DNA of 64,000 nt from Ferrimonas lipolytica (GTDB taxonomy: Bacteria; Pseudomonadota; Gammaproteobacteria; Enterobacterales; Shewanellaceae): the NCBI RefSeq assembly GCF_012295575.1, contig NZ_CP051180.1, positions 2,480,001 through 2,544,000 on the forward strand, written 5' to 3'. Shown here one piece after another: positions 1-64,000 of the stretch. The position numbers and the translations under genes are program-made. Numbering within the stretch: position 1 is the first letter of the stretch; the number at the start of each line of letters is the position of its first letter. The notes under the pieces were generated by a model. It was not told where the DNA came from. It did no database searches and saw only the letters and a program-made list of their open reading frames with translations.

Positions 1-1
1 C

Positions 2-823
2 CAAGCACACGAGAATAGCCATGGCATGTCAGAGTTTACCGCCGATCTGCGTTACACCTTCGATAACCAAAACACCCAAATCTTAATGGGTAACTTAATT
101 GAAGACCGTATCCGTTTGGATTGGACCCAACGCCTAGGGGTTGCGCACACCTTCGACGGCGTCGGCACCATGAGTGCCAGTGTGTTGTTCTCCGGGATCC
201 CTTCCGAGGTATGGGTAGATCCATACCAAACCGAAGGCAGCCGTGATCGCACCGAGCAAAACTCGAACGGTTTCCGCGTATCGTGGAACCAAATTATGGG
301 CAGCAACATCGGCTTTAACTACAGCCATCGTAATATCAATATCGACGATGAAGGTGCCGGTGACGATCTGGTCGCTAAAGGTATGCTGACCCCAGAAGAG
401 CAAAAACAGTTGCAGCGCAGTGGTAAAAACCACCATTTTGAGCTGTATGGCCGCTTAATGCTCAATGAGCGCCACCTGTTGCTTCCCTCAATCAACTTGG
501 TTAGCCGTGAACGCGATGGTCAACCTGAGCAGGGCGAAACCTATGGTGCTCAGCTAACCTACGTATACTTCAACCCAAGTTATACGCTGACATTATCTGG
601 CTACATGGGCATTCGGGATTACGATCATGCGAACCCAATCTACGATGAAGAAGCCGATGCTAAAGACTTTGGTTTCAACGCTATGATGTTTATCCACCAA
701 CCGTTTGAACTTGATAAGTGGGATCTCCGCTTAGGGGCCACTTACGTGAAATCTAACTCAGATATCGATTTTTACGACAACAAGCTAACGGGTGCGAACA
801 TTATGATGATCCGCAACTTCTAA
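2..823 (+). CDS. DUF2860 family outer-membrane protein (5' end outside window)
   Basis: The reading frame is open to the first bases of the window with no stop, so the start and any signal peptide lie upstream. The Met codon at 26 is probably internal. The visible part alternates short amphipathic strands (for example LRYTFDN, TLSGYMGIRDYD) and ends in MMIRNF with a terminal Phe, as in outer-membrane beta-barrels. The patterns LEDRIR..TQRLGV, SGIPSEVWVDPY and ANPIYDEEADAK recall the DUF2860 family of Vibrio/Shewanella barrels, whose function is unknown. It is convergent with the valine operon and shares its terminator. Family assignment is from memory of the pattern. Confidence 0.75.
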   Translation, partial: QAHENSHGMSEFTADLRYTFDNQNTQILMGNLIEDRIRLDWTQRLGVAHTFDGVGTMSASVLFSGIPSEVWVDPYQTEGSRDRTEQNSNGFRVSWNQIMGSNIGFNYSHRNINIDDEGAGDDLVAKGMLTPEEQKQLQRSGKNHHFELYGRLMLNERHLLLPSINLVSRERDGQPEQGETYGAQLTYVYFNPSYTLTLSGYMGIRDYDHANPIYDEEADAKDFGFNAMMFIHQPFELDKWDLRLGATYVKSNSDIDFYDNKLTGANIMMIRNF

Positions 824-886
824 GTGAGTTAGAAACGCCGATTAAGCACCATTGATCAGCCAAAGCGATTTGCCTGACACAAAAAA

Positions 887-904
887 CCGACGCCAAGGCG
901 TCGG
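887..904. terminator. Bidirectional intrinsic terminator
   Basis: A perfect 8-bp stem CCGACGCC/GGCGTCGG with a 2-base loop is flanked by AAAAAA on the left and TTTTTTT on the right. It can end both the DUF2860 gene (+) and the valine operon (-). Confidence 0.9.
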
Positions 905-929
905 TTTTTTTATTGTGCGGATAACAGCA

Positions 930-1691
930 CTACATACTGATGCCACCATCAAGTTCAAGAACTCGGCCAGTGAAGTAATCGCTATCGATGATGTACTCAA
1001 CCGCAGCAGCTACCTCATCGGGCTGGCCAACGCGACCTACTGGTATCGCCTGCTCTAGCCGTGCTAACGCTTCCGGCTTCATCGCTGCCACCATCTCCGT
1101 AGCAATTACCCCCGGAGCGATTGAACCGGAACGAATACCATGACGTGACAACTCCTTTGCCCAACCGTTAGATAAAGCCACCACTGCGGCTTTCGACGCC
1201 GAATAGTTACTTTGACCAACGTTGCCAGCGCGAGCAACCGAGGAGATGTTAATGATGACCCCGCCCTCAGCGGCCAGTGCCATCTGTGCCGCAGCTTCAC
1301 GGCCACAAAGGAAGGTGCCATCGAGGTTAACTGCCAACACTTGACGGAACTGCGCCAAGCTCATCTTATCAACTAGTTGCCCCTCTTTAGCCTTAATCAG
1401 CATGCCGTCCCGCAGCAGCCCCGCATTATTAACCAACACCGACGTGGATCCCTGCAGTTGTTTGATATTGCCAAACAACTGCTCCACCTGAGCTTCGTCA
1501 GTAATATCGCAGGCGTAAGCCTTGGCATCGATATCGGCTGTTGCCAGCTCCGTAACGACGCTGTCTAACGCCGCTTGGTTGATATCAACCAGCGCAAGCT
1601 TGGCCCCCAGCTTTCCTAGGCGCTTTGCCATCGCCATCCCTAAGCCACCGGCACCGCCAGTGATTACAACGACTTTCCCGACAATCTTCAT
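930..1691 (-). CDS. SDR family oxidoreductase, probable 3-hydroxyacyl-CoA/3-oxoacyl reductase
   Basis: A classical short-chain dehydrogenase of about 253 residues. It has the dinucleotide-binding motif TGGAGGLG near the N-terminus, NNAG at about residue 90, and the catalytic Ser then YSASK in NISSVARAGNVGQSNYSASK. The start at 1691 (MKIVGK) is chosen because AGGGA lies at a normal distance; a Met at 1697 is the alternative but abuts the AGGGA. It is the last gene of the valine/branched-chain operon, 31 bases after mmsB. The same place is occupied by a FabG-like SDR in Shewanella. A role in 2-methyl-3-hydroxybutyryl-CoA or similar oxidation is inferred from context only. Confidence 0.85.
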   Translation of the reverse strand: MKIVGKVVVITGGAGGLGMAMAKRLGKLGAKLALVDINQAALDSVVTELATADIDAKAYACDITDEAQVEQLFGNIKQLQGSTSVLVNNAGLLRDGMLIKAKEGQLVDKMSLAQFRQVLAVNLDGTFLCGREAAAQMALAAEGGVIINISSVARAGNVGQSNYSASKAAVVALSNGWAKELSRHGIRSGSIAPGVIATEMVAAMKPEALARLEQAIPVGRVGQPDEVAAAVEYIIDSDYFTGRVLELDGGISM

Positions 1692-1722
1692 GGTCATTCC
1701 CTTGCTCTTGGCTCATATCGAG

Positions 1723-2607
1723 CTACTTCTGAAATTGATTAAAAATGGATGAAAAATCCAAACCGCCATTACCTTGACGAGCATGCTGACGATACATCGC
1801 GGTAGCCAGCGCCCCCAACGGTGTACTCGAGCCAGTCTCGCCCGCAGCCATCATCGCTAGGCCAAGGTCCTTGGCCATCAGATCGACCATAAAGCCTCCT
1901 TGGTAGCCATTACTGGCTGGAGTAGCTGGCATCACATCTGGGCACGGGTTGTACTTCTCGAGGGTCCAATTACCACCGGAGGATACCTTCATAATCTGCG
2001 ACAACACCCCTGCATCAAGGCCGTGGTCACGACCTAATTGCAACGCTTCACTGGTGCCAATCATCAACACCGACAACAGCATGTTGTTGCAGATTTTCGC
2101 AACTTGACCAGCACCATGGCCGCCGGCATGGAAGATATTCGCGCCCATATCTTGTAACACTAACTTGGCTTGGTTAAAGCCGACATCAGTAGCGCCGCAG
2201 ATAAAGGTTAAGGTGCCAGCGGCAGCACCGGCGGTGCCACCTGATACCGGCGCATCAACAAACTCAAACCCTTGAACTGATGCCTGTTGTGCCACCTCCA
2301 TTGCGCTAGCAGCATCAATGGTGGAGCAGTCGATCAGCAATGTGCCTTTGGCAGCAGTAGCAATAATGCCTTTATCACCAAGGTACAGGCTCCGCACATG
2401 CTTACCCGCCGGTAACATCGTCAGCACCACATCAGCACCTGCAACGGCACCGCAGCTGGTTTTAGCGGCCATCGCCCCTTGCTCAACCAGCTGTTGTACC
2501 GCCTTGGGGTTAAGATCGAACACCTTGACGGTTTTACCGGCTTTAATCAGATTGGCGGCCATTGGCCCACCCATGTTGCCAAGACCTATAAATGCGATGG
2601 TACTCAT
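1723..2607 (-). CDS. mmsB: 3-hydroxyisobutyrate dehydrogenase
   Basis: Oxidises 3-hydroxyisobutyrate to methylmalonate semialdehyde with NAD in valine breakdown. The 294-residue length is typical. The N-terminal GLGNMGGPMAANL is the Rossmann motif of the beta-hydroxyacid dehydrogenase family. DAPVSGGTAGAAAGTL is the substrate-binding signature, and the catalytic Lys is in GQVAKICNNML. The start overlaps the stop of the preceding hydrolase gene by 4 bases (ATGA), so translation is probably coupled. It lies between the hydrolase that makes its substrate and, further upstream, mmsA, which uses its product. Confidence 0.93.
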   Translation of the reverse strand: MSTIAFIGLGNMGGPMAANLIKAGKTVKVFDLNPKAVQQLVEQGAMAAKTSCGAVAGADVVLTMLPAGKHVRSLYLGDKGIIATAAKGTLLIDCSTIDAASAMEVAQQASVQGFEFVDAPVSGGTAGAAAGTLTFICGATDVGFNQAKLVLQDMGANIFHAGGHGAGQVAKICNNMLLSVLMIGTSEALQLGRDHGLDAGVLSQIMKVSSGGNWTLEKYNPCPDVMPATPASNGYQGGFMVDLMAKDLGLAMMAAGETGSSTPLGALATAMYRQHARQGNGGLDFSSIFNQFQK

Positions 2608-3731
2608 AATGCACTCTCCTCAATCCGTTCTAGGGGATGCCGTTGCCACGGGTTAGTGACTATCTGCTTAAACAGCGCCGAGTTTACTTCGTTGACGTTA
2701 GCGTAACGCCACTGAGGGTTGCGATCCTTGTCGATAAGTAAGGCACGAACACCTTCAACAAAGTCACCCAATTGAGCGCAACGAACTGCCCAAACCAATT
2801 CACTTTGGAACACCTGCTCCAGACACCAGTTGCTACCATGCTGAAGTTGATGCCATACAAGGTGAGCGGTAATTGGGCTGCCAGCGAGCGCGGTTTTAAG
2901 TGCACGCTGTAACCACGGAAGTTCGGTGTTATAAGCCGCTAAATCCGCCATCAGTACGCCAATGCTGGCTCCCCCAAACAACTCATCAATCAATGGTTGC
3001 GATTGCTCTAGCTGACCGTTCACGGCGGTATTGGCATAGCCGTCGAACATGTTGGAAACCAACTGCCGGTTATTACTGTGGTTGGTAGACCAAGGCAGCA
3101 GCCCCAGTTGTTCCAGTAACACCTGCCGCTGATTACTGGCAACGAGATGGTCTCCCAAGCCAACATAACAGGCATCGGCACCACTCATGTTGTAGGCAGT
3201 TAGGCCAAGGAAACGACCACAGTGCCCCGGCATCCGATTAAGGAAATAGGTTGCGCCCACATCGGGAAACAAACCAATACTGATCTCCGGCATGGCGATT
3301 CGTGAGGTCTCAGTAACCAGTCGGTGGCTAGCGCCAGCCATTAGGCCAAGACCACCGCCCATCACAATGCCACTGCCCCAGACGATAAATGGCTTAGGGA
3401 AGCGGTGGATCTGATAGTCCAAGCGGTACTCTTCGGTGAAGAACTGCTCGACGGCGTCGGTCAGTTCGCCCGGATGTGCCTTGGCGGTTTCATACATGGC
3501 ACGGATATCACCGCCAGCACAAAAAGCTTTCTCTCCCGCCCCTTGCAGCCATACAGCGACGATGCTGTCATCTTTGGCCCAGTAAGCTAACTGCGCCGAT
3601 AGGCTTTGCACCATGGCATAGGACAGCGCGTTTAGTGACTTCTCGCTGTTAAGGGTGGCAATACCGATATGCTGACCACTGACGGTAGCATGGGTTTCAT
3701 AGAGCACCGGCGGTGTTATCTGCTCACTCAT
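2604..3731 (-). CDS. 3-hydroxyisobutyryl-CoA hydrolase (crotonase superfamily)
   Basis: Cleaves 3-hydroxyisobutyryl-CoA to free 3-hydroxyisobutyrate. At 375 residues it is longer than plain enoyl-CoA hydratases (about 260) and fits the HIBCH subfamily. KAFCAGGDIRAMYE is the crotonase oxyanion-hole region, and GGGLGLMAGASHRLVTE with MPEISIGLFPDVGATYFLNRMPG is the HIBCH-type active-site region with the catalytic Glu and Asp. It overlaps the acyl-CoA dehydrogenase stop by ATGA at its start and mmsB by ATGA at its end. No separate short enoyl-CoA hydratase lies next to it. Confidence 0.9.
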   Translation of the reverse strand: MSEQITPPVLYETHATVSGQHIGIATLNSEKSLNALSYAMVQSLSAQLAYWAKDDSIVAVWLQGAGEKAFCAGGDIRAMYETAKAHPGELTDAVEQFFTEEYRLDYQIHRFPKPFIVWGSGIVMGGGLGLMAGASHRLVTETSRIAMPEISIGLFPDVGATYFLNRMPGHCGRFLGLTAYNMSGADACYVGLGDHLVASNQRQVLLEQLGLLPWSTNHSNNRQLVSNMFDGYANTAVNGQLEQSQPLIDELFGGASIGVLMADLAAYNTELPWLQRALKTALAGSPITAHLVWHQLQHGSNWCLEQVFQSELVWAVRCAQLGDFVEGVRALLIDKDRNPQWRYANVNEVNSALFKQIVTNPWQRHPLERIEESAL

Positions 3732-4885
3732 GCGATCACCCCTGCACTGGCATCAAGCAAACGGCGCGCGATAATCACTCGCATGATTTCATTGGTGCCT
3801 TCTAAGATCTGATGCACCCGCACATCACGCACGTGACGCTCTAATGGATACTCCTTGATGTAACCATAACCACCATGCAACTGCAGTGCTTCGTTACATA
3901 CGGTAAAACCGACATCAGTAGCAAAACGCTTAGCCATGGCACAGTACGCGCTGGCTTCAGGATCGCCACTGTCGAGCTTAAATGCGGCCAGCCGTACCAT
4001 TTGGCGGGCCGCCACTAGCTCTGTCGCCATGTCCGCTAGTTTGAATTGCAATGCTTGAAATGCAGCCAACGGTTTACCAAACTGACTGCGCTCCTGCATA
4101 TAGGCTTTAGCGCGTTTTAGTGCCGCTTCGGCAGTACCTAGGGAGCAAGCGGCGATATTGATGCGACCGCCATCTAGCCCCTTCATGGCCAAGGCAAAGC
4201 CTTGCCCTTCGTTACCGAGCAGATTAGCCGCAGGGATGCGCACGCTATCGAACGATACCAACCTAGTTGGCTGGGCGTTCCAGCCCATCTTCGCTTCCGC
4301 TTTGCCGTACTCAATCCCCACGCTATCAGCTGCTACCGCAAAGGCCGAGATGCCTTTAGGACCATCCTCTCCAGTGCGAGCCATCACCACCAACATCTCG
4401 GTAGCGCCAGCGCCAGAGATAAACATCTTGGAGCCGCTGACAAGGTAATCGTCACCATCTCGTACCGCCTTAGTTTTAAGGTTGGCGGCGTCAGAGCCAC
4501 AACCGGGCTCGGTCAAACAGTAGGACGCCAAGGCTTGGCCGCTGGTTAACTTTTGACACCACTGCTGCTTAAGGGTTTCCGTGCCCCAACTAGCGATCAT
4601 CCAAGTGGCCATATTATGGATGGTCATCATCGCTGTGGTGGCAGTACAACCTTCTGCTAGCGCTTCAAAGATCAACGCACTATCAAGTCGAGATAAACCA
4701 AGGCCACCGTTCTCTTCTGGTGTATAGAGGCTGCAAAAACCAAGTTCGCCAGCACGTTGTATAACCTCTTTAGGGAAGTGATGGTGCTCATCCCATTCGC
4801 TTGCGTGCGGTGCTAGTTCTGCCTCAGCAAACTGCGAGGCCATCTCCACAAACGCTCGTTGGTCGTCGCTTAAATTAAAATCCAT
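3728..4885 (-). CDS. Acyl-CoA dehydrogenase, probable isobutyryl/short-branched-chain type
   Basis: An FAD flavoenzyme of 385 residues that makes the 2,3-double bond in acyl-CoA, probably isobutyryl-CoA given the operon. CLTEPGCGSDAANLKTKA and MFISGAGATEMLVVMART are the FAD/substrate signatures. QFGKPLAAFQALQFKLADM and LQLHGGYGYIKEYPLERHVRD are the second and third ACAD signatures, and the catalytic Glu is in ILEGTNEIMRVIIARRLL. AAAGGA precedes the ATG at 4885. The 3' end overlaps the hydrolase gene. Electrons would go to ETF, which is not in the window. Confidence 0.92.
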   Translation of the reverse strand: MDFNLSDDQRAFVEMASQFAEAELAPHASEWDEHHHFPKEVIQRAGELGFCSLYTPEENGGLGLSRLDSALIFEALAEGCTATTAMMTIHNMATWMIASWGTETLKQQWCQKLTSGQALASYCLTEPGCGSDAANLKTKAVRDGDDYLVSGSKMFISGAGATEMLVVMARTGEDGPKGISAFAVAADSVGIEYGKAEAKMGWNAQPTRLVSFDSVRIPAANLLGNEGQGFALAMKGLDGGRINIAACSLGTAEAALKRAKAYMQERSQFGKPLAAFQALQFKLADMATELVAARQMVRLAAFKLDSGDPEASAYCAMAKRFATDVGFTVCNEALQLHGGYGYIKEYPLERHVRDVRVHQILEGTNEIMRVIIARRLLDASAGVIA

Positions 4886-4935
4886 GTGGGTTACATCCTT
4901 TGCGGTGACGGGCCTGCCGCCACCGTGACAACAGA

Positions 4936-6429
4936 TTACTTCAACGAAATAGTCAGGTTCTGACCTGCGACGATGCCAGACTCAGGCCAACGGGCAGTGA
5001 CGGTTTTGGTTTCGGTAAAAAATCGTACCGCTTGCTTACCGTAAGCATGTAGATCGCCGTAGAAGGAGTTCTTCCAGCCGGTAAAGGAGAAGAATGGCAG
5101 CGGTACTGGAATGGAGATGTTGATCCCCACCTGCCCCACTTCCACTTCGTGTTGATACTTGCGTGCTGCCGCGCCGGAGTTGGTGAAGATACTGGTACCG
5201 TTGCCGTATGGATTGGCATTCACTAATTCAATGGCATCAACCAATGAGTCGCTGTCTACACAGCACAATACTGGGCCGAAGATCTCTTCGTTGTAGATCC
5301 GCATTGCGGTGGTCACATCGGCAAACACCGTTGGGCCAACCCAGTTGCCACTTTCATAACCGGCAACAGTGCAGTCGGAGCCATCAACCAAACAGGTCGC
5401 GCCCTGGTCTTTGCCTGATTGAATCAGGTCTAATACTCGCGCTTTTGCTGCTGGATTAATCAGCGGACCGTAGCCTGCTTCTGGGTCGTCCCATACACCA
5501 GGACGCACCTTGGCGATGGCAGCAGCTACCTCAGGGATCCACGCTTTAGCTTCACCGACAAATACCGCCACCGAAATGGCCATACAGCGCTGACCAGCGG
5601 CGCCAACTGAAGCGCCAACCAGTTGATTGATTACCGTTTGTTTATCCGCATCAGGCATCACAACCATGTGGTTCTTCGCCCCGGCAAAGGCTTGCACCCT
5701 TTTCATGTTATCGGTACCGGTTTTATAGATGTACTGACCCACCGGCACTGAGCCAACAAAGGAGATAGTTTGGGTATCTGGGTGATGCAGCAGTTGGTCA
5801 ACCACACGCTTGTCACCATGCACCACCGCCAGCAGCCCTTTCGGCGCGCCAGCTTGCTCAAACAGCTCCGCCAAACGCATTGGCGTCATCGGATCTTGTT
5901 CTGATGGTTTTAATACGAAGCCGTTACCGCAGGCAATAGCCAGCGGGTACATCCACAACGGGATCATCGCCGGAAAGTTGAATGGGGTGATGCCGACACA
6001 AACGCCCAACGGCTGAATGTAGCTGTAACCATCGATGCCTCGTGCGACATTCTCTACGGTTTCGCCCATCATGCTGCTGCCAACGTTAGCGGCTTGTTCG
6101 ACCACCTCGATGCCACGCCATACGTCACCTTTAGCGTCTTCAAAGGTTTTGCCGGTTTCCTTCGACAAAATGGTAGCCAATTCATCGTGATGCTCTTTCA
6201 ACAGGTGCTGGTAACGTAACATCACTCGAGCTCGCTCAGAAACGGCAACCTCTTTCCATTGCTGCTGGGCAGCCTTTGCTGCGGCAACCGCTTGGTCCAC
6301 CTCTTGCTCGGTCGCGCAATTGAGTACCGCAATAACCTCATTATCCGCCGGATTGGTAATTTCGATCTGCTGGCTACCGGAGCCATCGCAGTACTCACCA
6401 CCAATAAGGTGCTTAACTTGTGTTGCCAT
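4936..6429 (-). CDS. mmsA: Methylmalonate-semialdehyde dehydrogenase (CoA-acylating)
   Basis: Converts methylmalonate semialdehyde plus CoA to propionyl-CoA. About 497 residues from the ATG at 6429, which has GGGGAG nine bases upstream. An in-frame start at 6471 would add 14 residues with no good ribosome site. [42 protein letters not shown] and the catalytic Cys in [21 protein letters not shown] identify the family. The C-terminal [19 protein letters not shown] is typical of MmsA. It is the second gene of the operon. Confidence 0.95.
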
Positions 6430-6491
6430 TGGTTTGTTCTCCCCAAGAAAACGAAAAACCGCCAGCGACAACGCTGGCGGTTACAATCAAT

Positions 6492-7676
6492 TTAGCTAAC
6501 TTCGATGGCGACGGCGGTTGCTTCACCACCACCGATGCAAAGCGAAGCGACGCCACGCTTTGCATCGCGCTGCTTCAGCGCATGAATAAGGGTAACGATA
6601 AGACGAGTACCGCTGCAGCCGATCGGGTGACCCAAGGCACAAGCGCCACCGTGAACGTTCACTTTGTGATGTTCAAGCTCAAGCTCCTGTATCGCTAACA
6701 TGGTAACCATGGCAAAGGCTTCATTGATCTCAAACAGATCAACATCGTCCTTGCTCCACTCCAGCTTACTCAACAGCTTCGATACTGCCCCTACTGGTGC
6801 GATGGTAAATTCGCTCGGTTGCTGGGCGTGGCTAGCATGGCCAACAATCTTGGCCAAGATTGGCATGCCGTTCGCTTTGGCATACTCTTCAGTGGTAACC
6901 ACAACTGCTGCAGCCCCATCTGAGATAGAGCTGGAATTGGCTGCGGTGATAGTGCCATCTTTAGCAAAGGCTGGACGCAACGCAGGGATCTTATCTGGAC
7001 GCGCATTACCCGGTTGTTCATCCGTATCGATAATAACCTCGCCGTTGCGGCCAGAGATGGTAACTGGGGTGATCTCATCCTTGAACGCGCCTACTTCTAT
7101 GGCGGCATTCGCGCGACGCAAAGACTCAAGCGCATAGTCGTCCATTTGCTGCCGAGTGATGTTGTATTGATCGGCAGTGGCCTGAGCAAAGCTACCCATT
7201 GCCCCGCCGGTGTAGGCGTCTTCCAAGCCGTCAAAAAACATGTGGTCAATCACTTTGCCGTGCCCCATGCGCATGCCACCACGGGCTTTTTCCAGCAAGT
7301 ATGGGGCATTTGTCATACTCTCCATACCGCCGGCCACAACCACATCGGCACTGCCGGCCTTTAGAATGTCGTGAGCCATCATTACCGTCTTCATGCCTGA
7401 ACCACAGACCTTATTAACCGTGGTGGCACCAACACTAATTGGCAAGTCTGCTCCGAGGGCAGCTTGCCTTGCCGGAGCTTGACGCAAGCCTGCAGGCAAG
7501 ACACATCCCATCAACACTTCGCCAACCTGTTCAGCAGCAATATTGGCCCGCTCTAAAGCAGCTTTGATTGCAGTGCTTCCTAGCGAGGGGGCGGCGACAG
7601 CGCTAAGTGCTCCCTGAAATCCGCCCATCGGCGTCCGCGCAGCTGAAGCAATAACGACTACTGATCCCTTCGACAT
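6492..7676 (-). CDS. Acetyl-CoA C-acyltransferase (thiolase)
   Basis: Thiolase of 394 residues. It has the acyl-accepting Cys in VNKVCGSGMKTVMMAHDIL, the His in GGACALGHPIGCSGTRL and the second Cys in LCIGGGEATA. The start at 7676 (MSKGSVV) has GGAGAG just upstream; an ORF extension to 7700 (MHLHWRVE) is unlikely. It is the first gene of the branched-chain operon, where a thiolase can cleave 2-methylacetoacetyl-CoA or acetoacetyl-CoA. The exact substrate is not shown by sequence. A candidate LiuR operator lies 52 bases upstream. Confidence 0.92.
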   Translation of the reverse strand: MSKGSVVVIASAARTPMGGFQGALSAVAAPSLGSTAIKAALERANIAAEQVGEVLMGCVLPAGLRQAPARQAALGADLPISVGATTVNKVCGSGMKTVMMAHDILKAGSADVVVAGGMESMTNAPYLLEKARGGMRMGHGKVIDHMFFDGLEDAYTGGAMGSFAQATADQYNITRQQMDDYALESLRRANAAIEVGAFKDEITPVTISGRNGEVIIDTDEQPGNARPDKIPALRPAFAKDGTITAANSSSISDGAAAVVVTTEEYAKANGMPILAKIVGHASHAQQPSEFTIAPVGAVSKLLSKLEWSKDDVDLFEINEAFAMVTMLAIQELELEHHKVNVHGGACALGHPIGCSGTRLIVTLIHALKQRDAKRGVASLCIGGGEATAVAIEVS

Positions 7677-7727
7677 CTCTACTCTCCAATGTAAATGCAA
7701 TGTTGCCAGCCTACTGCAAACATTACG

Positions 7728-7743
7728 CTTACGGCAACGTAAA
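7728..7743. promoter_or_regulatory. Candidate LiuR operator
   Basis: The inverted repeat CTTACG-GCAA-CGTAAA lies 52 bases upstream of the thiolase start. MerR-type LiuR regulators of branched-chain acyl-CoA genes in gammaproteobacteria bind TTTACG-N4-CGTAAA palindromes, which this matches in 11 of 12 arm positions. No liuR gene is in the window. Confidence 0.5.
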
Positions 7744-7814
7744 CTAATCGCTTACGACCAAGGTCGAGTGTAAAGCTAGCTTTAAGGCACTATGGCATCA
7801 CACCACTGCAGCGC

Positions 7815-7970
7815 GTACCAACTAAGTGTTGTTCTTTCCAATGCTGTTAAAGCCCTAGCTAGGCGAATTTCGATACAAAGGGAAAGCACTATCGTCGTTG
7901 ATGTTCTGCCGCATTGGAGCAGTTCAGAGAAGTATTTTCGACTGCGACCTAATGCACGGGGGATTCCAAA
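7815..7970 (+). repeat. GGCTGTGT element, copy 1a (truncated)
   Basis: Contains the left part of the repeat (GTACCAACTAAGTGTTG onward, through the GCCGCATTGGAGC block to GGATTCCAAA). It lacks the GGCTGTGT end and everything 3' of GATTCCAAA, where copy 1b begins. More diverged than the other copies: its internal hairpin arms no longer pair well. Lies 5' of the valine operon promoter. Confidence 0.85.
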
Positions 7971-8257
7971 GGCTGTGTACCAATTAAGTGTTGCTGTTTC
8001 CAAGGCTGTTAAAGCACTGGCTAGACGAGCCACAAGGGTAAAGCACTACCGCTATTGATCTTCTGCCGCATTGGAGCAGTTCAGCGAAGCATTTTGGGCT
8101 GCGACCTAAGGCAAGGAGGATTCCAAAGGGGGCGAAGCTCCCCCCCTAATGCATACAACAATGTGCCGTCGCCACCGCGACATCGTCCCCTAAAAGCACC
8201 GAAATCGGTGAAGCCGAAGGCTTAAGATAAACTTCAACAGCTAACTACGACACAGCC
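7971..8257 (+). mobile_element. GGCTGTGT element, copy 1b (full length, nested in 1a)
   Basis: A full 287-bp copy from GGCTGTGTACC to GACACAGCC. It starts exactly where copy 1a stops. The flanks ATTCCAAA and TATCGGGT do not match, so no target duplication can be read here, unlike at most other loci. It contains the conserved blocks: AAAGCAC, GCCGCATTGGAGC, the GGGGGCGAAGCTCCCCCC hairpin, CACCGAAATCGGTG and AAGCCGAAGGCTT. Confidence 0.88.
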
Positions 8258-8407
8258 TATCGGGTTGGTATTAATAAGCTATTGGCGAATAACGCGCAGT
8301 AAGAGAGGATGCTGCAGTCGGTGCTACTAACAGCAAATTGGCATTATTGAGGTTATGCGGAGGTTAGAACGGCGCCGCTAAGAGAAGATTTTATTCCAAC
8401 CATAAGT
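8258..8407. other. Non-coding stretch without recognised feature
   Basis: The roughly 150 bases between the repeat pair and the metA terminator hold no convincing ORF or conserved motif that I can see. Confidence 0.5.
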
Positions 8408-8436
8408 AAAACGGCGGTCACTCCCACTGCCGTTTT
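8408..8436 (-). terminator. Probable metA terminator
   Basis: An 8-bp stem AAAACGGC/GCCGTTTT with a 13-base loop, followed on the minus strand by TTTTAC. It lies 26 bases after the metA stop. Confidence 0.6.
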
Positions 8437-8461
8437 GTTAATGAACTGGATTACAGCAGCA

Positions 8462-9397
8462 CTATTCTATTGGCATTAACCCAGACATGTCTGACAGATC
8501 AAACGGCGTTTGCTGGTAAACGTAGTAGTTGAGCCAATTTGTTAGGAGTAATGCGCCGTGTGCATGCCAGCGAGCAAACGGTTGCCCAGTAGGATCATCG
8601 CCAGGAAAGTAGTTCGCGGGGATCAACGGTTCTTGCCCCGACGCGAGATCGCGTCGATATTCATCCAATAACGTAGTGCGGGTATATTCAGGGTGGCCGG
8701 TAACAAACAGGTTACGGTTGTTGTTCGACACCACCAGATAGGCACCGGCATCGTTCGATTGCGCCAACACATTCAGTTCAGGGTGAGCATTAAGCCAATC
8801 CAATGGCACCTGAGCAAAACGCGAGTGCGGCACCCAAAATTCATCATCGAAACCTCGGAGTAACGGTACATGTTGATGTACCCGTTGGTGGCGAAACACT
8901 CCCGAGATCTTGGTATCACGCAGTTGTCGTTTAATGCCGTAGAGATGATAAAACGCCGCATGAGCAGCCCAACAGAGAAACAGCACCGAGGTTGCATGGG
9001 TTTGTGACCAATCGATGATGGACTGGATCTCTTGCCAGTAATCAACCTGTTCAAACTCTAACTCACCCAGCGGTGCGCCAGTGATGATCAAACCATCGTA
9101 GTTATTGTGCTTAACCTCATCGAAGCTGCGATAGAAATCGTCCATATGATCACAAGGGGTATGCTTTGAGGGGCGATTATGGATCCGCAATAACTCAACA
9201 TCGACTTGTAGCGGAGTATTACCGAGCAAGCGCAACAACTGGGTTTCGGTCTCAATCTTATTCGGCATCAAATTAAGGATCAGCAGTTTCAATGGACGAA
9301 TGTGCTGTTGGGCGGCTCGTTCATCCGACATAACGAAGATATTCTCTCCTCGTAATATCCGTGAAGCGGGTAAACGACTGGGAACCTTAACCGGCAT
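8462..9397 (-). CDS. metA: Homoserine O-succinyltransferase
   Basis: First committed step of methionine synthesis: acylation of homoserine. 311 residues from the ATG at 9397 ([10 protein letters not shown], as in E. coli MetA), preceded by GGAGAG. An upstream Met at 9421 lacks this. [39 protein letters not shown], the catalytic Cys in [21 protein letters not shown], and [18 protein letters not shown] with its Glu and His are the family signatures. Succinyl- versus acetyl-CoA use is not proven by sequence, but the gammaproteobacterial type is usually succinyl. Two met boxes overlie its promoter. Confidence 0.96.
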
Positions 9398-9437
9398 TGC
9401 GATGCTCTCCTTAACAAACAATTGAACAGTTATATCA

Positions 9438-9453
9438 AGACATCTAGACGGCT
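9438..9453. promoter_or_regulatory. MetJ operator (two tandem met boxes)
   Basis: AGACATCT followed directly by AGACGGCT. Each 8-mer matches the MetJ consensus AGACGTCT at 7 of 8 positions, in the tandem arrangement MetJ needs. It lies about 40 bases upstream of the metA start, so S-adenosylmethionine repression is expected. Confidence 0.85.
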
Positions 9454-9547
9454 ACAACTCCAAATCCACTGATGATGTCATGGTTTCATTGTAAAGCCTT
9501 GAATGACTCCCTAAAATTCAATCATTCTCTGGTCAGAACTGAATTTC

Positions 9548-10267
9548 ATGTCGAATCTAAGTGCCATCATCGTCGGTGCCAACTCCGCACTGTCTCAACA
9601 ACTTGCACTGCAACTGCATCAACAGGGCGTTAAACTCGGGTTGATGGCTGCTGATCCCAGCGGACTAACGAAGCTCCAGCAGCAAACTGACTGCCGCTTA
9701 GTTGAGTTAGATATCCGCAACGCCGAGCAGTGTCAGCAGGCATTCAATCAACTGTGGCAGGACTTAGACGGTGTTGCCTTGGTGGTTATCAACACCGCCG
9801 CCAACGGCCTTGATCTTGAGTTACCGTGGCAACTAGACCAAGCGATTATCGACGTTAACGTGCAGGGTTTTGCCGCTATCGCTAATGCCGCTTTTAAGCA
9901 GATGGAACAGCAAAAGTTTGGCCAAATTGGCTGCTTCACCTCGATTGCCGGTGAACGTGGTGGCCCTCAAACCGCCTTCCACGCCAGTAAGGCGTTCCAA
10001 CAAAACTATTTGCAGGGATTGCGCCTACACGCGCAACGACTAAAGCTGCCGATTATCATCACCGATCTACGCTTGGGTTACTTAGATAAGATGCACGGCC
10101 GTGGCAAGGGTATTTGGGCAGCGTCATTAGATAAGGTCGTCAAGCAATCACTTAAGGCACTGCGTCGTGGTAAGCATACGGTTTACGTCACCAAGCGTTG
10201 GCGCATTGCTGCGCTGATGAGCAAGGTGCTGCCGGAGTTTATCTATAACCGGCGCCGCTATAAGTAA
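9548..10267 (+). CDS. SDR-fold protein lacking the catalytic tyrosine
   Basis: A 239-residue short-chain dehydrogenase relative with an N-terminal cofactor loop (IIVGANSALSQQLALQL). A Ser remains in CFTSIAGERGG, but the expected YxxxK reads FHASK (about residue 143), so the catalytic Tyr is Phe. The usual NNAG reads NTAANG. The C-terminus is very basic (LRRGKHTVYVTKRWR, IYNRRRYK), which suggests contact with membrane or nucleic acid. Divergent from metA. Substrate unknown; possibly a weak enzyme or a binding protein. Confidence 0.8.
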   Translation: MSNLSAIIVGANSALSQQLALQLHQQGVKLGLMAADPSGLTKLQQQTDCRLVELDIRNAEQCQQAFNQLWQDLDGVALVVINTAANGLDLELPWQLDQAIIDVNVQGFAAIANAAFKQMEQQKFGQIGCFTSIAGERGGPQTAFHASKAFQQNYLQGLRLHAQRLKLPIIITDLRLGYLDKMHGRGKGIWAASLDKVVKQSLKALRRGKHTVYVTKRWRIAALMSKVLPEFIYNRRRYK

Positions 10268-10393
10268 TGCCATAACAGACCTAACAACGGCACAGATTGC
10301 TGCCATGGTCACAGTTGTGTTTGCACTGCAGGCCTATGATTTGTTGGTAATGCGAGTAAAATCCGAGTTAATCAGTCAAGAATTAGAATTATC

Positions 10394-11281
10394 ATGATCC
10401 CGACCCAATTAGTTCCACTCCCAAGCATGGGCGTGATCCGTGCCACCGGCGCCGATCGCAAAACCTATCTGCAAAGCCAGTTAACCTGTGATCTGGTTAA
10501 GTTGCCTATCGGCCAATGGAGCTTTGCTGGCCACTGTGACCCGAAGGGTAAGATGATTGCCGCATTCCGGTTGGCACACCTAGCTGATGAAATCTTAATG
10601 TTGATGCCAACTTCATTGCTGCAAGCTGATCTGCCGGCACTGAACAAATACGCGGTATTCAATAAAATCGATTTGCTCGATGCGACCGAATCATTGCAGC
10701 GTTTTGCCTTAATCGGTGACGATGCTCTAGCGCCACTGGCCAATTGGAGTGGCGACGCTAACCTTCGTCACAGTGGCGATGCCATCGCACTGATTGATGA
10801 AGGCCGTGCCGTGGTTGTGCTACCAGCAGGCCAAGCGTTACCAGAAGAGCTTGCGCAGCTCCCACAAGGTGAGCAGAACGACTTTATCGCATCGGAGTTA
10901 CTCGCGGTTCGACCATGGTTTGAAGCCCAGCACAGTGGCGAGTTTGTGCCACAGATGGTCAACCTCGATGCCATCGGTGGCATTCAATACGACAAAGGTT
11001 GCTACATCGGCCAAGAGACCATCGCTCGGATGCACTTCCGCGGTGGCAACAAGCGCGCATTATACGTATTGGCAACTAGCGTCGATGCAACAGGCGAACT
11101 GCAACTGCAACTGGGCGATAACTGGCGCCGCGCCGGAACCATTATTGCCTCGGTAATCAGTGGCGAGCGTCAGCTGTTAACTGTGGTAATGAATAAGGAA
11201 TTACCAGAACAGCCACAATTTCAACTGGGTGAGCACAGCGCCACCTTGCTCGAACGTCCATATCCATTGTTTGGCCAATAA
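10394..11281 (+). CDS. ygfZ: tRNA-modifying protein YgfZ (folate-binding, Fe-S cluster support)
   Basis: A 295-residue member of the YgfZ/GcvT-like folate-binding family. YgfZ acts with tetrahydrofolate in maintaining some Fe-S enzymes, including MiaB. The family hallmark K-G-C-Y-x-G-Q-E is present as YDKGCYIGQETIARMHFRG near residue 200, with the essential Cys. Preceding residues LQSQLTCDLVKL and GHCDPKGKMIAAFRL match the N-terminal GcvT-like region. It is followed by its own hairpin terminator and repeat copy 2. Confidence 0.93.
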   Translation: MIPTQLVPLPSMGVIRATGADRKTYLQSQLTCDLVKLPIGQWSFAGHCDPKGKMIAAFRLAHLADEILMLMPTSLLQADLPALNKYAVFNKIDLLDATESLQRFALIGDDALAPLANWSGDANLRHSGDAIALIDEGRAVVVLPAGQALPEELAQLPQGEQNDFIASELLAVRPWFEAQHSGEFVPQMVNLDAIGGIQYDKGCYIGQETIARMHFRGGNKRALYVLATSVDATGELQLQLGDNWRRAGTIIASVISGERQLLTVVMNKELPEQPQFQLGEHSATLLERPYPLFGQ

Positions 11282-11303
11282 GTGCTACAGCACTGCAAAG
11301 AGT

Positions 11304-11321
11304 AAGGGCCTAACGGCCCTT
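11304..11321 (+). terminator. ygfZ terminator
   Basis: Stem AAGGGCC/GGCCCTT with a 4-base loop, then TTGC. Copy 2 of the GGCTGTGT element begins 5 bases after the stem, within what was the T-tract. Confidence 0.7.
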
Positions 11322-11325
11322 TTGC

Positions 11326-11614
11326 GGACTGTGCCGTAGTTAGCTGTTGAAGTTTATCTTAAGCCTTCGGCTTCACCGATTTCGGTGCTTTTAGGGGACG
11401 ATGTCGCGGTGGCGACGGCACATTATTGTATGCATTAGGGAGGGAGCTTCGCCCCCTTTCGAATCCCCCTTTGCCTTAGATTGCAGTCCAAAACGCTTCG
11501 CTGAACTGCTCCAATGCGGCAGAAGATCAATAGCGGTAGTGCTTTACCCTTGTGACTCGCCTAGCCAGTGCTTTAACAGCCTTGGAAACAGCAACACTTA
11601 ATTGGCACACAGCC
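11326..11614 (-). mobile_element. GGCTGTGT element, copy 2
   Basis: A 289-bp copy in reverse orientation, from GGACTGTGCCG to GGCACACAGCC. Inserted at the ygfZ terminator. Flanking octamers CCTTTTGC and CTTTTTTG share only 5 of 8 bases, so this is an older or eroded insertion. On the plus strand it contains AGGGGACGATG followed by a 66-codon ORF that recurs in other copies. Confidence 0.88.
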
Positions 11615-11776
11615 CTTTTTTGATCCTATCACCATGGTCAGCTAAACGATAAGTTGAACTAGCTGACTCTGCCGCCTTACCAATCAATTTAATTTTCATC
11701 TTAATGACTAAATAGTGACTTACACTGGCATTACCGTCTATTTTTAGACAATGGCGTAGGGAACAGTGAGGTTGAG

Positions 11777-11974
11777 ATGGAGATACTAAACGCGCGGGAA
11801 CTCGACCCAATGATCCTAATTGGGATTGTTAATGAGAAACTTCGTCACGGTAGTAATAATTTGGCCGATTTAGCTGCTGAGATGGAACTCGATAGCTTGC
11901 AACTGGAGCAACAACTGCTGGATTTGGGCTACCAATATCAGCACGACACCAACCAGTTTATTCGCTGCAGCTAA
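11777..11974 (+). CDS. DUF4250 domain small protein
   Basis: A 65-residue protein. The sequence LDPMILIGIVNEKLRHGSNNLADLAAEMELDS...LLDLGYQYQHDTNQF matches the DUF4250 pattern (DPxxLLSxVNxKLRD..SLxxLxxDLxIDxxxLxxRLxxIGYxYxxxxNQF). It looks like a small helix-turn-helix fold, but no function is known. GAGG precedes the ATG and a strong terminator follows, so it is probably a monocistronic gene. Confidence 0.75.
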   Translation: MEILNARELDPMILIGIVNEKLRHGSNNLADLAAEMELDSLQLEQQLLDLGYQYQHDTNQFIRCS

Positions 11975-12020
11975 CCTTTAAGGCCTGTGACAGCGACATA
12001 ACCGATTCAATAAATACAAC

Positions 12021-12046
12021 AATGGCGTGCTTAAGGGCACGCCATT
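12021..12046. terminator. Bidirectional intrinsic terminator
   Basis: A perfect 10-bp stem AATGGCGTGC/GCACGCCATT with a 6-base loop and TTTT on the right. It ends the DUF4250 gene and may serve convergent fpr. Confidence 0.88.
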
Positions 12047-12076
12047 TTTTAACTCAGCCTTGTGCTGTCGCTGCAC

Positions 12077-12820
12077 TTACCAATACTTTTCAACGGTGAT
12101 CTGGCCAGGAGTACGACGTAAATTTTTGCGCAGCCCCATGCTTTCCAATACTGCAACGGTGTCGCGAATCATATCCGGATTACCGCAAATCATGGTTTGG
12201 CTTCGCGCTGGTGCTATTGGTACGTCGGCGGCGGCTTGAATCTCTCCATTGAGCAATAGCTCAGGGATCCGCCCTCGGAGGGTTCCCTCTTTATCCTCAC
12301 GGCTAACAATAGGAACAAAACGGAAGTTATCTGGGTATGCTGCTTGAATTGATTCAATCAACTCAAGGTAAGCTAAGTCCTCACTTTGCCGGACCGCGTA
12401 TACCAATACGAAAGTTTCGTAGCGTTCCCAGCTTTCTTGAGACTGTAAAATAGATAGGAATGGACCAACCGCGGTACCGGTTGCAAACATCCAGAGTTCG
12501 CGTCCAGCGGGCACCTCATCTAAGGTAAGAAATCCATTCGGGCGCGTGGAAACCATCACCTCGTCACCAGGGGTTAGATCTTGTAGGTGCGGCGACAGCT
12601 CACCCTCCTCTACCGTCACTGCCAAAAATTCTAATACCGACTGCGACGGAGAATTAACAAATGAATACGCCCGCTGAACTCGTTCCCCACCCTCTTCCCG
12701 CGCTAGCTTTCCAAACTGACCAGCGACAAATTTATCTACCGGTGCATCGACCTTGAGGCTAAATAAGCGCTCATTCCAGTCGATTCGTTCAACTACTTTT
12801 CCCTGTACCCAATTGCTCAT
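12077..12820 (-). CDS. fpr: Ferredoxin/flavodoxin-NADP+ reductase
   Basis: FAD enzyme exchanging electrons between NADPH and ferredoxin or flavodoxin. 247 residues from the ATG at 12820 (MSNWVQGKVV), preceded by GGAGAGG; the ORF extends 16 codons further but without a ribosome site. RAYSFVNSP is the FAD-binding R-x-Y-S motif, and ATGTAVGPFLSILQ and MICGNPDMIRD are the NADP-binding motifs. It ends in VEKYW, as E. coli Fpr does, which is typical of subclass I bacterial enzymes. Confidence 0.94.
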   Translation of the reverse strand: MSNWVQGKVVERIDWNERLFSLKVDAPVDKFVAGQFGKLAREEGGERVQRAYSFVNSPSQSVLEFLAVTVEEGELSPHLQDLTPGDEVMVSTRPNGFLTLDEVPAGRELWMFATGTAVGPFLSILQSQESWERYETFVLVYAVRQSEDLAYLELIESIQAAYPDNFRFVPIVSREDKEGTLRGRIPELLLNGEIQAAADVPIAPARSQTMICGNPDMIRDTVAVLESMGLRKNLRRTPGQITVEKYW

Positions 12821-12950
12821 GGCATCCTCTCCATCGTGGTACCTCAGCGCAACTGAAGACCTGTCCAATCAACCCATCGTATCCTTAAAGTGTAGTCTAA
12901 CTGGCTACATTCCAGTCATTTTCTTTTATATTCAATAAGCTATAACGAAA

Positions 12951-12974
12951 ACAACCTCGCCAGTGCGAGGTTGT
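12951..12974 (-). terminator. Symporter-gene terminator
   Basis: Stem ACAACCTCG/CGAGGTTGT (9 bp) with a 6-base loop, followed on the minus strand by TTTTCG. About 20 bases after the stop of the symporter gene. Confidence 0.75.
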
Positions 12975-12994
12975 TGAACAGCAGGTGTGGCGAC

Positions 12995-14248
12995 TTAGTT
13001 TTCAGTAACCAAGCTGCTTTGCTGCTCACGCTCACTACGGTCAACCATGGTTACCACGGCAGCATCACCAACAACGTTGGCTGCCGTTACAAACATATCG
13101 ATGATGCGGTCAACAGCGATAATCAGCGCAAAAGCGGTTTCTACCGGTAGGCCCATTTGGTGGATCAGGACGCCAATCATTACTGCACCACCACCCGGAA
13201 CACCACCAGCACCAACAGACAACAGGAATACAAAAGCGATAAGCGCTGGCAATTGCTCCGTGGTAATTGGCGCACCATAGGCGTTAGCTAGGAAGAACGC
13301 CGCAATGGTGATGTAGATTGAAACACCACCCATGTTCATGGTTGCACCTAGCGGAACCCCAAAGCCAGCGGTTGCTTTACTAACACCCAACTTTTCAGTC
13401 AAGGTGCGCATAGTAACTGGAATCGAAGCATTCGAGCTGGCACAAGAGAAGGCAAACAGCATTTGCTCTCGGGTTTTCGTGCGGAACTCGGCAGCAGAGA
13501 TGTCGGTAAACAGGGATACAAACGTAGGGTATACCACCAACATCCACAAACATAACAAACCAACAATCAACGCGATGTAACCAATCACCGAGGTGAAGGT
13601 ACTGGCATCTAAGGTGGCACCTAACTTAACCATCAAGGCGAAAACGCCAATTGGTGCGCCGCGCATAACCATGGAGATCAGCGCCATCATAATCAGATTG
13701 GCTTTACGGAAGCCTGCAGCAACCCCCTCTACTTGTTTTCCTAGTTGCTTCAAGATGAAGCCAAACAGCAGCGCCATAAAGATGATCTGCAACATGTTGC
13801 CATCGGCAAATGCTTGGAACGGGTTGCGAGGGATAATGTCGGAAATCAATGCGGCAATGTTTGGCAGCTCAGTATTACTGATGGCTGAGCCTGCCAGTTG
13901 CGGCAGTTGGGCGCCAACACCCGGCTGCAGTAATAGCGCCACAATCAGGGCAACCGAAATGGCGACTAAAGTATTGGCAATATAAAGGCCGAACGTTTTA
14001 CCGCCCAAACGGCCAAATGCCTTGGAGTCCGGCAGTTCAGTCATGCCACTGATGATTGATACAAATACCAGCGGTACAACCAACAACATAATGAGGTTAA
14101 CGAACATGCTGCCAATGGTCGCAGCTAAAGTAACAAGACTGTCTGCCCACGCGGCACCGTCAGCAAAACCGCCACGGAGCAGCACACCAAGGACCAGACC
14201 GGCAAAAAGGCCGATAAAGATGCGCGTGGAAAGGGAATTCTTTGGCAT
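12995..14248 (-). CDS. Dicarboxylate/amino acid:cation symporter (DAACS family)
   Basis: An inner-membrane Na+- or H+-coupled carrier of 417 residues with about eight membrane spans and two re-entrant loops. The serine-rich loop FAFSCASSNASIPVTMRTL, GATMNMGGVSIYITIAAFFLA (the NMxGxxxY-type motif) and DRIIDMFVTAANVVGDAAVV (substrate-binding Asp/Asn region) identify the GltP/DctA family. The substrate (glutamate/aspartate, serine or C4-dicarboxylates) cannot be chosen from sequence. A good CRP site lies about 205 bases upstream. Confidence 0.9.
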   Translation of the reverse strand: MPKNSLSTRIFIGLFAGLVLGVLLRGGFADGAAWADSLVTLAATIGSMFVNLIMLLVVPLVFVSIISGMTELPDSKAFGRLGGKTFGLYIANTLVAISVALIVALLLQPGVGAQLPQLAGSAISNTELPNIAALISDIIPRNPFQAFADGNMLQIIFMALLFGFILKQLGKQVEGVAAGFRKANLIMMALISMVMRGAPIGVFALMVKLGATLDASTFTSVIGYIALIVGLLCLWMLVVYPTFVSLFTDISAAEFRTKTREQMLFAFSCASSNASIPVTMRTLTEKLGVSKATAGFGVPLGATMNMGGVSIYITIAAFFLANAYGAPITTEQLPALIAFVFLLSVGAGGVPGGGAVMIGVLIHQMGLPVETAFALIIAVDRIIDMFVTAANVVGDAAVVTMVDRSEREQQSSLVTEN

Positions 14249-14453
14249 AAGTGACTCTTAAATTGCTCAATGTTCGATTAATGACAGCAGAGTCTACTTA
14301 GTTACCTAGGGATAATCTAACGAACAAAAAAACATCGCCACCTCAATTAATCGCTAGTGATCAACGTCACCCGTGCAACTTAAAGAACCACAAAAACAGA
14401 TATGGCAGTTTAATTAACTGCACACCACCGAAAATGTAGACGGTTAACCTATT

Positions 14454-14469
14454 CGTGACCATGGTCACA
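14454..14469. promoter_or_regulatory. Candidate CRP binding site
   Basis: CGTGA-CCATGG-TCACA matches the CRP consensus TGTGA-N6-TCACA at 9 of 10 positions and includes a perfect 14-bp palindrome. It lies upstream of the symporter gene. The rest of 14249-14540 is A/T-rich and shows no other signal. Confidence 0.6.
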
Positions 14470-14540
14470 TCCCGTCAAATATCTATCAAAAACTCATATT
14501 GAAAGCAAAACCACCGCTATGGTTGAAGCAGCGATGAGTG

Positions 14541-15542
14541 TCATTGTTCGCCGTATTGGTTTAATAGCTCTTTCAAGCGTCTATTCAATTGTTGCAGCTG
14601 TGCTAACAGATCACGTTGTCGCTGCGGAACTTGCTCCATCTGATGCGCGAGCTGCTCCAATTGCTTCTCCAACGACAATAAGAATTTCTCCTTTTGACGA
14701 TTACTGGCATCATCTAAATGCTGAATAGCTTCGCCAATCTGGCGACAGTGCTCTAGTTCCAATCGAGTCTCTTCCGCTAAACTCCAGACTGTTTCGAGCT
14801 TACGTGGCTGTTGTGATGCATATTCAATCAGATTATCTAGTCGATTCTTGGCCTTGATATAACTGCGAGGAGCGGCCTCGTCTATCTCATCATCTTGTAA
14901 ACGCTCCAACTCAAGCTCAAGAGTGGCGGCATATATTGCCCGTACTGTCGCTACCTCAAGCTCATTCTGATTGCTGACAAGTCCACCTAATTGAGCTCCC
15001 GCCTGATCGGCTTCGTCGCTCGCAATTAGGTCAACTAAGCGTTTAAGTTGTTGTTCGACATCGCGATAGTCATCTGGAAAGTGCTTATTGGCTACCAGTG
15101 AGTCCAACACTTCGCGGTTGTTAAACGCCGTCGCAAGTATGTGAGCAGCATCAATTCTTATCTGCTGCGCCCGCTCTAGAGCTAGCTCTGCGTTACTGTA
15201 TCCATCTCGAGTAATCTGGTAGCGACTGCGTTTACTGAACATCCCGACCTGCTCATTCATCCGCACGGGATCCGCTCGGAAGATTTGAAACTGTTGATCT
15301 CCCAACTGCCATTGCTCAGCCGCCAAGGTCATCTGTTCGGTCGCGTACCAGCTAAGCTCATCATCCTCTAATTGCGTTGTGATTGGCTGCCGACGCTGCA
15401 CTAACTCACCAATCATTGCTTGGTATGAAGGTGGCAATGCCATTGAATCCACTTCGGTGATATGAGTTGTGCTGCAGCCAAATAAAGAGAGGCCAAGGCA
15501 CAGAATAACCACTCGAATAATATGCTCCATCATTACAATCAT
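14541..15542 (-). CDS. Putative lipoprotein with C-terminal coiled coil
   Basis: A 333-residue exported protein. The N-terminus has a hydrophobic stretch ending in LFGC, a lipobox with Cys at about residue 23, so it is probably lipidated. The C-terminal 60 residues (KEKFLLSLEKQLEQLAHQMEQ...LQQLNRRLKELLNQ) form a predicted coiled coil, and the middle is helix-rich and acidic. I do not recognise a family. Neighbours are unrelated (a symporter downstream, divergent phospholipase A), so no pathway is suggested. Confidence 0.75.
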   Translation of the reverse strand: MIVMMEHIIRVVILCLGLSLFGCSTTHITEVDSMALPPSYQAMIGELVQRRQPITTQLEDDELSWYATEQMTLAAEQWQLGDQQFQIFRADPVRMNEQVGMFSKRSRYQITRDGYSNAELALERAQQIRIDAAHILATAFNNREVLDSLVANKHFPDDYRDVEQQLKRLVDLIASDEADQAGAQLGGLVSNQNELEVATVRAIYAATLELELERLQDDEIDEAAPRSYIKAKNRLDNLIEYASQQPRKLETVWSLAEETRLELEHCRQIGEAIQHLDDASNRQKEKFLLSLEKQLEQLAHQMEQVPQRQRDLLAQLQQLNRRLKELLNQYGEQ

Positions 15543-15740
15543 GAATCCCTAATCCGCCAACAAAGGCACTCCAGCAAGTGAACGCGAGATCAAATACTAG
15601 CCCAAGCAAAACAATTAACTGGCGCGATATCAGCGGATAATACGAGTAGCGCTAATTCCGTTGGCTTGTACGCAATTGCAACGGCAGCAACAACCTACCT
15701 AAATTCAATATTTAGCAAACAAAATGTTAACGCATCGCGT

Positions 15741-15752
15741 TGATTATCATTA
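15741..15752. promoter_or_regulatory. Fur-box-like core
   Basis: TGATTATCATTA is the complement of TAATGATAATCA, twelve contiguous bases of the 19-bp Fur consensus; the outer arms do not match. It sits 37 bases upstream of the phospholipase start. Weak on its own. Confidence 0.3.
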
Positions 15753-15788
15753 CAATGGCGACAGAAATAAATTTTTCAGGGATTGATT

Positions 15789-16760
15789 ATGTCTGCAACG
15801 CTTCTTCTTGCTGTCGCACTCAACATGGAGTGTGTCGAAAACCAGTTGAAAAATGGCGATCAGAGCCAAACTCTCGATCAGGTAAAAGCGTTCTGTTCAG
15901 TCGAGCGAGAAACAACTAACCTCACCAATGTCCAGCCAGAGTCAGGCTCTAAAACAGAACAGGTTGACCGCCGCGTCGCTGAAGAGCGAGGCTACGAGTA
16001 CAGCCGCTTTGGCTTAAGCTCCCACCGTAATAACTACGTCTTACTTGGCAGCTACAACAACCGGCCTAACGAGGACTCGTGGGAATACGAAGACGAAGGC
16101 GTTGATCCGTGGGAGATCAAATTCCAGTTCAGCGTTAAGGTACCCATTACCCCTGACTGGTTTGGTAACAACTCCGGTCTCTATATGGCCTACACCAACC
16201 AAAGCTGGTGGCAGGCGTATAACAAAGATGCCTCAGCGCCATTCCGTGATACCAACCATATGCCTGAGATGTTCTGGCTGCAGTTCTTTGACGACGTTGC
16301 TGTTGGAGACTTTAAGTTACGAGGCACCAGCTTATCACTGAACCACCAGTCTAATGGACGTTCAGGTGAGGAGTCACGCAGCTGGAACCGTATTATCGGT
16401 ACGGTGTTGTTCGAGAATGGTCCTTGGGTATTTGGCGCTCGAGCTTGGCACCGATTACATGAAGACAATAAAGAGTCGATTGATGATGTTCGCGGTGATG
16501 ACAACCCGGATATCACCGATTACATGGGCCATGGTGAAGTGTTTACCGTCTATTCTTACCAAGACAACATCTTTAGTTTGCGTGTTCGCGGTAACATAGG
16601 TGAACACAAAGGCGGCGCCGAAGCGGGTTGGAGCTTCCCACTGACCGGGAAAATCCGTGGTTATATACAAGGCTATTACGGCTACGGCGAAAGCTTGATA
16701 GATTACAACCACAAGTCAGAGCGGATCAGTATCGGTGTTGAAGTAACACCGATCATCTAA
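15789..16760 (+). CDS. pldA: Outer-membrane phospholipase A
   Basis: A calcium-dependent outer-membrane phospholipase of about 323 residues. The start is the ATG at 15789 with AGGGA upstream; a TTG at 15783 is in frame. The N-terminus acts as a short signal peptide. RFGLSSHRNNYVLLGSYNN corresponds to the PldA barrel start, and SLSLNHQSNGRSGEESRSWNRI holds the catalytic His-x-Ser and the downstream Asn. The C-terminus ISIGVEVTPII is a final beta-strand. Acidic insert DEGVDPWE before the core is as in other members. Monocistronic, with its own terminator. Confidence 0.92.
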   Translation: MSATLLLAVALNMECVENQLKNGDQSQTLDQVKAFCSVERETTNLTNVQPESGSKTEQVDRRVAEERGYEYSRFGLSSHRNNYVLLGSYNNRPNEDSWEYEDEGVDPWEIKFQFSVKVPITPDWFGNNSGLYMAYTNQSWWQAYNKDASAPFRDTNHMPEMFWLQFFDDVAVGDFKLRGTSLSLNHQSNGRSGEESRSWNRIIGTVLFENGPWVFGARAWHRLHEDNKESIDDVRGDDNPDITDYMGHGEVFTVYSYQDNIFSLRVRGNIGEHKGGAEAGWSFPLTGKIRGYIQGYYGYGESLIDYNHKSERISIGVEVTPII

Positions 16761-16787
16761 TCAACCAGCCTTACCCTGCTCGTTACC

Positions 16788-16810
16788 AATCCCAGCTTCG
16801 CGCTGGGATT
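16788..16810 (+). terminator. pldA terminator
   Basis: Stem AATCCCAGC/GCTGGGATT with a 5-base loop and following TTTG, 27 bases after the pldA stop. Confidence 0.85.
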
Positions 16811-16841
16811 TTTGTTTATGGTTGCTCAAAACAGCTGCAGT

Positions 16842-16986
16842 GCTGAGGCTCGGTTAGTCGTAACACTCCCACGAACAGGTTAGCGGCTACGTGCCTGCTC
16901 ACGTTTAAAAGTAGGCGGTTACGTAGCCCCGCTCGCGAGCGGGGACAGGACAGACAGTTACTTAGCTTGCGGACGCATCGCTGGGA
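16842..16986. repeat. Diverged copy of the lysS 3' end and downstream region
   Basis: A direct repeat of 17444-17567. Both contain CTGAGGCTCGGTTAGTCG, the perfect 18-bp palindrome CCCCGCTCGCGAGCGGGG (here 16927-16944) and the tail of lysS. The last 29 bases here, read on the minus strand, still encode PAMRPQAK and a stop, with two synonymous changes from lysS. The A-tract of the lysS terminator is lost in this copy. Confidence 0.85.
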
Positions 16987-17019
16987 CAAATTACAACACC
17001 AATAACGCTGGCCGAATTA

Positions 17020-17140
17020 ACAAGTTGCTTCAACAACACCAGCGCAAACAGCACCAGCGCAAACAACACCAGCACCAGCACCAGCACCAGCACCAACAAC
17101 AGCGCCAACAAAACCACTAACAATAGCGCCAACCATTCCC
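17020..17140. repeat. Low-complexity CACCAG/CAACAA-rich tract
   Basis: Imperfect short tandem units (ACAGCACCAGCGCAAAC, then about five CACCAG hexamers near 17067-17095, then CAACAACAGCGCC). No supported gene. Lies between the lysS-tail remnant and element copy 3. Confidence 0.85.
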
Positions 17141-17151
17141 AGCAAAATAAA

Positions 17152-17427
17152 GGCGGTGTACCAACTAAGTGTTGTTCTTTCCAATGCAGTTAAAGCACCG
17201 GCTAGGCGAGTGTTGATACAAGGGCAAAGCAGTACCGCCGTTGATCTTCTGCCGCATTGGAGCAGTCCAGCGAAGCGTTTTGGACTGCGACCTAAGGCAA
17301 GGGGGCGAAGCTCCCCCTAATGCATACAAGAGTGTGCCGTCGCCACCGTGTCATAACCCTTAAGAGTACTGCAATCGGTACAGTCGAAGGCTTGGTATAA
17401 AGCTCAACACTTAACTGTGACACAGCC
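17152..17427 (+). mobile_element. GGCTGTGT element, copy 3
   Basis: A 276-bp copy from GGCGGTGTACC to GACACAGCC. Flanks AAAATAAA (left) and AAAAAAAA (right) match at 7 of 8. The right octamer is exactly the T-tract of the lysS terminator (read on the minus strand). The internal hairpin GCAGTCCA/TGGACTGC is perfect here. Lacks the short block after the CGACCTAAGGCAAGG present in other copies. Confidence 0.9.
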
Positions 17428-17435
17428 AAAAAAAA

Positions 17436-17455
17436 CCGAGCACTGAGGCTCGGTT
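17436..17455 (-). terminator. lysS terminator
   Basis: Stem ACCGAGC/GCTCGGT with a 6-base loop; on the minus strand it is followed by eight T residues, which double as the target duplication of element copy 3. Confidence 0.85.
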
Positions 17456-17538
17456 AGTCGTAACACTTCCACCAACAAGCGCGCAGCTACGTACCAGCTC
17501 ACGTTTACGTAGCCCCGCTCGCGAGCGGGGACAGACAG

Positions 17539-19041
17539 TTACTTAGCTTGCGGCCGCATCGCCGGGAACAGGATTACGTCGCGAATGGTGTGAGTGTTGG
17601 TAAACAACATCGCTAGACGATCGATACCAATACCTTGACCCGCAGTTGGTGGCAGACCATGCTCTAGAGCAGTGATGTAATCACCGTCGTAGAACATTGC
17701 TTCGTCATCACCAGACTCTTTAGCATTAACTTGAGCCTTGAAACGAGCATCTTGATCTTCTGCATCGTTCAACTCAGAGAAACCGTTAGCGACTTCGCGA
17801 CCACCGATGAAGAACTCAAAACGATCGGTGATGAAGGCGTTGTCGTCATTACGGCGAGCCAGTGGTGAAATATCAGCTGGGTATTCAGTAATGAAGGTCG
17901 GCTGGATAAGCTTAGGCTCGGCGGTTTCACCGAAGATCTCCTCCAGTAATTGGCCACAGTTCCAGAAAGTTTCAACATCAACACCAACAGACTTCGCGAT
18001 AGCAACCATGTGATCACGATCTTGAACGCCGTCGTAGGTCAACGCTTGAATGTCAGCGTGATCTGGATTGTAGTGCTTGATAGCGTCCAGCATGCTCATA
18101 CGCGCGTACTTGCCACCAAACTCAACGGTTTCGTCGCCGTAAGGCATAGAGGAAGAGCCTAAGATCTCTACCGCAACGGTGCGCAGCATGTCTTCAGTCA
18201 GATCCATCAAATCGTTGTAATCTGCGTACGCCATGTAGAATTCCATCATGGTGAATTCTGGGTTGTGGCGTGGCGATAAACCTTCGTTACGGAAGTTACG
18301 GTTGATCTCGAATACGCGATCAAAACCACCAACCACCAGACGCTTCAGATACAGCTCAGGCGCGATGCGCAGGAACATCTCTTGATCCAGTGCGTTGTGA
18401 TGGGTGATGAAAGGACGAGCCGAGGCACCACCAGGGATCACCTGCATCATTGGGGTTTCCACTTCCATAAAGTCACGCGACTCCATGTAACGACGGATAC
18501 CAGCAACCAGCTTAGAGCGGATCTTAAAGGCGTTGCGAGACTCTTCGTTAACGATAAGGTCAACGTAGCGCTGACGGTAACGCTGCTCTTGGTCCGTCAG
18601 ACCGTGGAATTTTTCCGGCAGAGGACGCAGTGCTTTAGTCAGCAACTGGTATTCACCCATATCAACGTAAAGGTCGCCTTTGCCAGACAGGTGCAACTGA
18701 CCTTTGATACCAATGATGTCACCGATGTCCAAACCACCAATCGCTTTCAGTTCTTTTTGAACGTCTTTTGAAGCGTAGCCTTGAATACGGCCAGACACGT
18801 CTTGGATAGCTAGGAATGGACCACGCTTAGCCATGATACGGCCTGCAATTGAAACGATGTGACCCGCTTCCGCCAACTCTTCTTTGCTGTTTTCGCCAAA
18901 CTCAGCCTGCAGATCAGCAGCCTTGTGAGTTGGACGCCAAGTGTTCGGGTGGCCGTTAGCGGCGCAGTTTTCGCGAATCGTGTTGAGCTTTGCACGGCGC
19001 TCGGCGATCAACTTGTTTTCGTCTTGTACTTGTTCAGTCAT
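17539..19041 (-). CDS. lysS: Lysyl-tRNA synthetase (class II)
   Basis: Charges tRNA-Lys. 500 residues from the ATG at 19041 ([11 protein letters not shown]), 13 bases after the prfB stop with AGGAAC upstream. The ORF extends to 19083 but this part overlaps prfB. The N-terminal OB-fold anticodon domain includes [23 protein letters not shown]. Class II motif 2 is [20 protein letters not shown] and motif 3 is [19 protein letters not shown]. It is co-transcribed with prfB, as in many gammaproteobacteria. The 3' end is duplicated downstream (see 16842-16986). Confidence 0.97.
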
Positions 19042-19054
19042 GTTCAATAGTTCC

Positions 19055-20153
19055 TTACAAGCCAGATTTAAGGCTGGCTTCAATAAATCGGTCTAGATCG
19101 CCATCCAGCACCGCTTGGGTATTTCGGTTCTCTACGCCAGTACGCAGATCTTTGATGCGTGAGTCATCCAGCACGTAAGAACGGATCTGGCTGCCCCAAC
19201 CGATGTCAGATTTGGCATCTTCCGCGGCCTGCTTCTCGGCATTTTGCTTCTGCATCTCATGCTCGAACAACTTAGCTTTAAGCTGTTTCATCGCCTGATC
19301 TTTGTTCTTGTGCTGTGAACGTTCGTTCTGACACTGCACCACGATGTTGGTCGGCATGTGAGTAATACGTACCGCAGACTCAGTGGTGTTTACGTGCTGA
19401 CCACCAGCGCCAGAGGCTCGGTATACGTCAATACGCAGATCGGACGGGTTGATGTCGATCTCGATAGAGTCATCTACTTCTGGGTAAACAAAGGCAGAGG
19501 AGAACGAGGTATGACGACGACCGCCGGAGTCAAATGGCGACTTACGAACCAAACGGTGTACGCCGGTTTCGGTACGTAACCAGCCAAAGGCGTACTCACC
19601 AGAGAAGCGCACTGTAGCGGACTTCAAGCCGGCAACATCGCCCTCAGACACTTCGATGATCTCAGCTTTAAAGCCCTTAGCCTCACCCCAGCGCAAGTAC
19701 ATGCGCAGCAACATCGAACACCAATCTTGTGCTTCGGTGCCGCCAGAGCCTGCTTGTAGATCTAAGTAGGCATCGTTGGCATCTTGGGGGCCAGCGAACA
19801 TGCGGCGGAATTCGAGCTTTTCCAGCGCGGCATTAAGGGTATCCAATTCAGACTGGGCTTCATCGAAGCTGTCTTGGTCTTCCTCTTCCACCGCTAGCTC
19901 TAACAGCTCGGCAACGTCTTCAAGGCCTTGGTCTAGATCGTCAATGGTCTTAACCACCGCTTCCAGATCACTGCGTTCACGACCTAATTTCTGAGCACGC
20001 TCCGGCTCATTCCACACTTCCGGCTGCTCCAGCTCGGCGTTGACCTCTTCTAGACGCTCTTTCTTAGCATCGTAGTCAAAGGTACCCCCTAAGGAGGTTT
20101 GTCCGTTCCGACAACTCCTTAATGAGGTTTTGCACAGGATTGATCTCGAACAT
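19055..20153 (-). CDS. prfB: Peptide chain release factor 2 with programmed +1 frameshift
   Basis: Recognises UGA/UAA stops and releases the peptide. Translation starts at 20153 ([11 protein letters not shown], 25 codons) and meets an in-frame TGA at 20076-20078. The slip site CTTTGAC (20075-20081), preceded by the Shine-Dalgarno-like AGGGGG, shifts the ribosome +1 into the long frame [12 protein letters not shown]. The joined product is 365 residues, the same as E. coli RF2. SPF (RKSPFDSGG) is the stop-recognition tripeptide and GGQ ([11 protein letters not shown]) the catalytic motif. Any start at 20287 would bypass the frameshift and is not real. Confidence 0.97.
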
Positions 20154-20387
20154 GCTGCCCTATTGAATTTGATGGTTTTACACAAACCCGCAAGTTTACT
20201 AGAAAGTGAGCTTTTCTGCACCTTAGATAGTGCTAGGCCGATGATATTTTCAGCGCATAAATCAGCACTTAACCACCAGCATCGCATTAACGTTCTAACT
20301 CACAATATTAAGCCATGAAGATTACTGCCCCTTTGGTTTTTAAGGCACACTGAAAGTTACTATTGAGATAACAATAAAAACAAAAAC

Positions 20388-21845
20388 ATGCAGGATCTTT
20401 TAACTGTTTTTCCAGTGATATTTACAATCGCCGTCGCGTTACTGCTTCGCCGGACTTTGGTTGCCCTCGGTTTGGGAATCATTTGTGCCAGCGTCATCCT
20501 CAATTGGGGTAGCCCTGTGGCTACTTTCAGTTACATTGTCGACAACGCCATTAGCCAAATCTATCAGCCCGATAATTGGCAGATGTGGCACATCAATGTA
20601 TTGGCCGCGATGTTGCTGCTGGGGATATTAACGGCGATTTTAAGCCGTTCCGGAGCAATTGGTGCCTTTGCCGATTGGCAATTTTCACGCATTAGCAGTC
20701 AACGCCAAGCTCGATTTGCAGTGATATTGGTTGGTTGGATTGTGTTTATCGACGGTATTTTTAGCTGTCTCGCCAATGGCAACATCAGCCGCCCTCTGAG
20801 CGAGCGCTTTGGGATCCCTCCGGGGGAATTAGCCTACTTAGTTGATTCGACCGCATCGCCGCTTACCTCAATGGTGCCCTTTTCCAGCTGGGGCCCCTAT
20901 GTGATAGCTCTGATTGCAGGTATCAACTGGTTAAACGTTGATCCTGCTCATGCCTTTATCGAGGTCGCCAGTTACAACTTTTACGCCATTGCTACCTTGC
21001 TGATGGTGATGGTGGTAGCTACCACTAATTTGGGCTTCAAACCGTCCACTCCTACCGTAATCCAATCACCAGCACACACTCCAGTTGGCTCCCCGTGGAT
21101 GCTGGGGTTACCGATTCTAACGCTACTGCTTGGGAGCTTAGTGCTAATGCTAGTGAGTGGGGCTCGTAATGCTGATGAGTTAACCATTGCAGCCATGTTT
21201 AGCCATGCCGATATCGGCGCCGCGATGCGTGACAGCTGCGTTATCGCGGTTATTGTTGCCACCCTAATGAGTCTTAATGCTGGCCAATCGCTACAACAAA
21301 CGCTTGGCGCCGCCGCATTAGGGATAAAAACCATGCTGCCGGCCATCACCATCATCATGTTCACTTGGATCATTGGTCGGGCAATTGGCGATCTTAATGC
21401 AGGCAAAATCATGGCCGGTTATGCCGCTGATTTACTCTCTCCGGTGGTGTTATTACCGGGCATGTTTGTGCTGTGTACCTTTATCGCATTCTCAACCGGC
21501 TCAAGCTGGGGCACCTTTGCCATCATGATCCCCATCGGCGCTGACATCGCTCATGCGATTCAGCCAGAATTTGTATTAGCGGCAATCAGTGCGGTAATGG
21601 CAGGTTCGGTGTTTGGTGATCACTGTTCCCCCATTTCCGATACTACCGTATTGGCGGCGACTGCCAGCGGGTGTGAGCCCAACCACCATGTAATGACTCA
21701 GTTGCCGCTAGCACTCCTTACTGCCTTTATGGCGTTGTGCTGTTTCACCGCTATCGGTCTTGGGATCAGCTTAATTGTGGTATTGGCTGGATTGATTGTG
21801 GCTATGATCGCCATTGCAGCTATCACCTTACAGCGACGCCAGTAA
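20388..21845 (+). CDS. Na+/H+ antiporter, NhaC-type family
   Basis: A polytopic inner-membrane protein of 485 residues with about 11-12 hydrophobic segments. ANGNISRPLSERFGIPPGELAYLVDSTASPLTSMVPFSSWGPYVI and FSTGSSWGTFAIMIPIGADIAHAI...GSVFGDHCSPISDTTVLAATASGC are hallmark segments of the NhaC/MleN family. Ion exchange (Na+/H+ or organic acid/Na+) is inferred from the family. It is divergent from prfB, and with copy 4 it separates prfB from recJ. Confidence 0.88.
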   Translation: MQDLLTVFPVIFTIAVALLLRRTLVALGLGIICASVILNWGSPVATFSYIVDNAISQIYQPDNWQMWHINVLAAMLLLGILTAILSRSGAIGAFADWQFSRISSQRQARFAVILVGWIVFIDGIFSCLANGNISRPLSERFGIPPGELAYLVDSTASPLTSMVPFSSWGPYVIALIAGINWLNVDPAHAFIEVASYNFYAIATLLMVMVVATTNLGFKPSTPTVIQSPAHTPVGSPWMLGLPILTLLLGSLVLMLVSGARNADELTIAAMFSHADIGAAMRDSCVIAVIVATLMSLNAGQSLQQTLGAAALGIKTMLPAITIIMFTWIIGRAIGDLNAGKIMAGYAADLLSPVVLLPGMFVLCTFIAFSTGSSWGTFAIMIPIGADIAHAIQPEFVLAAISAVMAGSVFGDHCSPISDTTVLAATASGCEPNHHVMTQLPLALLTAFMALCCFTAIGLGISLIVVLAGLIVAMIAIAAITLQRRQ

Positions 21846-21860
21846 TGACCGCATAAAATT

Positions 21861-22152
21861 GGCAGTGTCACAGTTAAGTGTTGAGGTTTATATCAAGCCT
21901 TCGGCTCTACCGATTGCAGTACTCTAAAGGGGTTATGTCGCAGTGGCGACGGCACATTCTTGTATGCATTAGGGGGCTTCGCCCCCCTTTGGAACCCTCC
22001 TTTGCCTTAGGTCGCAGCCCCAAATGCTTCGCGGAACCACTCCAATACGGCAGAAGATCAATAGCGCTAGTGCTTTATCCCCCGTCTCGGGACATACCTA
22101 GCCGGTGCTTCAACAGCCTTGGAAAGAACAACACTTTAGTTGGTTCACAGCC
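21861..22152 (-). mobile_element. GGCTGTGT element, copy 4
   Basis: A 292-bp copy in reverse orientation from GGCAGTGTCACAG to TTCACAGCC. Flanked by perfect 8-bp direct repeats ATAAAATT (21853-21860 and 22153-22160), which is clear evidence of transposition. Its internal hairpin arms differ from the consensus but can still pair through several G-U pairs. Plus-strand AAGGGGTTATG starts a long ORF also seen in copies 2, 6 and 8. Confidence 0.92.
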
Positions 22153-22172
22153 ATAAAATTATTGGCCACGCT

Positions 22173-22199
22173 CGGTGCTCCTAGGGTTTAGGGGCACCG
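22173..22199 (-). terminator. Probable recJ terminator
   Basis: Stem GGTGCTCCT/AGGGGCACC (one G-U pair) with an A/T-poor spacer before AATTTTAT on the minus strand. 46 bases after the recJ stop. Confidence 0.5.
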
Positions 22200-22244
22200 C
22201 GGCTGGAGCATTATAACCGTTGATAACGGCAAACTCCTCAGGGC

Positions 22245-23969
22245 CTAGGCCGGTTTAATATGCTCCACCATCAACTGGACGCTATCTCGACCGCGCCAAT
22301 GGTTTACATCGAGCTTGTAGACCAGTTCTATCCACTGCAGGCTCGCATCGGGCCACTGTTTCCGATCGATATTGAAGGCAATCGCATCCAGTTGCTTGCT
22401 ACCGCACTCGGTTTCCACAGTCATCTTCAGATGTTTATCACCCAGCAGTCGCTGCTCCACCAAGCGGAATTTGCCATCAAACAGCGGTTCAGGGAAGTTC
22501 TGCCCCCACGGCCCTGCTCCTCGTAGCGTCTGTGCCGTTTCGAGCGACAGTTGCTCAGCATACAGTTCACCGTCAGACAGCAGTTCGCCGGTCAACGCCG
22601 ACTCATCCAACTCAGCTCGAACCGCTTCATCATAGAGCGCCGCAAAGCGATCGTAGTCTTGCTCTTTCATACTCAAGCCAGCGGCCATCGCATGGCCACC
22701 AAACTTCAAGATTAAGCCTGGATGCTGGGTATCGATCCTTTCCAGCAGATCGCGCATATGCAAACCAGGTATTGAACGGGCTGATCCCTTAATTTCACCG
22801 CCGCCCGCCTCAGCAAAGGCGATTACAGGACGATGAAATTGGTCTTTGATGCGCGAAGCCAATATCCCAATCACTCCTTGGTGCCAATCGCCTTGATACA
22901 GCGCTAAGCCCCAAGGTAAGGAGTCGCTACTGAGATCTAACCGCTGCAATGCCGCCAGAGCCTCTTGTTGCATCCCCTGTTCAATCTCTCGTCGCTCATT
23001 ATTAAGCCCATCAAGCTGTGCTGCAATCTGCCGAGCTTCGCCCAAATCGTCCGCCAGCAAGCAGGCTATTCCCAGTGACATGTCGTCTAACCGACCAGCA
23101 GCATTCAACCTCGGGCCAATAGCAAAGCCAAGATCAGCAGCGACAATGCGATGGATATCGCGGTTAGCCACCTCAAATAAGGCTTGAATACCCGGCCGAC
23201 AACGACCCGCACGAATACGGCGCAGGCCTTGGTGTACCAACACGCGGTTATTGTGGTCCAGTGGTACAACATCCGCTACGGTACCCAGCGCGACAATATC
23301 CAACAGCTCAGCCAAATTAGGCATCGCCAATCCGCGCTCAGCAAACCAATTCCGTTGGCGTAGCTGCGCTCGCAATGCCGACATCAAATAGAAAGCCACA
23401 CCAACACCGGCTAACGCTCTGGACTCAAAGCCACACTCATCGCGATTGGGGTTAATGATTGCATCCGCATTTGGCAGCGTTTCGCCCGGTAAGTGGTGAT
23501 CGGTAACCACAACGGTCATACCAGCCTCTTTCGCAGCATCAACCCCAGCATGAGCAGAGATACCATTATCTACGGTGATAAGTACCTCAGCACCAGCACG
23601 TTGCGCTAGCTCGACTAAAGGTGGACTAAGGCCGTAGCCATAATCGAACCGATTTGGCACCAAGAACTCAACAAAATTGGCCCCCATAGCTTGCAGAGCA
23701 AGCATAACCACCGCGCTAGAGGTCGCGCCATCGGCATCGAAATCACCAACAATAATAATCCGCTTTTGCGTCACTACCGCGTCCGCTAATAAGGCAGCCC
23801 CTTGCGGTAAGCCAGCCATCGATTTAGGGCTGTGTAGATCACTGAGTTCAAGCTGCAACTGGCTAGCTTGAGTAATGCCTCGGCGGGCATAGATTTGGCG
23901 TAATAACGGGGCTAGCTCAACCGGAAGTTGGCTGTCATCGGCATCGGGACGGCGGGTTAATCTGACCAT
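22245..23969 (-). CDS. recJ: Single-stranded-DNA-specific exonuclease RecJ
   Basis: A 5'-3' ssDNA exonuclease in RecF-pathway and mismatch repair. About 574 residues from the ATG at 23969 (a TTG lies one codon upstream). DHH-family motifs: VGDFDADGATSSAVVM, VTVDNGIS, VVTDHHLPGETLPNADAIINPNR, ALAGVGVAFYLM and the DHHA1-type FGGHAMAAGLSM. Length is near the E. coli 577. The usual neighbours dsbC-recJ-prfB are separated here: 10 kb to dsbC and an antiporter gene before prfB. Confidence 0.96.
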   Translation of the reverse strand: MVRLTRRPDADDSQLPVELAPLLRQIYARRGITQASQLQLELSDLHSPKSMAGLPQGAALLADAVVTQKRIIIVGDFDADGATSSAVVMLALQAMGANFVEFLVPNRFDYGYGLSPPLVELAQRAGAEVLITVDNGISAHAGVDAAKEAGMTVVVTDHHLPGETLPNADAIINPNRDECGFESRALAGVGVAFYLMSALRAQLRQRNWFAERGLAMPNLAELLDIVALGTVADVVPLDHNNRVLVHQGLRRIRAGRCRPGIQALFEVANRDIHRIVAADLGFAIGPRLNAAGRLDDMSLGIACLLADDLGEARQIAAQLDGLNNERREIEQGMQQEALAALQRLDLSSDSLPWGLALYQGDWHQGVIGILASRIKDQFHRPVIAFAEAGGGEIKGSARSIPGLHMRDLLERIDTQHPGLILKFGGHAMAAGLSMKEQDYDRFAALYDEAVRAELDESALTGELLSDGELYAEQLSLETAQTLRGAGPWGQNFPEPLFDGKFRLVEQRLLGDKHLKMTVETECGSKQLDAIAFNIDRKQWPDASLQWIELVYKLDVNHWRGRDSVQLMVEHIKPA

Positions 23970-23985
23970 CAAATAGACTCAATAA

Positions 23986-24009
23986 AATGGCGAGCCATAG
24001 CTCGCCATT
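23986..24009 (-). terminator. Intrinsic terminator after the transposase gene
   Basis: Stem AATGGCGAG/CTCGCCATT with a 6-base loop; on the minus strand TTTTATT follows. It would end transcription from the transposase side before recJ. Confidence 0.8.
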
Positions 24010-24067
24010 GAAGTAGAAAGTTGTCGCTGAGCTTATCCCCTAACGAGTGAAAAACTCAACCAAAAGC

Positions 24068-25072
24068 TCATTGTTCTGGTACCAAGTGACGACTCACCTC
24101 AATCGTCTCTTCCGGAGTTTTGCCAAGGGTATAACGCCCAGCAATTGCATATTGATGATTATACCGGAGTAACCATTGCTGCAGGTGTTGTTGCAGTTGG
24201 TCAAGATCGTCAAACCGCTGTTGCTTAAACAGTGCTTCGTACAATTCATTCCAAATTAGCGTGTGAAATCGTGCTGCCAAACCATTTACAACCGGGCCGT
24301 TATAAGCGCGCATATGCACATGGCCACAACCCAAGCGTTCAATGGCGGTTTGGTATGCCTTACTGCGTGAGCCAAAGAACTCGGCACCTTTATCGGTCAA
24401 AATGGTGCCAATAGGCAGTTGCTGCTGTTGATACCAAGGGGTTACCTGCTGCAACAAAAACTCGGCGGCAGCGGCGGTGTCATTAGTGGTACTTACCCAC
24501 GCATGGGCAAACTGGCTGTATGCATCCACAAAGGTGTGTTGATACAACACACCCAGTCCACCCACCTCCCCCAATTTATAGGTATCTTGCACACAAACAT
24601 CGCCGGGGAAATGACATTCCAGTTGCGATTGATCTTGTTGGATTTGATAGAGCTCTGAGGTCAGCGAATTGTCGCCATTGCTGCGTTGTTCGAGCGAATT
24701 CTGTAACGCTAACTGACGATTGCGCTTAGTCGCAAGATGATGACGAACCCAGATGGCACGAACGCCACTAGGAGAGATAACGCAACCACGGGCGGTCAGC
24801 AACTCCGCCACTCTAGCTTGGCCATAATTGGGGTAATCTAAAGCGATCTCGATAACCTGAGCTTCTACTTCAGGGGCAACTCGATTCTTCATCGCTGGTT
24901 TTTTACGAGACAGGTTACGTAGGCCAATTTCGCCCGCACTTTCATACTGCCGTTTAAAACGGTAGTAGCTGTCACGGCTGTAACCCATGATATCGCAGGC
25001 ACGACTGACGCTACCCATCTCTTTAGCCAGTTGCAGTAGCGCTAACTTGCTACGGATTTCATTATTGCTCAT
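24068..25072 (-). CDS. IS481-family-like transposase/integrase
   Basis: 334 residues. The N-terminal helix-turn-helix (LLQLAKEMGSVSRACDIMGYSRDSYYRFKRQYE) and then LRNLSRKKPAMKNRVAPEVEAQVIEIALDYPNYGQARVAELL are typical of IS481-type elements. The DDE integrase core follows: Asp in DVCVQDTYKLGEVGG, Asp in TILTDKGAEFFG and the Glu in LIWNELYEALF. Full length and not visibly broken. I could not find matching terminal inverted repeats on either side, so the element may have lost its ends. It sits at the edge of the 24-34 kb insertion. Confidence 0.85.
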   Translation of the reverse strand: MSNNEIRSKLALLQLAKEMGSVSRACDIMGYSRDSYYRFKRQYESAGEIGLRNLSRKKPAMKNRVAPEVEAQVIEIALDYPNYGQARVAELLTARGCVISPSGVRAIWVRHHLATKRNRQLALQNSLEQRSNGDNSLTSELYQIQQDQSQLECHFPGDVCVQDTYKLGEVGGLGVLYQHTFVDAYSQFAHAWVSTTNDTAAAAEFLLQQVTPWYQQQQLPIGTILTDKGAEFFGSRSKAYQTAIERLGCGHVHMRAYNGPVVNGLAARFHTLIWNELYEALFKQQRFDDLDQLQQHLQQWLLRYNHQYAIAGRYTLGKTPEETIEVSRHLVPEQ

Positions 25073-25118
25073 TTTCGACTACACATATGATTCACATAAT
25101 GAATGTGTTGATTTAATC

Positions 25119-26720
25119 CTACCAGAAAACCCCATTAGGCGTGTATCCCAGCCAACGGAACCAAGTTTCTCCCATTAGGATGGAGCCAGCCCAACCGATC
25201 ATCAGCATACTAAAACCAAATTTAAAGGTATCGGATAAGCTGTAGTGATCGGTTGAATAAAGTAGCAACGCTGGTTTGCTGTTAAACGGCAATACGTATA
25301 CGTGCTCAATCAATAATGCGACTGGCAGTGCTAGGCTCATTACTGGGTAGCCAAAACGTTGCGCCACTCCAATTGCGATAGGAACAAACAGCATTGTTCT
25401 CATAGTCTTCGATTGGAAAACTAATGAACTCAACATCATACATCCAGTTAAGGCCACATAGAAAACCCAGAATGGGGTGTCATCCCCTAAGCCAAAATGC
25501 TCCAAACCGGCATTAACCAACAGATTCGGCAAATCCGTTTGCTTAAAACCTGCACCAAGGGTGTATGCCCCAGCGGAAAACATCAATAAGTGCCATGGAA
25601 TATCCACTTGGTTCCAGTTGACAACACCAATGCGGGGAGACAAGGCCACAATAGCACCAATAAAGGCAACAGCCGTTGCAGAAACACCGTGGTAACGGTC
25701 TGTGGCCCAGAAAAATAGAATAGTGACAAAGATAACGATAGAGCGGATCTCGAGCGCTGAGATCTTACCCATAGCATCTAGTTCTTGCTGTAGTCGTTCC
25801 ATACCGCCTTCAATTTGCGGTAACCGCTCTTCTGGAGCTAACGGAAAGAATACTCGGGTCGCCAACAGCCAACCAATAACAATCATACAAACCACGATTG
25901 GCAACGAAACCACCATCCAATCGGCAAAGAAGAAGCCACCACCGATGGCTCCGGCAATCAAACTGGCAGCCAATAAGTTAGCCCCTGAACCGGTGACAAA
26001 GGCACCGGCGCAAAGGTTTATCTGCAGCAGGTTTTGTAGCACCAAGTTACGACCAAAGTTATTCTTATTATCGCCGCCGCGGGCACCGTAAACTGCAGCG
26101 ATAACCATAAAAATTGGCATCAATATTGCGGCTTTCGCGGTGGTTGCCGAGATAAACGCCGACAACACTAAGTTGATAACCATGAAGCTAAAGAATATCG
26201 GCGTAGCACTGGTACCAAAGCGGCAGATAAACCACAGCGCAAAACGCTTTGCCGCGCCACAGGTCACTAACATCGAAGCCAAGATAAATGACAAGATGTT
26301 GAGCCACATGATCGGATGACCAAGTTGAGCGTAAGCGACTCGTTCCGGCAGTACGCCAGTCAACACCATGGTGATAATCACAATCAACGATGTAAGGTAA
26401 TTGGGCAACGCTTCCGTGATCCACAGAATTACCGCTGCGCAAAAAATCGCAAGCATAGCGACACCATGAAAACCAAACTGCTCTAATCCCACATCCTGAA
26501 AGTGCTTACCAGCTGACTTTCCTAATGTTTCAGGGTCAAAATTGGTAAGAAAAGCTGGAACGTCGCCCAACAATAGTAAAGTGAAAACCACTACTGCAAT
26601 CGCTACGCCGCTGCGTTGCAACCACTGCTCAAAACTCGATTTAACCCTAACCGGTAGATGTTCCATCCGGTATTGGCTCATATCTAACGGATCATCTCTG
26701 AGCGTACGTCCACTGTTCAT
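25119..26720 (-). CDS. DASS (SLC13) family anion transporter
   Basis: A 533-residue inner-membrane protein with about 12 hydrophobic segments. AVILWITEALPNYLTSL, SFILASMLVTCGAAKRFALW, VTGSGANLLAASLI (SNT-like motif region) and DIPWHLLMFSAGAYTLGAGFKQT are DASS features. Family members carry di/tricarboxylates, sulfate or phosphate with Na+. It is divergent from the CYTH/porin/PiT cluster with a 317-base A/T-rich intergenic region. A phosphate or anion role would fit that context, but a carboxylate substrate is equally possible. Confidence 0.85.
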   Translation of the reverse strand: MNSGRTLRDDPLDMSQYRMEHLPVRVKSSFEQWLQRSGVAIAVVVFTLLLLGDVPAFLTNFDPETLGKSAGKHFQDVGLEQFGFHGVAMLAIFCAAVILWITEALPNYLTSLIVIITMVLTGVLPERVAYAQLGHPIMWLNILSFILASMLVTCGAAKRFALWFICRFGTSATPIFFSFMVINLVLSAFISATTAKAAILMPIFMVIAAVYGARGGDNKNNFGRNLVLQNLLQINLCAGAFVTGSGANLLAASLIAGAIGGGFFFADWMVVSLPIVVCMIVIGWLLATRVFFPLAPEERLPQIEGGMERLQQELDAMGKISALEIRSIVIFVTILFFWATDRYHGVSATAVAFIGAIVALSPRIGVVNWNQVDIPWHLLMFSAGAYTLGAGFKQTDLPNLLVNAGLEHFGLGDDTPFWVFYVALTGCMMLSSLVFQSKTMRTMLFVPIAIGVAQRFGYPVMSLALPVALLIEHVYVLPFNSKPALLLYSTDHYSLSDTFKFGFSMLMIGWAGSILMGETWFRWLGYTPNGVFW

Positions 26721-27037
26721 TGTTATTTGCCTTGTCCTTTAATGTTGTCATCAAAGTAACGTCAGTCGCTGTTTAAAACTTAGATCTAGATCAGATTAGC
26801 CGCATCACACAACAACCTAAAAATACAAAAACAAAAACAAAAGAACAAAAACCTAAAGATAAAAATAAAATTATCAATAACTTAAGCCAAAAATAAACAA
26901 AACAAAAAACAATAAGTGTACGATCACATTGAAACTAAATGTGTTTTTTGTTGATCGCAGTCACAACTTTATTTGTTTGAGTTCCTTAGCATTAACGGTG
27001 ACAAACAAATCACATAACGACAAAAGGGAACACCTTA
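26721..27037. promoter_or_regulatory. Divergent A/T-rich promoter region with CRP-like site
   Basis: Contains no ORF. The centre (26810-26920) is almost pure A/T and A-rich. At 26950-26965, GTTGA-TCGCAG-TCACA matches the CRP consensus at 8 of 10 with a perfect right arm, 73 bases before the first CYTH gene. A similar site lies before the porin gene (29593-29608). Confidence 0.45.
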
Positions 27038-27673
27038 ATGGCAGAACTAAAGATCGGAGAGATCTCTAAACCACGATTTGAATTTCGCACCTTTGGCCAA
27101 CAATTCGACGCCCAAGCAGAGCGGATGGCTCGCTTATCTACACCGGTACCTGAAAAGGTATGGTGTCGTCATAGCGACGAGATCTACATTGTGTCGCGAA
27201 CCAACGATGTCAATAACACTAAAATCCGAGACGGAAAAATGGATATTAAAACCTTTGTTCAAGCCAAAGATGGTTTAGAACAGTGGGATCCAAAACTAAA
27301 AGCTGAATTCCCAGTAACGCGCCAACAGTTGCAAGAAGAGATCTTTCCTGCCTTTATGGTGGATGCACCTTTGTTCAGTCAAGACAGTTACAGCTACGAC
27401 GAGTTTATCGGCCTAATCAATGCTCATGCCGATCTACAAGCGGTCAGAATCCACAAAGAACGCTATGGCTACATGGTCAACAACACCATCTGCGAAGTCG
27501 CCAAAGTTTTAGTCAACGGCGCACAAATTACCAGCATCAACTCCGAATCTACCGAGTTAGAAGACATCCAAAAAACCATCACTGCGGTCGGTTTAGAAGG
27601 GGTTGAAAACATCAACTACCTGCAAGCGATCAAACGCGTTATCGGTATGAATCCGGCACCACTAGCAAACTAA
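27038..27673 (+). CDS. Divergent CYTH-like protein (possible triphosphate-binding)
   Basis: A 211-residue soluble protein without signal peptide. KPRFEFRTFG near the N-terminus, RTNDVNNTKIRDGKMDIKTFV, a GLEQW..KLKAEFPV stretch and VNNTICEVAKVLVNGAQITSINSES alternate charged beta-strands in the order seen in CYTH/triphosphate tunnel enzymes: an ExR start, an R/K-x-R pair, then an acidic strand. The classical ExExK is reduced to FEFRT. I assign the fold with moderate confidence and no reaction. AGGGAAC precedes the ATG, and the next gene starts 14 bases after the stop, so it leads the cluster. Confidence 0.6.
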   Translation: MAELKIGEISKPRFEFRTFGQQFDAQAERMARLSTPVPEKVWCRHSDEIYIVSRTNDVNNTKIRDGKMDIKTFVQAKDGLEQWDPKLKAEFPVTRQQLQEEIFPAFMVDAPLFSQDSYSYDEFIGLINAHADLQAVRIHKERYGYMVNNTICEVAKVLVNGAQITSINSESTELEDIQKTITAVGLEGVENINYLQAIKRVIGMNPAPLAN

Positions 27674-27687
27674 TTTGGGGGCTGATT

Positions 27688-28164
27688 ATGAGCTTAGAGA
27701 TTGAAAGAAAGTACTTAGTAAAAGATGACAGCTATAAAGCACTGGCCTACAAACAAACACGCATTATCCAAGGCTACCTCAGCAGTGTGCCAGAGCGTAC
27801 TGTTCGAGTACGGATTAAGGGTGAGACCGGGATCCTAACCATAAAAGGAATCGGCAGCGCCAGCGGTGCTTCTCGCTTTGAATGGGAACAAGAGATCCCT
27901 TTAGAAGAAGCCAAGTCGCTGCTTGAGATCTGCGAACCAGGTGTAATCGATAAAACCCGCTATTTAGTGAAGTTTGCCGAGCATACCTACGAAGTAGATG
28001 AATTCTATGGCGACAATGACGGCCTAACCGTTGCTGAAGTAGAGCTGGACTCAGAGCAACAAACAGTAGTAAAGCCAACATGGTTGGCCGAAGAAGTAAC
28101 TGGTGACGTGCGCTACTACAACTCCATGTTGATGAAGACACCGTTTACTCGTTGGGACAAGTAA
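27688..28164 (+). CDS. CYTH domain triphosphate tunnel metalloenzyme
   Basis: 158 residues, the usual size of single-domain bacterial CYTH proteins. It opens with LEIERKYLV, a full ExExK metal/phosphate motif. The tunnel residues follow: RTVRVRIKG, LTIKGIGS, SRFEWEQEIP (E-x-E), DKTRYLV, YEVDEFYGDNDGLTVAEVELDSE and the closing DVRYYNSMLM. Single-domain relatives such as the Nitrosomonas enzyme hydrolyse tripolyphosphate; others are class IV adenylate cyclases or thiamine triphosphatases. Tripolyphosphatase is the best guess here because of the phosphate-transport neighbours. GGGGG lies before the ATG. Confidence 0.92.
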   Translation: MSLEIERKYLVKDDSYKALAYKQTRIIQGYLSSVPERTVRVRIKGETGILTIKGIGSASGASRFEWEQEIPLEEAKSLLEICEPGVIDKTRYLVKFAEHTYEVDEFYGDNDGLTVAEVELDSEQQTVVKPTWLAEEVTGDVRYYNSMLMKTPFTRWDK

Positions 28165-28167
28165 TCT

Positions 28168-29469
28168 GTGTTCACGCTGTCTATTGCCGACAAGTATCAC
28201 CTGCAACTTGAGTTGGAGCTGGGCCGTTCAACCCGAAAAGCTCAATGGCAGATGCATCTCTATGCCCCCTCAATACTGGCAATAGACAGCGCCTCAAATA
28301 ACGGCACTAGTTTTTACAGCAACCTCCTGCAAACCCAACGTCTGCAACCCATGCCACAACAGTGGCCGGATCTACTGCAACAATATCAACTGGCGTTATC
28401 CAGTGCCGATAAAGAGCATTATCCGCTGGCGTTAGCCGCTGTCGTCAATCACCTATTGCAGCAATTCAAACAAGCGAACGGAGCAGCGTTGTTGGCAATG
28501 ATGCCGATGTTATTTAGCGTACTGCGGCTCACCTCAGCAACAGCACCGACCAAAAAGCGTTTTGCAATGGCCCAGCACATTGTGTTGTTCAATTACCATC
28601 AAGCGCTTTTGCGCGAACGCCATAATGCTAATAAGGCGTTGTCACGAGCTCTTAACCGTCGTAGCGATCGCATCCACCGTTATTGCATTAACCATAATTT
28701 CGGCTTGAGCGGCAATGACGATAATAGCCGTGAAACACTGCTGGCCAAATTACAGTTGTCTGAGCGGATCGTTAATCGCCCATTTACACTCGAAAGGCAG
28801 ATGTTAAGTAGCGGTCGATTTGCACAGCAATTGATTTTTGGGATTGCAGCAGCCAGTGCCATGGCATTTGCCACTGGGATCGCCTTTGCAACTCAACGGG
28901 CCTTTGGCAACTTCACCACTCCGTTCTTTTTTTCATTGGTGGTGTCTTACATATTTAAAGATCGACTCAAAGAACTTGGTCGTGAATATCTTTTAGAAAA
29001 ATACCTTCGCCATTTTAACCAACACAAATATCGCTTAAGTAACGGCGCAACTAAACAGGAATGGGTACAAGTTAGCGAAAGCTACTTTCGTCTTTCAGGT
29101 AAACGTCTACGTGAGGAACTGGCCAACCTAGTAAAAAAAGTGCGCTCAGGTCATAGCTCTAGAGTGGTTTCAGTTTGGTGCTTTCGACGTTGCTACCAAA
29201 TGGCATGGCCACACCACGACAACCCCTTAAAGTTTGAAGATAAACTAACAATAAACTTAAGTAAGCAGCTGCGTTTACTACCAAGTAATTTAAAACAGTT
29301 TTGGCATCAAGATAACCAACAATTGCGTAAGCTCAATGTACAGCATGTGCACACCATATTCGTAACCATAGACCTACAACAAGACAATATAAACATCAGT
29401 AAAACCTATAGAATTCATGTTAGCCGTCAAGGAATACATCGTATAAAACAAATAAACCCTCCCAAATAA
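28168..29469 (+). CDS. Unknown membrane protein of the CYTH/phosphate cluster
   Basis: 433 residues starting at GTG, 3 bases after the CYTH stop, so translation is coupled. A helix-rich N-terminal half of about 210 residues is followed by two adjacent hydrophobic segments (about 218-262: FGIAAASAMAFATGIAFAT and FFFSLVVSYIF) making a hairpin in the membrane. A basic segment DRLKELGREYLLEKYLRH and a C-terminal beta-rich domain ending in TYRIHVSRQGIHRIKQI complete it. I recognise no family. Both large domains are probably cytoplasmic. Context suggests it works with the CYTH enzymes at the inner membrane. Confidence 0.8.
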   Translation: MFTLSIADKYHLQLELELGRSTRKAQWQMHLYAPSILAIDSASNNGTSFYSNLLQTQRLQPMPQQWPDLLQQYQLALSSADKEHYPLALAAVVNHLLQQFKQANGAALLAMMPMLFSVLRLTSATAPTKKRFAMAQHIVLFNYHQALLRERHNANKALSRALNRRSDRIHRYCINHNFGLSGNDDNSRETLLAKLQLSERIVNRPFTLERQMLSSGRFAQQLIFGIAAASAMAFATGIAFATQRAFGNFTTPFFFSLVVSYIFKDRLKELGREYLLEKYLRHFNQHKYRLSNGATKQEWVQVSESYFRLSGKRLREELANLVKKVRSGHSSRVVSVWCFRRCYQMAWPHHDNPLKFEDKLTINLSKQLRLLPSNLKQFWHQDNQQLRKLNVQHVHTIFVTIDLQQDNINISKTYRIHVSRQGIHRIKQINPPK

Positions 29470-29592
29470 ATCACATTCAAACCCGCCTCATTAGCACATT
29501 TCATTCTTTTGAAAAGTGAACTCATGTCATTTTCATTACGTCGAACCCCATTCAATAAAATACCCCAAAAGTGTAAGTTTAGGTTGGAATTA

Positions 29593-29608
29593 ATTGAGCG
29601 AGATCACA
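29593..29608. promoter_or_regulatory. CRP-like site upstream of the porin gene
   Basis: ATTGA-GCGAGA-TCACA matches the CRP consensus at 8 of 10, with a perfect TCACA arm. Same form as the site at 26950-26965. Confidence 0.4.
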
Positions 29609-29706
29609 TTGTTCTTCTCGTTACATCTTTATGATTTATCTCGAACTTAGAAGTTTTACTTCTTATAAAAAACGAAATGGATGAACTCCATCGGAGGGTA
29701 TATAAC

Positions 29707-31125
29707 ATGGCTCGTTATAAAATTAGCTCCATCGCACTCGCAGTTTCATTTGCAGTCAGCGGCTTCGCTTCTAATGTAATGGCATCGGACAGCGATAAGT
29801 TGCTTGAGTTAGAACAACGCATGGAGGCGCTTGAAATTGAATTAATTGAAGCGCGAGATGCGGCTAAAAAAACCGACCGCTTAAAATTCAAAAAGACCTC
29901 ACCATCTCCTGAATTGATCTCAAAAGACGGCCGTACCACCATGGAGTTCAAAGCTCGTATTCAAGCTGACTATGTTGATGCCGACGCAATGCAGACCGGC
30001 AAAAAGGCGGCTGATACCGAAGCGATGAAAGACACCAACATTCGCCGTTTACGCTTAGGCTTAGAAGGGCAATTTGCCCGAGATTGGGAATATGAAATCG
30101 AACTTGATTTCGCTGATTCTGAAGTCGATGTTAAAGACGCCAAAGTCGCCTTCAACGGCTGGCAGGATCAAAAGCTTATTCTGGGTTTCCAAAAATATGG
30201 TTTTGGTTTAGCTAATACCCAAAGTTCAGCCCATCAAATCATGATGGAACGCCCTTCTGTTGATGTGTTCTCAGCCGATCGCGCCCTCGGTGTGCAGTGG
30301 CGTTACGTCGGTAACAACTGGAACCTTGCCTTGGGTATGGGTTTAGATTATTCCGAAACTGATGAGAGCATTACGGAAGTAGAAACCACTGAACTGCTCG
30401 ACGAAGATGGCAACCCAATTGAGGTGGTCACCGAAGTTGGCCTCGATGAGGAATCAATCTACGGCGAGAGCACATTCTACACAGCTCGAGCTACCTACAC
30501 CCCAATCAAAAATAACGACAACTTGCTCCACCTTGGCGCCAGTTACATGCTGATGGACTTAGACGAAGGTAGCCAGGAAACTCGTTACCGTGCTCGCTCA
30601 GCGTCGAAACCCGTTGGGCGCATGGTTGATACCGGCAATTTCGCTTCAGATGGCAGTCAAACCTATGGCGTTGAAGCGATGTATCAACATCGCAATATGT
30701 TACTGCGCGGCGAATATATGGCGTCGACAGCAGACCAATTTGACGAAGACGACGGTTCATCCCTAGAAGATGTTGAAGTTGACGCTTTCTACGTTACCGC
30801 CTCTTACATTCTAACCGGTGAACAATGGCGTTATAGCGGTAAGAAAGGGGTATTGAAATCTCCGCGTCCAGCATCAGCGCTATCAGATGGTGGTTGGGGC
30901 GCATGGGAGATTGCTGCTCGTTACGAACAAGCTAACTTCCTTGAAGACCACATGAAATACGGTGGTGACTTAGATACATGGGTTGTCGGTGTGAACTGGT
31001 ACATGGAAGACAACCTAAAGATGCAGTTCAACTATATCGATGCAGAAGCAGACAACAAGGTGAAAGACGACTATAGCTCGCAAGACACCAACATCGTTCA
31101 AGCTCGACTTCACTTTGCCTTCTAA
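29707..31125 (+). CDS. Phosphate/polyphosphate-type porin (OprO/OprP family)
   Basis: An outer-membrane trimeric porin of 472 residues from the ATG at 29707, with GGAGGG 9 bases upstream. The signal peptide ends near VMA-SDSDK. A short coiled coil follows (KLLELEQRMEALEIELIEARDA), as in Porin_O_P members. Barrel strands include TTMEFKARIQADYVD, NIRRLRLGLEGQFARDWEYEIELDF and KLILGFQKYGFGLANTQSSAHQIMMERP. The C-terminus ends in QARLHFAF with terminal Phe. OprP and OprO of Pseudomonas pass phosphate and polyphosphate. It lies 237 bases after the membrane-protein gene with its own CRP-like site. Confidence 0.88.
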   Translation: MARYKISSIALAVSFAVSGFASNVMASDSDKLLELEQRMEALEIELIEARDAAKKTDRLKFKKTSPSPELISKDGRTTMEFKARIQADYVDADAMQTGKKAADTEAMKDTNIRRLRLGLEGQFARDWEYEIELDFADSEVDVKDAKVAFNGWQDQKLILGFQKYGFGLANTQSSAHQIMMERPSVDVFSADRALGVQWRYVGNNWNLALGMGLDYSETDESITEVETTELLDEDGNPIEVVTEVGLDEESIYGESTFYTARATYTPIKNNDNLLHLGASYMLMDLDEGSQETRYRARSASKPVGRMVDTGNFASDGSQTYGVEAMYQHRNMLLRGEYMASTADQFDEDDGSSLEDVEVDAFYVTASYILTGEQWRYSGKKGVLKSPRPASALSDGGWGAWEIAARYEQANFLEDHMKYGGDLDTWVVGVNWYMEDNLKMQFNYIDAEADNKVKDDYSSQDTNIVQARLHFAF

Positions 31126-31138
31126 CTAGGAGTAAACC

Positions 31139-31966
31139 ATGCGATTTAACCCAATCCTTGCGGGTTTGATCAGCCTTTGCCTGTGCAGCGGTGCACAGGC
31201 TCTGACCAAATCTCATTTCGACAAGATTGAATTTGCAGTAAATACTGGCACGGGTACCACCTTACCTTATGCTACCGATACCTTAACCGATCAGTTCAAG
31301 CAAAGGTTTTCATTCATCAAGTTTGACCAAAGCCCATCTGAAAAACTGGTCACTTACTTCGACACTCCATCCAGAATTCTGGCTGCCAGTAATCTGCAGA
31401 TCAGAGTGCGAGAGCACGTCACCAAACCGCGTAAAAGCAAAATCACGGTTAAGTTAAGAGCTACAGAGCCACTGGGGTTTGGCGACGTATCTGGCTATAA
31501 AAAGGCTGAAATTGATGTCGGTAAATCCGGTGATAAGTACAGCGTTAGTTATGACATCAAATATTCACCGGACGAGATCGATGTAAAGTCGCTGGACTTC
31601 AGCAAGATTATTGCTCAAATCAAGCGCAATAAAGATGCATGGGCATTAGTCAAAGATATCTTGCCGCAGCATAAGAGTGACTTACAACAGACCGTAGTAA
31701 TGCGCACTTATGGCTGGGAAGGCTTTATGACTGATGAACGCTTCGACAACATTGAAGTCGACTTTCAGGTCTGGACTCCGTACTACCGCAAACCACGAGC
31801 CTATTTCTCTGATTTTTCATTTAAAGGCTTAGCTAAAGACCGCGCGGCACTAACCGAAGCGTACAACTTCTTAAGTGAACAAGTTGAAGCAACTGGGTTA
31901 ACCAAAGATATGCACACCGGCTCAAAAACTAAGGCCACATTTGGAATGTCTAAGGGCTTCCAATAG
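31139..31966 (+). CDS. Exported CYTH-like protein
   Basis: 275 residues with a signal peptide (MRFNPILAGLISLCLCSGAQA). The mature part has the CYTH hallmark YFDTPSRILAASNLQIRVREH, followed by KITVKLRATE, a KKAEIDVGKS strand, QTVVMRTYGWEG and FDNIEVDFQVWTPYYRKP. The first motif is KIEFAVN in place of ExExK, nearer to the Vtc4/VTC-type opening. It would act in the periplasm. AGGAG precedes the ATG and it starts 13 bases after the porin gene. Possible triphosphatase, polyphosphate-processing or binding protein; periplasmic CYTH proteins are not commonly described. Confidence 0.75.
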   Translation: MRFNPILAGLISLCLCSGAQALTKSHFDKIEFAVNTGTGTTLPYATDTLTDQFKQRFSFIKFDQSPSEKLVTYFDTPSRILAASNLQIRVREHVTKPRKSKITVKLRATEPLGFGDVSGYKKAEIDVGKSGDKYSVSYDIKYSPDEIDVKSLDFSKIIAQIKRNKDAWALVKDILPQHKSDLQQTVVMRTYGWEGFMTDERFDNIEVDFQVWTPYYRKPRAYFSDFSFKGLAKDRAALTEAYNFLSEQVEATGLTKDMHTGSKTKATFGMSKGFQ

Positions 31967-32055
31967 TCACCTGCCGCTAATTAAGTTCTCCCTGATTAAG
32001 GGGTTAGAGGTTTAACCCCTATTTTATCTTATTGTTATGCCGATGGAGGCCAACT

Positions 32056-32721
32056 ATGTGGTTTACCAAGGCTCAGTCATTATTCAGCCAAAGCAAAACA
32101 ACTGAGTCACACATCTTCCAGTTCTTCGATTGCGTTACCGCTGCTCACCATCAATTTATGCAACTGTGGCAAATCTATTTAACCCAAGGGGCACAATGTG
32201 CCGACTTCGACCAAACTCTCGCGAGTTTAAGCCAGATCGAAAGTAAAGCAGATGATTTGCAGCGCCAAATTGATGCTCGTTTGTATGGTGGCACCTTGAT
32301 TCCTGATCTGCGGGCAGATGTTGCACTACTGATTGATCAAGCAGATAAACTAATTAACCTACAAGAAACCATTGGGATTCACCTTAAAGTAGAGCAGCCT
32401 ACTGTCCCAAGCGAGGTGCACCCTTCACTATTGGCGCAGATCCAGATTGTTGGCGATACCTTGGATCATACCGTGCTATGTGCCAAAAGCTTTCTCACTG
32501 ATTTACAGCGTGTACAGGAATACCATCAAAAGGTAATCTTATTTGAAAGCGATGCCAACAGCATGTGCATCAAGGCGAAAACCATCTTATTCTCGAGTGA
32601 CTTAGAACTCACCCATAAAGTACAACTCCGTTATTTCTTCGACCGTATCGATGCCGTAGCCAACCTCGCTGAGGACATTAGCGACCGGATCTCTATCTTC
32701 ACCCTAAAACGCTTACAGTAG
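32056..32721 (+). CDS. DUF47 (PhoU-like) Pit accessory protein
   Basis: A 221-residue all-helical cytoplasmic protein. The start at 32056 (MWFTKAQ) has GGAGG upstream. IESKADDLQRQIDARLYGGTLIPDLRADVALLIDQADKLINLQE and the C-terminal RYFFDRIDAVANLAEDISDRI carry the paired acidic motifs of the DUF47 family. DUF47 proteins modulate the PiT permeases encoded next to them, as here, 11 bases before the permease gene. Confidence 0.9.
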   Translation: MWFTKAQSLFSQSKTTESHIFQFFDCVTAAHHQFMQLWQIYLTQGAQCADFDQTLASLSQIESKADDLQRQIDARLYGGTLIPDLRADVALLIDQADKLINLQETIGIHLKVEQPTVPSEVHPSLLAQIQIVGDTLDHTVLCAKSFLTDLQRVQEYHQKVILFESDANSMCIKAKTILFSSDLELTHKVQLRYFFDRIDAVANLAEDISDRISIFTLKRLQ

Positions 32722-32732
32722 CGGGAGTAGAG

Positions 32733-33776
32733 ATGGACATCAGTATTATAATCTTCCTTTCCAGTGGCTTGTTTCTCGGCTGGTCTTTAGGGGCTAACGA
32801 CGCGGCTAATGTGTTTGGCACCGCTGTTGGATCACGCATGATACGGTTCGGCACTGCCGCGCTTATCTGCTCGATAATGGTGATTTTAGGTGCTGTTATC
32901 AGTGGTGCTGGCGCATCCCACACCCTTGGCTCACTTGGCCAAATTACCGCCATGGGCGGTGCCTTTACCGTGGCCTTGAGTGCTGCGTTAACGGTCTATC
33001 TAATGACTAAATGGGGCTTACCAGTTTCCACAGGCCAAGCCATTGTCGGGGCGATTATTGGCTGGAACCTATTCAGCCATACCGAAACCGATAGTGCGGT
33101 GCTAACCAAGATTGTCACTACGTGGATGGTATGCCCGCTCCTCTCCTTTGTTACCGCTATCATGCTGTACAAGTTGCTTGCTGGGATCATCAATCAAACC
33201 AGACCGGGGTTGTTTGCTTTAGATAACTGGACAAGAATTGGCCTGTTATTGGCTGGGGCGTTTGGCTCATACAGCCTTGGGGCCAACAATATTGCTAATG
33301 TCATGGGGGTCTTTGTTCCCAGTGCACCGTTTGCAACCAAGTTCATTCTCGGCGTTGAATTCACCGCTGTAATGCAGTTATTTCTACTTGGCGGCATAGC
33401 TATTAGCGTTGGCGTTTATACCTATTCAAAACGAGTAATGATGACCGTTGGTGACAGTTTAATTCCAATGACCCCACTCACTGCCTTTGTAGTGGTTATG
33501 TCGCACTCGATTGTGTTGTTTTTGTTCTCGTCACAAGGGCTGTCCGATCTACTCGCCAATAACGGGTTACCGACGATCCCACTAGTACCGGTTTCCAGCT
33601 CTCAAGCGGTCATTGGTGCGGTTATTGGCGTCGGCATGCTGAAACGCTTACCGATTCAATGGGCCACATTAGGCCGGGTGGTTACCGGTTGGTGCTTCAC
33701 CCCGATTATCGCGGCATTGGGCTGTTGGCTCTGCCTTTACTTCGTCCAGAACATCTTCTCAGTCGCCGTTATTTAA
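32733..33776 (+). CDS. PiT family inorganic phosphate transporter
   Basis: A 347-residue inner-membrane low-affinity phosphate permease with two inverted repeats. Each has the PiT signature: WSLGANDAANVFGTAVGSRM near residue 18 and YSLGANNIANVMGVF near residue 180. TKWGLPVSTGQAIVGAIIGW and VPVSSSQAVIGAVIGVGM are the second halves. Symport is with H+ or as a metal-phosphate complex in known members. Last gene of the cluster, before a strong terminator. Confidence 0.94.
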   Translation: MDISIIIFLSSGLFLGWSLGANDAANVFGTAVGSRMIRFGTAALICSIMVILGAVISGAGASHTLGSLGQITAMGGAFTVALSAALTVYLMTKWGLPVSTGQAIVGAIIGWNLFSHTETDSAVLTKIVTTWMVCPLLSFVTAIMLYKLLAGIINQTRPGLFALDNWTRIGLLLAGAFGSYSLGANNIANVMGVFVPSAPFATKFILGVEFTAVMQLFLLGGIAISVGVYTYSKRVMMTVGDSLIPMTPLTAFVVVMSHSIVLFLFSSQGLSDLLANNGLPTIPLVPVSSSQAVIGAVIGVGMLKRLPIQWATLGRVVTGWCFTPIIAALGCWLCLYFVQNIFSVAVI

Positions 33777-33894
33777 GGCGGTATCGTGGTTGCCGGCTGA
33801 GGTTTCAGCCTAACGCGATAATGACGACTGTGCTTTAACAGGTTGTATCACAGTGCGATGGCGCAGCCATTACTCGCTCCTGGCAGCTACAAAA

Positions 33895-33918
33895 AAGGCA
33901 CCGCTAATGCGGTGCCTT
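33895..33918. terminator. Bidirectional intrinsic terminator
   Basis: A perfect 10-bp stem AAGGCACCGC/GCGGTGCCTT with a 4-base loop, A6 to the left and TTTT to the right. It closes the PiT cluster (+) and dsbC (-). Confidence 0.9.
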
Positions 33919-33937
33919 TTGAACTGCAAAGCTGCCG

Positions 33938-34660
33938 TTACTTCTCGAGTACGTCCAACAGTTTGGCTGGTGGCAAATAGCCGCCTAGCATGGTGCCGTC
34001 TTCCAGCACGATAGCAGGGGTGCCACTCAAACCAAAGCTGCCACCGAGCGAGTGGTGCATCGCAACGTTCTGGGCTGCGTCACAGTTGCTGGTGCCAGAC
34101 ATCTTGATGTTGGCCTTAGCGTTATCCAGTGCATCTTGTGGATCTGCCGCACACCATACCTGCTCCATCTGCTGCCACGCTGGCGCATTACGACCATTAC
34201 GTGGGTATGCGAGGTAACGAACGGTAATGCCTAGCGCATTGTACTCTGCCATCTCATTGTGCAATTTACGGCAGTAACCACAGCTGATATCGGTAAACAC
34301 ATTTACCACGTATTTCTCATCTTGGGCTGGATAGTCGATGGTGGTACCAGCGGTAGCGGCGAGCTCCTGCCGACGAACTTCGCTCATCGCTTGATCCGTC
34401 AGGTTAGTTAAACCGTTGTCCAGGTCGTAAAGGTTGCCGTGGAACATCTTGCTACCATCGGCGGTTACGTAGAAAACGCCTTTGTCACTGTAGACCTGAT
34501 AGATATCATTGACTGGCGAAGGAACGACCTTGTTAACCGTAACATTCAAGCTATCAGCTACTTTAGTCGCGATTTTAGTAGCGATGTCATCGCTGGCATT
34601 GACACCGGTGGCAACCGCGAGCAGCGCGCCAACCAACAATGAACTCAAACTTTTTTTCAT
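33938..34660 (-). CDS. dsbC: Periplasmic thiol:disulfide isomerase
   Basis: Corrects wrong disulfides in the periplasm. 240 residues from the ATG at 34660 (MKKSLSSLL) with signal peptide to about VNA. A dimerisation region precedes the thioredoxin fold. The active site is FTDISCGYCRKLH (CGYC), then the cis-Pro region FGLSGTPAIVLEDG. A second Cys pair lies in QVWCAADP and SGTSNCDAA. It follows xerD, as in other gammaproteobacteria, but the expected recJ is 10 kb away. Confidence 0.95.
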   Translation of the reverse strand: MKKSLSSLLVGALLAVATGVNASDDIATKIATKVADSLNVTVNKVVPSPVNDIYQVYSDKGVFYVTADGSKMFHGNLYDLDNGLTNLTDQAMSEVRRQELAATAGTTIDYPAQDEKYVVNVFTDISCGYCRKLHNEMAEYNALGITVRYLAYPRNGRNAPAWQQMEQVWCAADPQDALDNAKANIKMSGTSNCDAAQNVAMHHSLGGSFGLSGTPAIVLEDGTMLGGYLPPAKLLDVLEK

Positions 34661-34742
34661 GCTGCGGATATTCCTCAAAACAACTGGTGGTTAAGTAGAC
34701 CTGAATATTCAGGAAAAAGTTACTGGAATTTGTAAAAGTTTA

Positions 34743-35630
34743 CTATCCACGAGGGTGGTGTAAGTGATGTAGCTCTTGTAATCGTGCTTGAGCCACATGT
34801 GTATATATCTGAGTGGTAGATAGATCACTATGTCCTAGCAGCAATTGCACTACTCGCAGATCGGCACCGTGATTAAGCAGATGAGTGGCAAAGGCATGGC
34901 GCAATGTATGCGGCGACAGCGGTTTGCTGATCCCCGCTACTTGCGCATAATGCTTGATACGATACCAAAACGTCTGCCGAGTCATCTGAGTACCACGCTG
35001 GCTCGGAAACACCACATCAGAGCGACCTAGCCCCAGTAGCAGCCCTCGAGCTTCCCGTAGATAGAGTTCAATTCGACTTTGCGCTTCCTCCCCCATTGGA
35101 ACCAAGCGCTCTTTACCGCCTTTACCAATAACTCGCACGACCCCTTGATGCAGCCCCAGTTGCTCGAGCTGCAATCCAGTTAACTCACTCACTCGTAAAC
35201 CAGTAGCATACAGTAGCTCCAGCATGGCGCTGTCGCGCAGCTGAATTGGATCGTCTAACTGCGGTGCATCAAGCAGTGCATCGATATCTTGCTCAGTCAG
35301 GGTATCAGGCAGCTTCTTCTCCAGCTTGGGACGACCAAGATTAACCGTTGGATCGATCGTTATCAGCTTCTTCACCGTAGCATAACCATAGAAACGTTTA
35401 AGGGTAGTTAGGCAGCGTGCCGTCGATGACTTAGCCAACCCTTGCTCCAGTCGCTTAGCCATATAGCACTGCAAGCCATCGCTGCCGATGTCGAGCAGAT
35501 TGCTGTTGATGCCGACCGATCGCAGCAGGTGGTTCAGATCGGCTCGATAAGCCGAAAGCGTGTTATCAGACAGACCTCGCTGAGCCCATAAGTCGTCGCA
35601 AAACTGCTCAATTAATTGTTCGTTTGTCAT
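34743..35630 (-). CDS. xerD: Site-specific tyrosine recombinase XerD
   Basis: Resolves chromosome dimers at dif with XerC. 295 residues, close to the usual 298. The N-terminal SAM-like core-binding domain includes NTLSAYRADLNHLLR. Catalytic residues: Arg in ATGLRVSELTGLQ, Lys in VIGKGGKERLVPMG, HxxR in SPHTLRHAFATHLLNHGADLR, His in LLGHSDLSTTQIYTHV and the Tyr in that last motif. It ends with YTHVAQARLQELHHLHHPRG, as is typical. dsbC is downstream. Confidence 0.96.
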   Translation of the reverse strand: MTNEQLIEQFCDDLWAQRGLSDNTLSAYRADLNHLLRSVGINSNLLDIGSDGLQCYMAKRLEQGLAKSSTARCLTTLKRFYGYATVKKLITIDPTVNLGRPKLEKKLPDTLTEQDIDALLDAPQLDDPIQLRDSAMLELLYATGLRVSELTGLQLEQLGLHQGVVRVIGKGGKERLVPMGEEAQSRIELYLREARGLLLGLGRSDVVFPSQRGTQMTRQTFWYRIKHYAQVAGISKPLSPHTLRHAFATHLLNHGADLRVVQLLLGHSDLSTTQIYTHVAQARLQELHHLHHPRG

Positions 35631-35786
35631 CTATTGTTATCGTTGAATTCACTTAGTTTTTAGCAAAATATCGACGCTGCTTTCAGCCTTTTGCCATACC
35701 TGTTTACAATTCGACACTTTCTACCGATGGTGTAGATGTTAAATTACCGTCACAAAATGCCACAGTGCACTTAAAGGATTAATACA

Positions 35787-36986
35787 ATGGGTCTATGGAT
35801 TCGCCGCTTACTGCCAATGGTGACCATCTTGGTCGCGATTATGGTTATTGCCCTATTGTTGGCTAAGTTTGCCCCAGAAAAAGAGAAAAAGGCAGTTAAA
35901 CAGTCTCTGCCAATAGTTAATGTGGTTGCAGTAGAACCACAATCTTTTCAGCTCTCTCTACAATCCTACGGCGTGGTTGAGCCTAAGCGACAAACCCAAT
36001 TAGTGGCTGAAGTCAGCGGCCGTTTGATTCAACTAGCACCAGAGTTTGTAGTTGGTCAATTTGTTCGCAAAGGCCAATTGCTGGCACACATTGAACCGGC
36101 CGATTATCAGGCCGATCTGATCCAAGCAGAAGCGAACCTCGCTCAAGCCAATGCCCAATTAGAGGAGGAGATCGCTCGCGGTCGAGTCGCTAAAGAGGAG
36201 TGGCAAGGGGTGATTGAGGGGATCCCTCCGGAATTAGGTCTACGCAAGCCACAACTCGCGCAAGAGAAAGCCAATGTTCGCAGCGCAGAAGCCGGGCTTG
36301 CACGGGCTCAACGTAATCTCGAGCGCACCCAGATCCGTGCTCCCTTTGATGGCATGATCTCATCCCGCAGTGTGGATTTAGGCCAATACATCAACATCAG
36401 CAACAACCTCGGTATCATCAACGGTACTGACGTTGCGCAAATCCGCTTACCGGTAGCACCGGACGAACTCAACTTCCTCGACAGCGTTAACAGTGGTGAA
36501 GTGGTATTAAGTCACCAAGTCGGCTCGAAAACCTTGCAGTGGCAAGCCACCTTGGTTCGCAGTGAAGGGGAGATCAACCCCGACAACCGCATGATCTATC
36601 TCGTTGCCGAGATGAGCGACCCCTACAACCTCACCAATAAACACGACCAGTCACTGCAATATGGAGCCTTCGTTAACGCTCGCATTGAAGGTATTAACGT
36701 CGATGGCTTGGTGAATTTGCCGCGCCATGCGGTTCGCGGTGGTCGCATTACCGTGGTTAAACCCGACAATACGATTGAGCTGCGCTCGGTTGATATCGTC
36801 CGCGCCGATCTCGAGCAGGTCTATTTTCGCGCTAACATAAGCAACGGCGAACGCCTAAGCCTAAATGCGCTAAACGGGGTTGATAACGGCCGTAAGGTTA
36901 AGGTTGCCGGTGAAAAACTGCCCGATGACGCACCGCAAGATAGCTCAACTAACAATGCCCAAATGGCGACGGTAGGGACGCAGTAA
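35787..36986 (+). CDS. RND efflux periplasmic adaptor
   Basis: A membrane-fusion protein of 399 residues linking an inner-membrane pump to an outer-membrane channel. A single N-terminal membrane anchor (MVTILVAIMVIALLLAKF) is followed by the lipoyl/hairpin region (LVAEVSGRLIQLAPEFVVGQFVRKGQLLAHIEPADYQADLIQAEANLAQA) and RTQIRAPFDGMISSRSVDLGQYI. The stop overlaps the permease start (TAATG). No outer-membrane partner is encoded here, so a TolC-type channel from elsewhere is needed. Confidence 0.92.
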   Translation: MGLWIRRLLPMVTILVAIMVIALLLAKFAPEKEKKAVKQSLPIVNVVAVEPQSFQLSLQSYGVVEPKRQTQLVAEVSGRLIQLAPEFVVGQFVRKGQLLAHIEPADYQADLIQAEANLAQANAQLEEEIARGRVAKEEWQGVIEGIPPELGLRKPQLAQEKANVRSAEAGLARAQRNLERTQIRAPFDGMISSRSVDLGQYINISNNLGIINGTDVAQIRLPVAPDELNFLDSVNSGEVVLSHQVGSKTLQWQATLVRSEGEINPDNRMIYLVAEMSDPYNLTNKHDQSLQYGAFVNARIEGINVDGLVNLPRHAVRGGRITVVKPDNTIELRSVDIVRADLEQVYFRANISNGERLSLNALNGVDNGRKVKVAGEKLPDDAPQDSSTNNAQMATVGTQ

Positions 36987-39900
36987 TGACCAGCCAAACC
37001 GACCTAACTAATAAAGGCATTATCTCTTGGTTTGCTCGTAACAGCGTTGCAGCCAATCTACTAATGTGGGTGCTTATCATCGGCGGGCTATTCTCTGCCG
37101 CAACCATCAACAAAGAGATCTTCCCTAAATTCGAACTCAACATGGTGCAAGTGGTTGTGGCCTACCCTGGCGCCGCACCGCAGGAGATCGAGGAAGGAAT
37201 CACCATCAAGATAGAAGAGGCGGTGAAAAACATTGAGGGAATCAAAAAGATCCGCTCCAGCGCCCGTGAAAGCAGTGGCAGCGTAACCATTGAGGTGGAA
37301 GATGAGTTTGACCCGAAGGACATTCTCGATGAAGTAAAACTGCAAGTTGATGCTATCTCTACGTTCCCCGACAGCATCGAGCAACCGCAGATCTACCAAA
37401 TCAAACCTGAAGCCGAAGTGATGTGGGTTTCCGTCGCAGGTGACAACCTCACCGCCACCGAACTAAAAGAGCTTGGTAAGGTGATCCGCGATGAGATCAC
37501 CTCCCTCCCCGGTGTCAGTCGTGCTGATCTGCTCGGAGCCAAAGATTACGAAATCGCCATTGAAGTATCCGAAGATAAGTTACGAGAGTTTTCACTGACT
37601 TTTGATGACGTTGCAGCGGCGGTTAACAACTCCAGCATTCTCCTTCCTGGCGGCTCTATCCGTGCTAAGGATGGTGATATTCAGCTGCGGATTGATGGCC
37701 AAGCCTACGACCAATACGACTTTGAGCGCATCGTATTACGCACCCGCCCTGACGGCAGTCGATTGATGTTGGCTGACGTAGCAAACATCAATGATGGCTT
37801 TGAAGAGCGCTTAGGCTACACCCGTTTTGATGGACAGAAATCAGTGGTGGTCGAAGTGCTCAGCGTTGGCAATGAGGACGCCCTTGCCATCGCCAATATC
37901 GTTAAGAAGTACGTAGCCAACAAACAAGAAAACCTTGGCGCTGATGTGGTCGTCGATTACTGGGGGGATCTATCTCAGTTCCTATCTGGTCGTCTCAATA
38001 TGATGCTGGAAAACATGGCAATGGGCGCACTGTTAGTATTCATCGTGCTAGCCATTTTCTTGCAGCTTAAGGTCGCATTTTGGGTGATGCTTGGCTTACC
38101 CATCGCCTTCCTTGGCGCGATGCTAGCGATGCCGATGGAACCATTCAGTCTATCCATCAATATGATCACCCTATTTGGCTTTATTTTGGTGCTCGGGATA
38201 GTGGTCGATGATGCCATCGTTATCGGTGAGTCCGCCTACGCCCAGACTGAGAAAGATGGCCACAGTATGGAAGCGGTGATCAAAGGCACCCATAAGGTCG
38301 CTATGCCCGCTACCTTCGGGGTTTTAACCACCATCGCCGCGTTTATCCCAATGCTTGTCATCACCGGTTTCCTTGGTGTAGTGGGAAAAGCCATTGGTCT
38401 GGTGGTTATCCTCTGTTTGGCTTTCTCTTTGGTAGAATCAAAGCTGATCTTACCGGCCCACTTGGGTCACATGAAGCCTACGCAACCGGGTACCGGTTTC
38501 GGCCCATGGTTACGCTTTAAAAAGTGGTTTGATGCCGCCCTAAAGAGCCTAATTTACAACCGTTACAAACCGGCAATGGCGGTGATGATGAACCGTCGTT
38601 ATAGCGTGCTAACCTTCTTTCTTGGTCTCATTGTTATCTGTGCCACCTTACTCGGCACTGGCCATGTGCGCACCATTATATTCCCTGACATTCCGTCTGA
38701 TTTTGTCCGAGTGCAGCTCGAGATGGAACAGGGAATGTCGGAGCAATCGACCCTTAAGGTGGTGCAGCAGTTAGAAGATTCACTATTTGAAACCAATGAG
38801 CGTATTAAGAGTGAGATTGGCGAAGAGATCCTACGCCACTCGTTTGTATTCTTAGGCTCGCGTACCAACGCCAGCATGGTTATTGAATTGGTAAAAGGCG
38901 AAGAGCGTAGCATCGATGCGGTTACCATCGCCTCAGATTGGCGCGAGCATATGCCAGAGCTGGTTGGGGTAAAAACCTTAGACGTTATCGCCTCCACCAA
39001 CGATTCTGGTTCCGATGTAGCGTTCCGCCTTAACGGCAACGATCTCGATCAATTGGTCGCGGCAGCTGCTGAACTCAAACAGCACCTTGGCACTTACGAC
39101 GGCCTATTCGATATCCAAGACACCTTCTCTTCCGGTGCCCAAGAGGTTCGCTTGGCCATCCGCCCAGAGGCTGAAGCGCTGGGGTTAACCTTGTCCGACT
39201 TAGCCCGTCAGGTGCGTTGGGGCTTCTTCGGTTATGAGGCGCAGCGAATCCTGCGTAACAAGGAAGAAATAAAGGTGATGGTGCGTTACCCAGAGGATCA
39301 ACGCCGTACCATTGGTCACCTAGAAAACATGCGCATTCGCACTCCTTCCGGGAATGAAGTTCCGTTCTCTAGTGTCGCTGAGATTGAGTTAGCCAAGAGC
39401 TACGCCACTATCAACCGTACCGACGGCGTTCGCTCCATTACCGTTCAAGCGCGTGCAGATAAAGCCCGTATTGAACCAAGTAAGGTAACTAAAGAGGTTA
39501 ACCAAGACTATATTCCGAAGTTGCGGGAACGCTATAACGGCATGACCACCGCTTTAGATGGTTCCGCAGAAGAGGACGCAAAGAATACCCTACTGGTGAT
39601 TGAAGGCGCCTTCTTTGCCCTATTCACCATCTTCGCGTTAATGGCTATCCCGCTGCGCTCCTATAGCCAACCGTTGATCATTATGTCGGTGATCCCATTT
39701 GGCATGATTGGCGCTGTATTTGGCCACGTGATTCTCGGTCTGGATATCTCCATGCTTAGCGTGTTCGGCATCATCGCCTTGGCTGGTGTGGTGGTAAATG
39801 ACTCGTTGATTATGGTCGATTTTGTTAACCAAGCTCGAGCTCAGGGGTTGGCGTTAAAAGAGGCGGTGCAGCAAGCGGGCACCGAACGTTTCCGGGCGAT

Positions 39901-40147
39901 CATCTTAACCTCGCTCACCACCTTCCTCGGTTTGGTGCCTATTACCATGGAAACCAGCCTGCAGGCGCAGATTGTGATCCCAATGGCGGTGTCGTTGGCG
40001 TTCGGAATCCTGTTTTCCACCACAGTTACGTTGATCTTGGTACCAGCGCTGTACATCATTCTCGATGATGTGAAACGCCTTTTCCGCTGGTGGTGGCGCC
40101 CGGGCGGTGTGGCTCATCCGTTACGGCGGAGCCATGAGCAGTCTTAA
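36986..40147 (+). CDS. RND efflux transporter permease (HAE-type)
   Basis: 1053 residues with 12 membrane spans and two large periplasmic loops. Recognisable parts: NLLMWVLIIGGLFSAATINKEIFPKFELNMVQV, GVSRADLLGAKDYEIAIEV, the TM4 proton-relay region GFILVLGIVVDDAIVIGES (the Asp pair) and GIIALAGVVVNDSLIMVDFVNQAR in the second half. The second half has a single N-D pair as in the VexH/HAE-3-like groups. The substrate cannot be told from sequence. Ends in a hairpin terminator whose T-tract carries element copy 5. Confidence 0.93.
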   Translation: MTSQTDLTNKGIISWFARNSVAANLLMWVLIIGGLFSAATINKEIFPKFELNMVQVVVAYPGAAPQEIEEGITIKIEEAVKNIEGIKKIRSSARESSGSVTIEVEDEFDPKDILDEVKLQVDAISTFPDSIEQPQIYQIKPEAEVMWVSVAGDNLTATELKELGKVIRDEITSLPGVSRADLLGAKDYEIAIEVSEDKLREFSLTFDDVAAAVNNSSILLPGGSIRAKDGDIQLRIDGQAYDQYDFERIVLRTRPDGSRLMLADVANINDGFEERLGYTRFDGQKSVVVEVLSVGNEDALAIANIVKKYVANKQENLGADVVVDYWGDLSQFLSGRLNMMLENMAMGALLVFIVLAIFLQLKVAFWVMLGLPIAFLGAMLAMPMEPFSLSINMITLFGFILVLGIVVDDAIVIGESAYAQTEKDGHSMEAVIKGTHKVAMPATFGVLTTIAAFIPMLVITGFLGVVGKAIGLVVILCLAFSLVESKLILPAHLGHMKPTQPGTGFGPWLRFKKWFDAALKSLIYNRYKPAMAVMMNRRYSVLTFFLGLIVICATLLGTGHVRTIIFPDIPSDFVRVQLEMEQGMSEQSTLKVVQQLEDSLFETNERIKSEIGEEILRHSFVFLGSRTNASMVIELVKGEERSIDAVTIASDWREHMPELVGVKTLDVIASTNDSGSDVAFRLNGNDLDQLVAAAAELKQHLGTYDGLFDIQDTFSSGAQEVRLAIRPEAEALGLTLSDLARQVRWGFFGYEAQRILRNKEEIKVMVRYPEDQRRTIGHLENMRIRTPSGNEVPFSSVAEIELAKSYATINRTDGVRSITVQARADKARIEPSKVTKEVNQDYIPKLRERYNGMTTALDGSAEEDAKNTLLVIEGAFFALFTIFALMAIPLRSYSQPLIIMSVIPFGMIGAVFGHVILGLDISMLSVFGIIALAGVVVNDSLIMVDFVNQARAQGLALKEAVQQAGTERFRAIILTSLTTFLGLVPITMETSLQAQIVIPMAVSLAFGILFSTTVTLILVPALYIILDDVKRLFRWWWRPGGVAHPLRRSHEQS

Positions 40148-40159
40148 CCTTATTACTAC

Positions 40160-40175
40160 GCCCACTCTGGTGGGC
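40160..40175 (+). terminator. RND operon terminator
   Basis: Stem GCCCAC/GTGGGC with a 4-base loop followed by TTAGTTTT (40176-40183). That octamer is the left target duplication of element copy 5. Confidence 0.75.
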
Positions 40176-40183
40176 TTAGTTTT

Positions 40184-40288
40184 GGCTGTGTACCAGCTAA
40201 GTGTTGTTCTTTCCAATACTGTTAAAGCACCGAAATCGGTGCAACCGAAGGCTTAAGATAAACTTCAACAGCTAACTACTGCACAGCC
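40184..40288 (+). mobile_element. GGCTGTGT element, copy 5 (internally deleted, 105 bp)
   Basis: Keeps both ends: GGCTGTGTACCAGCTAAGTGTTG and CTAACTACTGCACAGCC. The middle is missing: the left AAAGCAC block joins directly to the right CACCGAAATCGGTG block, both of which contain AAAGCACC in full copies. Flanks TTAGTTTT and TTAGTCTT match at 7 of 8, so it moved or was trimmed after insertion. The target is the RND terminator T-tract. Confidence 0.92.
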
Positions 40289-40405
40289 TTAGTCTTATCT
40301 GATTACAATTACTACCACTAACAGCGAAGCAATTACCCAACCGCACATTTTTGTGTCAGCCACTATATTTAGCCCCATATCCTGAATTTTGTGGAGGGGG
40401 TGTCG

Positions 40406-41494
40406 ATGCAGTTACGCCGACTCAACCAAACTGTCAGCACAATATTATTGCTCGGGGCAATGCTGCTTTTCAGTAGCTTAGCCTCGGCGCAAACGTCATT
40501 CAAAGTTGGTAGCTACAACTGCCCTCCGTTCGTTATCGAAAATGACGACGGCAGCTTTCGTGGCTTGAGTTTATTACTGTGGCAACAGATTGCGCAGCGG
40601 CTGCAGCTTGAGTATGAGGTCAGCCAACACGAGCTCGAAGACCTGCTCGAACAGGTTAGTAACAACAACCTTCAGGTCGGTGTTTCCTGTATCTCGATCA
40701 CGCCCGAAAGAGAACAATTGCTCGATTTTTCCCACTCATTTTACGAGACCCACCTTGCCATTGCAGTTAAACCTCGCAGTGTCTGGTCGATGGTTAAAAA
40801 CTTCCTAACCAACCGCACACTTTGGTTAGTGATCGGCATAGTTTCACTCATCGCCTGCGTGGTTGGTTTTGCTTATTACCGCTTAGAGCGTAAGGTCAAT
40901 GACAAGCTCTATTCGATGCCTACCAAGGCCGGGCGTGGGATAGAGGGCTTTATTTTGGGCTTGCTCTTTATCACTAAAGGCCCCTTTAATTACTACGAAT
41001 TTAAAACGCTTACTGCCAGAGTAATCACGGTTCTTTTAGCCGTATTCACCACCTTTTTCCTCGCCAGTATTACCGCTGTGTTAGCCAGCACCTTTACCTT
41101 AGGGGCACTCACCTCAGACATCAGCGGCCCAAACGATCTCCGTGGCAAACGTGTTGGGGCAAAAACCGAAAGCACCGCCTCCAGCTACCTGCAACAACGA
41201 GGCATTCGCCACCGAACTTATGACGATTTAGAGGGAATGATGCAGGCGCTAGCCCGTGGTGAAATCCGCGCTATCGTCGCTGACGACGCGATATTGAAGT
41301 ACACCCTTAATCACACCGATAGCGAGGACCAGTACAGTGGGATCTCTGTACTCCCTTATCAGTTTGAGCGGCAAAATTACGGTTTAGTATTACCTGAAAA
41401 CAGCCCAATTCGAGAACAGCTCAATCAGGCCTTGTTAGAGGTGCGAACTACATCACAATGGCAGCAAACCCTAACCGAATACCTAGCTCAGTAG
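40406..41494 (+). CDS. Ionotropic glutamate receptor-like channel (GluR0 type)
   Basis: About 362 residues from the ATG at 40406 with GGAGGGGG upstream (a GTG at 40391 is in frame). Signal peptide to ASA-QTSFK. Lobe 1 of a periplasmic ligand-binding fold (VGSYNCPPFVIENDDGSFRGLSL...GVSCISITPEREQLLDFSHSFY) is split from lobe 2 (ISGPNDLRGKRVGAKTESTASSYL...GIRAIVADDAILKY). Between them lie a membrane span (LWLVIGIVSLIACVVGFAYY), a pore-like segment, and a second span FTTFFLASITAVLAS, close to the SYTANLAA motif of animal receptors. The TVGYG filter is absent (FITKGPFNYYEF). Ligand probably an amino acid. Confidence 0.85.
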   Translation: MQLRRLNQTVSTILLLGAMLLFSSLASAQTSFKVGSYNCPPFVIENDDGSFRGLSLLLWQQIAQRLQLEYEVSQHELEDLLEQVSNNNLQVGVSCISITPEREQLLDFSHSFYETHLAIAVKPRSVWSMVKNFLTNRTLWLVIGIVSLIACVVGFAYYRLERKVNDKLYSMPTKAGRGIEGFILGLLFITKGPFNYYEFKTLTARVITVLLAVFTTFFLASITAVLASTFTLGALTSDISGPNDLRGKRVGAKTESTASSYLQQRGIRHRTYDDLEGMMQALARGEIRAIVADDAILKYTLNHTDSEDQYSGISVLPYQFERQNYGLVLPENSPIREQLNQALLEVRTTSQWQQTLTEYLAQ

Positions 41495-41572
41495 AGCGGT
41501 CTCAGATTACGAACCTGCACGTCATAAACGAGGACGCGCAGGCTTCATATCCTGCTGGTTTAGGTTGTTGCT

Positions 41573-42808
41573 CTAACAGCAACCTTGATCGGCAGAGCGG
41601 TCGCCTTGGCATTTGTTAGCAGCGGTCAGTTTCTCTTCAACGTTATCAATGGCGTCGCGCAACAACTCAAATGAGGCGATGATATTCTCCCGTGCTGTAG
41701 CGATATTCATCCGCATAAAATTTGGGTTCGACTCACCAAACCAGGCACCTGGGGTCAACCCCATTTTCGCTTGCTCAAATAGCACCATATTGAGTTGTTG
41801 CTGCGACAATTCCAGCCCAGAAAAATCAAACCACAGCTGATAGGTCCCTTGTGGCTGGAACACCTTCAACCCGTTGATGTGCTGACTAACAAAAGCGGTA
41901 ATCCAATTAACCGTCTGTTGCAGGTAAGCCAACAAACCATCAAGCCATTGTTCTGCTTGTTGATACGCGACGATGGTGGCAAAAGTGCTAAATGCATTGC
42001 CGTGGTCAAGATACATCGCACTAACTTGATGCTTTATCACCCCTAGAAGCTCACTGTTGCCGGCATAGATGTAACCGTTGGAGATGCTATGCATACCAAA
42101 GGTTTTTGCTGGTGAGCCAAGTAGTGTTATTGCCTTAGGGTAATCGAAACTGGCCATGCTGGTGAATTGATGGCCAGCAAAGATGATGTCGGAGTGGATC
42201 TCGTCGCTGATGATCAGCACGTCATAGCGCTTGGCAATGGCAACCAGCTGCGTTAGTTCAGCTTTACTCCACACCCGCCCAGTTGGATTATGGGGGTTGC
42301 ACAAGATCATCGCCTTAACCTGCTGCTGTTGGATCTGTTGCTCCATGCCCTTAAAGTCGATCTGGTATTGGTCATTAACAAGCGTCAATGGACTGGTTAC
42401 GACCGTACGTTCAGCCTTACTGATCAGGTTGGAGAACTGATGGTAAGCCGGGGTATGAATCAGTACTGCGTCGCCAACCTCAGTAAATTGATTCAGCAAC
42501 AACGCAATCCCCGATAAAACCCCCGGCACCTGAACAAAATTGTCCGCTGACAACATCAAGTGATGGCGTCTTTCAAACCAGCTAACCATCGCCTGAAACA
42601 ACGCGTCTTGATTAAACTCATAGGAGTAAACGCCACGGTCGACTAAACGCTTGAGCTCCGAACTGATAGGCTCAGCGACCTTAAAGTCCATATCTGCTAC
42701 CCAATATGGAAACACATCGGTGCTGCCATAGATGCCAGTTAACATTGATGGTTTGGATTTAATAAAGCTGTTTTGGCCGTAGCTGGACAAAGGGTTGAAC
42801 TGAGTCAT
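41573..42808 (-). CDS. PLP-dependent C-S lyase/aminotransferase (PatB/MalY type)
   Basis: 411 residues from the ATG at 42808 (MTQFNPLSSYGQ), with GGAG upstream. Fold-type I PLP enzyme: YWVADMDFKVAEPI, GVYSYEF, LCNPHNPTGRVWSK, SDEIHSDIIF and the PLP-Lys motif LLGSPAKTFGMHSISNGY. These mark the cystathionine beta-lyase-like PatB group. The C-terminus ends in NKCQGDRSADQGCC, a Cys-rich tail not usual for the family. Likely cleaves cystathionine, cysteine or related thioethers. Palindrome CCCCAACGTTGGGG lies just upstream. Confidence 0.9.
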   Translation of the reverse strand: MTQFNPLSSYGQNSFIKSKPSMLTGIYGSTDVFPYWVADMDFKVAEPISSELKRLVDRGVYSYEFNQDALFQAMVSWFERRHHLMLSADNFVQVPGVLSGIALLLNQFTEVGDAVLIHTPAYHQFSNLISKAERTVVTSPLTLVNDQYQIDFKGMEQQIQQQQVKAMILCNPHNPTGRVWSKAELTQLVAIAKRYDVLIISDEIHSDIIFAGHQFTSMASFDYPKAITLLGSPAKTFGMHSISNGYIYAGNSELLGVIKHQVSAMYLDHGNAFSTFATIVAYQQAEQWLDGLLAYLQQTVNWITAFVSQHINGLKVFQPQGTYQLWFDFSGLELSQQQLNMVLFEQAKMGLTPGAWFGESNPNFMRMNIATARENIIASFELLRDAIDNVEEKLTAANKCQGDRSADQGCC

Positions 42809-42833
42809 AGAAGTCTCCAAGGGTTTTAATCAC

Positions 42834-42847
42834 CCCCAACGTTGGGG
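42834..42847. promoter_or_regulatory. Perfect palindrome upstream of the C-S lyase gene
   Basis: CCCCAACGTTGGGG, a perfect 14-bp inverted repeat 26 bases upstream of the start codon. Possible operator; regulator unknown. The AAGACGCA word occurs twice further upstream (42857-42890). Confidence 0.35.
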
Positions 42848-42989
42848 TTACCCTACAAAGACGCAGGTCAGCGAAAAAAGACGCAACGTTTTTCGAGATT
42901 CTGGATAAAGGGGAAGCCAGAGAAGTAGGCACTGCTGTTCAAAGCGATAGTTACAAACACCACTTCAGCTAAAAACTAACCAATCAAAA

Positions 42990-43271
42990 GGCCATGTAGC
43001 AACTAAGTGTTGTTGCCAATACTGTTCAGCGGCTAGGCGAGTGTTGATACGAGAGCAAAGCACTACCGCCGTTGACCTTCTGCCACATTGGAGCAGTCCA
43101 GCGAAGCGCTTTGAACTGCGACCTAAGGCAGGGGGATTGCAAAGGGGGGCGAAGCCCCCCCTAATGCATACAACAATGTGCCGTCGCCACCGCGGCACCC
43201 TTCCCTAAAGCACCGCAATCGGTAAAGCCGAAGCCTTAAGATAAACTTCAACAGCTAACTACGACACAGGC
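42990..43271 (+). mobile_element. GGCTGTGT element, copy 6
   Basis: A 282-bp copy from GGCCATGTAGC to GACACAGGC; both ends are eroded by one or two bases. The right flank ATAAAAAA is the T-tract of the brnQ terminator; the left flank AATCAAAA matches at 5 of 8. Internal hairpin arms GCAGTCCA/TGAACTGC have one mismatch. The minus strand carries the recurrent ORF, starting at GTG instead of ATG. Confidence 0.88.
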
Positions 43272-43278
43272 ATAAAAA

Positions 43279-43301
43279 AGCCCGGCCATTGAGGCCGGGC
43301 T
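43279..43301 (-). terminator. brnQ terminator
   Basis: Stem AGCCCGGCC/GGCCGGGCT with a 5-base loop; TTTTTTAT follows on the minus strand and is the target of element copy 6. Confidence 0.9.
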
Positions 43302-43322
43302 GATTAACACCATTGATGTCTA

Positions 43323-44642
43323 TTACTTCGCTTCAGCCAGCTGAGCTTGACCACGCTTGTAGAAACCACCAGCGATCAGGATAACGGCAGTTAGCGGTAC
43401 CCAAGCCAAGTGCTTATCAAACAGTGGCAAGAAGTTAAACAGTTCAACAAACGGAGTTGCAAAACCCGCTACGTTCAATGCGCTCAACAAGCCAACAAAT
43501 GCAGTGGTTGCAATCAATACCGTCAGAACAGTCTTCTGCTGGCTGATGTTGTCACGAGCGTATGCGTAGAAGATCAGCGCCATTGCCATTGGGTAGATAA
43601 GAAACAGCACTGGGATGGAGATACTGATCAACTGAGCCAAACCAACGTTTGCAACGGTGGCACACAGCACAGCCATAATGGTTGCCCATTGGCCGTAGCT
43701 CAGCTTAGGCATAACTTCGTTAAAGAACTCAGAACAAGCAGAGATTAAGCCAACCGCAGTGGTCAAACATGCCAAGCCAACAACCAAGGCCAACATAACC
43801 AGACCAGGCTGACCGAATACCTGAACCACATAAGCGGTTAAGATTGCACCGCCGTTATCAGCACCTGCACCCAGTACTGAACTGGTTGCACCCAAGAAGA
43901 ACAACGATACGTAAACAACAGTCAAACCAGTGGCTGCAATCAATGCAGCAATAGAAAGGTAGCGGGCTTGCGCTTTCTTGTCTTCGATGCCTTTGCGACG
44001 TAAAACATCAACAATCAGCGTACCGAACATCAATGCGCCCAGCGCATCCATGGTCATGTAGCCTTCAAGGAAACCATTGCTAAACGCATCTTCAATCCAT
44101 GGTCCCGTCGCTGCGCCGATGGCATCTTGTGGGTTAATCACTACCGATGCAGCCAATACCAACAACAATACGATTAACGCAGGGGTTAGAATTTTACCAA
44201 CGATGTCCATCAGCTTACCGGGGTTCAACGCCAGCAGCAGCGCTACTGAGAAGAACACTAAGGTAAAGAGCAACTGGGTAATATCAGTCGCTTCTGACAG
44301 GAACGGTACCACACCGATTTCGTAAGCAACCAAGCCAGTACGCGGTGTTGCAAACGCAGGACCGATAACGATGTAGATAGCCATTGCAATGGCGATACCT
44401 ACCCAAGAAGGCAGCAGTTTGGTCATGGTGGAGATACCACCGCCTACTTTAGCTACTGCAATCAAACCAATAAGTGGCAGGCCTACTGCAGTAACCAAAA
44501 AGCCCAGCATTGCTGGAACCATGTTTTCACCAGCCATCATGCCAGCCAATGGTGGGAAGATGATGTTACCCGCACCCAAGAAAAATGCGAAAGTCATGAA
44601 ACCGAGACTTAACGTGTCGGTTGGGGTTAAACGTTTGCTCAA
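43323..44642 (-). CDS. brnQ: Branched-chain amino acid:cation symporter
   Basis: A 439-residue inner-membrane carrier with 12 hydrophobic segments for leucine, isoleucine and valine. LGFMTFAFFLGAGNIIFPPLAGMMAGEN is the LIVCS family signature near the N-terminus; GYMTMDALGALMFGTLIVDVLRRKG is a second. The start is TTG at 44642, placed by alignment with E. coli BrnQ and by a GAGG nine bases upstream. Monocistronic. The valine-degradation operon is at the other end of the window, so the pair may feed a common pathway. The 360-base region 44643-45004 shows no other feature than this promoter and that of trmN. Confidence 0.94.
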   Translation of the reverse strand: MSKRLTPTDTLSLGFMTFAFFLGAGNIIFPPLAGMMAGENMVPAMLGFLVTAVGLPLIGLIAVAKVGGGISTMTKLLPSWVGIAIAMAIYIVIGPAFATPRTGLVAYEIGVVPFLSEATDITQLLFTLVFFSVALLLALNPGKLMDIVGKILTPALIVLLLVLAASVVINPQDAIGAATGPWIEDAFSNGFLEGYMTMDALGALMFGTLIVDVLRRKGIEDKKAQARYLSIAALIAATGLTVVYVSLFFLGATSSVLGAGADNGGAILTAYVVQVFGQPGLVMLALVVGLACLTTAVGLISACSEFFNEVMPKLSYGQWATIMAVLCATVANVGLAQLISISIPVLFLIYPMAMALIFYAYARDNISQQKTVLTVLIATTAFVGLLSALNVAGFATPFVELFNFLPLFDKHLAWVPLTAVILIAGGFYKRGQAQLAEAK

Positions 44643-45004
44643 GATATACCTCGTCAGCGCTCTATTTATTATTACTGCTTTTAAATTGTCGCTCTCACCT
44701 GAGCCGTAAACTAAGCTTTACACTTAATTTTCCCTTTTTACCGCATTCCTTGCTTGTCCAGTCGCCATTTGTGCTTATTTTTTCAACCATTTACCAAGCG
44801 GTCATACTGTTCGTGATAAATGTTGGAAAAAACACGCCAACCCGACATGTGCACTAATATCAAGCCACAAATTGGAACGCAATAGCAAAAACCGAACCAT
44901 AACAATATAAATCTTTTGGGTAACACTTGTCCCACACAGAGGTCACAGAAATCGGATGTGAATTCTGTTAGAGTTGCCCGCCTCTTGGTTATGTGGACTT
45001 ATCG

Positions 45005-45706
45005 ATGAGCTTTACCTTTAAGCAATTCCATATCGAACATGACCGTTGTGGTATGCCGGTAAGCACCGATGGCGTTATGCTTGGAGCTTGGGCCAAACTG
45101 CCAGACAACGGCCATGTTGCCGACATTGGTACCGGCTCAGGACTATTGGCGCTAATGGCCGCGCAGCGAAGTAACTGCGCTATTACAGCAATTGAGATCG
45201 ATCGTGATGCCGCTTTGCAAGCGACAGAAAACTTTGCTGCCAGTGCATGGCAGCATCGAATTAACCTGTATCATGGGCCAATACAGCAGTGGCAAGGCCA
45301 AGTGGATGCCATCATCTGCAATCCGCCCTACTTTACTAATGGCGCTCGCAGCGATAAAAGCCAGGGACGAGCAACGGCACGGCACCATGATCAGCTAAGC
45401 CATCAGCAGTTGCTCGAACAATGTGCTCGCCTGCTTAGTCCAACGGGCTATGCCAATGTGATTTTGCCGCAAGCAGAAGCACAACAACTGATTACATCGT
45501 TGCCGCTGTTTGGCTTACACCTACAGCGACAACTGTTGGTGCACACCACCGCCAAAAAACCGGTGCAGCGACAACTGCTAACCTTTGGTAAGCAACGGTG
45601 CGAGTGTGACCAACAAACGCTAGTAATCCATCAACACGGTGGTTACAGCGAACAATTTCGAGTCTTAACCGACAACTTTTACCTACATCTTGGATCCAAC
45701 CACTGA
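45005..45706 (+). CDS. trmN: tRNA1(Val) (adenine37-N6)-methyltransferase
   Basis: Methylates A37 of tRNA-Val with S-adenosylmethionine. 233 residues from the ATG at 45005 (a GTG at 44993 is in frame). The N-terminal FKQFHIEHDRCGMPVSTDGVMLGAWA and VADIGTGSGLLALMAAQRS, the SAM-binding motif, then the catalytic NPPY in AIICNPPYFTNGARS. The C-terminus matches YfiC. The stop TGA overlaps the srmB ATG by one base, so the two are coupled. In E. coli the same two genes are neighbours but divergent. Confidence 0.93.
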   Translation: MSFTFKQFHIEHDRCGMPVSTDGVMLGAWAKLPDNGHVADIGTGSGLLALMAAQRSNCAITAIEIDRDAALQATENFAASAWQHRINLYHGPIQQWQGQVDAIICNPPYFTNGARSDKSQGRATARHHDQLSHQQLLEQCARLLSPTGYANVILPQAEAQQLITSLPLFGLHLQRQLLVHTTAKKPVQRQLLTFGKQRCECDQQTLVIHQHGGYSEQFRVLTDNFYLHLGSNH

Positions 45707-46926
45707 TGAGCTTTTTAGAATTAGATCTTGATCCGCGGTTACTCAGTGCACTGGCCAAGGCCGGTTACACAAAACCTACTACCATTCAGACCGAAGTGCT
45801 GGAATGTGCGTTAGAGCAACGTGACATTCTCGCCAACGCCCCAACCGGTACCGGCAAAACCGCCGCTTTCCTGTTGCCTGCAATCCAGCATCTGCTTGAT
45901 TTCCGTCGCCGCGACCCAGGTCATGCCCGCGTACTGATTCTCACCCCTACTCGTGAGTTGGCTGAGCAGGTGCGTCAGTATGGTGAAAAACTAGTCCGTG
46001 GCACCGAGTTGACCATCGGCGCTATTGTTGGTGGCCGCGATTACCAGCTGGATGCCGACCTGCTTACCGCTAACCTAGATATCTTGGTAGCAACTCCAGG
46101 ACGTCTTGAGTACTACCTTGAGAGCGAGCGCTTTGATCCACGCCAGGTAGAACTTCTGATTATCGACGAAGCCGATCGCATGCTCGATTTGGGCTTTATG
46201 CCAGTGGTTGAACACATTGCTAATGAAGTGCGCTGGCGTAAGCAAACCATGCTGTTCTCTGCCACCTTGGAAGGCTCTGGCCTGAACCAATTTGTGCATA
46301 AACTGCTGGAAGATCCTGTGCGTTGCGACGCCAAGCCGCCACGCAGTGAGCGTAAAAAGATTAACCAGAGCTACTACCGTGCTGACGATGCTAACCACAA
46401 ATACAAGCTTCTGAAGCGTCTGCTGGCCGACGAAGAGTGTGAGCGCAGTATCATCTTCGTCCGCACCCGTGAGCGCGCAGTACAGCTAAACTCGAAGTTG
46501 TTCGCCTCTAAGGTACGCATTGCAGTATTGCAAGGCGACATGGCTCAGGGACAACGAGATCGTGCCATCGAGTTGTTCAAAGAGGGCAAGGTAAAGCATC
46601 TGGTTGCCACCGATGTCGCCGCTCGTGGCTTGGATATCCAAGACGTGACCCACGTAATCAACTACGATTTGCCGCGTAAGGGCGACATATACTTACACCG
46701 TATCGGTCGTACCGCTCGTGCTGGTGCCAAGGGCAGCGCCGTATCTATCGTGGAAGCGCATGACTACCCACACTTAGAGAAGATCCAGCGTTACGTTGGT
46801 GAGCCCATTCGCTACCGCGTAATCGAAAGCCTGCGTCCGCTGTCTAAGGCACCGAAATTCGGCAAGCCGAAAAAGACCAAAGCCAAGGCTAAAACCTCAG
46901 CTTCAAAGAAGAAAAAGAAAAAATAA
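45706..46926 (+). CDS. srmB: ATP-dependent RNA helicase SrmB
   Basis: A DEAD-box helicase of 406 residues that helps assemble the 50S subunit. Motifs in order: Q motif YTKPTTIQTEVL, Walker A NAPTGTGKTAAF, PTRELAEQV, TPGRLEYYLE, DEAD in [13 protein letters not shown] in LFSATLEGSG, IIFVRTRERA, ATDVAARGLDI and HRIGRTARAG. The short Lys-rich tail (KKTKAKAKTSASKKKKKK) replaces the Arg-rich extension of other members. The place beside trmN supports SrmB over the other DEAD proteins. Confidence 0.9.
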   Translation: MSFLELDLDPRLLSALAKAGYTKPTTIQTEVLECALEQRDILANAPTGTGKTAAFLLPAIQHLLDFRRRDPGHARVLILTPTRELAEQVRQYGEKLVRGTELTIGAIVGGRDYQLDADLLTANLDILVATPGRLEYYLESERFDPRQVELLIIDEADRMLDLGFMPVVEHIANEVRWRKQTMLFSATLEGSGLNQFVHKLLEDPVRCDAKPPRSERKKINQSYYRADDANHKYKLLKRLLADEECERSIIFVRTRERAVQLNSKLFASKVRIAVLQGDMAQGQRDRAIELFKEGKVKHLVATDVAARGLDIQDVTHVINYDLPRKGDIYLHRIGRTARAGAKGSAVSIVEAHDYPHLEKIQRYVGEPIRYRVIESLRPLSKAPKFGKPKKTKAKAKTSASKKKKKK

Positions 46927-46962
46927 TCAGCTTGTTTGCTAACAAAAACTGCATTTGAAAAC

Positions 46963-46991
46963 GAGGGCCTATTTCGATGAAATAGGCCCTC
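46963..46991 (+). terminator. srmB terminator
   Basis: A 12-bp stem GAGGGCCTATTT/AAATAGGCCCTC with a 5-base loop. The following T-tract is weak (GTGTTATTG). Confidence 0.7.
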
Positions 46992-47025
46992 GTGTTATTG
47001 TGTCGTCAATGCCCTCATTAACGGA

Positions 47026-49206
47026 TTGGCAACAGTGACACCCACAAGCAATAACGATTTGCATCACATCATTAACCGAAGGCAATCCGACTCCTGGGCA
47101 ACCAGCAGCTCGTTGCTATTTATTGCTAAGCTGTTACTGATTGCATTGGTTACCGTGGTATTAACCGAATCAGTTCTCTACACCAACCGCACCGATCTGC
47201 AAAAAAGATTATCAAATCAACGATTTGCAGCCCTTCAAATATTTAGCGATCGCATCAACGATACCTTGCAACAACAACGGGTAGATACCATTACCCTCAA
47301 ACAGTTCAGCCTGCTTTCTGAACTGTTAGACGGAGACGACAACGACTTAAGCCGAACTCACCAAGTACTGTCGCGATTACAAGCGCGGGTTCTCGCTTAC
47401 CAAGACATCGCCTTGATTGATAAAGACGGCAATATTGTTATCTCCACTGGTGAAGATCGGCAACTCAGTGTAAGCAAACGGGCGCTACAACAAGCGATGT
47501 CGACATTAACTATGGCAGACGTATATCTGTCACCGTTGGAACTCAATAATCCCGACGGCGAAGCGCGCGTTTGGACACTAACCCCACTCAACAACAATCG
47601 TCACGGTGCGAGTTACCTGTTAGTTAACGTTCGCCTCAATGAGTTATGGGAATCAATCTACAGCATCACCTATGGCGAAAAACCAGCGCTATTTTTGGTT
47701 AATCAAAGTGGTCAATATATTCATCTAACCGAACCCGAAAAGCACGGTAAGACACCACTGCGTCAACTTTATCCTGGCGTCTGGGAGTACATGGGTAAGG
47801 AGGGTTTCGGTCAATATCAACTTGGTGATAAAAACCTGATCTTTATGAAAGTAAGGCCAAGCAATAACGACTCGGTCTACCTACTGTCTTACATTGACGC
47901 TAATACCAATATGCCAATTGAGAATCGCTTTCGCTGGCAGATCCGAGCAATTATGGCGATGGTGCTGCTGTTTCTTAGCTTGTTCTTATGGTTGCAACGA
48001 CGACAACGGTTAACCCAACGCGCTCAAAAGCGCGCCAATAAACTGGCTGAGCAACTGTATCAATCCAATATTGGTTCGATGTTGTTTAACAGCGACGGCT
48101 ACTGCATCAGTGTCAACCAACAGCTGGTTGAACAACTTGGCATCGAAGCAACCAAACTGGAAGATCGTCGCTTCAGTCGGTTATTTCATAGCGAGATGAT
48201 CGGCATCGATGTGGTTTGGCAGATGGCACGTACCTCCGGCTACTGGCATGGAGCGTTGCAGCTAACTAACCAACAAAACTCGCAACTACGGATAAATCTG
48301 CATAGTTTTTACATCGAGCCAAACGAAGTGCTGTTATTAATGCGCTTAGAGGAGAGTCCACAACAGCGAGAACAAGCATTGCGCTTAGCTCAATACGAGC
48401 AGTTGAGCGACAGTGGTAGCGGTATTGCTTTAATTGGTGCTAACCAAAACATCATTAACTGCAATCGGGCCATGACCGCCATCACCAAGACTCCATTGCA
48501 GCAGTTGCTGCATAGTAACTGGCAGCAACTGCTGCCGCTGTGCAGTGAAGACATGAACCAGCTGATGGAAACTCAGTTAACTTCGCGCGGTTTCTGGCAA
48601 AGTCAGCTGTGGATCCGCCGTGGTGATGCCGCCATATGCCGCTGCTTGGCCAGCATTCAAATCTCAGAGTTAACCCATATTGAGGAAGGAAATCGGATCT
48701 TGACCCTCACACCACTTAGAGATCTGTCACTCTATAGTGACGACGGGTTAGCTGGCAATATTAGCCGTGGCAACCTTGGTCAACTGCTGCGACAGCAGCC
48801 CAACCACCAACACTGTTTGATGGTGCTTAGCATTGGCAATGACTCGGAAATAAACAGTTTCTCTGATGCTGATCAGACCCTTTTTAGACAGCATGAGATC
48901 CTCAATCACCTTGTCGCAGCACTGCCGCCAGAAGCGGTATTGGGCAACTTCTCTCACCCTAGTGAGATTCAGATCTTACTGCCACGCTGGCAACACACGC
49001 AGGCGTCGCAACTGGCGGCTGGTCTATTAAAGCTATTGGACGACGCCGATCTCGGCCAACAAACCATCATAGGTTTGTCTCAAAGCGATGTTGATGCCAA
49101 CTGGGTGCAGCTATTGGATGAGGCGTTAGCGGCCATTGAACGCGCTCGGATGACCGGCCAGCGTTATTGCCAAGCCCACACCCGCATTTCCAAAAGCTCG
49201 ATATAG
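47026..49206 (+). CDS. Membrane PAS sensor protein with degenerate GGDEF-like domain
   Basis: 726 residues. A membrane span at about 27-48 and another near 310-328 enclose a periplasmic sensor (about 50-305, dCache/CHASE-like, with FSLLSELLDGDDND and QDIALIDKDGNIVISTGED). Two PAS-like domains follow (about 345-440 and 460-560). The last 150 residues follow the GGDEF layout (LGQLLRQQ..., then LMVLSIGND, then an ILLP strand, IIGLSQSD and LLDEALAAIERARMTGQRY) but the GGDEF loop reads FSHPSEI. It is probably not an active diguanylate cyclase. Start at TTG 47026 or GTG 47035; no strong ribosome site. Confidence 0.75.
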   Translation: MATVTPTSNNDLHHIINRRQSDSWATSSSLLFIAKLLLIALVTVVLTESVLYTNRTDLQKRLSNQRFAALQIFSDRINDTLQQQRVDTITLKQFSLLSELLDGDDNDLSRTHQVLSRLQARVLAYQDIALIDKDGNIVISTGEDRQLSVSKRALQQAMSTLTMADVYLSPLELNNPDGEARVWTLTPLNNNRHGASYLLVNVRLNELWESIYSITYGEKPALFLVNQSGQYIHLTEPEKHGKTPLRQLYPGVWEYMGKEGFGQYQLGDKNLIFMKVRPSNNDSVYLLSYIDANTNMPIENRFRWQIRAIMAMVLLFLSLFLWLQRRQRLTQRAQKRANKLAEQLYQSNIGSMLFNSDGYCISVNQQLVEQLGIEATKLEDRRFSRLFHSEMIGIDVVWQMARTSGYWHGALQLTNQQNSQLRINLHSFYIEPNEVLLLMRLEESPQQREQALRLAQYEQLSDSGSGIALIGANQNIINCNRAMTAITKTPLQQLLHSNWQQLLPLCSEDMNQLMETQLTSRGFWQSQLWIRRGDAAICRCLASIQISELTHIEEGNRILTLTPLRDLSLYSDDGLAGNISRGNLGQLLRQQPNHQHCLMVLSIGNDSEINSFSDADQTLFRQHEILNHLVAALPPEAVLGNFSHPSEIQILLPRWQHTQASQLAAGLLKLLDDADLGQQTIIGLSQSDVDANWVQLLDEALAAIERARMTGQRYCQAHTRISKSSI

Positions 49207-49261
49207 GGCAAAGCAGCCTCTAGAGCCCAGTTAAGGTTTACCAACACCAGTCATAAAAAAG

Positions 49262-49447
49262 GGCTGTGTCGTAGTTAACTGTTGAGATTTATCTCAAGCC
49301 TTGGGCTGGTAACGGTAGTGGTATTTGAGAGGGGCTATGTCGCGGTGGCGGCAGCACCCAAAGGGGAGCTTTACCCATTGTGTCGGGACGCGCCTAGCCG
49401 CTGCTTTAACGGTATTGGTTAGAACAATACTTAGTTGCTACACAGCC
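49262..49447 (-). mobile_element. GGCTGTGT element, copy 7 (internally deleted, 186 bp)
   Basis: Reverse orientation, from GGCTGTGTCGTAG to TTGCTACACAGCC. Lost the central GCCGCATTGGAGC and GCAGTCCA hairpin parts. Flanks TAAAAAAG and TAAAAAAA match at 7 of 8; the right one is directly adjacent to the terminator hairpin of the DUF481 gene. Lies between convergent genes. Confidence 0.88.
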
Positions 49448-49453
49448 TAAAAA

Positions 49454-49473
49454 AAACCGCCAAATGGCGGTTT
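49454..49473. terminator. Bidirectional terminator of the DUF481 gene
   Basis: Stem AAACCGCC/GGCGGTTT with loop AAAT, A-tract left and T-tract right. On the minus strand it ends the DUF481 gene; element copy 7 used its A-tract. Confidence 0.85.
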
Positions 49474-49491
49474 TTTTTATGGTTAATTAGC

Positions 49492-50199
49492 TTAAAACTT
49501 ATAGAGCAAGGTCGCCGCTAAAATAGTATCGGTGCTGTCGGTATCGCCACCGGGATCACTGTTGTGTTTAATGTTGTAGGACAGCTTCATCGCCAGCTCA
49601 CCAACCAGATTGGCAACCAACGAGCTTTCGCTAAAGCTGATGGTAGCGCCATCGAAGGCGATATCCGAACCAAGGGTTTGCTTGAATTCAGCGTTATCAG
49701 AAAACTTCCACCAAAACTCTGTTTTAGCGCGCACAATCACATCGGACTCATTGTCTTTGTCTACAACCAAATCTTCATCGATTTTTTTGTAGCTGTAACC
49801 AGGGCCAACCTCAAATAGAAGGGTCATATCTTCTTCTTCAATGAAGCGGTTACCGTAACCTGCCGCGCCTGTAACTACGTATTCGTAACCACTAAATTTA
49901 TCGGTTTCTGCATTCAATACCGCAAAAAAATAGTGCTTGCCCGACGCGGGGTAATCAGTCTGAACTTCACCGCGATAACGCTCTGCAGAACGTTCATCGT
50001 CATCTTCACTATACAGGGCTTCCAGCTTGTAGTGGTTAGTCCAATCACCAAGCTTATGTTCGCTGTTGTACTTAGCCAAGATACTAGTACTTTCGGTGTT
50101 ACCGCTGGTCATGGTTGCACCCAGTTCAGCTTCAGCACTATATTCTGCTACTGCGATAGCTGGTACACATAGGAATACTGCAATCAAAGTCCGTTTCAT
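49492..50199 (-). CDS. DUF481 family outer-membrane protein
   Basis: A 235-residue small beta-barrel. Signal peptide MKRTLIAVFLCVPAIAVA. The mature part opens with EYSAEAELGATMTSGNTESTSI, the DUF481 N-terminal repeat feature (GnTes), then alternating strands such as WTNHYKLEALYSEDDDERSAERY and VVTGAAGYGNRFI. It ends in AATLLYKF with terminal Phe. GGAGAG precedes the ATG. Function unknown; salt-stress or alkaline-responsive members are known. Confidence 0.88.
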   Translation of the reverse strand: MKRTLIAVFLCVPAIAVAEYSAEAELGATMTSGNTESTSILAKYNSEHKLGDWTNHYKLEALYSEDDDERSAERYRGEVQTDYPASGKHYFFAVLNAETDKFSGYEYVVTGAAGYGNRFIEEEDMTLLFEVGPGYSYKKIDEDLVVDKDNESDVIVRAKTEFWWKFSDNAEFKQTLGSDIAFDGATISFSESSLVANLVGELAMKLSYNIKHNSDPGGDTDSTDTILAATLLYKF

Positions 50200-50325
50200 T
50201 TATCTCTCCGTACATCAACATCTACTACTTTTGGCGCATTGTTACAGATCACTAACAGAAAAACAGCACCAACAGCGACAATCGTTCGATATATCAGCTA
50301 ATAAGCACTTATTCAGGCAAAAAAA

Positions 50326-50345
50326 ACGCCCACCGAAGTGAGCGT
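50326..50345 (-). terminator. fba terminator
   Basis: Stem ACGCCCAC/GTGAGCGT (one wobble) with a CGAA loop; on the minus strand a TTCG-type loop is followed by a run of T residues. 20 bases after the fba stop. Confidence 0.8.
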
Positions 50346-50365
50346 TGTAACATCCAGTGAAAGCG

Positions 50366-51433
50366 TTAAATGTTTACTTTTGGATCCAACTCACCGGTCT
50401 GGTAGCGCTTGTACATCGCCTGCAGGCTCAGTGGCTTCAGCTTACTGCCTTGACCTGCACAGCCAAAGGCTTCGAAACGATCAGTACAGATCCCAGCCAT
50501 TGCATCCATCGATGCCTTCAGGAATTTACGCGGATCAAACTCTGCTGGATTTTCAGCAAGGAACTTACGTACCGCACCGGTAGACGCCAAACGTAGATCG
50601 GTATCGATGTTTACTTTACGTACACCGTACTTGATGCCTTCAACGATCTCTTCCACTGGCACACCGTAGGTTTCAGGGATTTCACCACCGTATTGGTTGA
50701 TGATCTCCAGCCACTCTTGCGGCACTGAAGAGGAGCCATGCATTACCAAGTGAGTGTCAGGGATGCGCGCGTGGATCTCTTTGATGCGATCCATTCGCAG
50801 TACTTCTCCGGTAGGTTTCTTAGAGAACTTGTAAGCGCCATGAGAAGTACCAATAGCGATAGCCAACGCATCAACCTTGGTCGCAGCAACAAAGCGTGCT
50901 GCTTCTTCAGGATCGGTCAACAGCTGGTCGTGGCTCAATACACCTTCCGCACCGACACCGTCTTCTTCACCAGCCATGCCGGTTTCGAGGCTCCCCAAAC
51001 AACCGATTTCACCTTCAACGGACACACCACAAGCGTGGGCAAACGCAACGGTACGCTGAGTTACTTGGACGTTGTAGCCGTAATCCGCAGGGGTCTTACC
51101 GTCGGCGTGCAGAGAACCATCCATCATTACTGAGCTGAAACCCATTTGGATAGAGCGCTGACATACGTCTGGCGAGGTACCGTGATCTTGATGGATACAT
51201 ACTGGTACATCTGGGTACTGCTCCAGTGCCGCATTCATCAAGTACTTTAGAAATTGTGGGCGAGCGTACTTACGCGCACCAGCAGAAGCCTGCACGATAA
51301 CCGGAGAGTCGGTTTGCTCAGCAGCCTGCATGATGGCGCGCATCTGCTCTAGGTTGTTGACGTTAAATGCTGGTACGCCATAGCTGTGTTCAGCAGCGTG
51401 ATCCAGCAGCTGTCGTAGGGAGATCAAGGCCAT
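50366..51433 (-). CDS. fba: Class II fructose-bisphosphate aldolase
   Basis: Glycolysis/gluconeogenesis: cleaves fructose 1,6-bisphosphate with a divalent metal. 355 residues from the ATG at 51433 ([19 protein letters not shown]), with GGAG upstream. [15 protein letters not shown] holds the zinc-binding His and catalytic Asp. SVMMDGSLH and [11 protein letters not shown] follow, and [13 protein letters not shown] and [10 protein letters not shown] are the zinc and phosphate-binding loops. The sequence is of the subtype called Calvin-type (about 355 residues). Downstream of pgk in the epd-pgk-fba order. Confidence 0.96.
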
Positions 51434-51516
51434 GATAGGCTCCATTTATTATGTATAAAATTTTCGGTAGCAACGGGTTTCCCCGTCGCTCTTTATGGCA
51501 TCCAGCCAATAAACTG

Positions 51517-52695
51517 TTACTTATCTGCGCGCTTGGTCAGCATCTCAACCGCAGGTAATGTTTTGCCCTCAAGGAATTCCAAGAAAGCGCCACCGCCGGT
51601 AGATATGTAAGAAACCTGCTCAGCGATACCGTATTTATCTACAGCAGCTAAGGTATCACCACCGCCAGCAATCGAGAACGCAGTGGATTCGGCAATGGCA
51701 CGGGCGATGCGCTCAGTCCCTTTACCAAACTGATCAAACTCAAATACGCCAACCGGGCCGTTCCAGACAATAGTGCCGGCATTCTTCAAAATGGCAGCTA
51801 GCTGTTCAGCGCTGTCTGGGCCGATATCGAAGATCATGTCTTCTGCGGTTACATCAGCAACACCTTTTAGCGTTGCGGTCGCGTCTTCAGCAAATTTATC
51901 GGCGCAAACTACGTCAGTTGGTACAGGGATGTCACCGCCATTGCTCTGCGCATCGGCAGTCAGTTTTTGCGCCTGTGCCACTAAATCAGCTTCGTAAAGC
52001 GATTTACCCACGCCATGGCCAGCAGCAGCGATAAAGGTGTTGGCAATGCCGCCGCCAACAACCAGCTGGTCAACCTTGGTCGCTAACGACTCCAGTACGG
52101 TCAGTTTGGTGGAGACTTTAGAGCCACCGACAATGGCAACCATTGGCCGAGCTGGATTATCTAAGGCTTTGCCCAGTGCATCCAGTTCACCAGCTAACAG
52201 TGGTCCGGCACAGGCAACAGGAGCATAGACACCAGCACCATGGGTAGAAGCTTGCGCGCGATGTGCGGTACCAAAGGCATCCATTACGTAGATGTCACAC
52301 AGCTCGGCGTACGATTTGGCAAGGCCTTCGTCGTCTTTCTTTTCGCCGCGGTTAAAACGAACGTTTTCCAGCACCGTCAGTTCACCGGCTACCGGCGTAA
52401 AACCATTGAGGTAGTTACTCTCAAGACGCACCGGTACAGTAAGCTTGTCAGCAAGGTAATCCACTACTGGTTGCAGCGAAAACTTCTGCTCAAACTCACC
52501 TTCGACTGGACGACCAAGATGAGACATAACCATCACACTTGCGCCAGCTTTTAGGGCGTGTTCAATGGTTGGTATAGACGCTAGGATCCGCGCATCGGAA
52601 GTGACTTTACCGTCTTTAATCGGCACATTCAGATCTTGACGAATTAGCACGCGCTTGCCGGCCAAATCCAGATCGGTCATTTTAAGAATGGTCAT
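51517..52695 (-). CDS. pgk: Phosphoglycerate kinase
   Basis: Makes ATP from 1,3-bisphosphoglycerate. 392 residues, E. coli type: [68 protein letters not shown], and [16 protein letters not shown] with [14 protein letters not shown] at the nucleotide site. Eighteen bases after epd. The ATG at 52695 aligns with E. coli MSVIKMTDLDL. Confidence 0.97.
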
Positions 52696-52713
52696 AGATT
52701 ACCTCAATGTTTA

Positions 52714-53730
52714 TCAATCTTGTTCGGCGGTGTGCATTGCCACAGCCGTATCCAGCATTCGGTTAGCAAAGCCCCATTCGTTATCGCACCACAACAGCAA
52801 TTTCACTAGGTGACCATCAGCCACCCGCGTCTGGCTGCCGTCGATAACGCAGGAGTGTGTATCATGATTAAAGTCGATAGATACCAAAGGTGCTTGGGTA
52901 AAACCAACAATGTCAGGAAATTGCTGGATTGCTTGCTTTAAACGCTGGTTAATTTGTTCAATATCAACTCTGTCGCGCAGAGTTAACGACAGATCCATCG
53001 CGGTCACATTAGTGGTGGGAACACGAACGGCAATGGCTTCAAGTTTGTTATGCAGATTGGGCAAGATGCGTTCAATGCCGCGCGCTAAACGAGTATCTAC
53101 CGGAATGATTGATTGGCTAGCTGCACGGGTACGACGGAGATCATCATGATAAGCGTCGATCACCTGCTGGTCATTCATCGACGAATGGATGGTTGTAATA
53201 GCACCACGCTCAATCCCAAAGGCATCGTCAAGTAGCTTTAACACCGGCACTGAGCAATTGGTGGTACAAGAAGCATTAGAAACAATGCGTTCGCTACCGT
53301 TCAGTTCATGGTGATTGACCCCATAAACAACGGTGGCATCCACGTGATGATCAGCAGGGTTAGAAATGAGTACTCGTTTGGCACCTGCTTCCAAATGGGC
53401 TTGGCATGCCGCTGCAGTCTTGGCACTGCCGGTACATTCAAATACCACATCGATATTGAGCTGCGCCCAAGGTAATTGGCTTGGGTCAGCTTGATGGAAA
53501 AGCTGAATGCGATCATCCCCGACCATCAACAAGCCTTCGGCACTGTTGACTGGCAGGTGGAAGCGGCCGTGGGTGGTATCAAACTGAGTCAGATGGGCTA
53601 TGCCTTCTGGCTTAGCCAGTTCATTAATAGCAACGATCTCAATCTGATCGCGATGGCCACTTTCATAAAGCGCTCGCAAGGTGGAACGTCCGATCCGGCC
53701 ATAGCCGTTTATGGCGACGCGTAATGTCAT
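52714..53730 (-). CDS. epd: Erythrose-4-phosphate dehydrogenase
   Basis: Oxidises erythrose 4-phosphate to 4-phosphoerythronate for pyridoxal phosphate synthesis. 338 residues, GAPDH-like: [18 protein letters not shown] (NAD), the catalytic Cys in [19 protein letters not shown] and the His/Arg region. The position first in epd-pgk-fba and the E4PDH pattern [23 protein letters not shown] mark it as Epd and not GapA. Confidence 0.95.
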
Positions 53731-53854
53731 GGCTGCCCTGTCATGCGCGGAAACTATCCGATAGAAAAAACGCTCGCTATTCTAGCCCAAAAGGCGCCGT
53801 CGCTAAAGTGATTCTCATTAGCTAAGTCACTGCGCAAATGGGATAATGTGTCCC

Positions 53855-54547
53855 ATGCGATTAGATAGATTACTTAGCGGCCAGCCAAGCTGGAACCGCC
53901 GCCATGCGCAGCTGTTGTTAATCCAAGGCCGAGTGCGGGTCAATAACGAGGTGATTCGCCAAGGTGAATACGAGGTTTCTCAGTTTGCCAGCGTAGATGT
54001 CGATGACCAATCCGTACAGCACGGCAAAGCAGCGTTGTACCTAATGTTGAACAAACCGGCCGGAGTGGTTAGCGCCACCACAGATCCCGAGCACCCAACG
54101 GCGTTGTCATTGCTGCCACAATCACTGCAAACCGAACTGCATATTGCCGGCCGGCTCGACAAAGCTAGCACCGGCTTACTGCTGCTTACCAACGACGGTT
54201 TATGGTCACGCCGGATCACCGAGCCGGAATTGAAGAAGCCCAAAACCTATCTGGTCACCTTGGCTAACCCCATTGACCCCGGCACCGCTGAACGGTTTGC
54301 CCAAGGCATATATTTTGAGTACGAAGGGATCACGACCAGCCCAGCCCAACTGCAGCAGTTAGACAGCCACCGCGCGCGACTGACCATCTTTGAAGGCCGC
54401 TATCATCAAATCAAACGGATGTTCGGCCGCTTCCGTAACCCAGTGGTCGGTTTACATCGCGAGACTATGGGGCCTATCACTTTAGATCCGCTGTTAAAGG
54501 CGGGGGAATACCGTTACTTAACTAAAGCAGAAATCACGGCAATTTAG
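53855..54547 (+). CDS. rsuA: RsuA-family 16S rRNA pseudouridine synthase
   Basis: About 230 residues from the ATG at 53855 (MRLDRLLSGQ); an ATG at 53846 would add three. An S4 domain (MRLDRLLSGQPSWNRRHAQLLLIQGRVRVNNEV) precedes the catalytic domain with GRLDKASTGLLLLTNDG, whose Asp is catalytic, then KTYLVTL and FEGRYHQIKRMF. The length and S4 pattern fit RsuA (pseudouridine 516 of 16S rRNA) better than RluB/E/F, but these are close. Confidence 0.85.
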   Translation: MRLDRLLSGQPSWNRRHAQLLLIQGRVRVNNEVIRQGEYEVSQFASVDVDDQSVQHGKAALYLMLNKPAGVVSATTDPEHPTALSLLPQSLQTELHIAGRLDKASTGLLLLTNDGLWSRRITEPELKKPKTYLVTLANPIDPGTAERFAQGIYFEYEGITTSPAQLQQLDSHRARLTIFEGRYHQIKRMFGRFRNPVVGLHRETMGPITLDPLLKAGEYRYLTKAEITAI

Positions 54548-54596
54548 CGCTAAAGTCGGTATACTCTGCGCCCCTTTAATCCGTAATGGAGTCAGC

Positions 54597-55430
54597 ATGG
54601 TCGAAATCGGTCAATACAACACCCTTGAGGTCGTTAAGAAAGTGGGCTTTGGCGTTTACTTAGACGGCGACGATCTGGGTGAGATCCTGCTGCCTAAGAA
54701 ATGGGTTCCGGAAGGCACCGAAGTGGGCGCTAAGGTTGAGGTGTTCCTATACCTTGATTCCGAAGATCAGTTTATTGCTACCACCATGAAGCCAAAAGCC
54801 CAGGTGGGTCAATTTGCGAGCCTGAAATGTTCCGCAACCACCGATTTTGGTGCATTCCTCGATTGGGGCTTGGACAAAGATCTGCTGGTGCCATTTAACC
54901 AGCAAAAGAAGCCGTTCGAAGAGGGTCGCTTCTACGTAGTCTACCTCTACGTTGATCAACACACCGATCGCATTGCCGCATCCGCTAAGATTGATCGCTT
55001 CCTCGACAAGACTCCTGCAAATTACAGTAATGGCGAAAAGGTGTCGCTGCTGATTGCCGGTAAGTCCGACATCGGCTACAAGGCGATCATCAACAATGAA
55101 CATTGGGGTGTGATTTACTTCGACAGCGTCTTCAAGGACCTAAAGCCAGGCATGCGTATGCCGGGCTTTATCAAGAAGGTTCGTGATGGCGGTGGCATTG
55201 ATGTCTCCATCAACCCACCAGTCCACAAGCAGGCAGATCAGGTATCCGATCACATCATCAGTTACCTACAAAACCAGCCAAACGGATTTGCTCCGATCTA
55301 CGATAAGACCGATCCGGAAACCATTAAGCGTACCTTTGGTGTATCCAAAGCAGTATTCAAGCGCGCTATTGGTGGTCTCTACAAGTCCGGTCAGATCACC
55401 ATCCTTAAAGACGGTATCGAACTGAAGTAA
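54597..55430 (+). CDS. CvfB-like S1 RNA-binding protein
   Basis: 277 residues. Tandem S1-like OB-folds: VGQYNTLEVVKKVGFGVYLDGDDLGEILLP, then GQFASLKCSATTDFGAFLDWGLDKDLLVP, then a third domain near 140-215, and a C-terminal winged helix (DPETIKRTFGVSKAVFKRAIGGLYKSGQITI). This matches the CvfB/YitL family, which binds RNA and affects virulence and exoprotein genes in Gram-positives. Role here unknown. Strong terminator follows. Confidence 0.9.
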   Translation: MVEIGQYNTLEVVKKVGFGVYLDGDDLGEILLPKKWVPEGTEVGAKVEVFLYLDSEDQFIATTMKPKAQVGQFASLKCSATTDFGAFLDWGLDKDLLVPFNQQKKPFEEGRFYVVYLYVDQHTDRIAASAKIDRFLDKTPANYSNGEKVSLLIAGKSDIGYKAIINNEHWGVIYFDSVFKDLKPGMRMPGFIKKVRDGGGIDVSINPPVHKQADQVSDHIISYLQNQPNGFAPIYDKTDPETIKRTFGVSKAVFKRAIGGLYKSGQITILKDGIELK

Positions 55431-55443
55431 GCAGCATCAGTTA

Positions 55444-55479
55444 AAACAGGCCGCCAGCGCTCTCGTTGGCGGCCTGTTT
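55444..55479 (+). terminator. Terminator of the CvfB-like gene
   Basis: A 13-bp stem AAACAGGCCGCCA/TGGCGGCCTGTTT with a 10-base loop and TTTG. Confidence 0.85.
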
Positions 55480-55518
55480 GGGTTATAACGGTCCAATCAG
55501 CATAAGCATCAACTTACC

Positions 55519-56130
55519 ATGCCCGAACTCACTACCATCGCTCTATTTATCCCTACCTTTTTTCTGGTGTCTATTACTCCAGGAATGTGCATGTTGTTGG
55601 CACTTAGCCTAGGCATGAGCATTGGTTTGCGTCGCACCCTACCGATGATGCTTGGTGAGCTTTGTGGCGTGGCACTGGTGGCGATGGCTGCCGCCTTTGG
55701 CGTAGCAGCTATATTGCTGACCCACCCCATGTTATTTACCGGATTAAAGCTGATAGGCGGCGCTTACCTGATCTATCTTGGCATCAATTCATGGCGCAGC
55801 AGCGGCGGCTTGGTACAAACCGAAGCCGTTACAGACGTTAGTGCTAAGAGCTTGGCGATGCGCGGATTCCTCACGGCCATCGCTAACCCTAAAGGTTGGG
55901 CCTTTATGGTGGCTCTGCTGCCACCATTCTTAAATCAAAGCCAACCGTTATTACCACAAATGTTAGGGCTGTTAGCGGTGATAATGGTATGTGAGTTCAT
56001 CTGCATGAGCTTATACGCCAGCGGTGGCAGCAGCCTGCGCCGGCTGCTAAGCCACAACAACGTACAACTGATGAATCGTCTGTCCGGCTCTATTATGGTG
56101 TTCTTAGGGATATGGTTGTGGCTTGGCTAG
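55519..56130 (+). CDS. LysE/RhtB family amino-acid exporter
   Basis: 203 residues with six hydrophobic segments. FIPTFFLVSITPGMCMLLALSLGMSIGLRRTLPMMLGELCGV is the LysE signature at the N-terminus, followed by LKLIGGAYLIYLGINSWR and FLTAIANPKGWAFMVALLPPFL. Probably exports an amino acid or homoserine lactone; substrate not shown by sequence. Monocistronic. Confidence 0.9.
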   Translation: MPELTTIALFIPTFFLVSITPGMCMLLALSLGMSIGLRRTLPMMLGELCGVALVAMAAAFGVAAILLTHPMLFTGLKLIGGAYLIYLGINSWRSSGGLVQTEAVTDVSAKSLAMRGFLTAIANPKGWAFMVALLPPFLNQSQPLLPQMLGLLAVIMVCEFICMSLYASGGSSLRRLLSHNNVQLMNRLSGSIMVFLGIWLWLG

Positions 56131-56211
56131 GTAGAAGCGTTAGGGCGCGTGGTCTTTGCTATTCGTTGCTGTTGCGTATGCCGCTTAGTAAGTAGCCTAA
56201 CTAAGTGGGTC

Positions 56212-56703
56212 TTAGAGACGACGAAAACCGAGATTATCAACATTCATCTTTTGCATTTCACCGAGCATTTTGACCAACAAAATACTGCGTTTTTCACCAT
56301 CAGGCTCTTCAAAAACCGCCTCTAGGTTGGCAAAAGCTCCGTCAGTAATCACCACTTTATCGCCTTTTTTCGGCAGGTCTACTTCTGGCTCAGTTCGCCG
56401 TTTTAACGCTTCCCGTAGCCCTACCACCAGTGACAACTCAACGGGTGCTAACTCGCCGTTAGTCCGCACAATACTAGCAACATTAGGCACTCGAGTAATC
56501 TCACCGTAACCGCTGATATGCGGATCAAATCGAACAAACACGTAGTTCGGAAACAGTGGCACCATTTTGCGCTGCTTCTTGCCAGCGATGATCGCTTCGA
56601 TTTCAATCTCTGGCACATAACAGGTGATCTGGCGGTGCTCAAATGATTGCTGCACCGTTTTTTCCCTGCGTCCTTTGCAATAAAGCAGATACCACGCTTG
56701 CAT
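56212..56703 (-). CDS. rfaH: Transcription antiterminator RfaH
   Basis: A NusG paralog of 163 residues that binds RNA polymerase at ops sites and promotes long virulence and envelope operons. N-terminal NGN domain: WYLLYCKGRREKTVQQSFEHRQITCYVPEI...FPNYVFVRFD. The KOW-containing C-terminal domain follows: KKGDKVVITDGAFANLEAVFEEPDGEKRSILLVKML. Shorter and distinct from NusG. AAGAGG precedes the ATG. No convincing ops element with correct spacing is in the window. Confidence 0.93.
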   Translation of the reverse strand: MQAWYLLYCKGRREKTVQQSFEHRQITCYVPEIEIEAIIAGKKQRKMVPLFPNYVFVRFDPHISGYGEITRVPNVASIVRTNGELAPVELSLVVGLREALKRRTEPEVDLPKKGDKVVITDGAFANLEAVFEEPDGEKRSILLVKMLGEMQKMNVDNLGFRRL

Positions 56704-56866
56704 GCTTGCCTCTTAAATCCTTTGTGGTTCCACTCGATGTGGAGTAATCACTAATAATATCGAATATTTAAATTGCGCTCTAACGGTTAAGCACTTAGCA
56801 GGTGTTAACCGCCGAACTTTCATTCAATACAGTCGATTAATCCATCAATAGCGCAAGTGCCAGCGG

Positions 56867-57700
56867 TTACAGCAGAACCGTTTTGTTGCCACTGACAAAC
56901 ACCTGATCGTCAAGCACCAAGCGTAGCGCATTAGCCAGAACTGTCCGCTCAACATCGCGGCCTTTACTCGCCATCTGCTGCCACGAGTCACTGTGATCCA
57001 CTGGAATCACGTTCTGACAAATAATTGGCCCTTCATCGAGGTTGTTGTTAACAAAGTGGGCTGTGGCCCCGATAATCTTCACGCCACGTTCGAACGCTTG
57101 CTTATAGGGATTAGCGCCAATAAATGCCGGCAGGAATGAATGGTGAATATTGATGATCTGACTCGGATAGGACTCGACAAATTGCGGCGTTAAAATACGC
57201 ATGTATTTGGCGAGTATTAGATAGTCCGGTTGGTATTGATCGATTGTCGCCTGCACCGCAGTTTCATGCTCTTCGCGACTTAAACCTTCATGGCTGACGT
57301 AATGAAACGGGATATCAAACTTCTCAACTAGCCCCTGCAAATTATCGCGATTGCCGACCACCGCTAGGATATTGGCATTCAACGCATCAAACTGATGCTT
57401 AATAAGGATATCGCCAATGGCGTGTGCCTCTTTAGTCACCAGCACCACGATGTTTTTCTTGGCCATCGGCTTGAGCTGTACATGCGCGCTAGGGATGATC
57501 TGATGCAGTTCATCAAGCAGCTGCTGTTGCTCAATATCCCCCTCAATCTCACTGCGCATAAAGAACAGATTTTGAGCCTTATCGACATACTCGGTGTTCT
57601 TATCAATATTGATATTGTGCCGATGTAACACCCCAGTAATTTGATGGATCAGGCCAATTTTATCGACCGTATCAACCAATAGCACCCATTTACTGTTCAT
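56867..57700 (-). CDS. purU: Formyltetrahydrofolate deformylase
   Basis: Releases formate from 10-formyltetrahydrofolate for purine synthesis and one-carbon balance. 277 residues from the ATG at 57700 (MNSKWVLLV), with AAGG upstream. ACT domain first (LVDTVDKIGLIHQITGVLHRHNINI), then the formyltransferase-like catalytic domain: VVGNRDNLQGLVEKF, YLILAKYMRILTPQFVESYPSQIINIHHSFLPAFIGANPYKQAFERGVKIIGATAHFV (His and Asp active site). Confidence 0.94.
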   Translation of the reverse strand: MNSKWVLLVDTVDKIGLIHQITGVLHRHNINIDKNTEYVDKAQNLFFMRSEIEGDIEQQQLLDELHQIIPSAHVQLKPMAKKNIVVLVTKEAHAIGDILIKHQFDALNANILAVVGNRDNLQGLVEKFDIPFHYVSHEGLSREEHETAVQATIDQYQPDYLILAKYMRILTPQFVESYPSQIINIHHSFLPAFIGANPYKQAFERGVKIIGATAHFVNNNLDEGPIICQNVIPVDHSDSWQQMASKGRDVERTVLANALRLVLDDQVFVSGNKTVLL

Positions 57701-57933
57701 CTGCCTTTTCCTTGTCGATAACAACTAGCCTTCATCCTAACTTAGTTAGCGGCTGAGATGTTGCTGGCTATCCCATTATTTACATAAAATCAGTACGTTG
57801 AAGAACACCAAGTGCACCATATCAATAGATCTGCTAAACCAGAACACTGCCTCAATATATGTTCAAACTGATGACATTTACGCTGTAGTAAATAAGAATG
57901 CGGATTAACCTGCTCATCAACAGCCATAAAAAA

Positions 57934-58232
57934 GGCTGTGTACCAACTAAGTGTTGTTCTTGCCAATGCTGTTAAAGCACTGGCTAGGAGAGTCGCAAGA
58001 CTAAGGGTAAAGCACTACCACTATTGATCTTCTGCCGCATTGGAGCAGTCCAGCGAAGTGTTTTGGACTGCGACCTAAAACAAGGTGGATTGCAAAGGGG
58101 GCGAAGCTCCCCCCCCCCCCCCTAGCGCATACAAGAATGTGCCGTCGCCATCGCGACATACCCCTTAAGAGTGCCGCAGTCGGTACAGCCGAAGGCTTGA
58201 TATAAACCTCATCACTTAACTGTGACACAGCC
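57934..58232 (+). mobile_element. GGCTGTGT element, copy 8
   Basis: A 299-bp copy with a perfect 8-bp target duplication ATAAAAAA on both sides (57926-57933 and 58233-58240). The right copy is exactly the T-tract of the napB terminator, read on the minus strand. The internal hairpin GCAGTCCA/TGGACTGC is perfect. A C-homopolymer of about a dozen (58110-58122) replaces the shorter C run of other copies. The rest of 57701-57925 shows no feature apart from the purU promoter. Confidence 0.93.
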
Positions 58233-58240
58233 ATAAAAAA

Positions 58241-58261
58241 ACCGACGGCATAGCCGTCGGT
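58241..58261 (-). terminator. napB terminator
   Basis: Stem ACCGACGGC/GCCGTCGGT with loop ATA; the T-tract on the minus strand is the octamer duplicated by copy 8. Confidence 0.9.
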
Positions 58262-58303
58262 TTCGATTAGAACGATTACCTCTATAACAAGGCGATACCG
58301 GTA

Positions 58304-58720
58304 TTAGAAGTTGCTGCCAATCGCCGCTGGGCCATCAGACACTGCAACGTGACACTGGTGGCAGTTATAGAACAGGTTGTCCAGTTTGCCATCGGCATCA
58401 TAGTGAGAGGCATGGGTTGGCGTAGCCTTAGCTTTTTTGCCTGGCTTCGCTGGCTTATGGCACATCAGGCAGCTGTTTTTCTTCAGGTTAACCGACTTCT
58501 TGTAATCGTGTGGGATCACCGGTGGTTGGCCTTCCCAGTTGCGTTCAATCAACGGGGTTTTCTTTGGGTAAACCGCTGCATCTTGAGCGCTCAGGGTTAC
58601 CGCTACAGGTGCACCATCACGCATGCCTTTTGGCGCTTCAGCTGGTGCAACTTCTTCCGTTGCGCCACAACCTGTTAGCACTAGGGCCGCCAATACGCTT
58701 GAGATTAAAACCTTTTTCAT
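58304..58720 (-). CDS. napB: Periplasmic nitrate reductase diheme cytochrome subunit
   Basis: Electron-transfer subunit that passes electrons to NapA. 138 residues from the ATG at 58720 (MKKVLISSV); longer ORF starts are spurious. Two c-type haem sites: CLMCH and CHQCH. The signal peptide ends in LVLTGCGATEE, which is a lipobox (LTGC), so the protein is probably lipid-anchored. Most NapB proteins have an ordinary cleaved signal. Ten bases after napA; a terminator follows at once, so napC, napG and napH are absent from this operon. Confidence 0.92.
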   Translation of the reverse strand: MKKVLISSVLAALVLTGCGATEEVAPAEAPKGMRDGAPVAVTLSAQDAAVYPKKTPLIERNWEGQPPVIPHDYKKSVNLKKNSCLMCHKPAKPGKKAKATPTHASHYDADGKLDNLFYNCHQCHVAVSDGPAAIGSNF

Positions 58721-58730
58721 GACGAGCTCC

Positions 58731-61220
58731 TTATGCCTTAACCACTTTAACTGGACACTTCTTGAAGTCGGTCTCTTTCGACAGTGGATCCGTCGCATCA
58801 AGAATCAACTTATTAACCAGTACACGAGCATCAAAGAACGCCATGAACACAACGCCAACCGGCGGCTTGTTACGGCCTTTGGTTTCAACTCGGGTCTTCA
58901 CTTCACCCCGAGGGCTAGAAACAACCACTTCGTCACCGTTTACCAAACCGCGTTTCTTCGCATCTTGTGGGTGCATGTAGATCTTGGCAGTTGGCATCGC
59001 CTTATTTAGCTCTGGAACACGCGCGGTCATAGAGGCGGTGTGCCAATGCTCAAGGACGCGACCGGTCGACAGCCACATGTCGAACTCTTGGTTTGGCTCT
59101 TCTGGTGCTGGCTCAAACGGAGAAGCAATAATCAGCGCCTTGCCGTCTGGCTTACCGTAAAAGTCAAAGTCGGAGCCCTTCTTCGCGTATGGGTCAGAAC
59201 CCTCTTTAAAACGCCACAGGGTTTCTTTACCGTCAATCACCGGCCAGCGCTTACCGCGCACCTGGTGGTACACATCAAACTTGTCGAGATCGTGATGATG
59301 GCCGCGGCCAAATTCAGCGTACTCTTCAAACAAGCCTTTTTGCACATAGAAGCCAAAGTCATCAGACTCGTCGTTCAATTCAGAGGTACATTCGCTGCGT
59401 GGGTACTTATCAACCACACCATTAGCGAACAGCACGTCAAACATGGTCTTGCCACGGTACTCAGGCTTCTGCGCTAACAGCTCTTCAGTCCACACTTCAT
59501 CCATGGTGAAGCGCTTAGTGAATTCCATTAACTGCCATAAGTCAGACTTAGCGCCAGGTTGCGGTTTCACCATCTGGTGCCAGAACTGGGTACGACGCTC
59601 AGCGTTACCAACACCACCCTCTTTCTCTACCCACATTGCCGTTGGCAATACCAAGTCTGCGGTTAACGCAGTCACGGTTGGGTACGGATCAGAAACGATG
59701 ATGAAGTTCTCCGGGTTCAAGAAGCCCGGTAGGATCTCTTCGTTGATGTTCGGGCCGGCCTGCATGTTGTTGGTACACATGGTCCAGTACACGTTCAGCT
59801 TGCCGTCTTTAAGCATACGGCTCTGTTTAACCGCGTGGTAACCCGGTTTCGCTGGAATTGTGCCAGCCGGCAGCTGCCACTTTTTCTCAGTAATTTCGCG
59901 GTGCTTAGGATTCATTACCACCATGTCTGCAGGCAGACGGTGAGCAAAGGTGCCTACTTCACGGGCGGTACCACAAGCGGATGGCTGACCAGTCAAAGAG
60001 AATGGGCTGTTGCCTGGCTCAGAAATCTTGCCAGTTAACAGGTGCAAGTTGTAGATAGAGTTGTTAGCCCAAACACCACGGGTGTGCTGGTTCACACCCA
60101 TACACCACATGCTCATCACTTTTTGTTTAGGATCAGCGTAGACCTTAGCCAACTCCAGCAGGTTCTCTGCCGGTACGCCGGAGGCTTCTACTGCGTACTC
60201 CAAGGTGTAATCAGAGATGTACTTGCTGTATTCAGCGAAGGTCATTGGCTTGGTTTTACCATTGCCAGCGTTCTTCGCTTTCTGCTCTAGTGGGTGATCC
60301 GGGCGCAAGCCGTAACCGATATCTGGAGTCGCTTCAGCAAACTTGGTGTGCTTGTTGATGAAGTCTTGGTTTACTGCATCATTTTGGATGATGTAGTTAG
60401 CGATGAAGTTCAGGATCACTAGATCAGACTGAGGCTTCATCACCATCTTGTTGTCAGCCAATTCGAAGCTACGGTTTTCGTAGGTCGACAGGACGTGTAC
60501 TGAGCTCTCTTTCGGGTGGCTCAAGCGACGGTCAGACAAACGCTGCCACAGGATTGGGTGCATCTCAGCGGCGTTAGAACCCCACAATACGAACGCATTA
60601 GCGTGCTCGATATCATCGTAACAGCCCATCGGCTCATCGATACCAAAGGCACGCATAAAGCCAACAACCGCAGACGCCATACAGTGACGAGCGTTAGGAT
60701 CAATGTTGTTCGAGCGGAAACCGGCTTTCATCATCTTAGAAGCCGCGTAGCCTTCCCAGATGGTCCATTGACCAGAACCAAACATACCGACAGAGGTTGG
60801 GCCCTTGGCTTTCAACGAGGCTTTCCATTTGTCAGCCATTACGTCAAAAGCGGTCTCCCAGCTTACTGGAGTCAGCTCACCAGATTTGTCAAAGGCGCCA
60901 TTTTTCATGCGCAACAGCGGCGAAGAAAGACGATCATTGCCGTACATAATCTTCGGTAGGAAGTAACCTTTAATACAAGCTAAACCGTTGTTCACCGGGC
61001 TTTCGGTATCACCTTTAGAGGCAACAACTTTACCGTTTTGAGTACCAACCATGATGGAACAGCCGGTGCCACAGAAACGACAAGCCGCCTTCTGCCACTT
61101 CAGATCTTTATGATCTGCTTCGGTTGCTTCAACCATTTTGATTGGAAGGGTAGCGCCAACAACGGTGGCAGCGGCAGCTGCTGCGTTAGCTTTGATAAAA
61201 TCACGACGACTGATGCTCAT
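58731..61220 (-). CDS. napA: Periplasmic nitrate reductase catalytic subunit
   Basis: 829 residues, close to E. coli 828. Tat signal with [16 protein letters not shown] [4Fe-4S] site (CRFCGTGC...LACIKGY) and the Mo-bis-MGD domain follow. The molybdenum ligand Cys is in NARHCMASA, as in Nap[15 protein letters not shown] and [11 protein letters not shown] lie in the late domains. Reduces nitrate to nitrite in the periplasm. Its start overlaps napD by ATGA. Confidence 0.97.
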
Positions 61221-61480
61221 GCGGCGTTCTCGCTGTCTAGTTGATCAACTTGGTGATAAGCCAAGGTAGTGGAAACAATGCCGTTCATTGCTTGAACTGC
61301 TTCAATACCATCAAGTACCTGTTGGCGGGTGCTCCCCTCAATAACCACAACATACTTATGCTCTTTGGTATGGGTTACCAATTCGGCGCCGGACAGTTGT
61401 TGCAACTGCTCCACCACCAGCTGGTGTTTGTCTGGATTGGCGTGAACCACCAAGCTAACTACGTGATACTCATGTTCCAT
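61217..61480 (-). CDS. napD: NapA Tat-signal chaperone
   Basis: An 87-residue protein that binds the NapA Tat signal during cofactor loading. Start at 61480 ([18 protein letters not shown]), by likeness to E. coli NapD; AGGAA sits unusually close to the ATG, and the longer ORF to 61549 has no ribosome site. The pattern VVSLVVHA...[27 protein letters not shown] matches the NapD ferredoxin-like fold. First gene of napDAB. Confidence 0.92.
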
Positions 61481-61720
61481 TTCCTGTGCCTTATCAGAAA
61501 AATAAGATGGGTTAAGTATGGATTTCAGAGGGTTTCGCTCTATACCCATTTAGGGATAATTGAATGAAGCCTAGACCAAGGTCACATGCTTTTTCGCCAA
61601 AGAGAAACATTGTTTCAACATTTGAACAACACTCACCACCAAGACACCACTAAATAAACAAAGAAAAACCAGCAGCGACTGTACGCATCAGGTAAACTTC
61701 GGCATCCCTCAAGAGCCGTT

Positions 61721-63205
61721 GTGGCCAACTTGAAAGCAGCAGAGTTACCCAAATCTATGCAGTTTACTGATCTCGGTTTAGCTAAACCGATCCTCGATGC
61801 CGTTACCGCTCAGGGCTATACCGTCCCTACTCCTATTCAGGCCCAAGCAATACCTGCAGTAATGCAAGGCCAAGATGTGATGGCGGCAGCGCAGACAGGT
61901 ACAGGTAAAACCGCAGGATTCACCCTTCCGATCCTGCACCTGCTTAATAACGGTCAACGCGCTCGCAGCAACAAGTGTCGCGCGTTGGTGTTAACCCCAA
62001 CACGGGAGTTAGCCGCACAGGTAGAAGAGAATGTTAACGCTTACGCCAAGAACACGCCGCTGCGCTCTGCAGTGGTATTTGGTGGTGTAAAGATCAACCC
62101 GCAGCTGCAAAAATTGCGCAGCGGTGTGGATGTATTGGTCGCAACTCCAGGTCGCCTTCTCGACTTGTACCAACAAAATGCTATTCGTTTTGATCAGCTG
62201 GAAGTGCTGGTACTGGACGAAGCGGACCGTATGCTCGATATGGGCTTTATCCGCGACATCAAGAAGATCATTAACTTGTTGCCTGCAAAGCGTCAGAACC
62301 TTCTGTTCTCCGCCACCTTCTCCGACGAGATCCGCGAGCTAGCCAAAGGCTTAGTAAACAATCCGGTTGAGATCTCAGTGACGCCACGTAACGCCACAGC
62401 CAAAAGCGTCGAGCAGATTGTCCACCCGGTGGATAAGAAGCGTAAGCCGCTTCTGCTGGCACAGCTGATTGGCGAAAATAACTGGCAACAGGTGTTGGTG
62501 TTTACCCGTACCAAGCACGGTGCTAATAAGTTAACCAAGTACCTGCAAGAGTTCAGCATTACCGCTGCCGCTATCCACGGCAATAAAAGCCAAGGTGCTC
62601 GTACTCGCGCTCTGGCTGAGTTCAAATCCGGTGATGTACGTGCCTTGGTTGCTACCGATATCGCCGCCCGTGGCCTCGATATCGACCAACTGCCACAAGT
62701 CGTAAACTACGAGCTACCACAGGTGGCAGAAGACTATGTACACCGCATTGGCCGAACTGGCCGTGCTGGTGCAACCGGTCATGCTATCTCACTGGTGTGT
62801 GCCGACGAGTGGGAGCAAATGGTTGCCATTGAACAGCTGACTCAAAAGCACCTAGAGCGTGAAATGGTGGCTGGATTTGAACCACAAAACCCGTTGGATG
62901 ACTCTAAGCCGATTCGCCCGCTTAAGGCAAAGAAGCCGAAGAAACCAAAGAAGCCAGCTGGCAATGAACACAACAGCGATGGCACTGAGACCAAAGCTGC
63001 AGCACCACGCCGTCGCAAGCCACAAGCCAATCGAAATGGCCAAGGTGCTCACAGTGGCGATGCTAAACCGACTGGCGGTCAACGTCGTGGCGGTGGCGGT
63101 CAACGTACCGGTGCGAGCAGCGGTGGCGAAGGCCAACGTAATGGTAACCGCAACTCCGGCGGTCGCAGTCAGGGTAGCGGCAACCGCAGCCGTCGCAGCG
63201 ATTAA
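61721..63205 (+). CDS. DEAD-box RNA helicase, RhlE type
   Basis: 494 residues as a GTG-start ORF at 61721; the ATG at 61757 ([16 protein letters not shown]) matches the usual RhlE start but has no clear ribosome site, so the start is open. Motifs: [128 protein letters not shown]. The last 90 residues are Lys/Pro- then Gly/Arg/Gln-rich, a disordered RNA-binding tail as in RhlE. Confidence 0.9.
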
Positions 63206-63235
63206 GCGACAACGTTCGCGTTGATTATCCGATAC

Positions 63236-63263
63236 AAACAGGGCGCCTAACGGCGCCCTGTTT
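63236..63263 (+). terminator. Helicase gene terminator
   Basis: A 12-bp stem AAACAGGGCGCC/GGCGCCCTGTTT with a TAAC loop and TTT-containing end; also symmetric for the minus-strand acetyltransferase gene. Confidence 0.9.
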
Positions 63264-63296
63264 CATTATTGTAAAGCGACTTTGCAAGTGCGGATG

Positions 63297-63809
63297 TCAG
63301 CCACCCATATTTAAGCAGTACAGATCACAATCCACGTCGCCTTCAAAGCCTTTTTCTATCAGTTCAAAGCCATGCTTTAGCAGCAACCGAATCGACGCCT
63401 GATTACATGGGTCAACCGTTGCCCGCAGCTGGCTTAGTCGCAAATGATGCTGCGACCAGACAATCATGCCTTGCAGTAGTTCGCTACCTAGCCCTTTACC
63501 CCAGTGTTCACGACCAAAGCCATAGATAATCTCTTCGCCACCTTCATCTGGACGTGAGATCCCAGCCCAGCCAATCAAGCGGCCACTATCATTGTCTAAC
63601 AACGCCCCAGTACCATAACCATGAGCGACCACGTTACGGCGTGAGTTGATAATCCACTGCTCGGTTTGCGCTTGAGTAAGGGGGTTGCCATCGCCGACGT
63701 AGGTCATCACTTCAGCATCGGCACATAACGTAGACAGCTCATCGAGATCGGTTAACTCAAACTGGCGAAAGCACAGCCTTGAGGTAGTAAAAAAATTATT
63801 TTTCAACAT
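63297..63809 (-). CDS. GNAT acetyltransferase (RimJ/RimL-like)
   Basis: 170 residues. NFFTTSRLCFRQFELTDLDEL is the typical start of the RimJ/RimL-like group. The acetyl-CoA loop region EEIIYGFGREHWGKGLGSELLQGMIVWSQHHL and LRATVDPCNQASIRLLLKHGFELIEKG complete the GNAT fold. Substrate unknown. The 190 bases 63810-64000 beyond it hold no feature I can support. Confidence 0.88.
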   Translation of the reverse strand: MLKNNFFTTSRLCFRQFELTDLDELSTLCADAEVMTYVGDGNPLTQAQTEQWIINSRRNVVAHGYGTGALLDNDSGRLIGWAGISRPDEGGEEIIYGFGREHWGKGLGSELLQGMIVWSQHHLRLSQLRATVDPCNQASIRLLLKHGFELIEKGFEGDVDCDLYCLNMGG

Positions 63810-64000
63810 CCTGTTCCTACAACAAATTGACCTATATCAATAGGTAATTTAGACAGCCTAATAGTTTGTTTAGTTAGCAATAGCGCGGCTACTTTAACTG
63901 CCTTTAGCCCTAATGAGAACCACCCTGTAATCAGAGCAATTAGCCGCTTGGATCCCGATCAAAGGTAACCGTTGAAAACCATGCCGCAGTTCTGTGCAAG

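What the first reader, a model, noticed from the sequence alone, without database searches (positions are those of the whole stretch)
7815..58232. A terminator-homing, non-autonomous element family with GGCTGTGT ends and 8-bp target duplications
Seen in sequence: eight loci (7.8, 11.3, 17.2, 21.9, 40.2, 43.0, 49.3 and 57.9 kb) hold related elements with GGCTGTGT ends. In the better copies the terminal inverted repeat runs to about 23 bases with 4 mismatches. Flanking octamers are perfect direct repeats at copies 4 (ATAAAATT) and 8 (ATAAAAAA), and 7 of 8 at copies 3, 5 and 7. In copies 2, 3, 5, 6, 7 and 8 the target octamer is at the T-tract next to an intrinsic-terminator hairpin (ygfZ, lysS, RND operon, brnQ, DUF481 gene, napB). 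Because the tract is duplicated, hairpin plus T-tract stays whole on the gene side, so the insertion is self-sparing. Inference: a MITE whose transposase, not in the window, targets terminators or A/T tracts next to hairpins.
Basis: partly seen in the sequence, partly recalled or inferred. Interest (0 to 1): 0.88.

Follow-up and report, generated by a model that had tools for sequence, protein, structure and literature searches.

The report
Mobile DNA that targets transcription terminators
A small parasitic DNA element present in about 300 copies in a Ferrimonas bacterium, like full-length relatives that carry a transposase, inserts again and again at the stop signals after genes, landing where the terminator hairpin ends and copying the T-run, so the stop signal stays in place.

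Summary
The eight copies belong to a ~291-bp non-autonomous family of about 300 copies in this Ferrimonas genome (280 left ends, control 0). In a systematic 30% sample, 42 of 73 scorable copies have 8-bp duplications matching at 7-8 positions (shuffled 3.4). Outside the window, 35 of 65 abut a G+C hairpin; A/T-rich intergenic octamers give 10.5%. The excess survives matching on octamer and flanks, convergent regions and regression, and has terminator polarity: 66 cases/414 controls for hairpin-then-T, 0/47 for the reverse. About 44% of copies are not at scored hairpins; these share an A/T octamer bordered by G/C. IS1595-family elements with GGCTGTGT ends and 8-bp duplications exist in other Ferrimonas. 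Seven of eight scorable copies abut hairpins; the miss is this genome's decayed copy. A related non-coding family in a second species gives 12 of 16. More distant IS1595 elements mostly lack it. Verdict: a new targeting variant of a known IS family; how the hairpin is recognised is inferred.

The parts
7809..7972 (+). Truncated copy (model 5-164), abutted by the next copy
   Evidence: nhmmer hit
7971..8257 (+). Copy 1, full length; flanking octamers do not match (2/8)
11306..11319 (+). Terminator-like hairpin downstream of ygfZ (GGGCCTAACGGCCC), overlaps the octamer by one base
   Evidence: sequence, by eye; ygfZ by Pfam
11327..11614 (-). Copy 2; octamers 11319-11326 and 11615-11622 match 6/8
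17152..17427 (+). Copy 3; octamers match 7/8
17436..17453 (-). lysS terminator hairpin; T-run = octamer 17428-17435
   Evidence: hairpin and T-run without element in 12 of 13 relatives
21861..22152 (-). Copy 4; exact 8-bp duplication ATAAAATT, no abutting hairpin
40160..40175 (+). Terminator hairpin after the RND-pump gene; octamer 40176-40183
40184..40288 (+). Copy 5, internally deleted (105 bp); octamers 7/8
42990..43271 (+). Copy 6; octamers 5/8
43280..43300 (-). brnQ terminator hairpin; T-run = octamer 43272-43279
   Evidence: relatives
49262..49447 (-). Copy 7, internally deleted (186 bp); octamers 7/8
49456..49471 (-). Hairpin of the DUF481-gene terminator; octamer 49448-49455
57934..58232 (+). 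Copy 8; exact 8-bp duplication ATAAAAAA
58241..58261 (-). napB terminator hairpin; T-run = octamer 58233-58240
   Evidence: near-identical empty site in another Ferrimonas (G010)

Best explanation
The elements are MITEs of an IS1595-family insertion sequence, moved in trans by a transposase whose gene was found in this genome only as decayed copies. The transposase cuts 8 bp apart and prefers an A/T octamer bordered by G/C. Intrinsic terminators supply that motif, and there is additional attraction when the G/C border is a hairpin followed by the T-run. The element enters at the hairpin foot, and the T-run is duplicated, leaving hairpin plus T-run on the gene side. Shown: family, duplications, register, enrichment, polarity, one clear empty site, full-length relatives with the same behaviour. 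Inferred: that an IS1595 transposase mobilised these MITEs, and the physical basis of the hairpin preference (most likely the terminator as it is being transcribed, because polarity matters).
For: Ends and duplications. Hairpin abuts the octamer in 40 of 73 copies (35 of 65 outside the window) and 84 of 151 distinct copies, gap 0 in 76 of 84. Controls: A/T>=6 intergenic octamers 10.5%; same octamer 29% expected vs 56% seen (72 copies); same octamer plus 2-base G/C context 43% vs 64% (58 copies). At T>=6 with G/C at -2,-3: 66 cases/414 controls with hairpin, 14/639 without, odds ratio 7.3; hairpin on the wrong side of the T-run 0/47 (1/47 if the left copy is always used). Regression log odds for the terminator-side hairpin 1.5 (bootstrap 1.07-1.89). 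Convergent regions only: 15 with/10 without vs 697/4156, P=2e-7; with octamers of at least 6 T or 6 A, 15/3 vs 274/379, P=5e-4. Empty site. Full-length IS1595 elements with GGCTGTGT ends and exact 8-bp duplications: G011 5 of 5 at hairpins vs 8 of 38 for the same octamers there; F. futtsuensis 2 of 2 scorable, 2 more cut by contig ends. A non-coding relative in G010: 12 of 16 with terminator polarity vs 10.4% (A/T>=6) and 25.4% (T>=6); its octamers with T>=6 and G/C border 9 of 9 vs 184 of 399, P=0.001. MITE and IS ends align (85% over 33 bp).
Against: 67 of 151 copies are not at a scored hairpin. A PWM trained on all oriented insertions predicts 66.5% hairpins from sequence alone, though one trained on non-hairpin insertions predicts 20.5% and a symmetric one on all 24.3%. 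The reverse-polarity control is small (47 sites), and one G010 copy has its hairpin on the wrong side. Stem score, gene calls and masks are my own heuristics. In some searches controls were scored on the terminator side only while cases could score on either side (84 hairpin cases: 1 wrong-sided). The own-genome decayed IS is not at a hairpin. Aeromonas relatives are 2 of 4 distinct sites, Azotobacter 0 of 1, more distant IS1595 elements almost all 0. Terminators were predicted, not measured.
Confidence: 0.72

Rival explanations
1. Pure sequence preference: the transposase reads only a G/C-bordered T-rich octamer, and terminators are hit because they have that composition. The hairpin plays no part.
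For: Non-hairpin insertions show G/C at -2 and +2/+3 around an A/T octamer; a PWM from all oriented insertions predicts 66.5% hairpin sites.
Against: At T>=6 with G/C at -2,-3, hairpin sites are hit ~7 times more often per control site; regression with 24 positions, G+C and T-run terms leaves log odds 1.5; the non-hairpin PWM predicts only 20.5%; G010 copies with T>=6 and G/C border 9 of 9 vs 184 of 399.
Confidence: 0.2
2. Selection only: insertion is indifferent, and copies survive where they do least harm, behind genes.
For: 72 systematic copies: 25 convergent, 40 tandem, 6 divergent, 1 at a stretch edge.
Against: The hairpin excess persists inside convergent regions (odds ratio ~9, P=2e-7; ~7, P=5e-4 with T- or A-rich octamers), and the octamer starts exactly at the hairpin foot in 76 of 84; selection on position does not demand that register. 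IS copies with exact duplications show it too.
Confidence: 0.04
3. DNA cruciform or single-strand hairpin recognition without transcription.
For: Exact abutment of the stem; the hairpin effect beyond sequence; one G010 copy with a wrong-sided hairpin.
Against: Hairpins on the other side of the same T-run are not hit (0/47 vs 66/414, P=0.002; 1/47, P=0.02 under the other choice of copy), although a DNA hairpin is the same in both arrangements.
Confidence: 0.15

Closest known systems
IS1595 family insertion sequences (NCBIfam NF033547, Pfam PF12762)
   Same: Transposase family of the full-length relatives (185 bits, cut-off 75); 8-bp A/T-rich duplications; GGC-type inverted repeats.
   Different: Terminator preference was not found described in what I saw. 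ISApl4, an IS1595-family element (PMC12561309, passages seen), is reported with A/T-rich 8-bp repeats, mostly in non-coding regions; the word terminator does not occur in the main text. A survey (PMC9208149, passages seen) finds IS1595 over-represented between genes.
Bacterial MITEs in general (review PMC10969869, passages seen)
   Same: Short, non-coding, inverted repeats, target duplication, high copy, intergenic.
   Different: The passages seen name terminator-like MITE sequences, not terminators as insertion targets.
Group IIC introns (PMC7923331, passages seen)
   Same: Insert next to Rho-independent terminator stem-loops.
   Different: RNA-based retroelements with intron pairing; here a DNA element with inverted repeats and 8-bp duplication.
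IS1595 element of G024 (GGCTCTGTTCCC ends)
   Same: IS1595 transposase, 8-bp duplications (11 of 12 copies exact).
   Different: Target reads ACTGT-N8-ACAGT-like and 0 of 12 abut hairpins: targeting differs between branches.

Membership tests
MITE | Short, no transposase gene, terminal inverted repeats | tested here: met
   291-bp consensus, 23-bp repeat with 4 mismatches
MITE | Target site duplication | tested here: met
   21 of 73 exact and 21 of 73 with 7/8; shuffled 0.72 and 2.65
MITE | Ends shared with an autonomous element | tested here: met
   85% over 33 bp and 83% over 23 bp with the two ends of the G011 IS; that IS is in another species
MITE | Mobilised in trans by that transposase | not testable with these tools
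   needs a transposition assay
IS1595 family | IS1595 DDE transposase in full-length relatives | tested here: met
   NF033547 185.4 bits; PF12762 42.9 bits
IS1595 family | 8-bp duplications at full-length relatives | tested here: met
   exact at five G011 sites (two with a split transposase frame) and four F. futtsuensis sites; 7/8 at the own decayed copy
IS1595 family | Intact transposase in the window's own genome | tested here: not met
   one full-length copy with stops and a remnant at 3351122-3351479; the MITE itself is filed as a relative by its ends only
Group IIC intron | Intron RNA with reverse transcriptase | tested here: not met
   291 bp is too short for a reverse transcriptase; inverted repeats and 8-bp duplication instead; no Rfam match in the window

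The most novel reading that the evidence does not exclude
The transposase docks on the transcription termination event itself: the 8-bp target is the stretch that forms the RNA-DNA hybrid when polymerase halts at the U-run, so these elements read live termination and insert into it, which would make insertion transcription-coupled and self-sparing by design.
Probability: 0.13. Interest if true: 0.88.

Novelty: new variant of a known kind. Interest (0 to 1): 0.68.

Why it matters
It gives a DNA transposon family a measured safe-harbour preference at intrinsic terminators, with base-pair register, a natural experiment of some 300 insertions, and full-length relatives that could be tested. It offers a model for how a transposon reads structure or transcription at its target, may explain how ~300 copies are tolerated in a 4-Mb genome, and suggests a route to inserting DNA behind genes without breaking their stop signals.

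Tried and rejected
An offset profile was spoiled by A/T pairing of the T-run and redone with G/C-closed stems. A T-count comparison of the two octamers (37 vs 7) was biased by one-base slips; the cleaner count is 12 vs 4, P=0.077. Telluria 6 of 6, and Massilia (7.5), a Burkholderiales MAG (6.5) and Nitrosomonas (6.5) just over the score threshold, had no genome control; in G+C-rich genomes A/T octamers may mostly be terminators, so I do not rest on them.

Rows dropped: one search found 104 elements, 74 with both ends, 73 with flanks; the 30 partial ones and one without flanks are in no count. In G010, of 29 ends 16 have a partner end and are counted; 12 have none in reach (contig ends or over 1.4 kb), 1 collapsed onto a counted site. 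Of the 12, the 7 with a T-rich octamer all show a hairpin before it; the 5 with an A-rich octamer would have it on the unseen side. Partner ends had to match 6 of 8, so the G010 duplications (9 of 16 exact) are no independent test; the hairpins are. An earlier count of 13 of 16 took hairpins on either side; 12 of 16 is the terminator-side count. My note says 10 exact; it is 9. Plasmids: 23 records matched, 17 were fetched, clear ends with exact duplications in 12.

Literature: ten searches of the held open library, several with capped listings (e.g. 15 of 110, 20 of 45). In the titles and abstract starts listed I saw no report of terminator targeting by an IS1595 element or a MITE. Passages of six papers were seen; none was read whole. 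The founding IS1595 paper (Siguier 2009, seen only as a reference) and ISfinder were not consulted; PMC2394961 is not held.
Full report
WHAT IS THERE. The window is bases 2,480,001-2,544,000 of a single-contig 4,133,133-bp genome. Its same-genus relatives include named Ferrimonas (titles: F. futtsuensis, F. kyonanensis, F. senticii, matched to G008, G007 and G009 by positions). The eight loci are real. A profile from 20 copies found 104 copies or pieces in 1,257,133 bp (60 stretches taken at regular steps plus the window). Seventy-four have both ends and 73 have flanks. The left end with at most 3 mismatches occurs 280 times in the genome, reversed control 0. The consensus is 291 bp. Copies are about 90% identical to it (120 copies of 270-310 bp), equally so at hairpin and other sites.

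DUPLICATIONS. Of 73 copies, 21 have identical flanking octamers and 21 match at 7 of 8. Shuffling partners gives 0.72 and 2.65. Eight is the best length: identity is lower in the registers of 7 and 9. Of 151 distinct copies, 89 are classed as 8 bp, 16 as 7 bp (14 of these at hairpins, perhaps one-base loss in T-runs), 2 as 9 bp and 44 as unclear.

TARGETS. I scored a stem of at least 5 pairs with at least 3 G-C pairs and a loop of 3-8, ending 0-2 bases from the octamer, on either side. It is present in 40 of 73 copies, 35 of 65 outside the window, and 84 of 151 distinct copies when 79 more, found by similarity, are added to 72 systematic ones. The gap is 0 in 76 of 84. Element orientation is not biased (47 vs 37, P=0.33). 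Background: 10.5% of 37,440 intergenic octamers with at least 6 A/T.

IS IT MORE THAN COMPOSITION? Matching exact octamers: 29% expected, 56% seen (72 copies). Adding two G/C-class bases each side: 43% expected, 64% seen (58 copies). Non-hairpin insertions reveal the basic rule: A/T octamer, G/C at -2 and at +2/+3 (55 copies with octamers matching at 6 or more). A PWM from these predicts 20.5% hairpins, a symmetric PWM from all 24.3%, a PWM from all oriented insertions 66.5%, against 55.6% seen. T-run plus G/C border thus nearly defines a terminator, and this test alone cannot separate the two. A case-control comparison does better: at T>=6 with G/C at -2,-3, 66 insertions against 414 control sites with a hairpin before the T-run, 14 against 639 without (P=3e-14). 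With the hairpin after the T-run, 0 against 47 (P=0.002 against terminator polarity; 1 against 47, P=0.02, if the left octamer is always used). Regression with 24 positions, G+C and T-run terms gives log odds 1.5, bootstrap 1.07-1.89. In convergent regions only, where both neighbours end, 15 with and 10 without against 697 and 4,156 (P=2e-7); with octamers of at least 6 T or 6 A, 15 and 3 against 274 and 379 (P=5e-4). Sparing of promoters is therefore not the explanation.

EMPTY SITES. Behind napB, genome G010 has the same hairpin and GGTTTTTTTATGCC, with no element, where ours has GGTTTTTTTAT then GGCTGTGT. Behind lysS, 12 of 13 relatives show hairpin plus T-run and none an element in the 130 bases read; behind brnQ none of the 11 relatives read (of 13) has an element (by eye).

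THE PARENT. A search for the IS1595 transposase domain led to elements of 1.02-1.03 kb with GGCTGTGT ends. The transposase matches NF033547 at 185 bits and PF12762. The genome's own copy (C1:3,637,573-3,638,520) has stops and is not at a hairpin; a remnant lies at 3,351,122-3,351,479. The MITE's right end matches the G011 IS left end at 85% over 33 bp and its left end the IS right end at 83% over 23 bp. Full-length copies in Ferrimonas: G011 5 of 5 at hairpins; the same octamers in a 400-kb G011 sample, coding included, are at hairpins in 8 of 38 (P=0.0013). F. futtsuensis 2 of 2, two further copies having the hairpin side cut by contig ends; all four have exact duplications. With the own decayed copy that is 7 of 8. 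In G010 a non-coding relative of 179-619 bp, most often about 600, has a terminator-side hairpin at 12 of 16 copies, against 10.4% and 25.4% for A/T>=6 and T>=6 octamers; its copies with T>=6 are 11 of 11, with T>=6 and G/C border 9 of 9 against 184 of 399 (P=0.001). Beyond Ferrimonas the picture thins: Telluria 6 of 6 without control; Aeromonas 2 of 4 distinct sites; Azotobacter 0 of 1; Vibrio, Shewanella, Alteromonas, Pseudoalteromonas, Octadecabacter and Acidovorax 0 of 6; G032, G116 and G217 0 of 3. The G024 element, 0 of 12, instead uses ACTGT-N8-ACAGT-like sites.

HOW IT PROBABLY WORKS. Shown: cut spacing of 8, register at the hairpin foot, polarity, empty site. Inferred: an IS1595 transposase moves the MITE; it reads a G/C-bordered A/T octamer and is helped by a hairpin in terminator polarity, perhaps through termination itself. 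Because the octamer is the T-run and is copied, hairpin plus T-run remain on the gene side. That selection keeps this copy is only suggested (12 vs 4, P=0.077).

NOVELTY. A known kind (IS1595-derived MITE) with a targeting behaviour that ten searches of the held library did not show in print (listed under tried and rejected, with their limits). Group IIC introns are the known terminator-seeking element (PMC7923331, passages), by an unrelated mechanism. That the RNA-DNA hybrid at a terminator spans about 8-9 bp is recalled, from no call.

Noticed in passing
window 16843-16986 and 17443-17567: Three blocks (33-65 bp) around the end of lysS and its terminator recur at 86-97% identity ~600 bp away, on the other side of MITE copy 3 and a CACCAG-rich stretch.
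   Followed up: no
L074 5390-6299 (G000:C1:909390-910299): Three MITE copies in tandem with the same octamer TTTTATTT between them, as if by unequal exchange.
   Followed up: no
MITE consensus, e.g. window 17152-17427: GCGAAGC occurs in the loops of two internal stems; recalled as an unusually stable DNA mini-hairpin, not tested.
   Followed up: no
alignment A2 (31 copies): Two right-end types (CACTTAACTGTGACACAGCC and CAGCTAACTACGACACAGCC) occur with mixed interiors, suggesting exchange between copies (by eye).
   Followed up: no
G024 loci L137, L139, L141-L150: A many-copy IS1595 element with 20/20 ends (GGCTCTGTTCCC) inserts between ACTGT-like and ACAGT-like pentamers: a palindromic target rule.
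   Followed up: partly
G010, e.g. L341 1501-2102: A ~600-bp non-coding element family, 9 of 16 copies with exact duplications, shares a 45-bp interior block (82%) with the window's MITE.
   Followed up: partly
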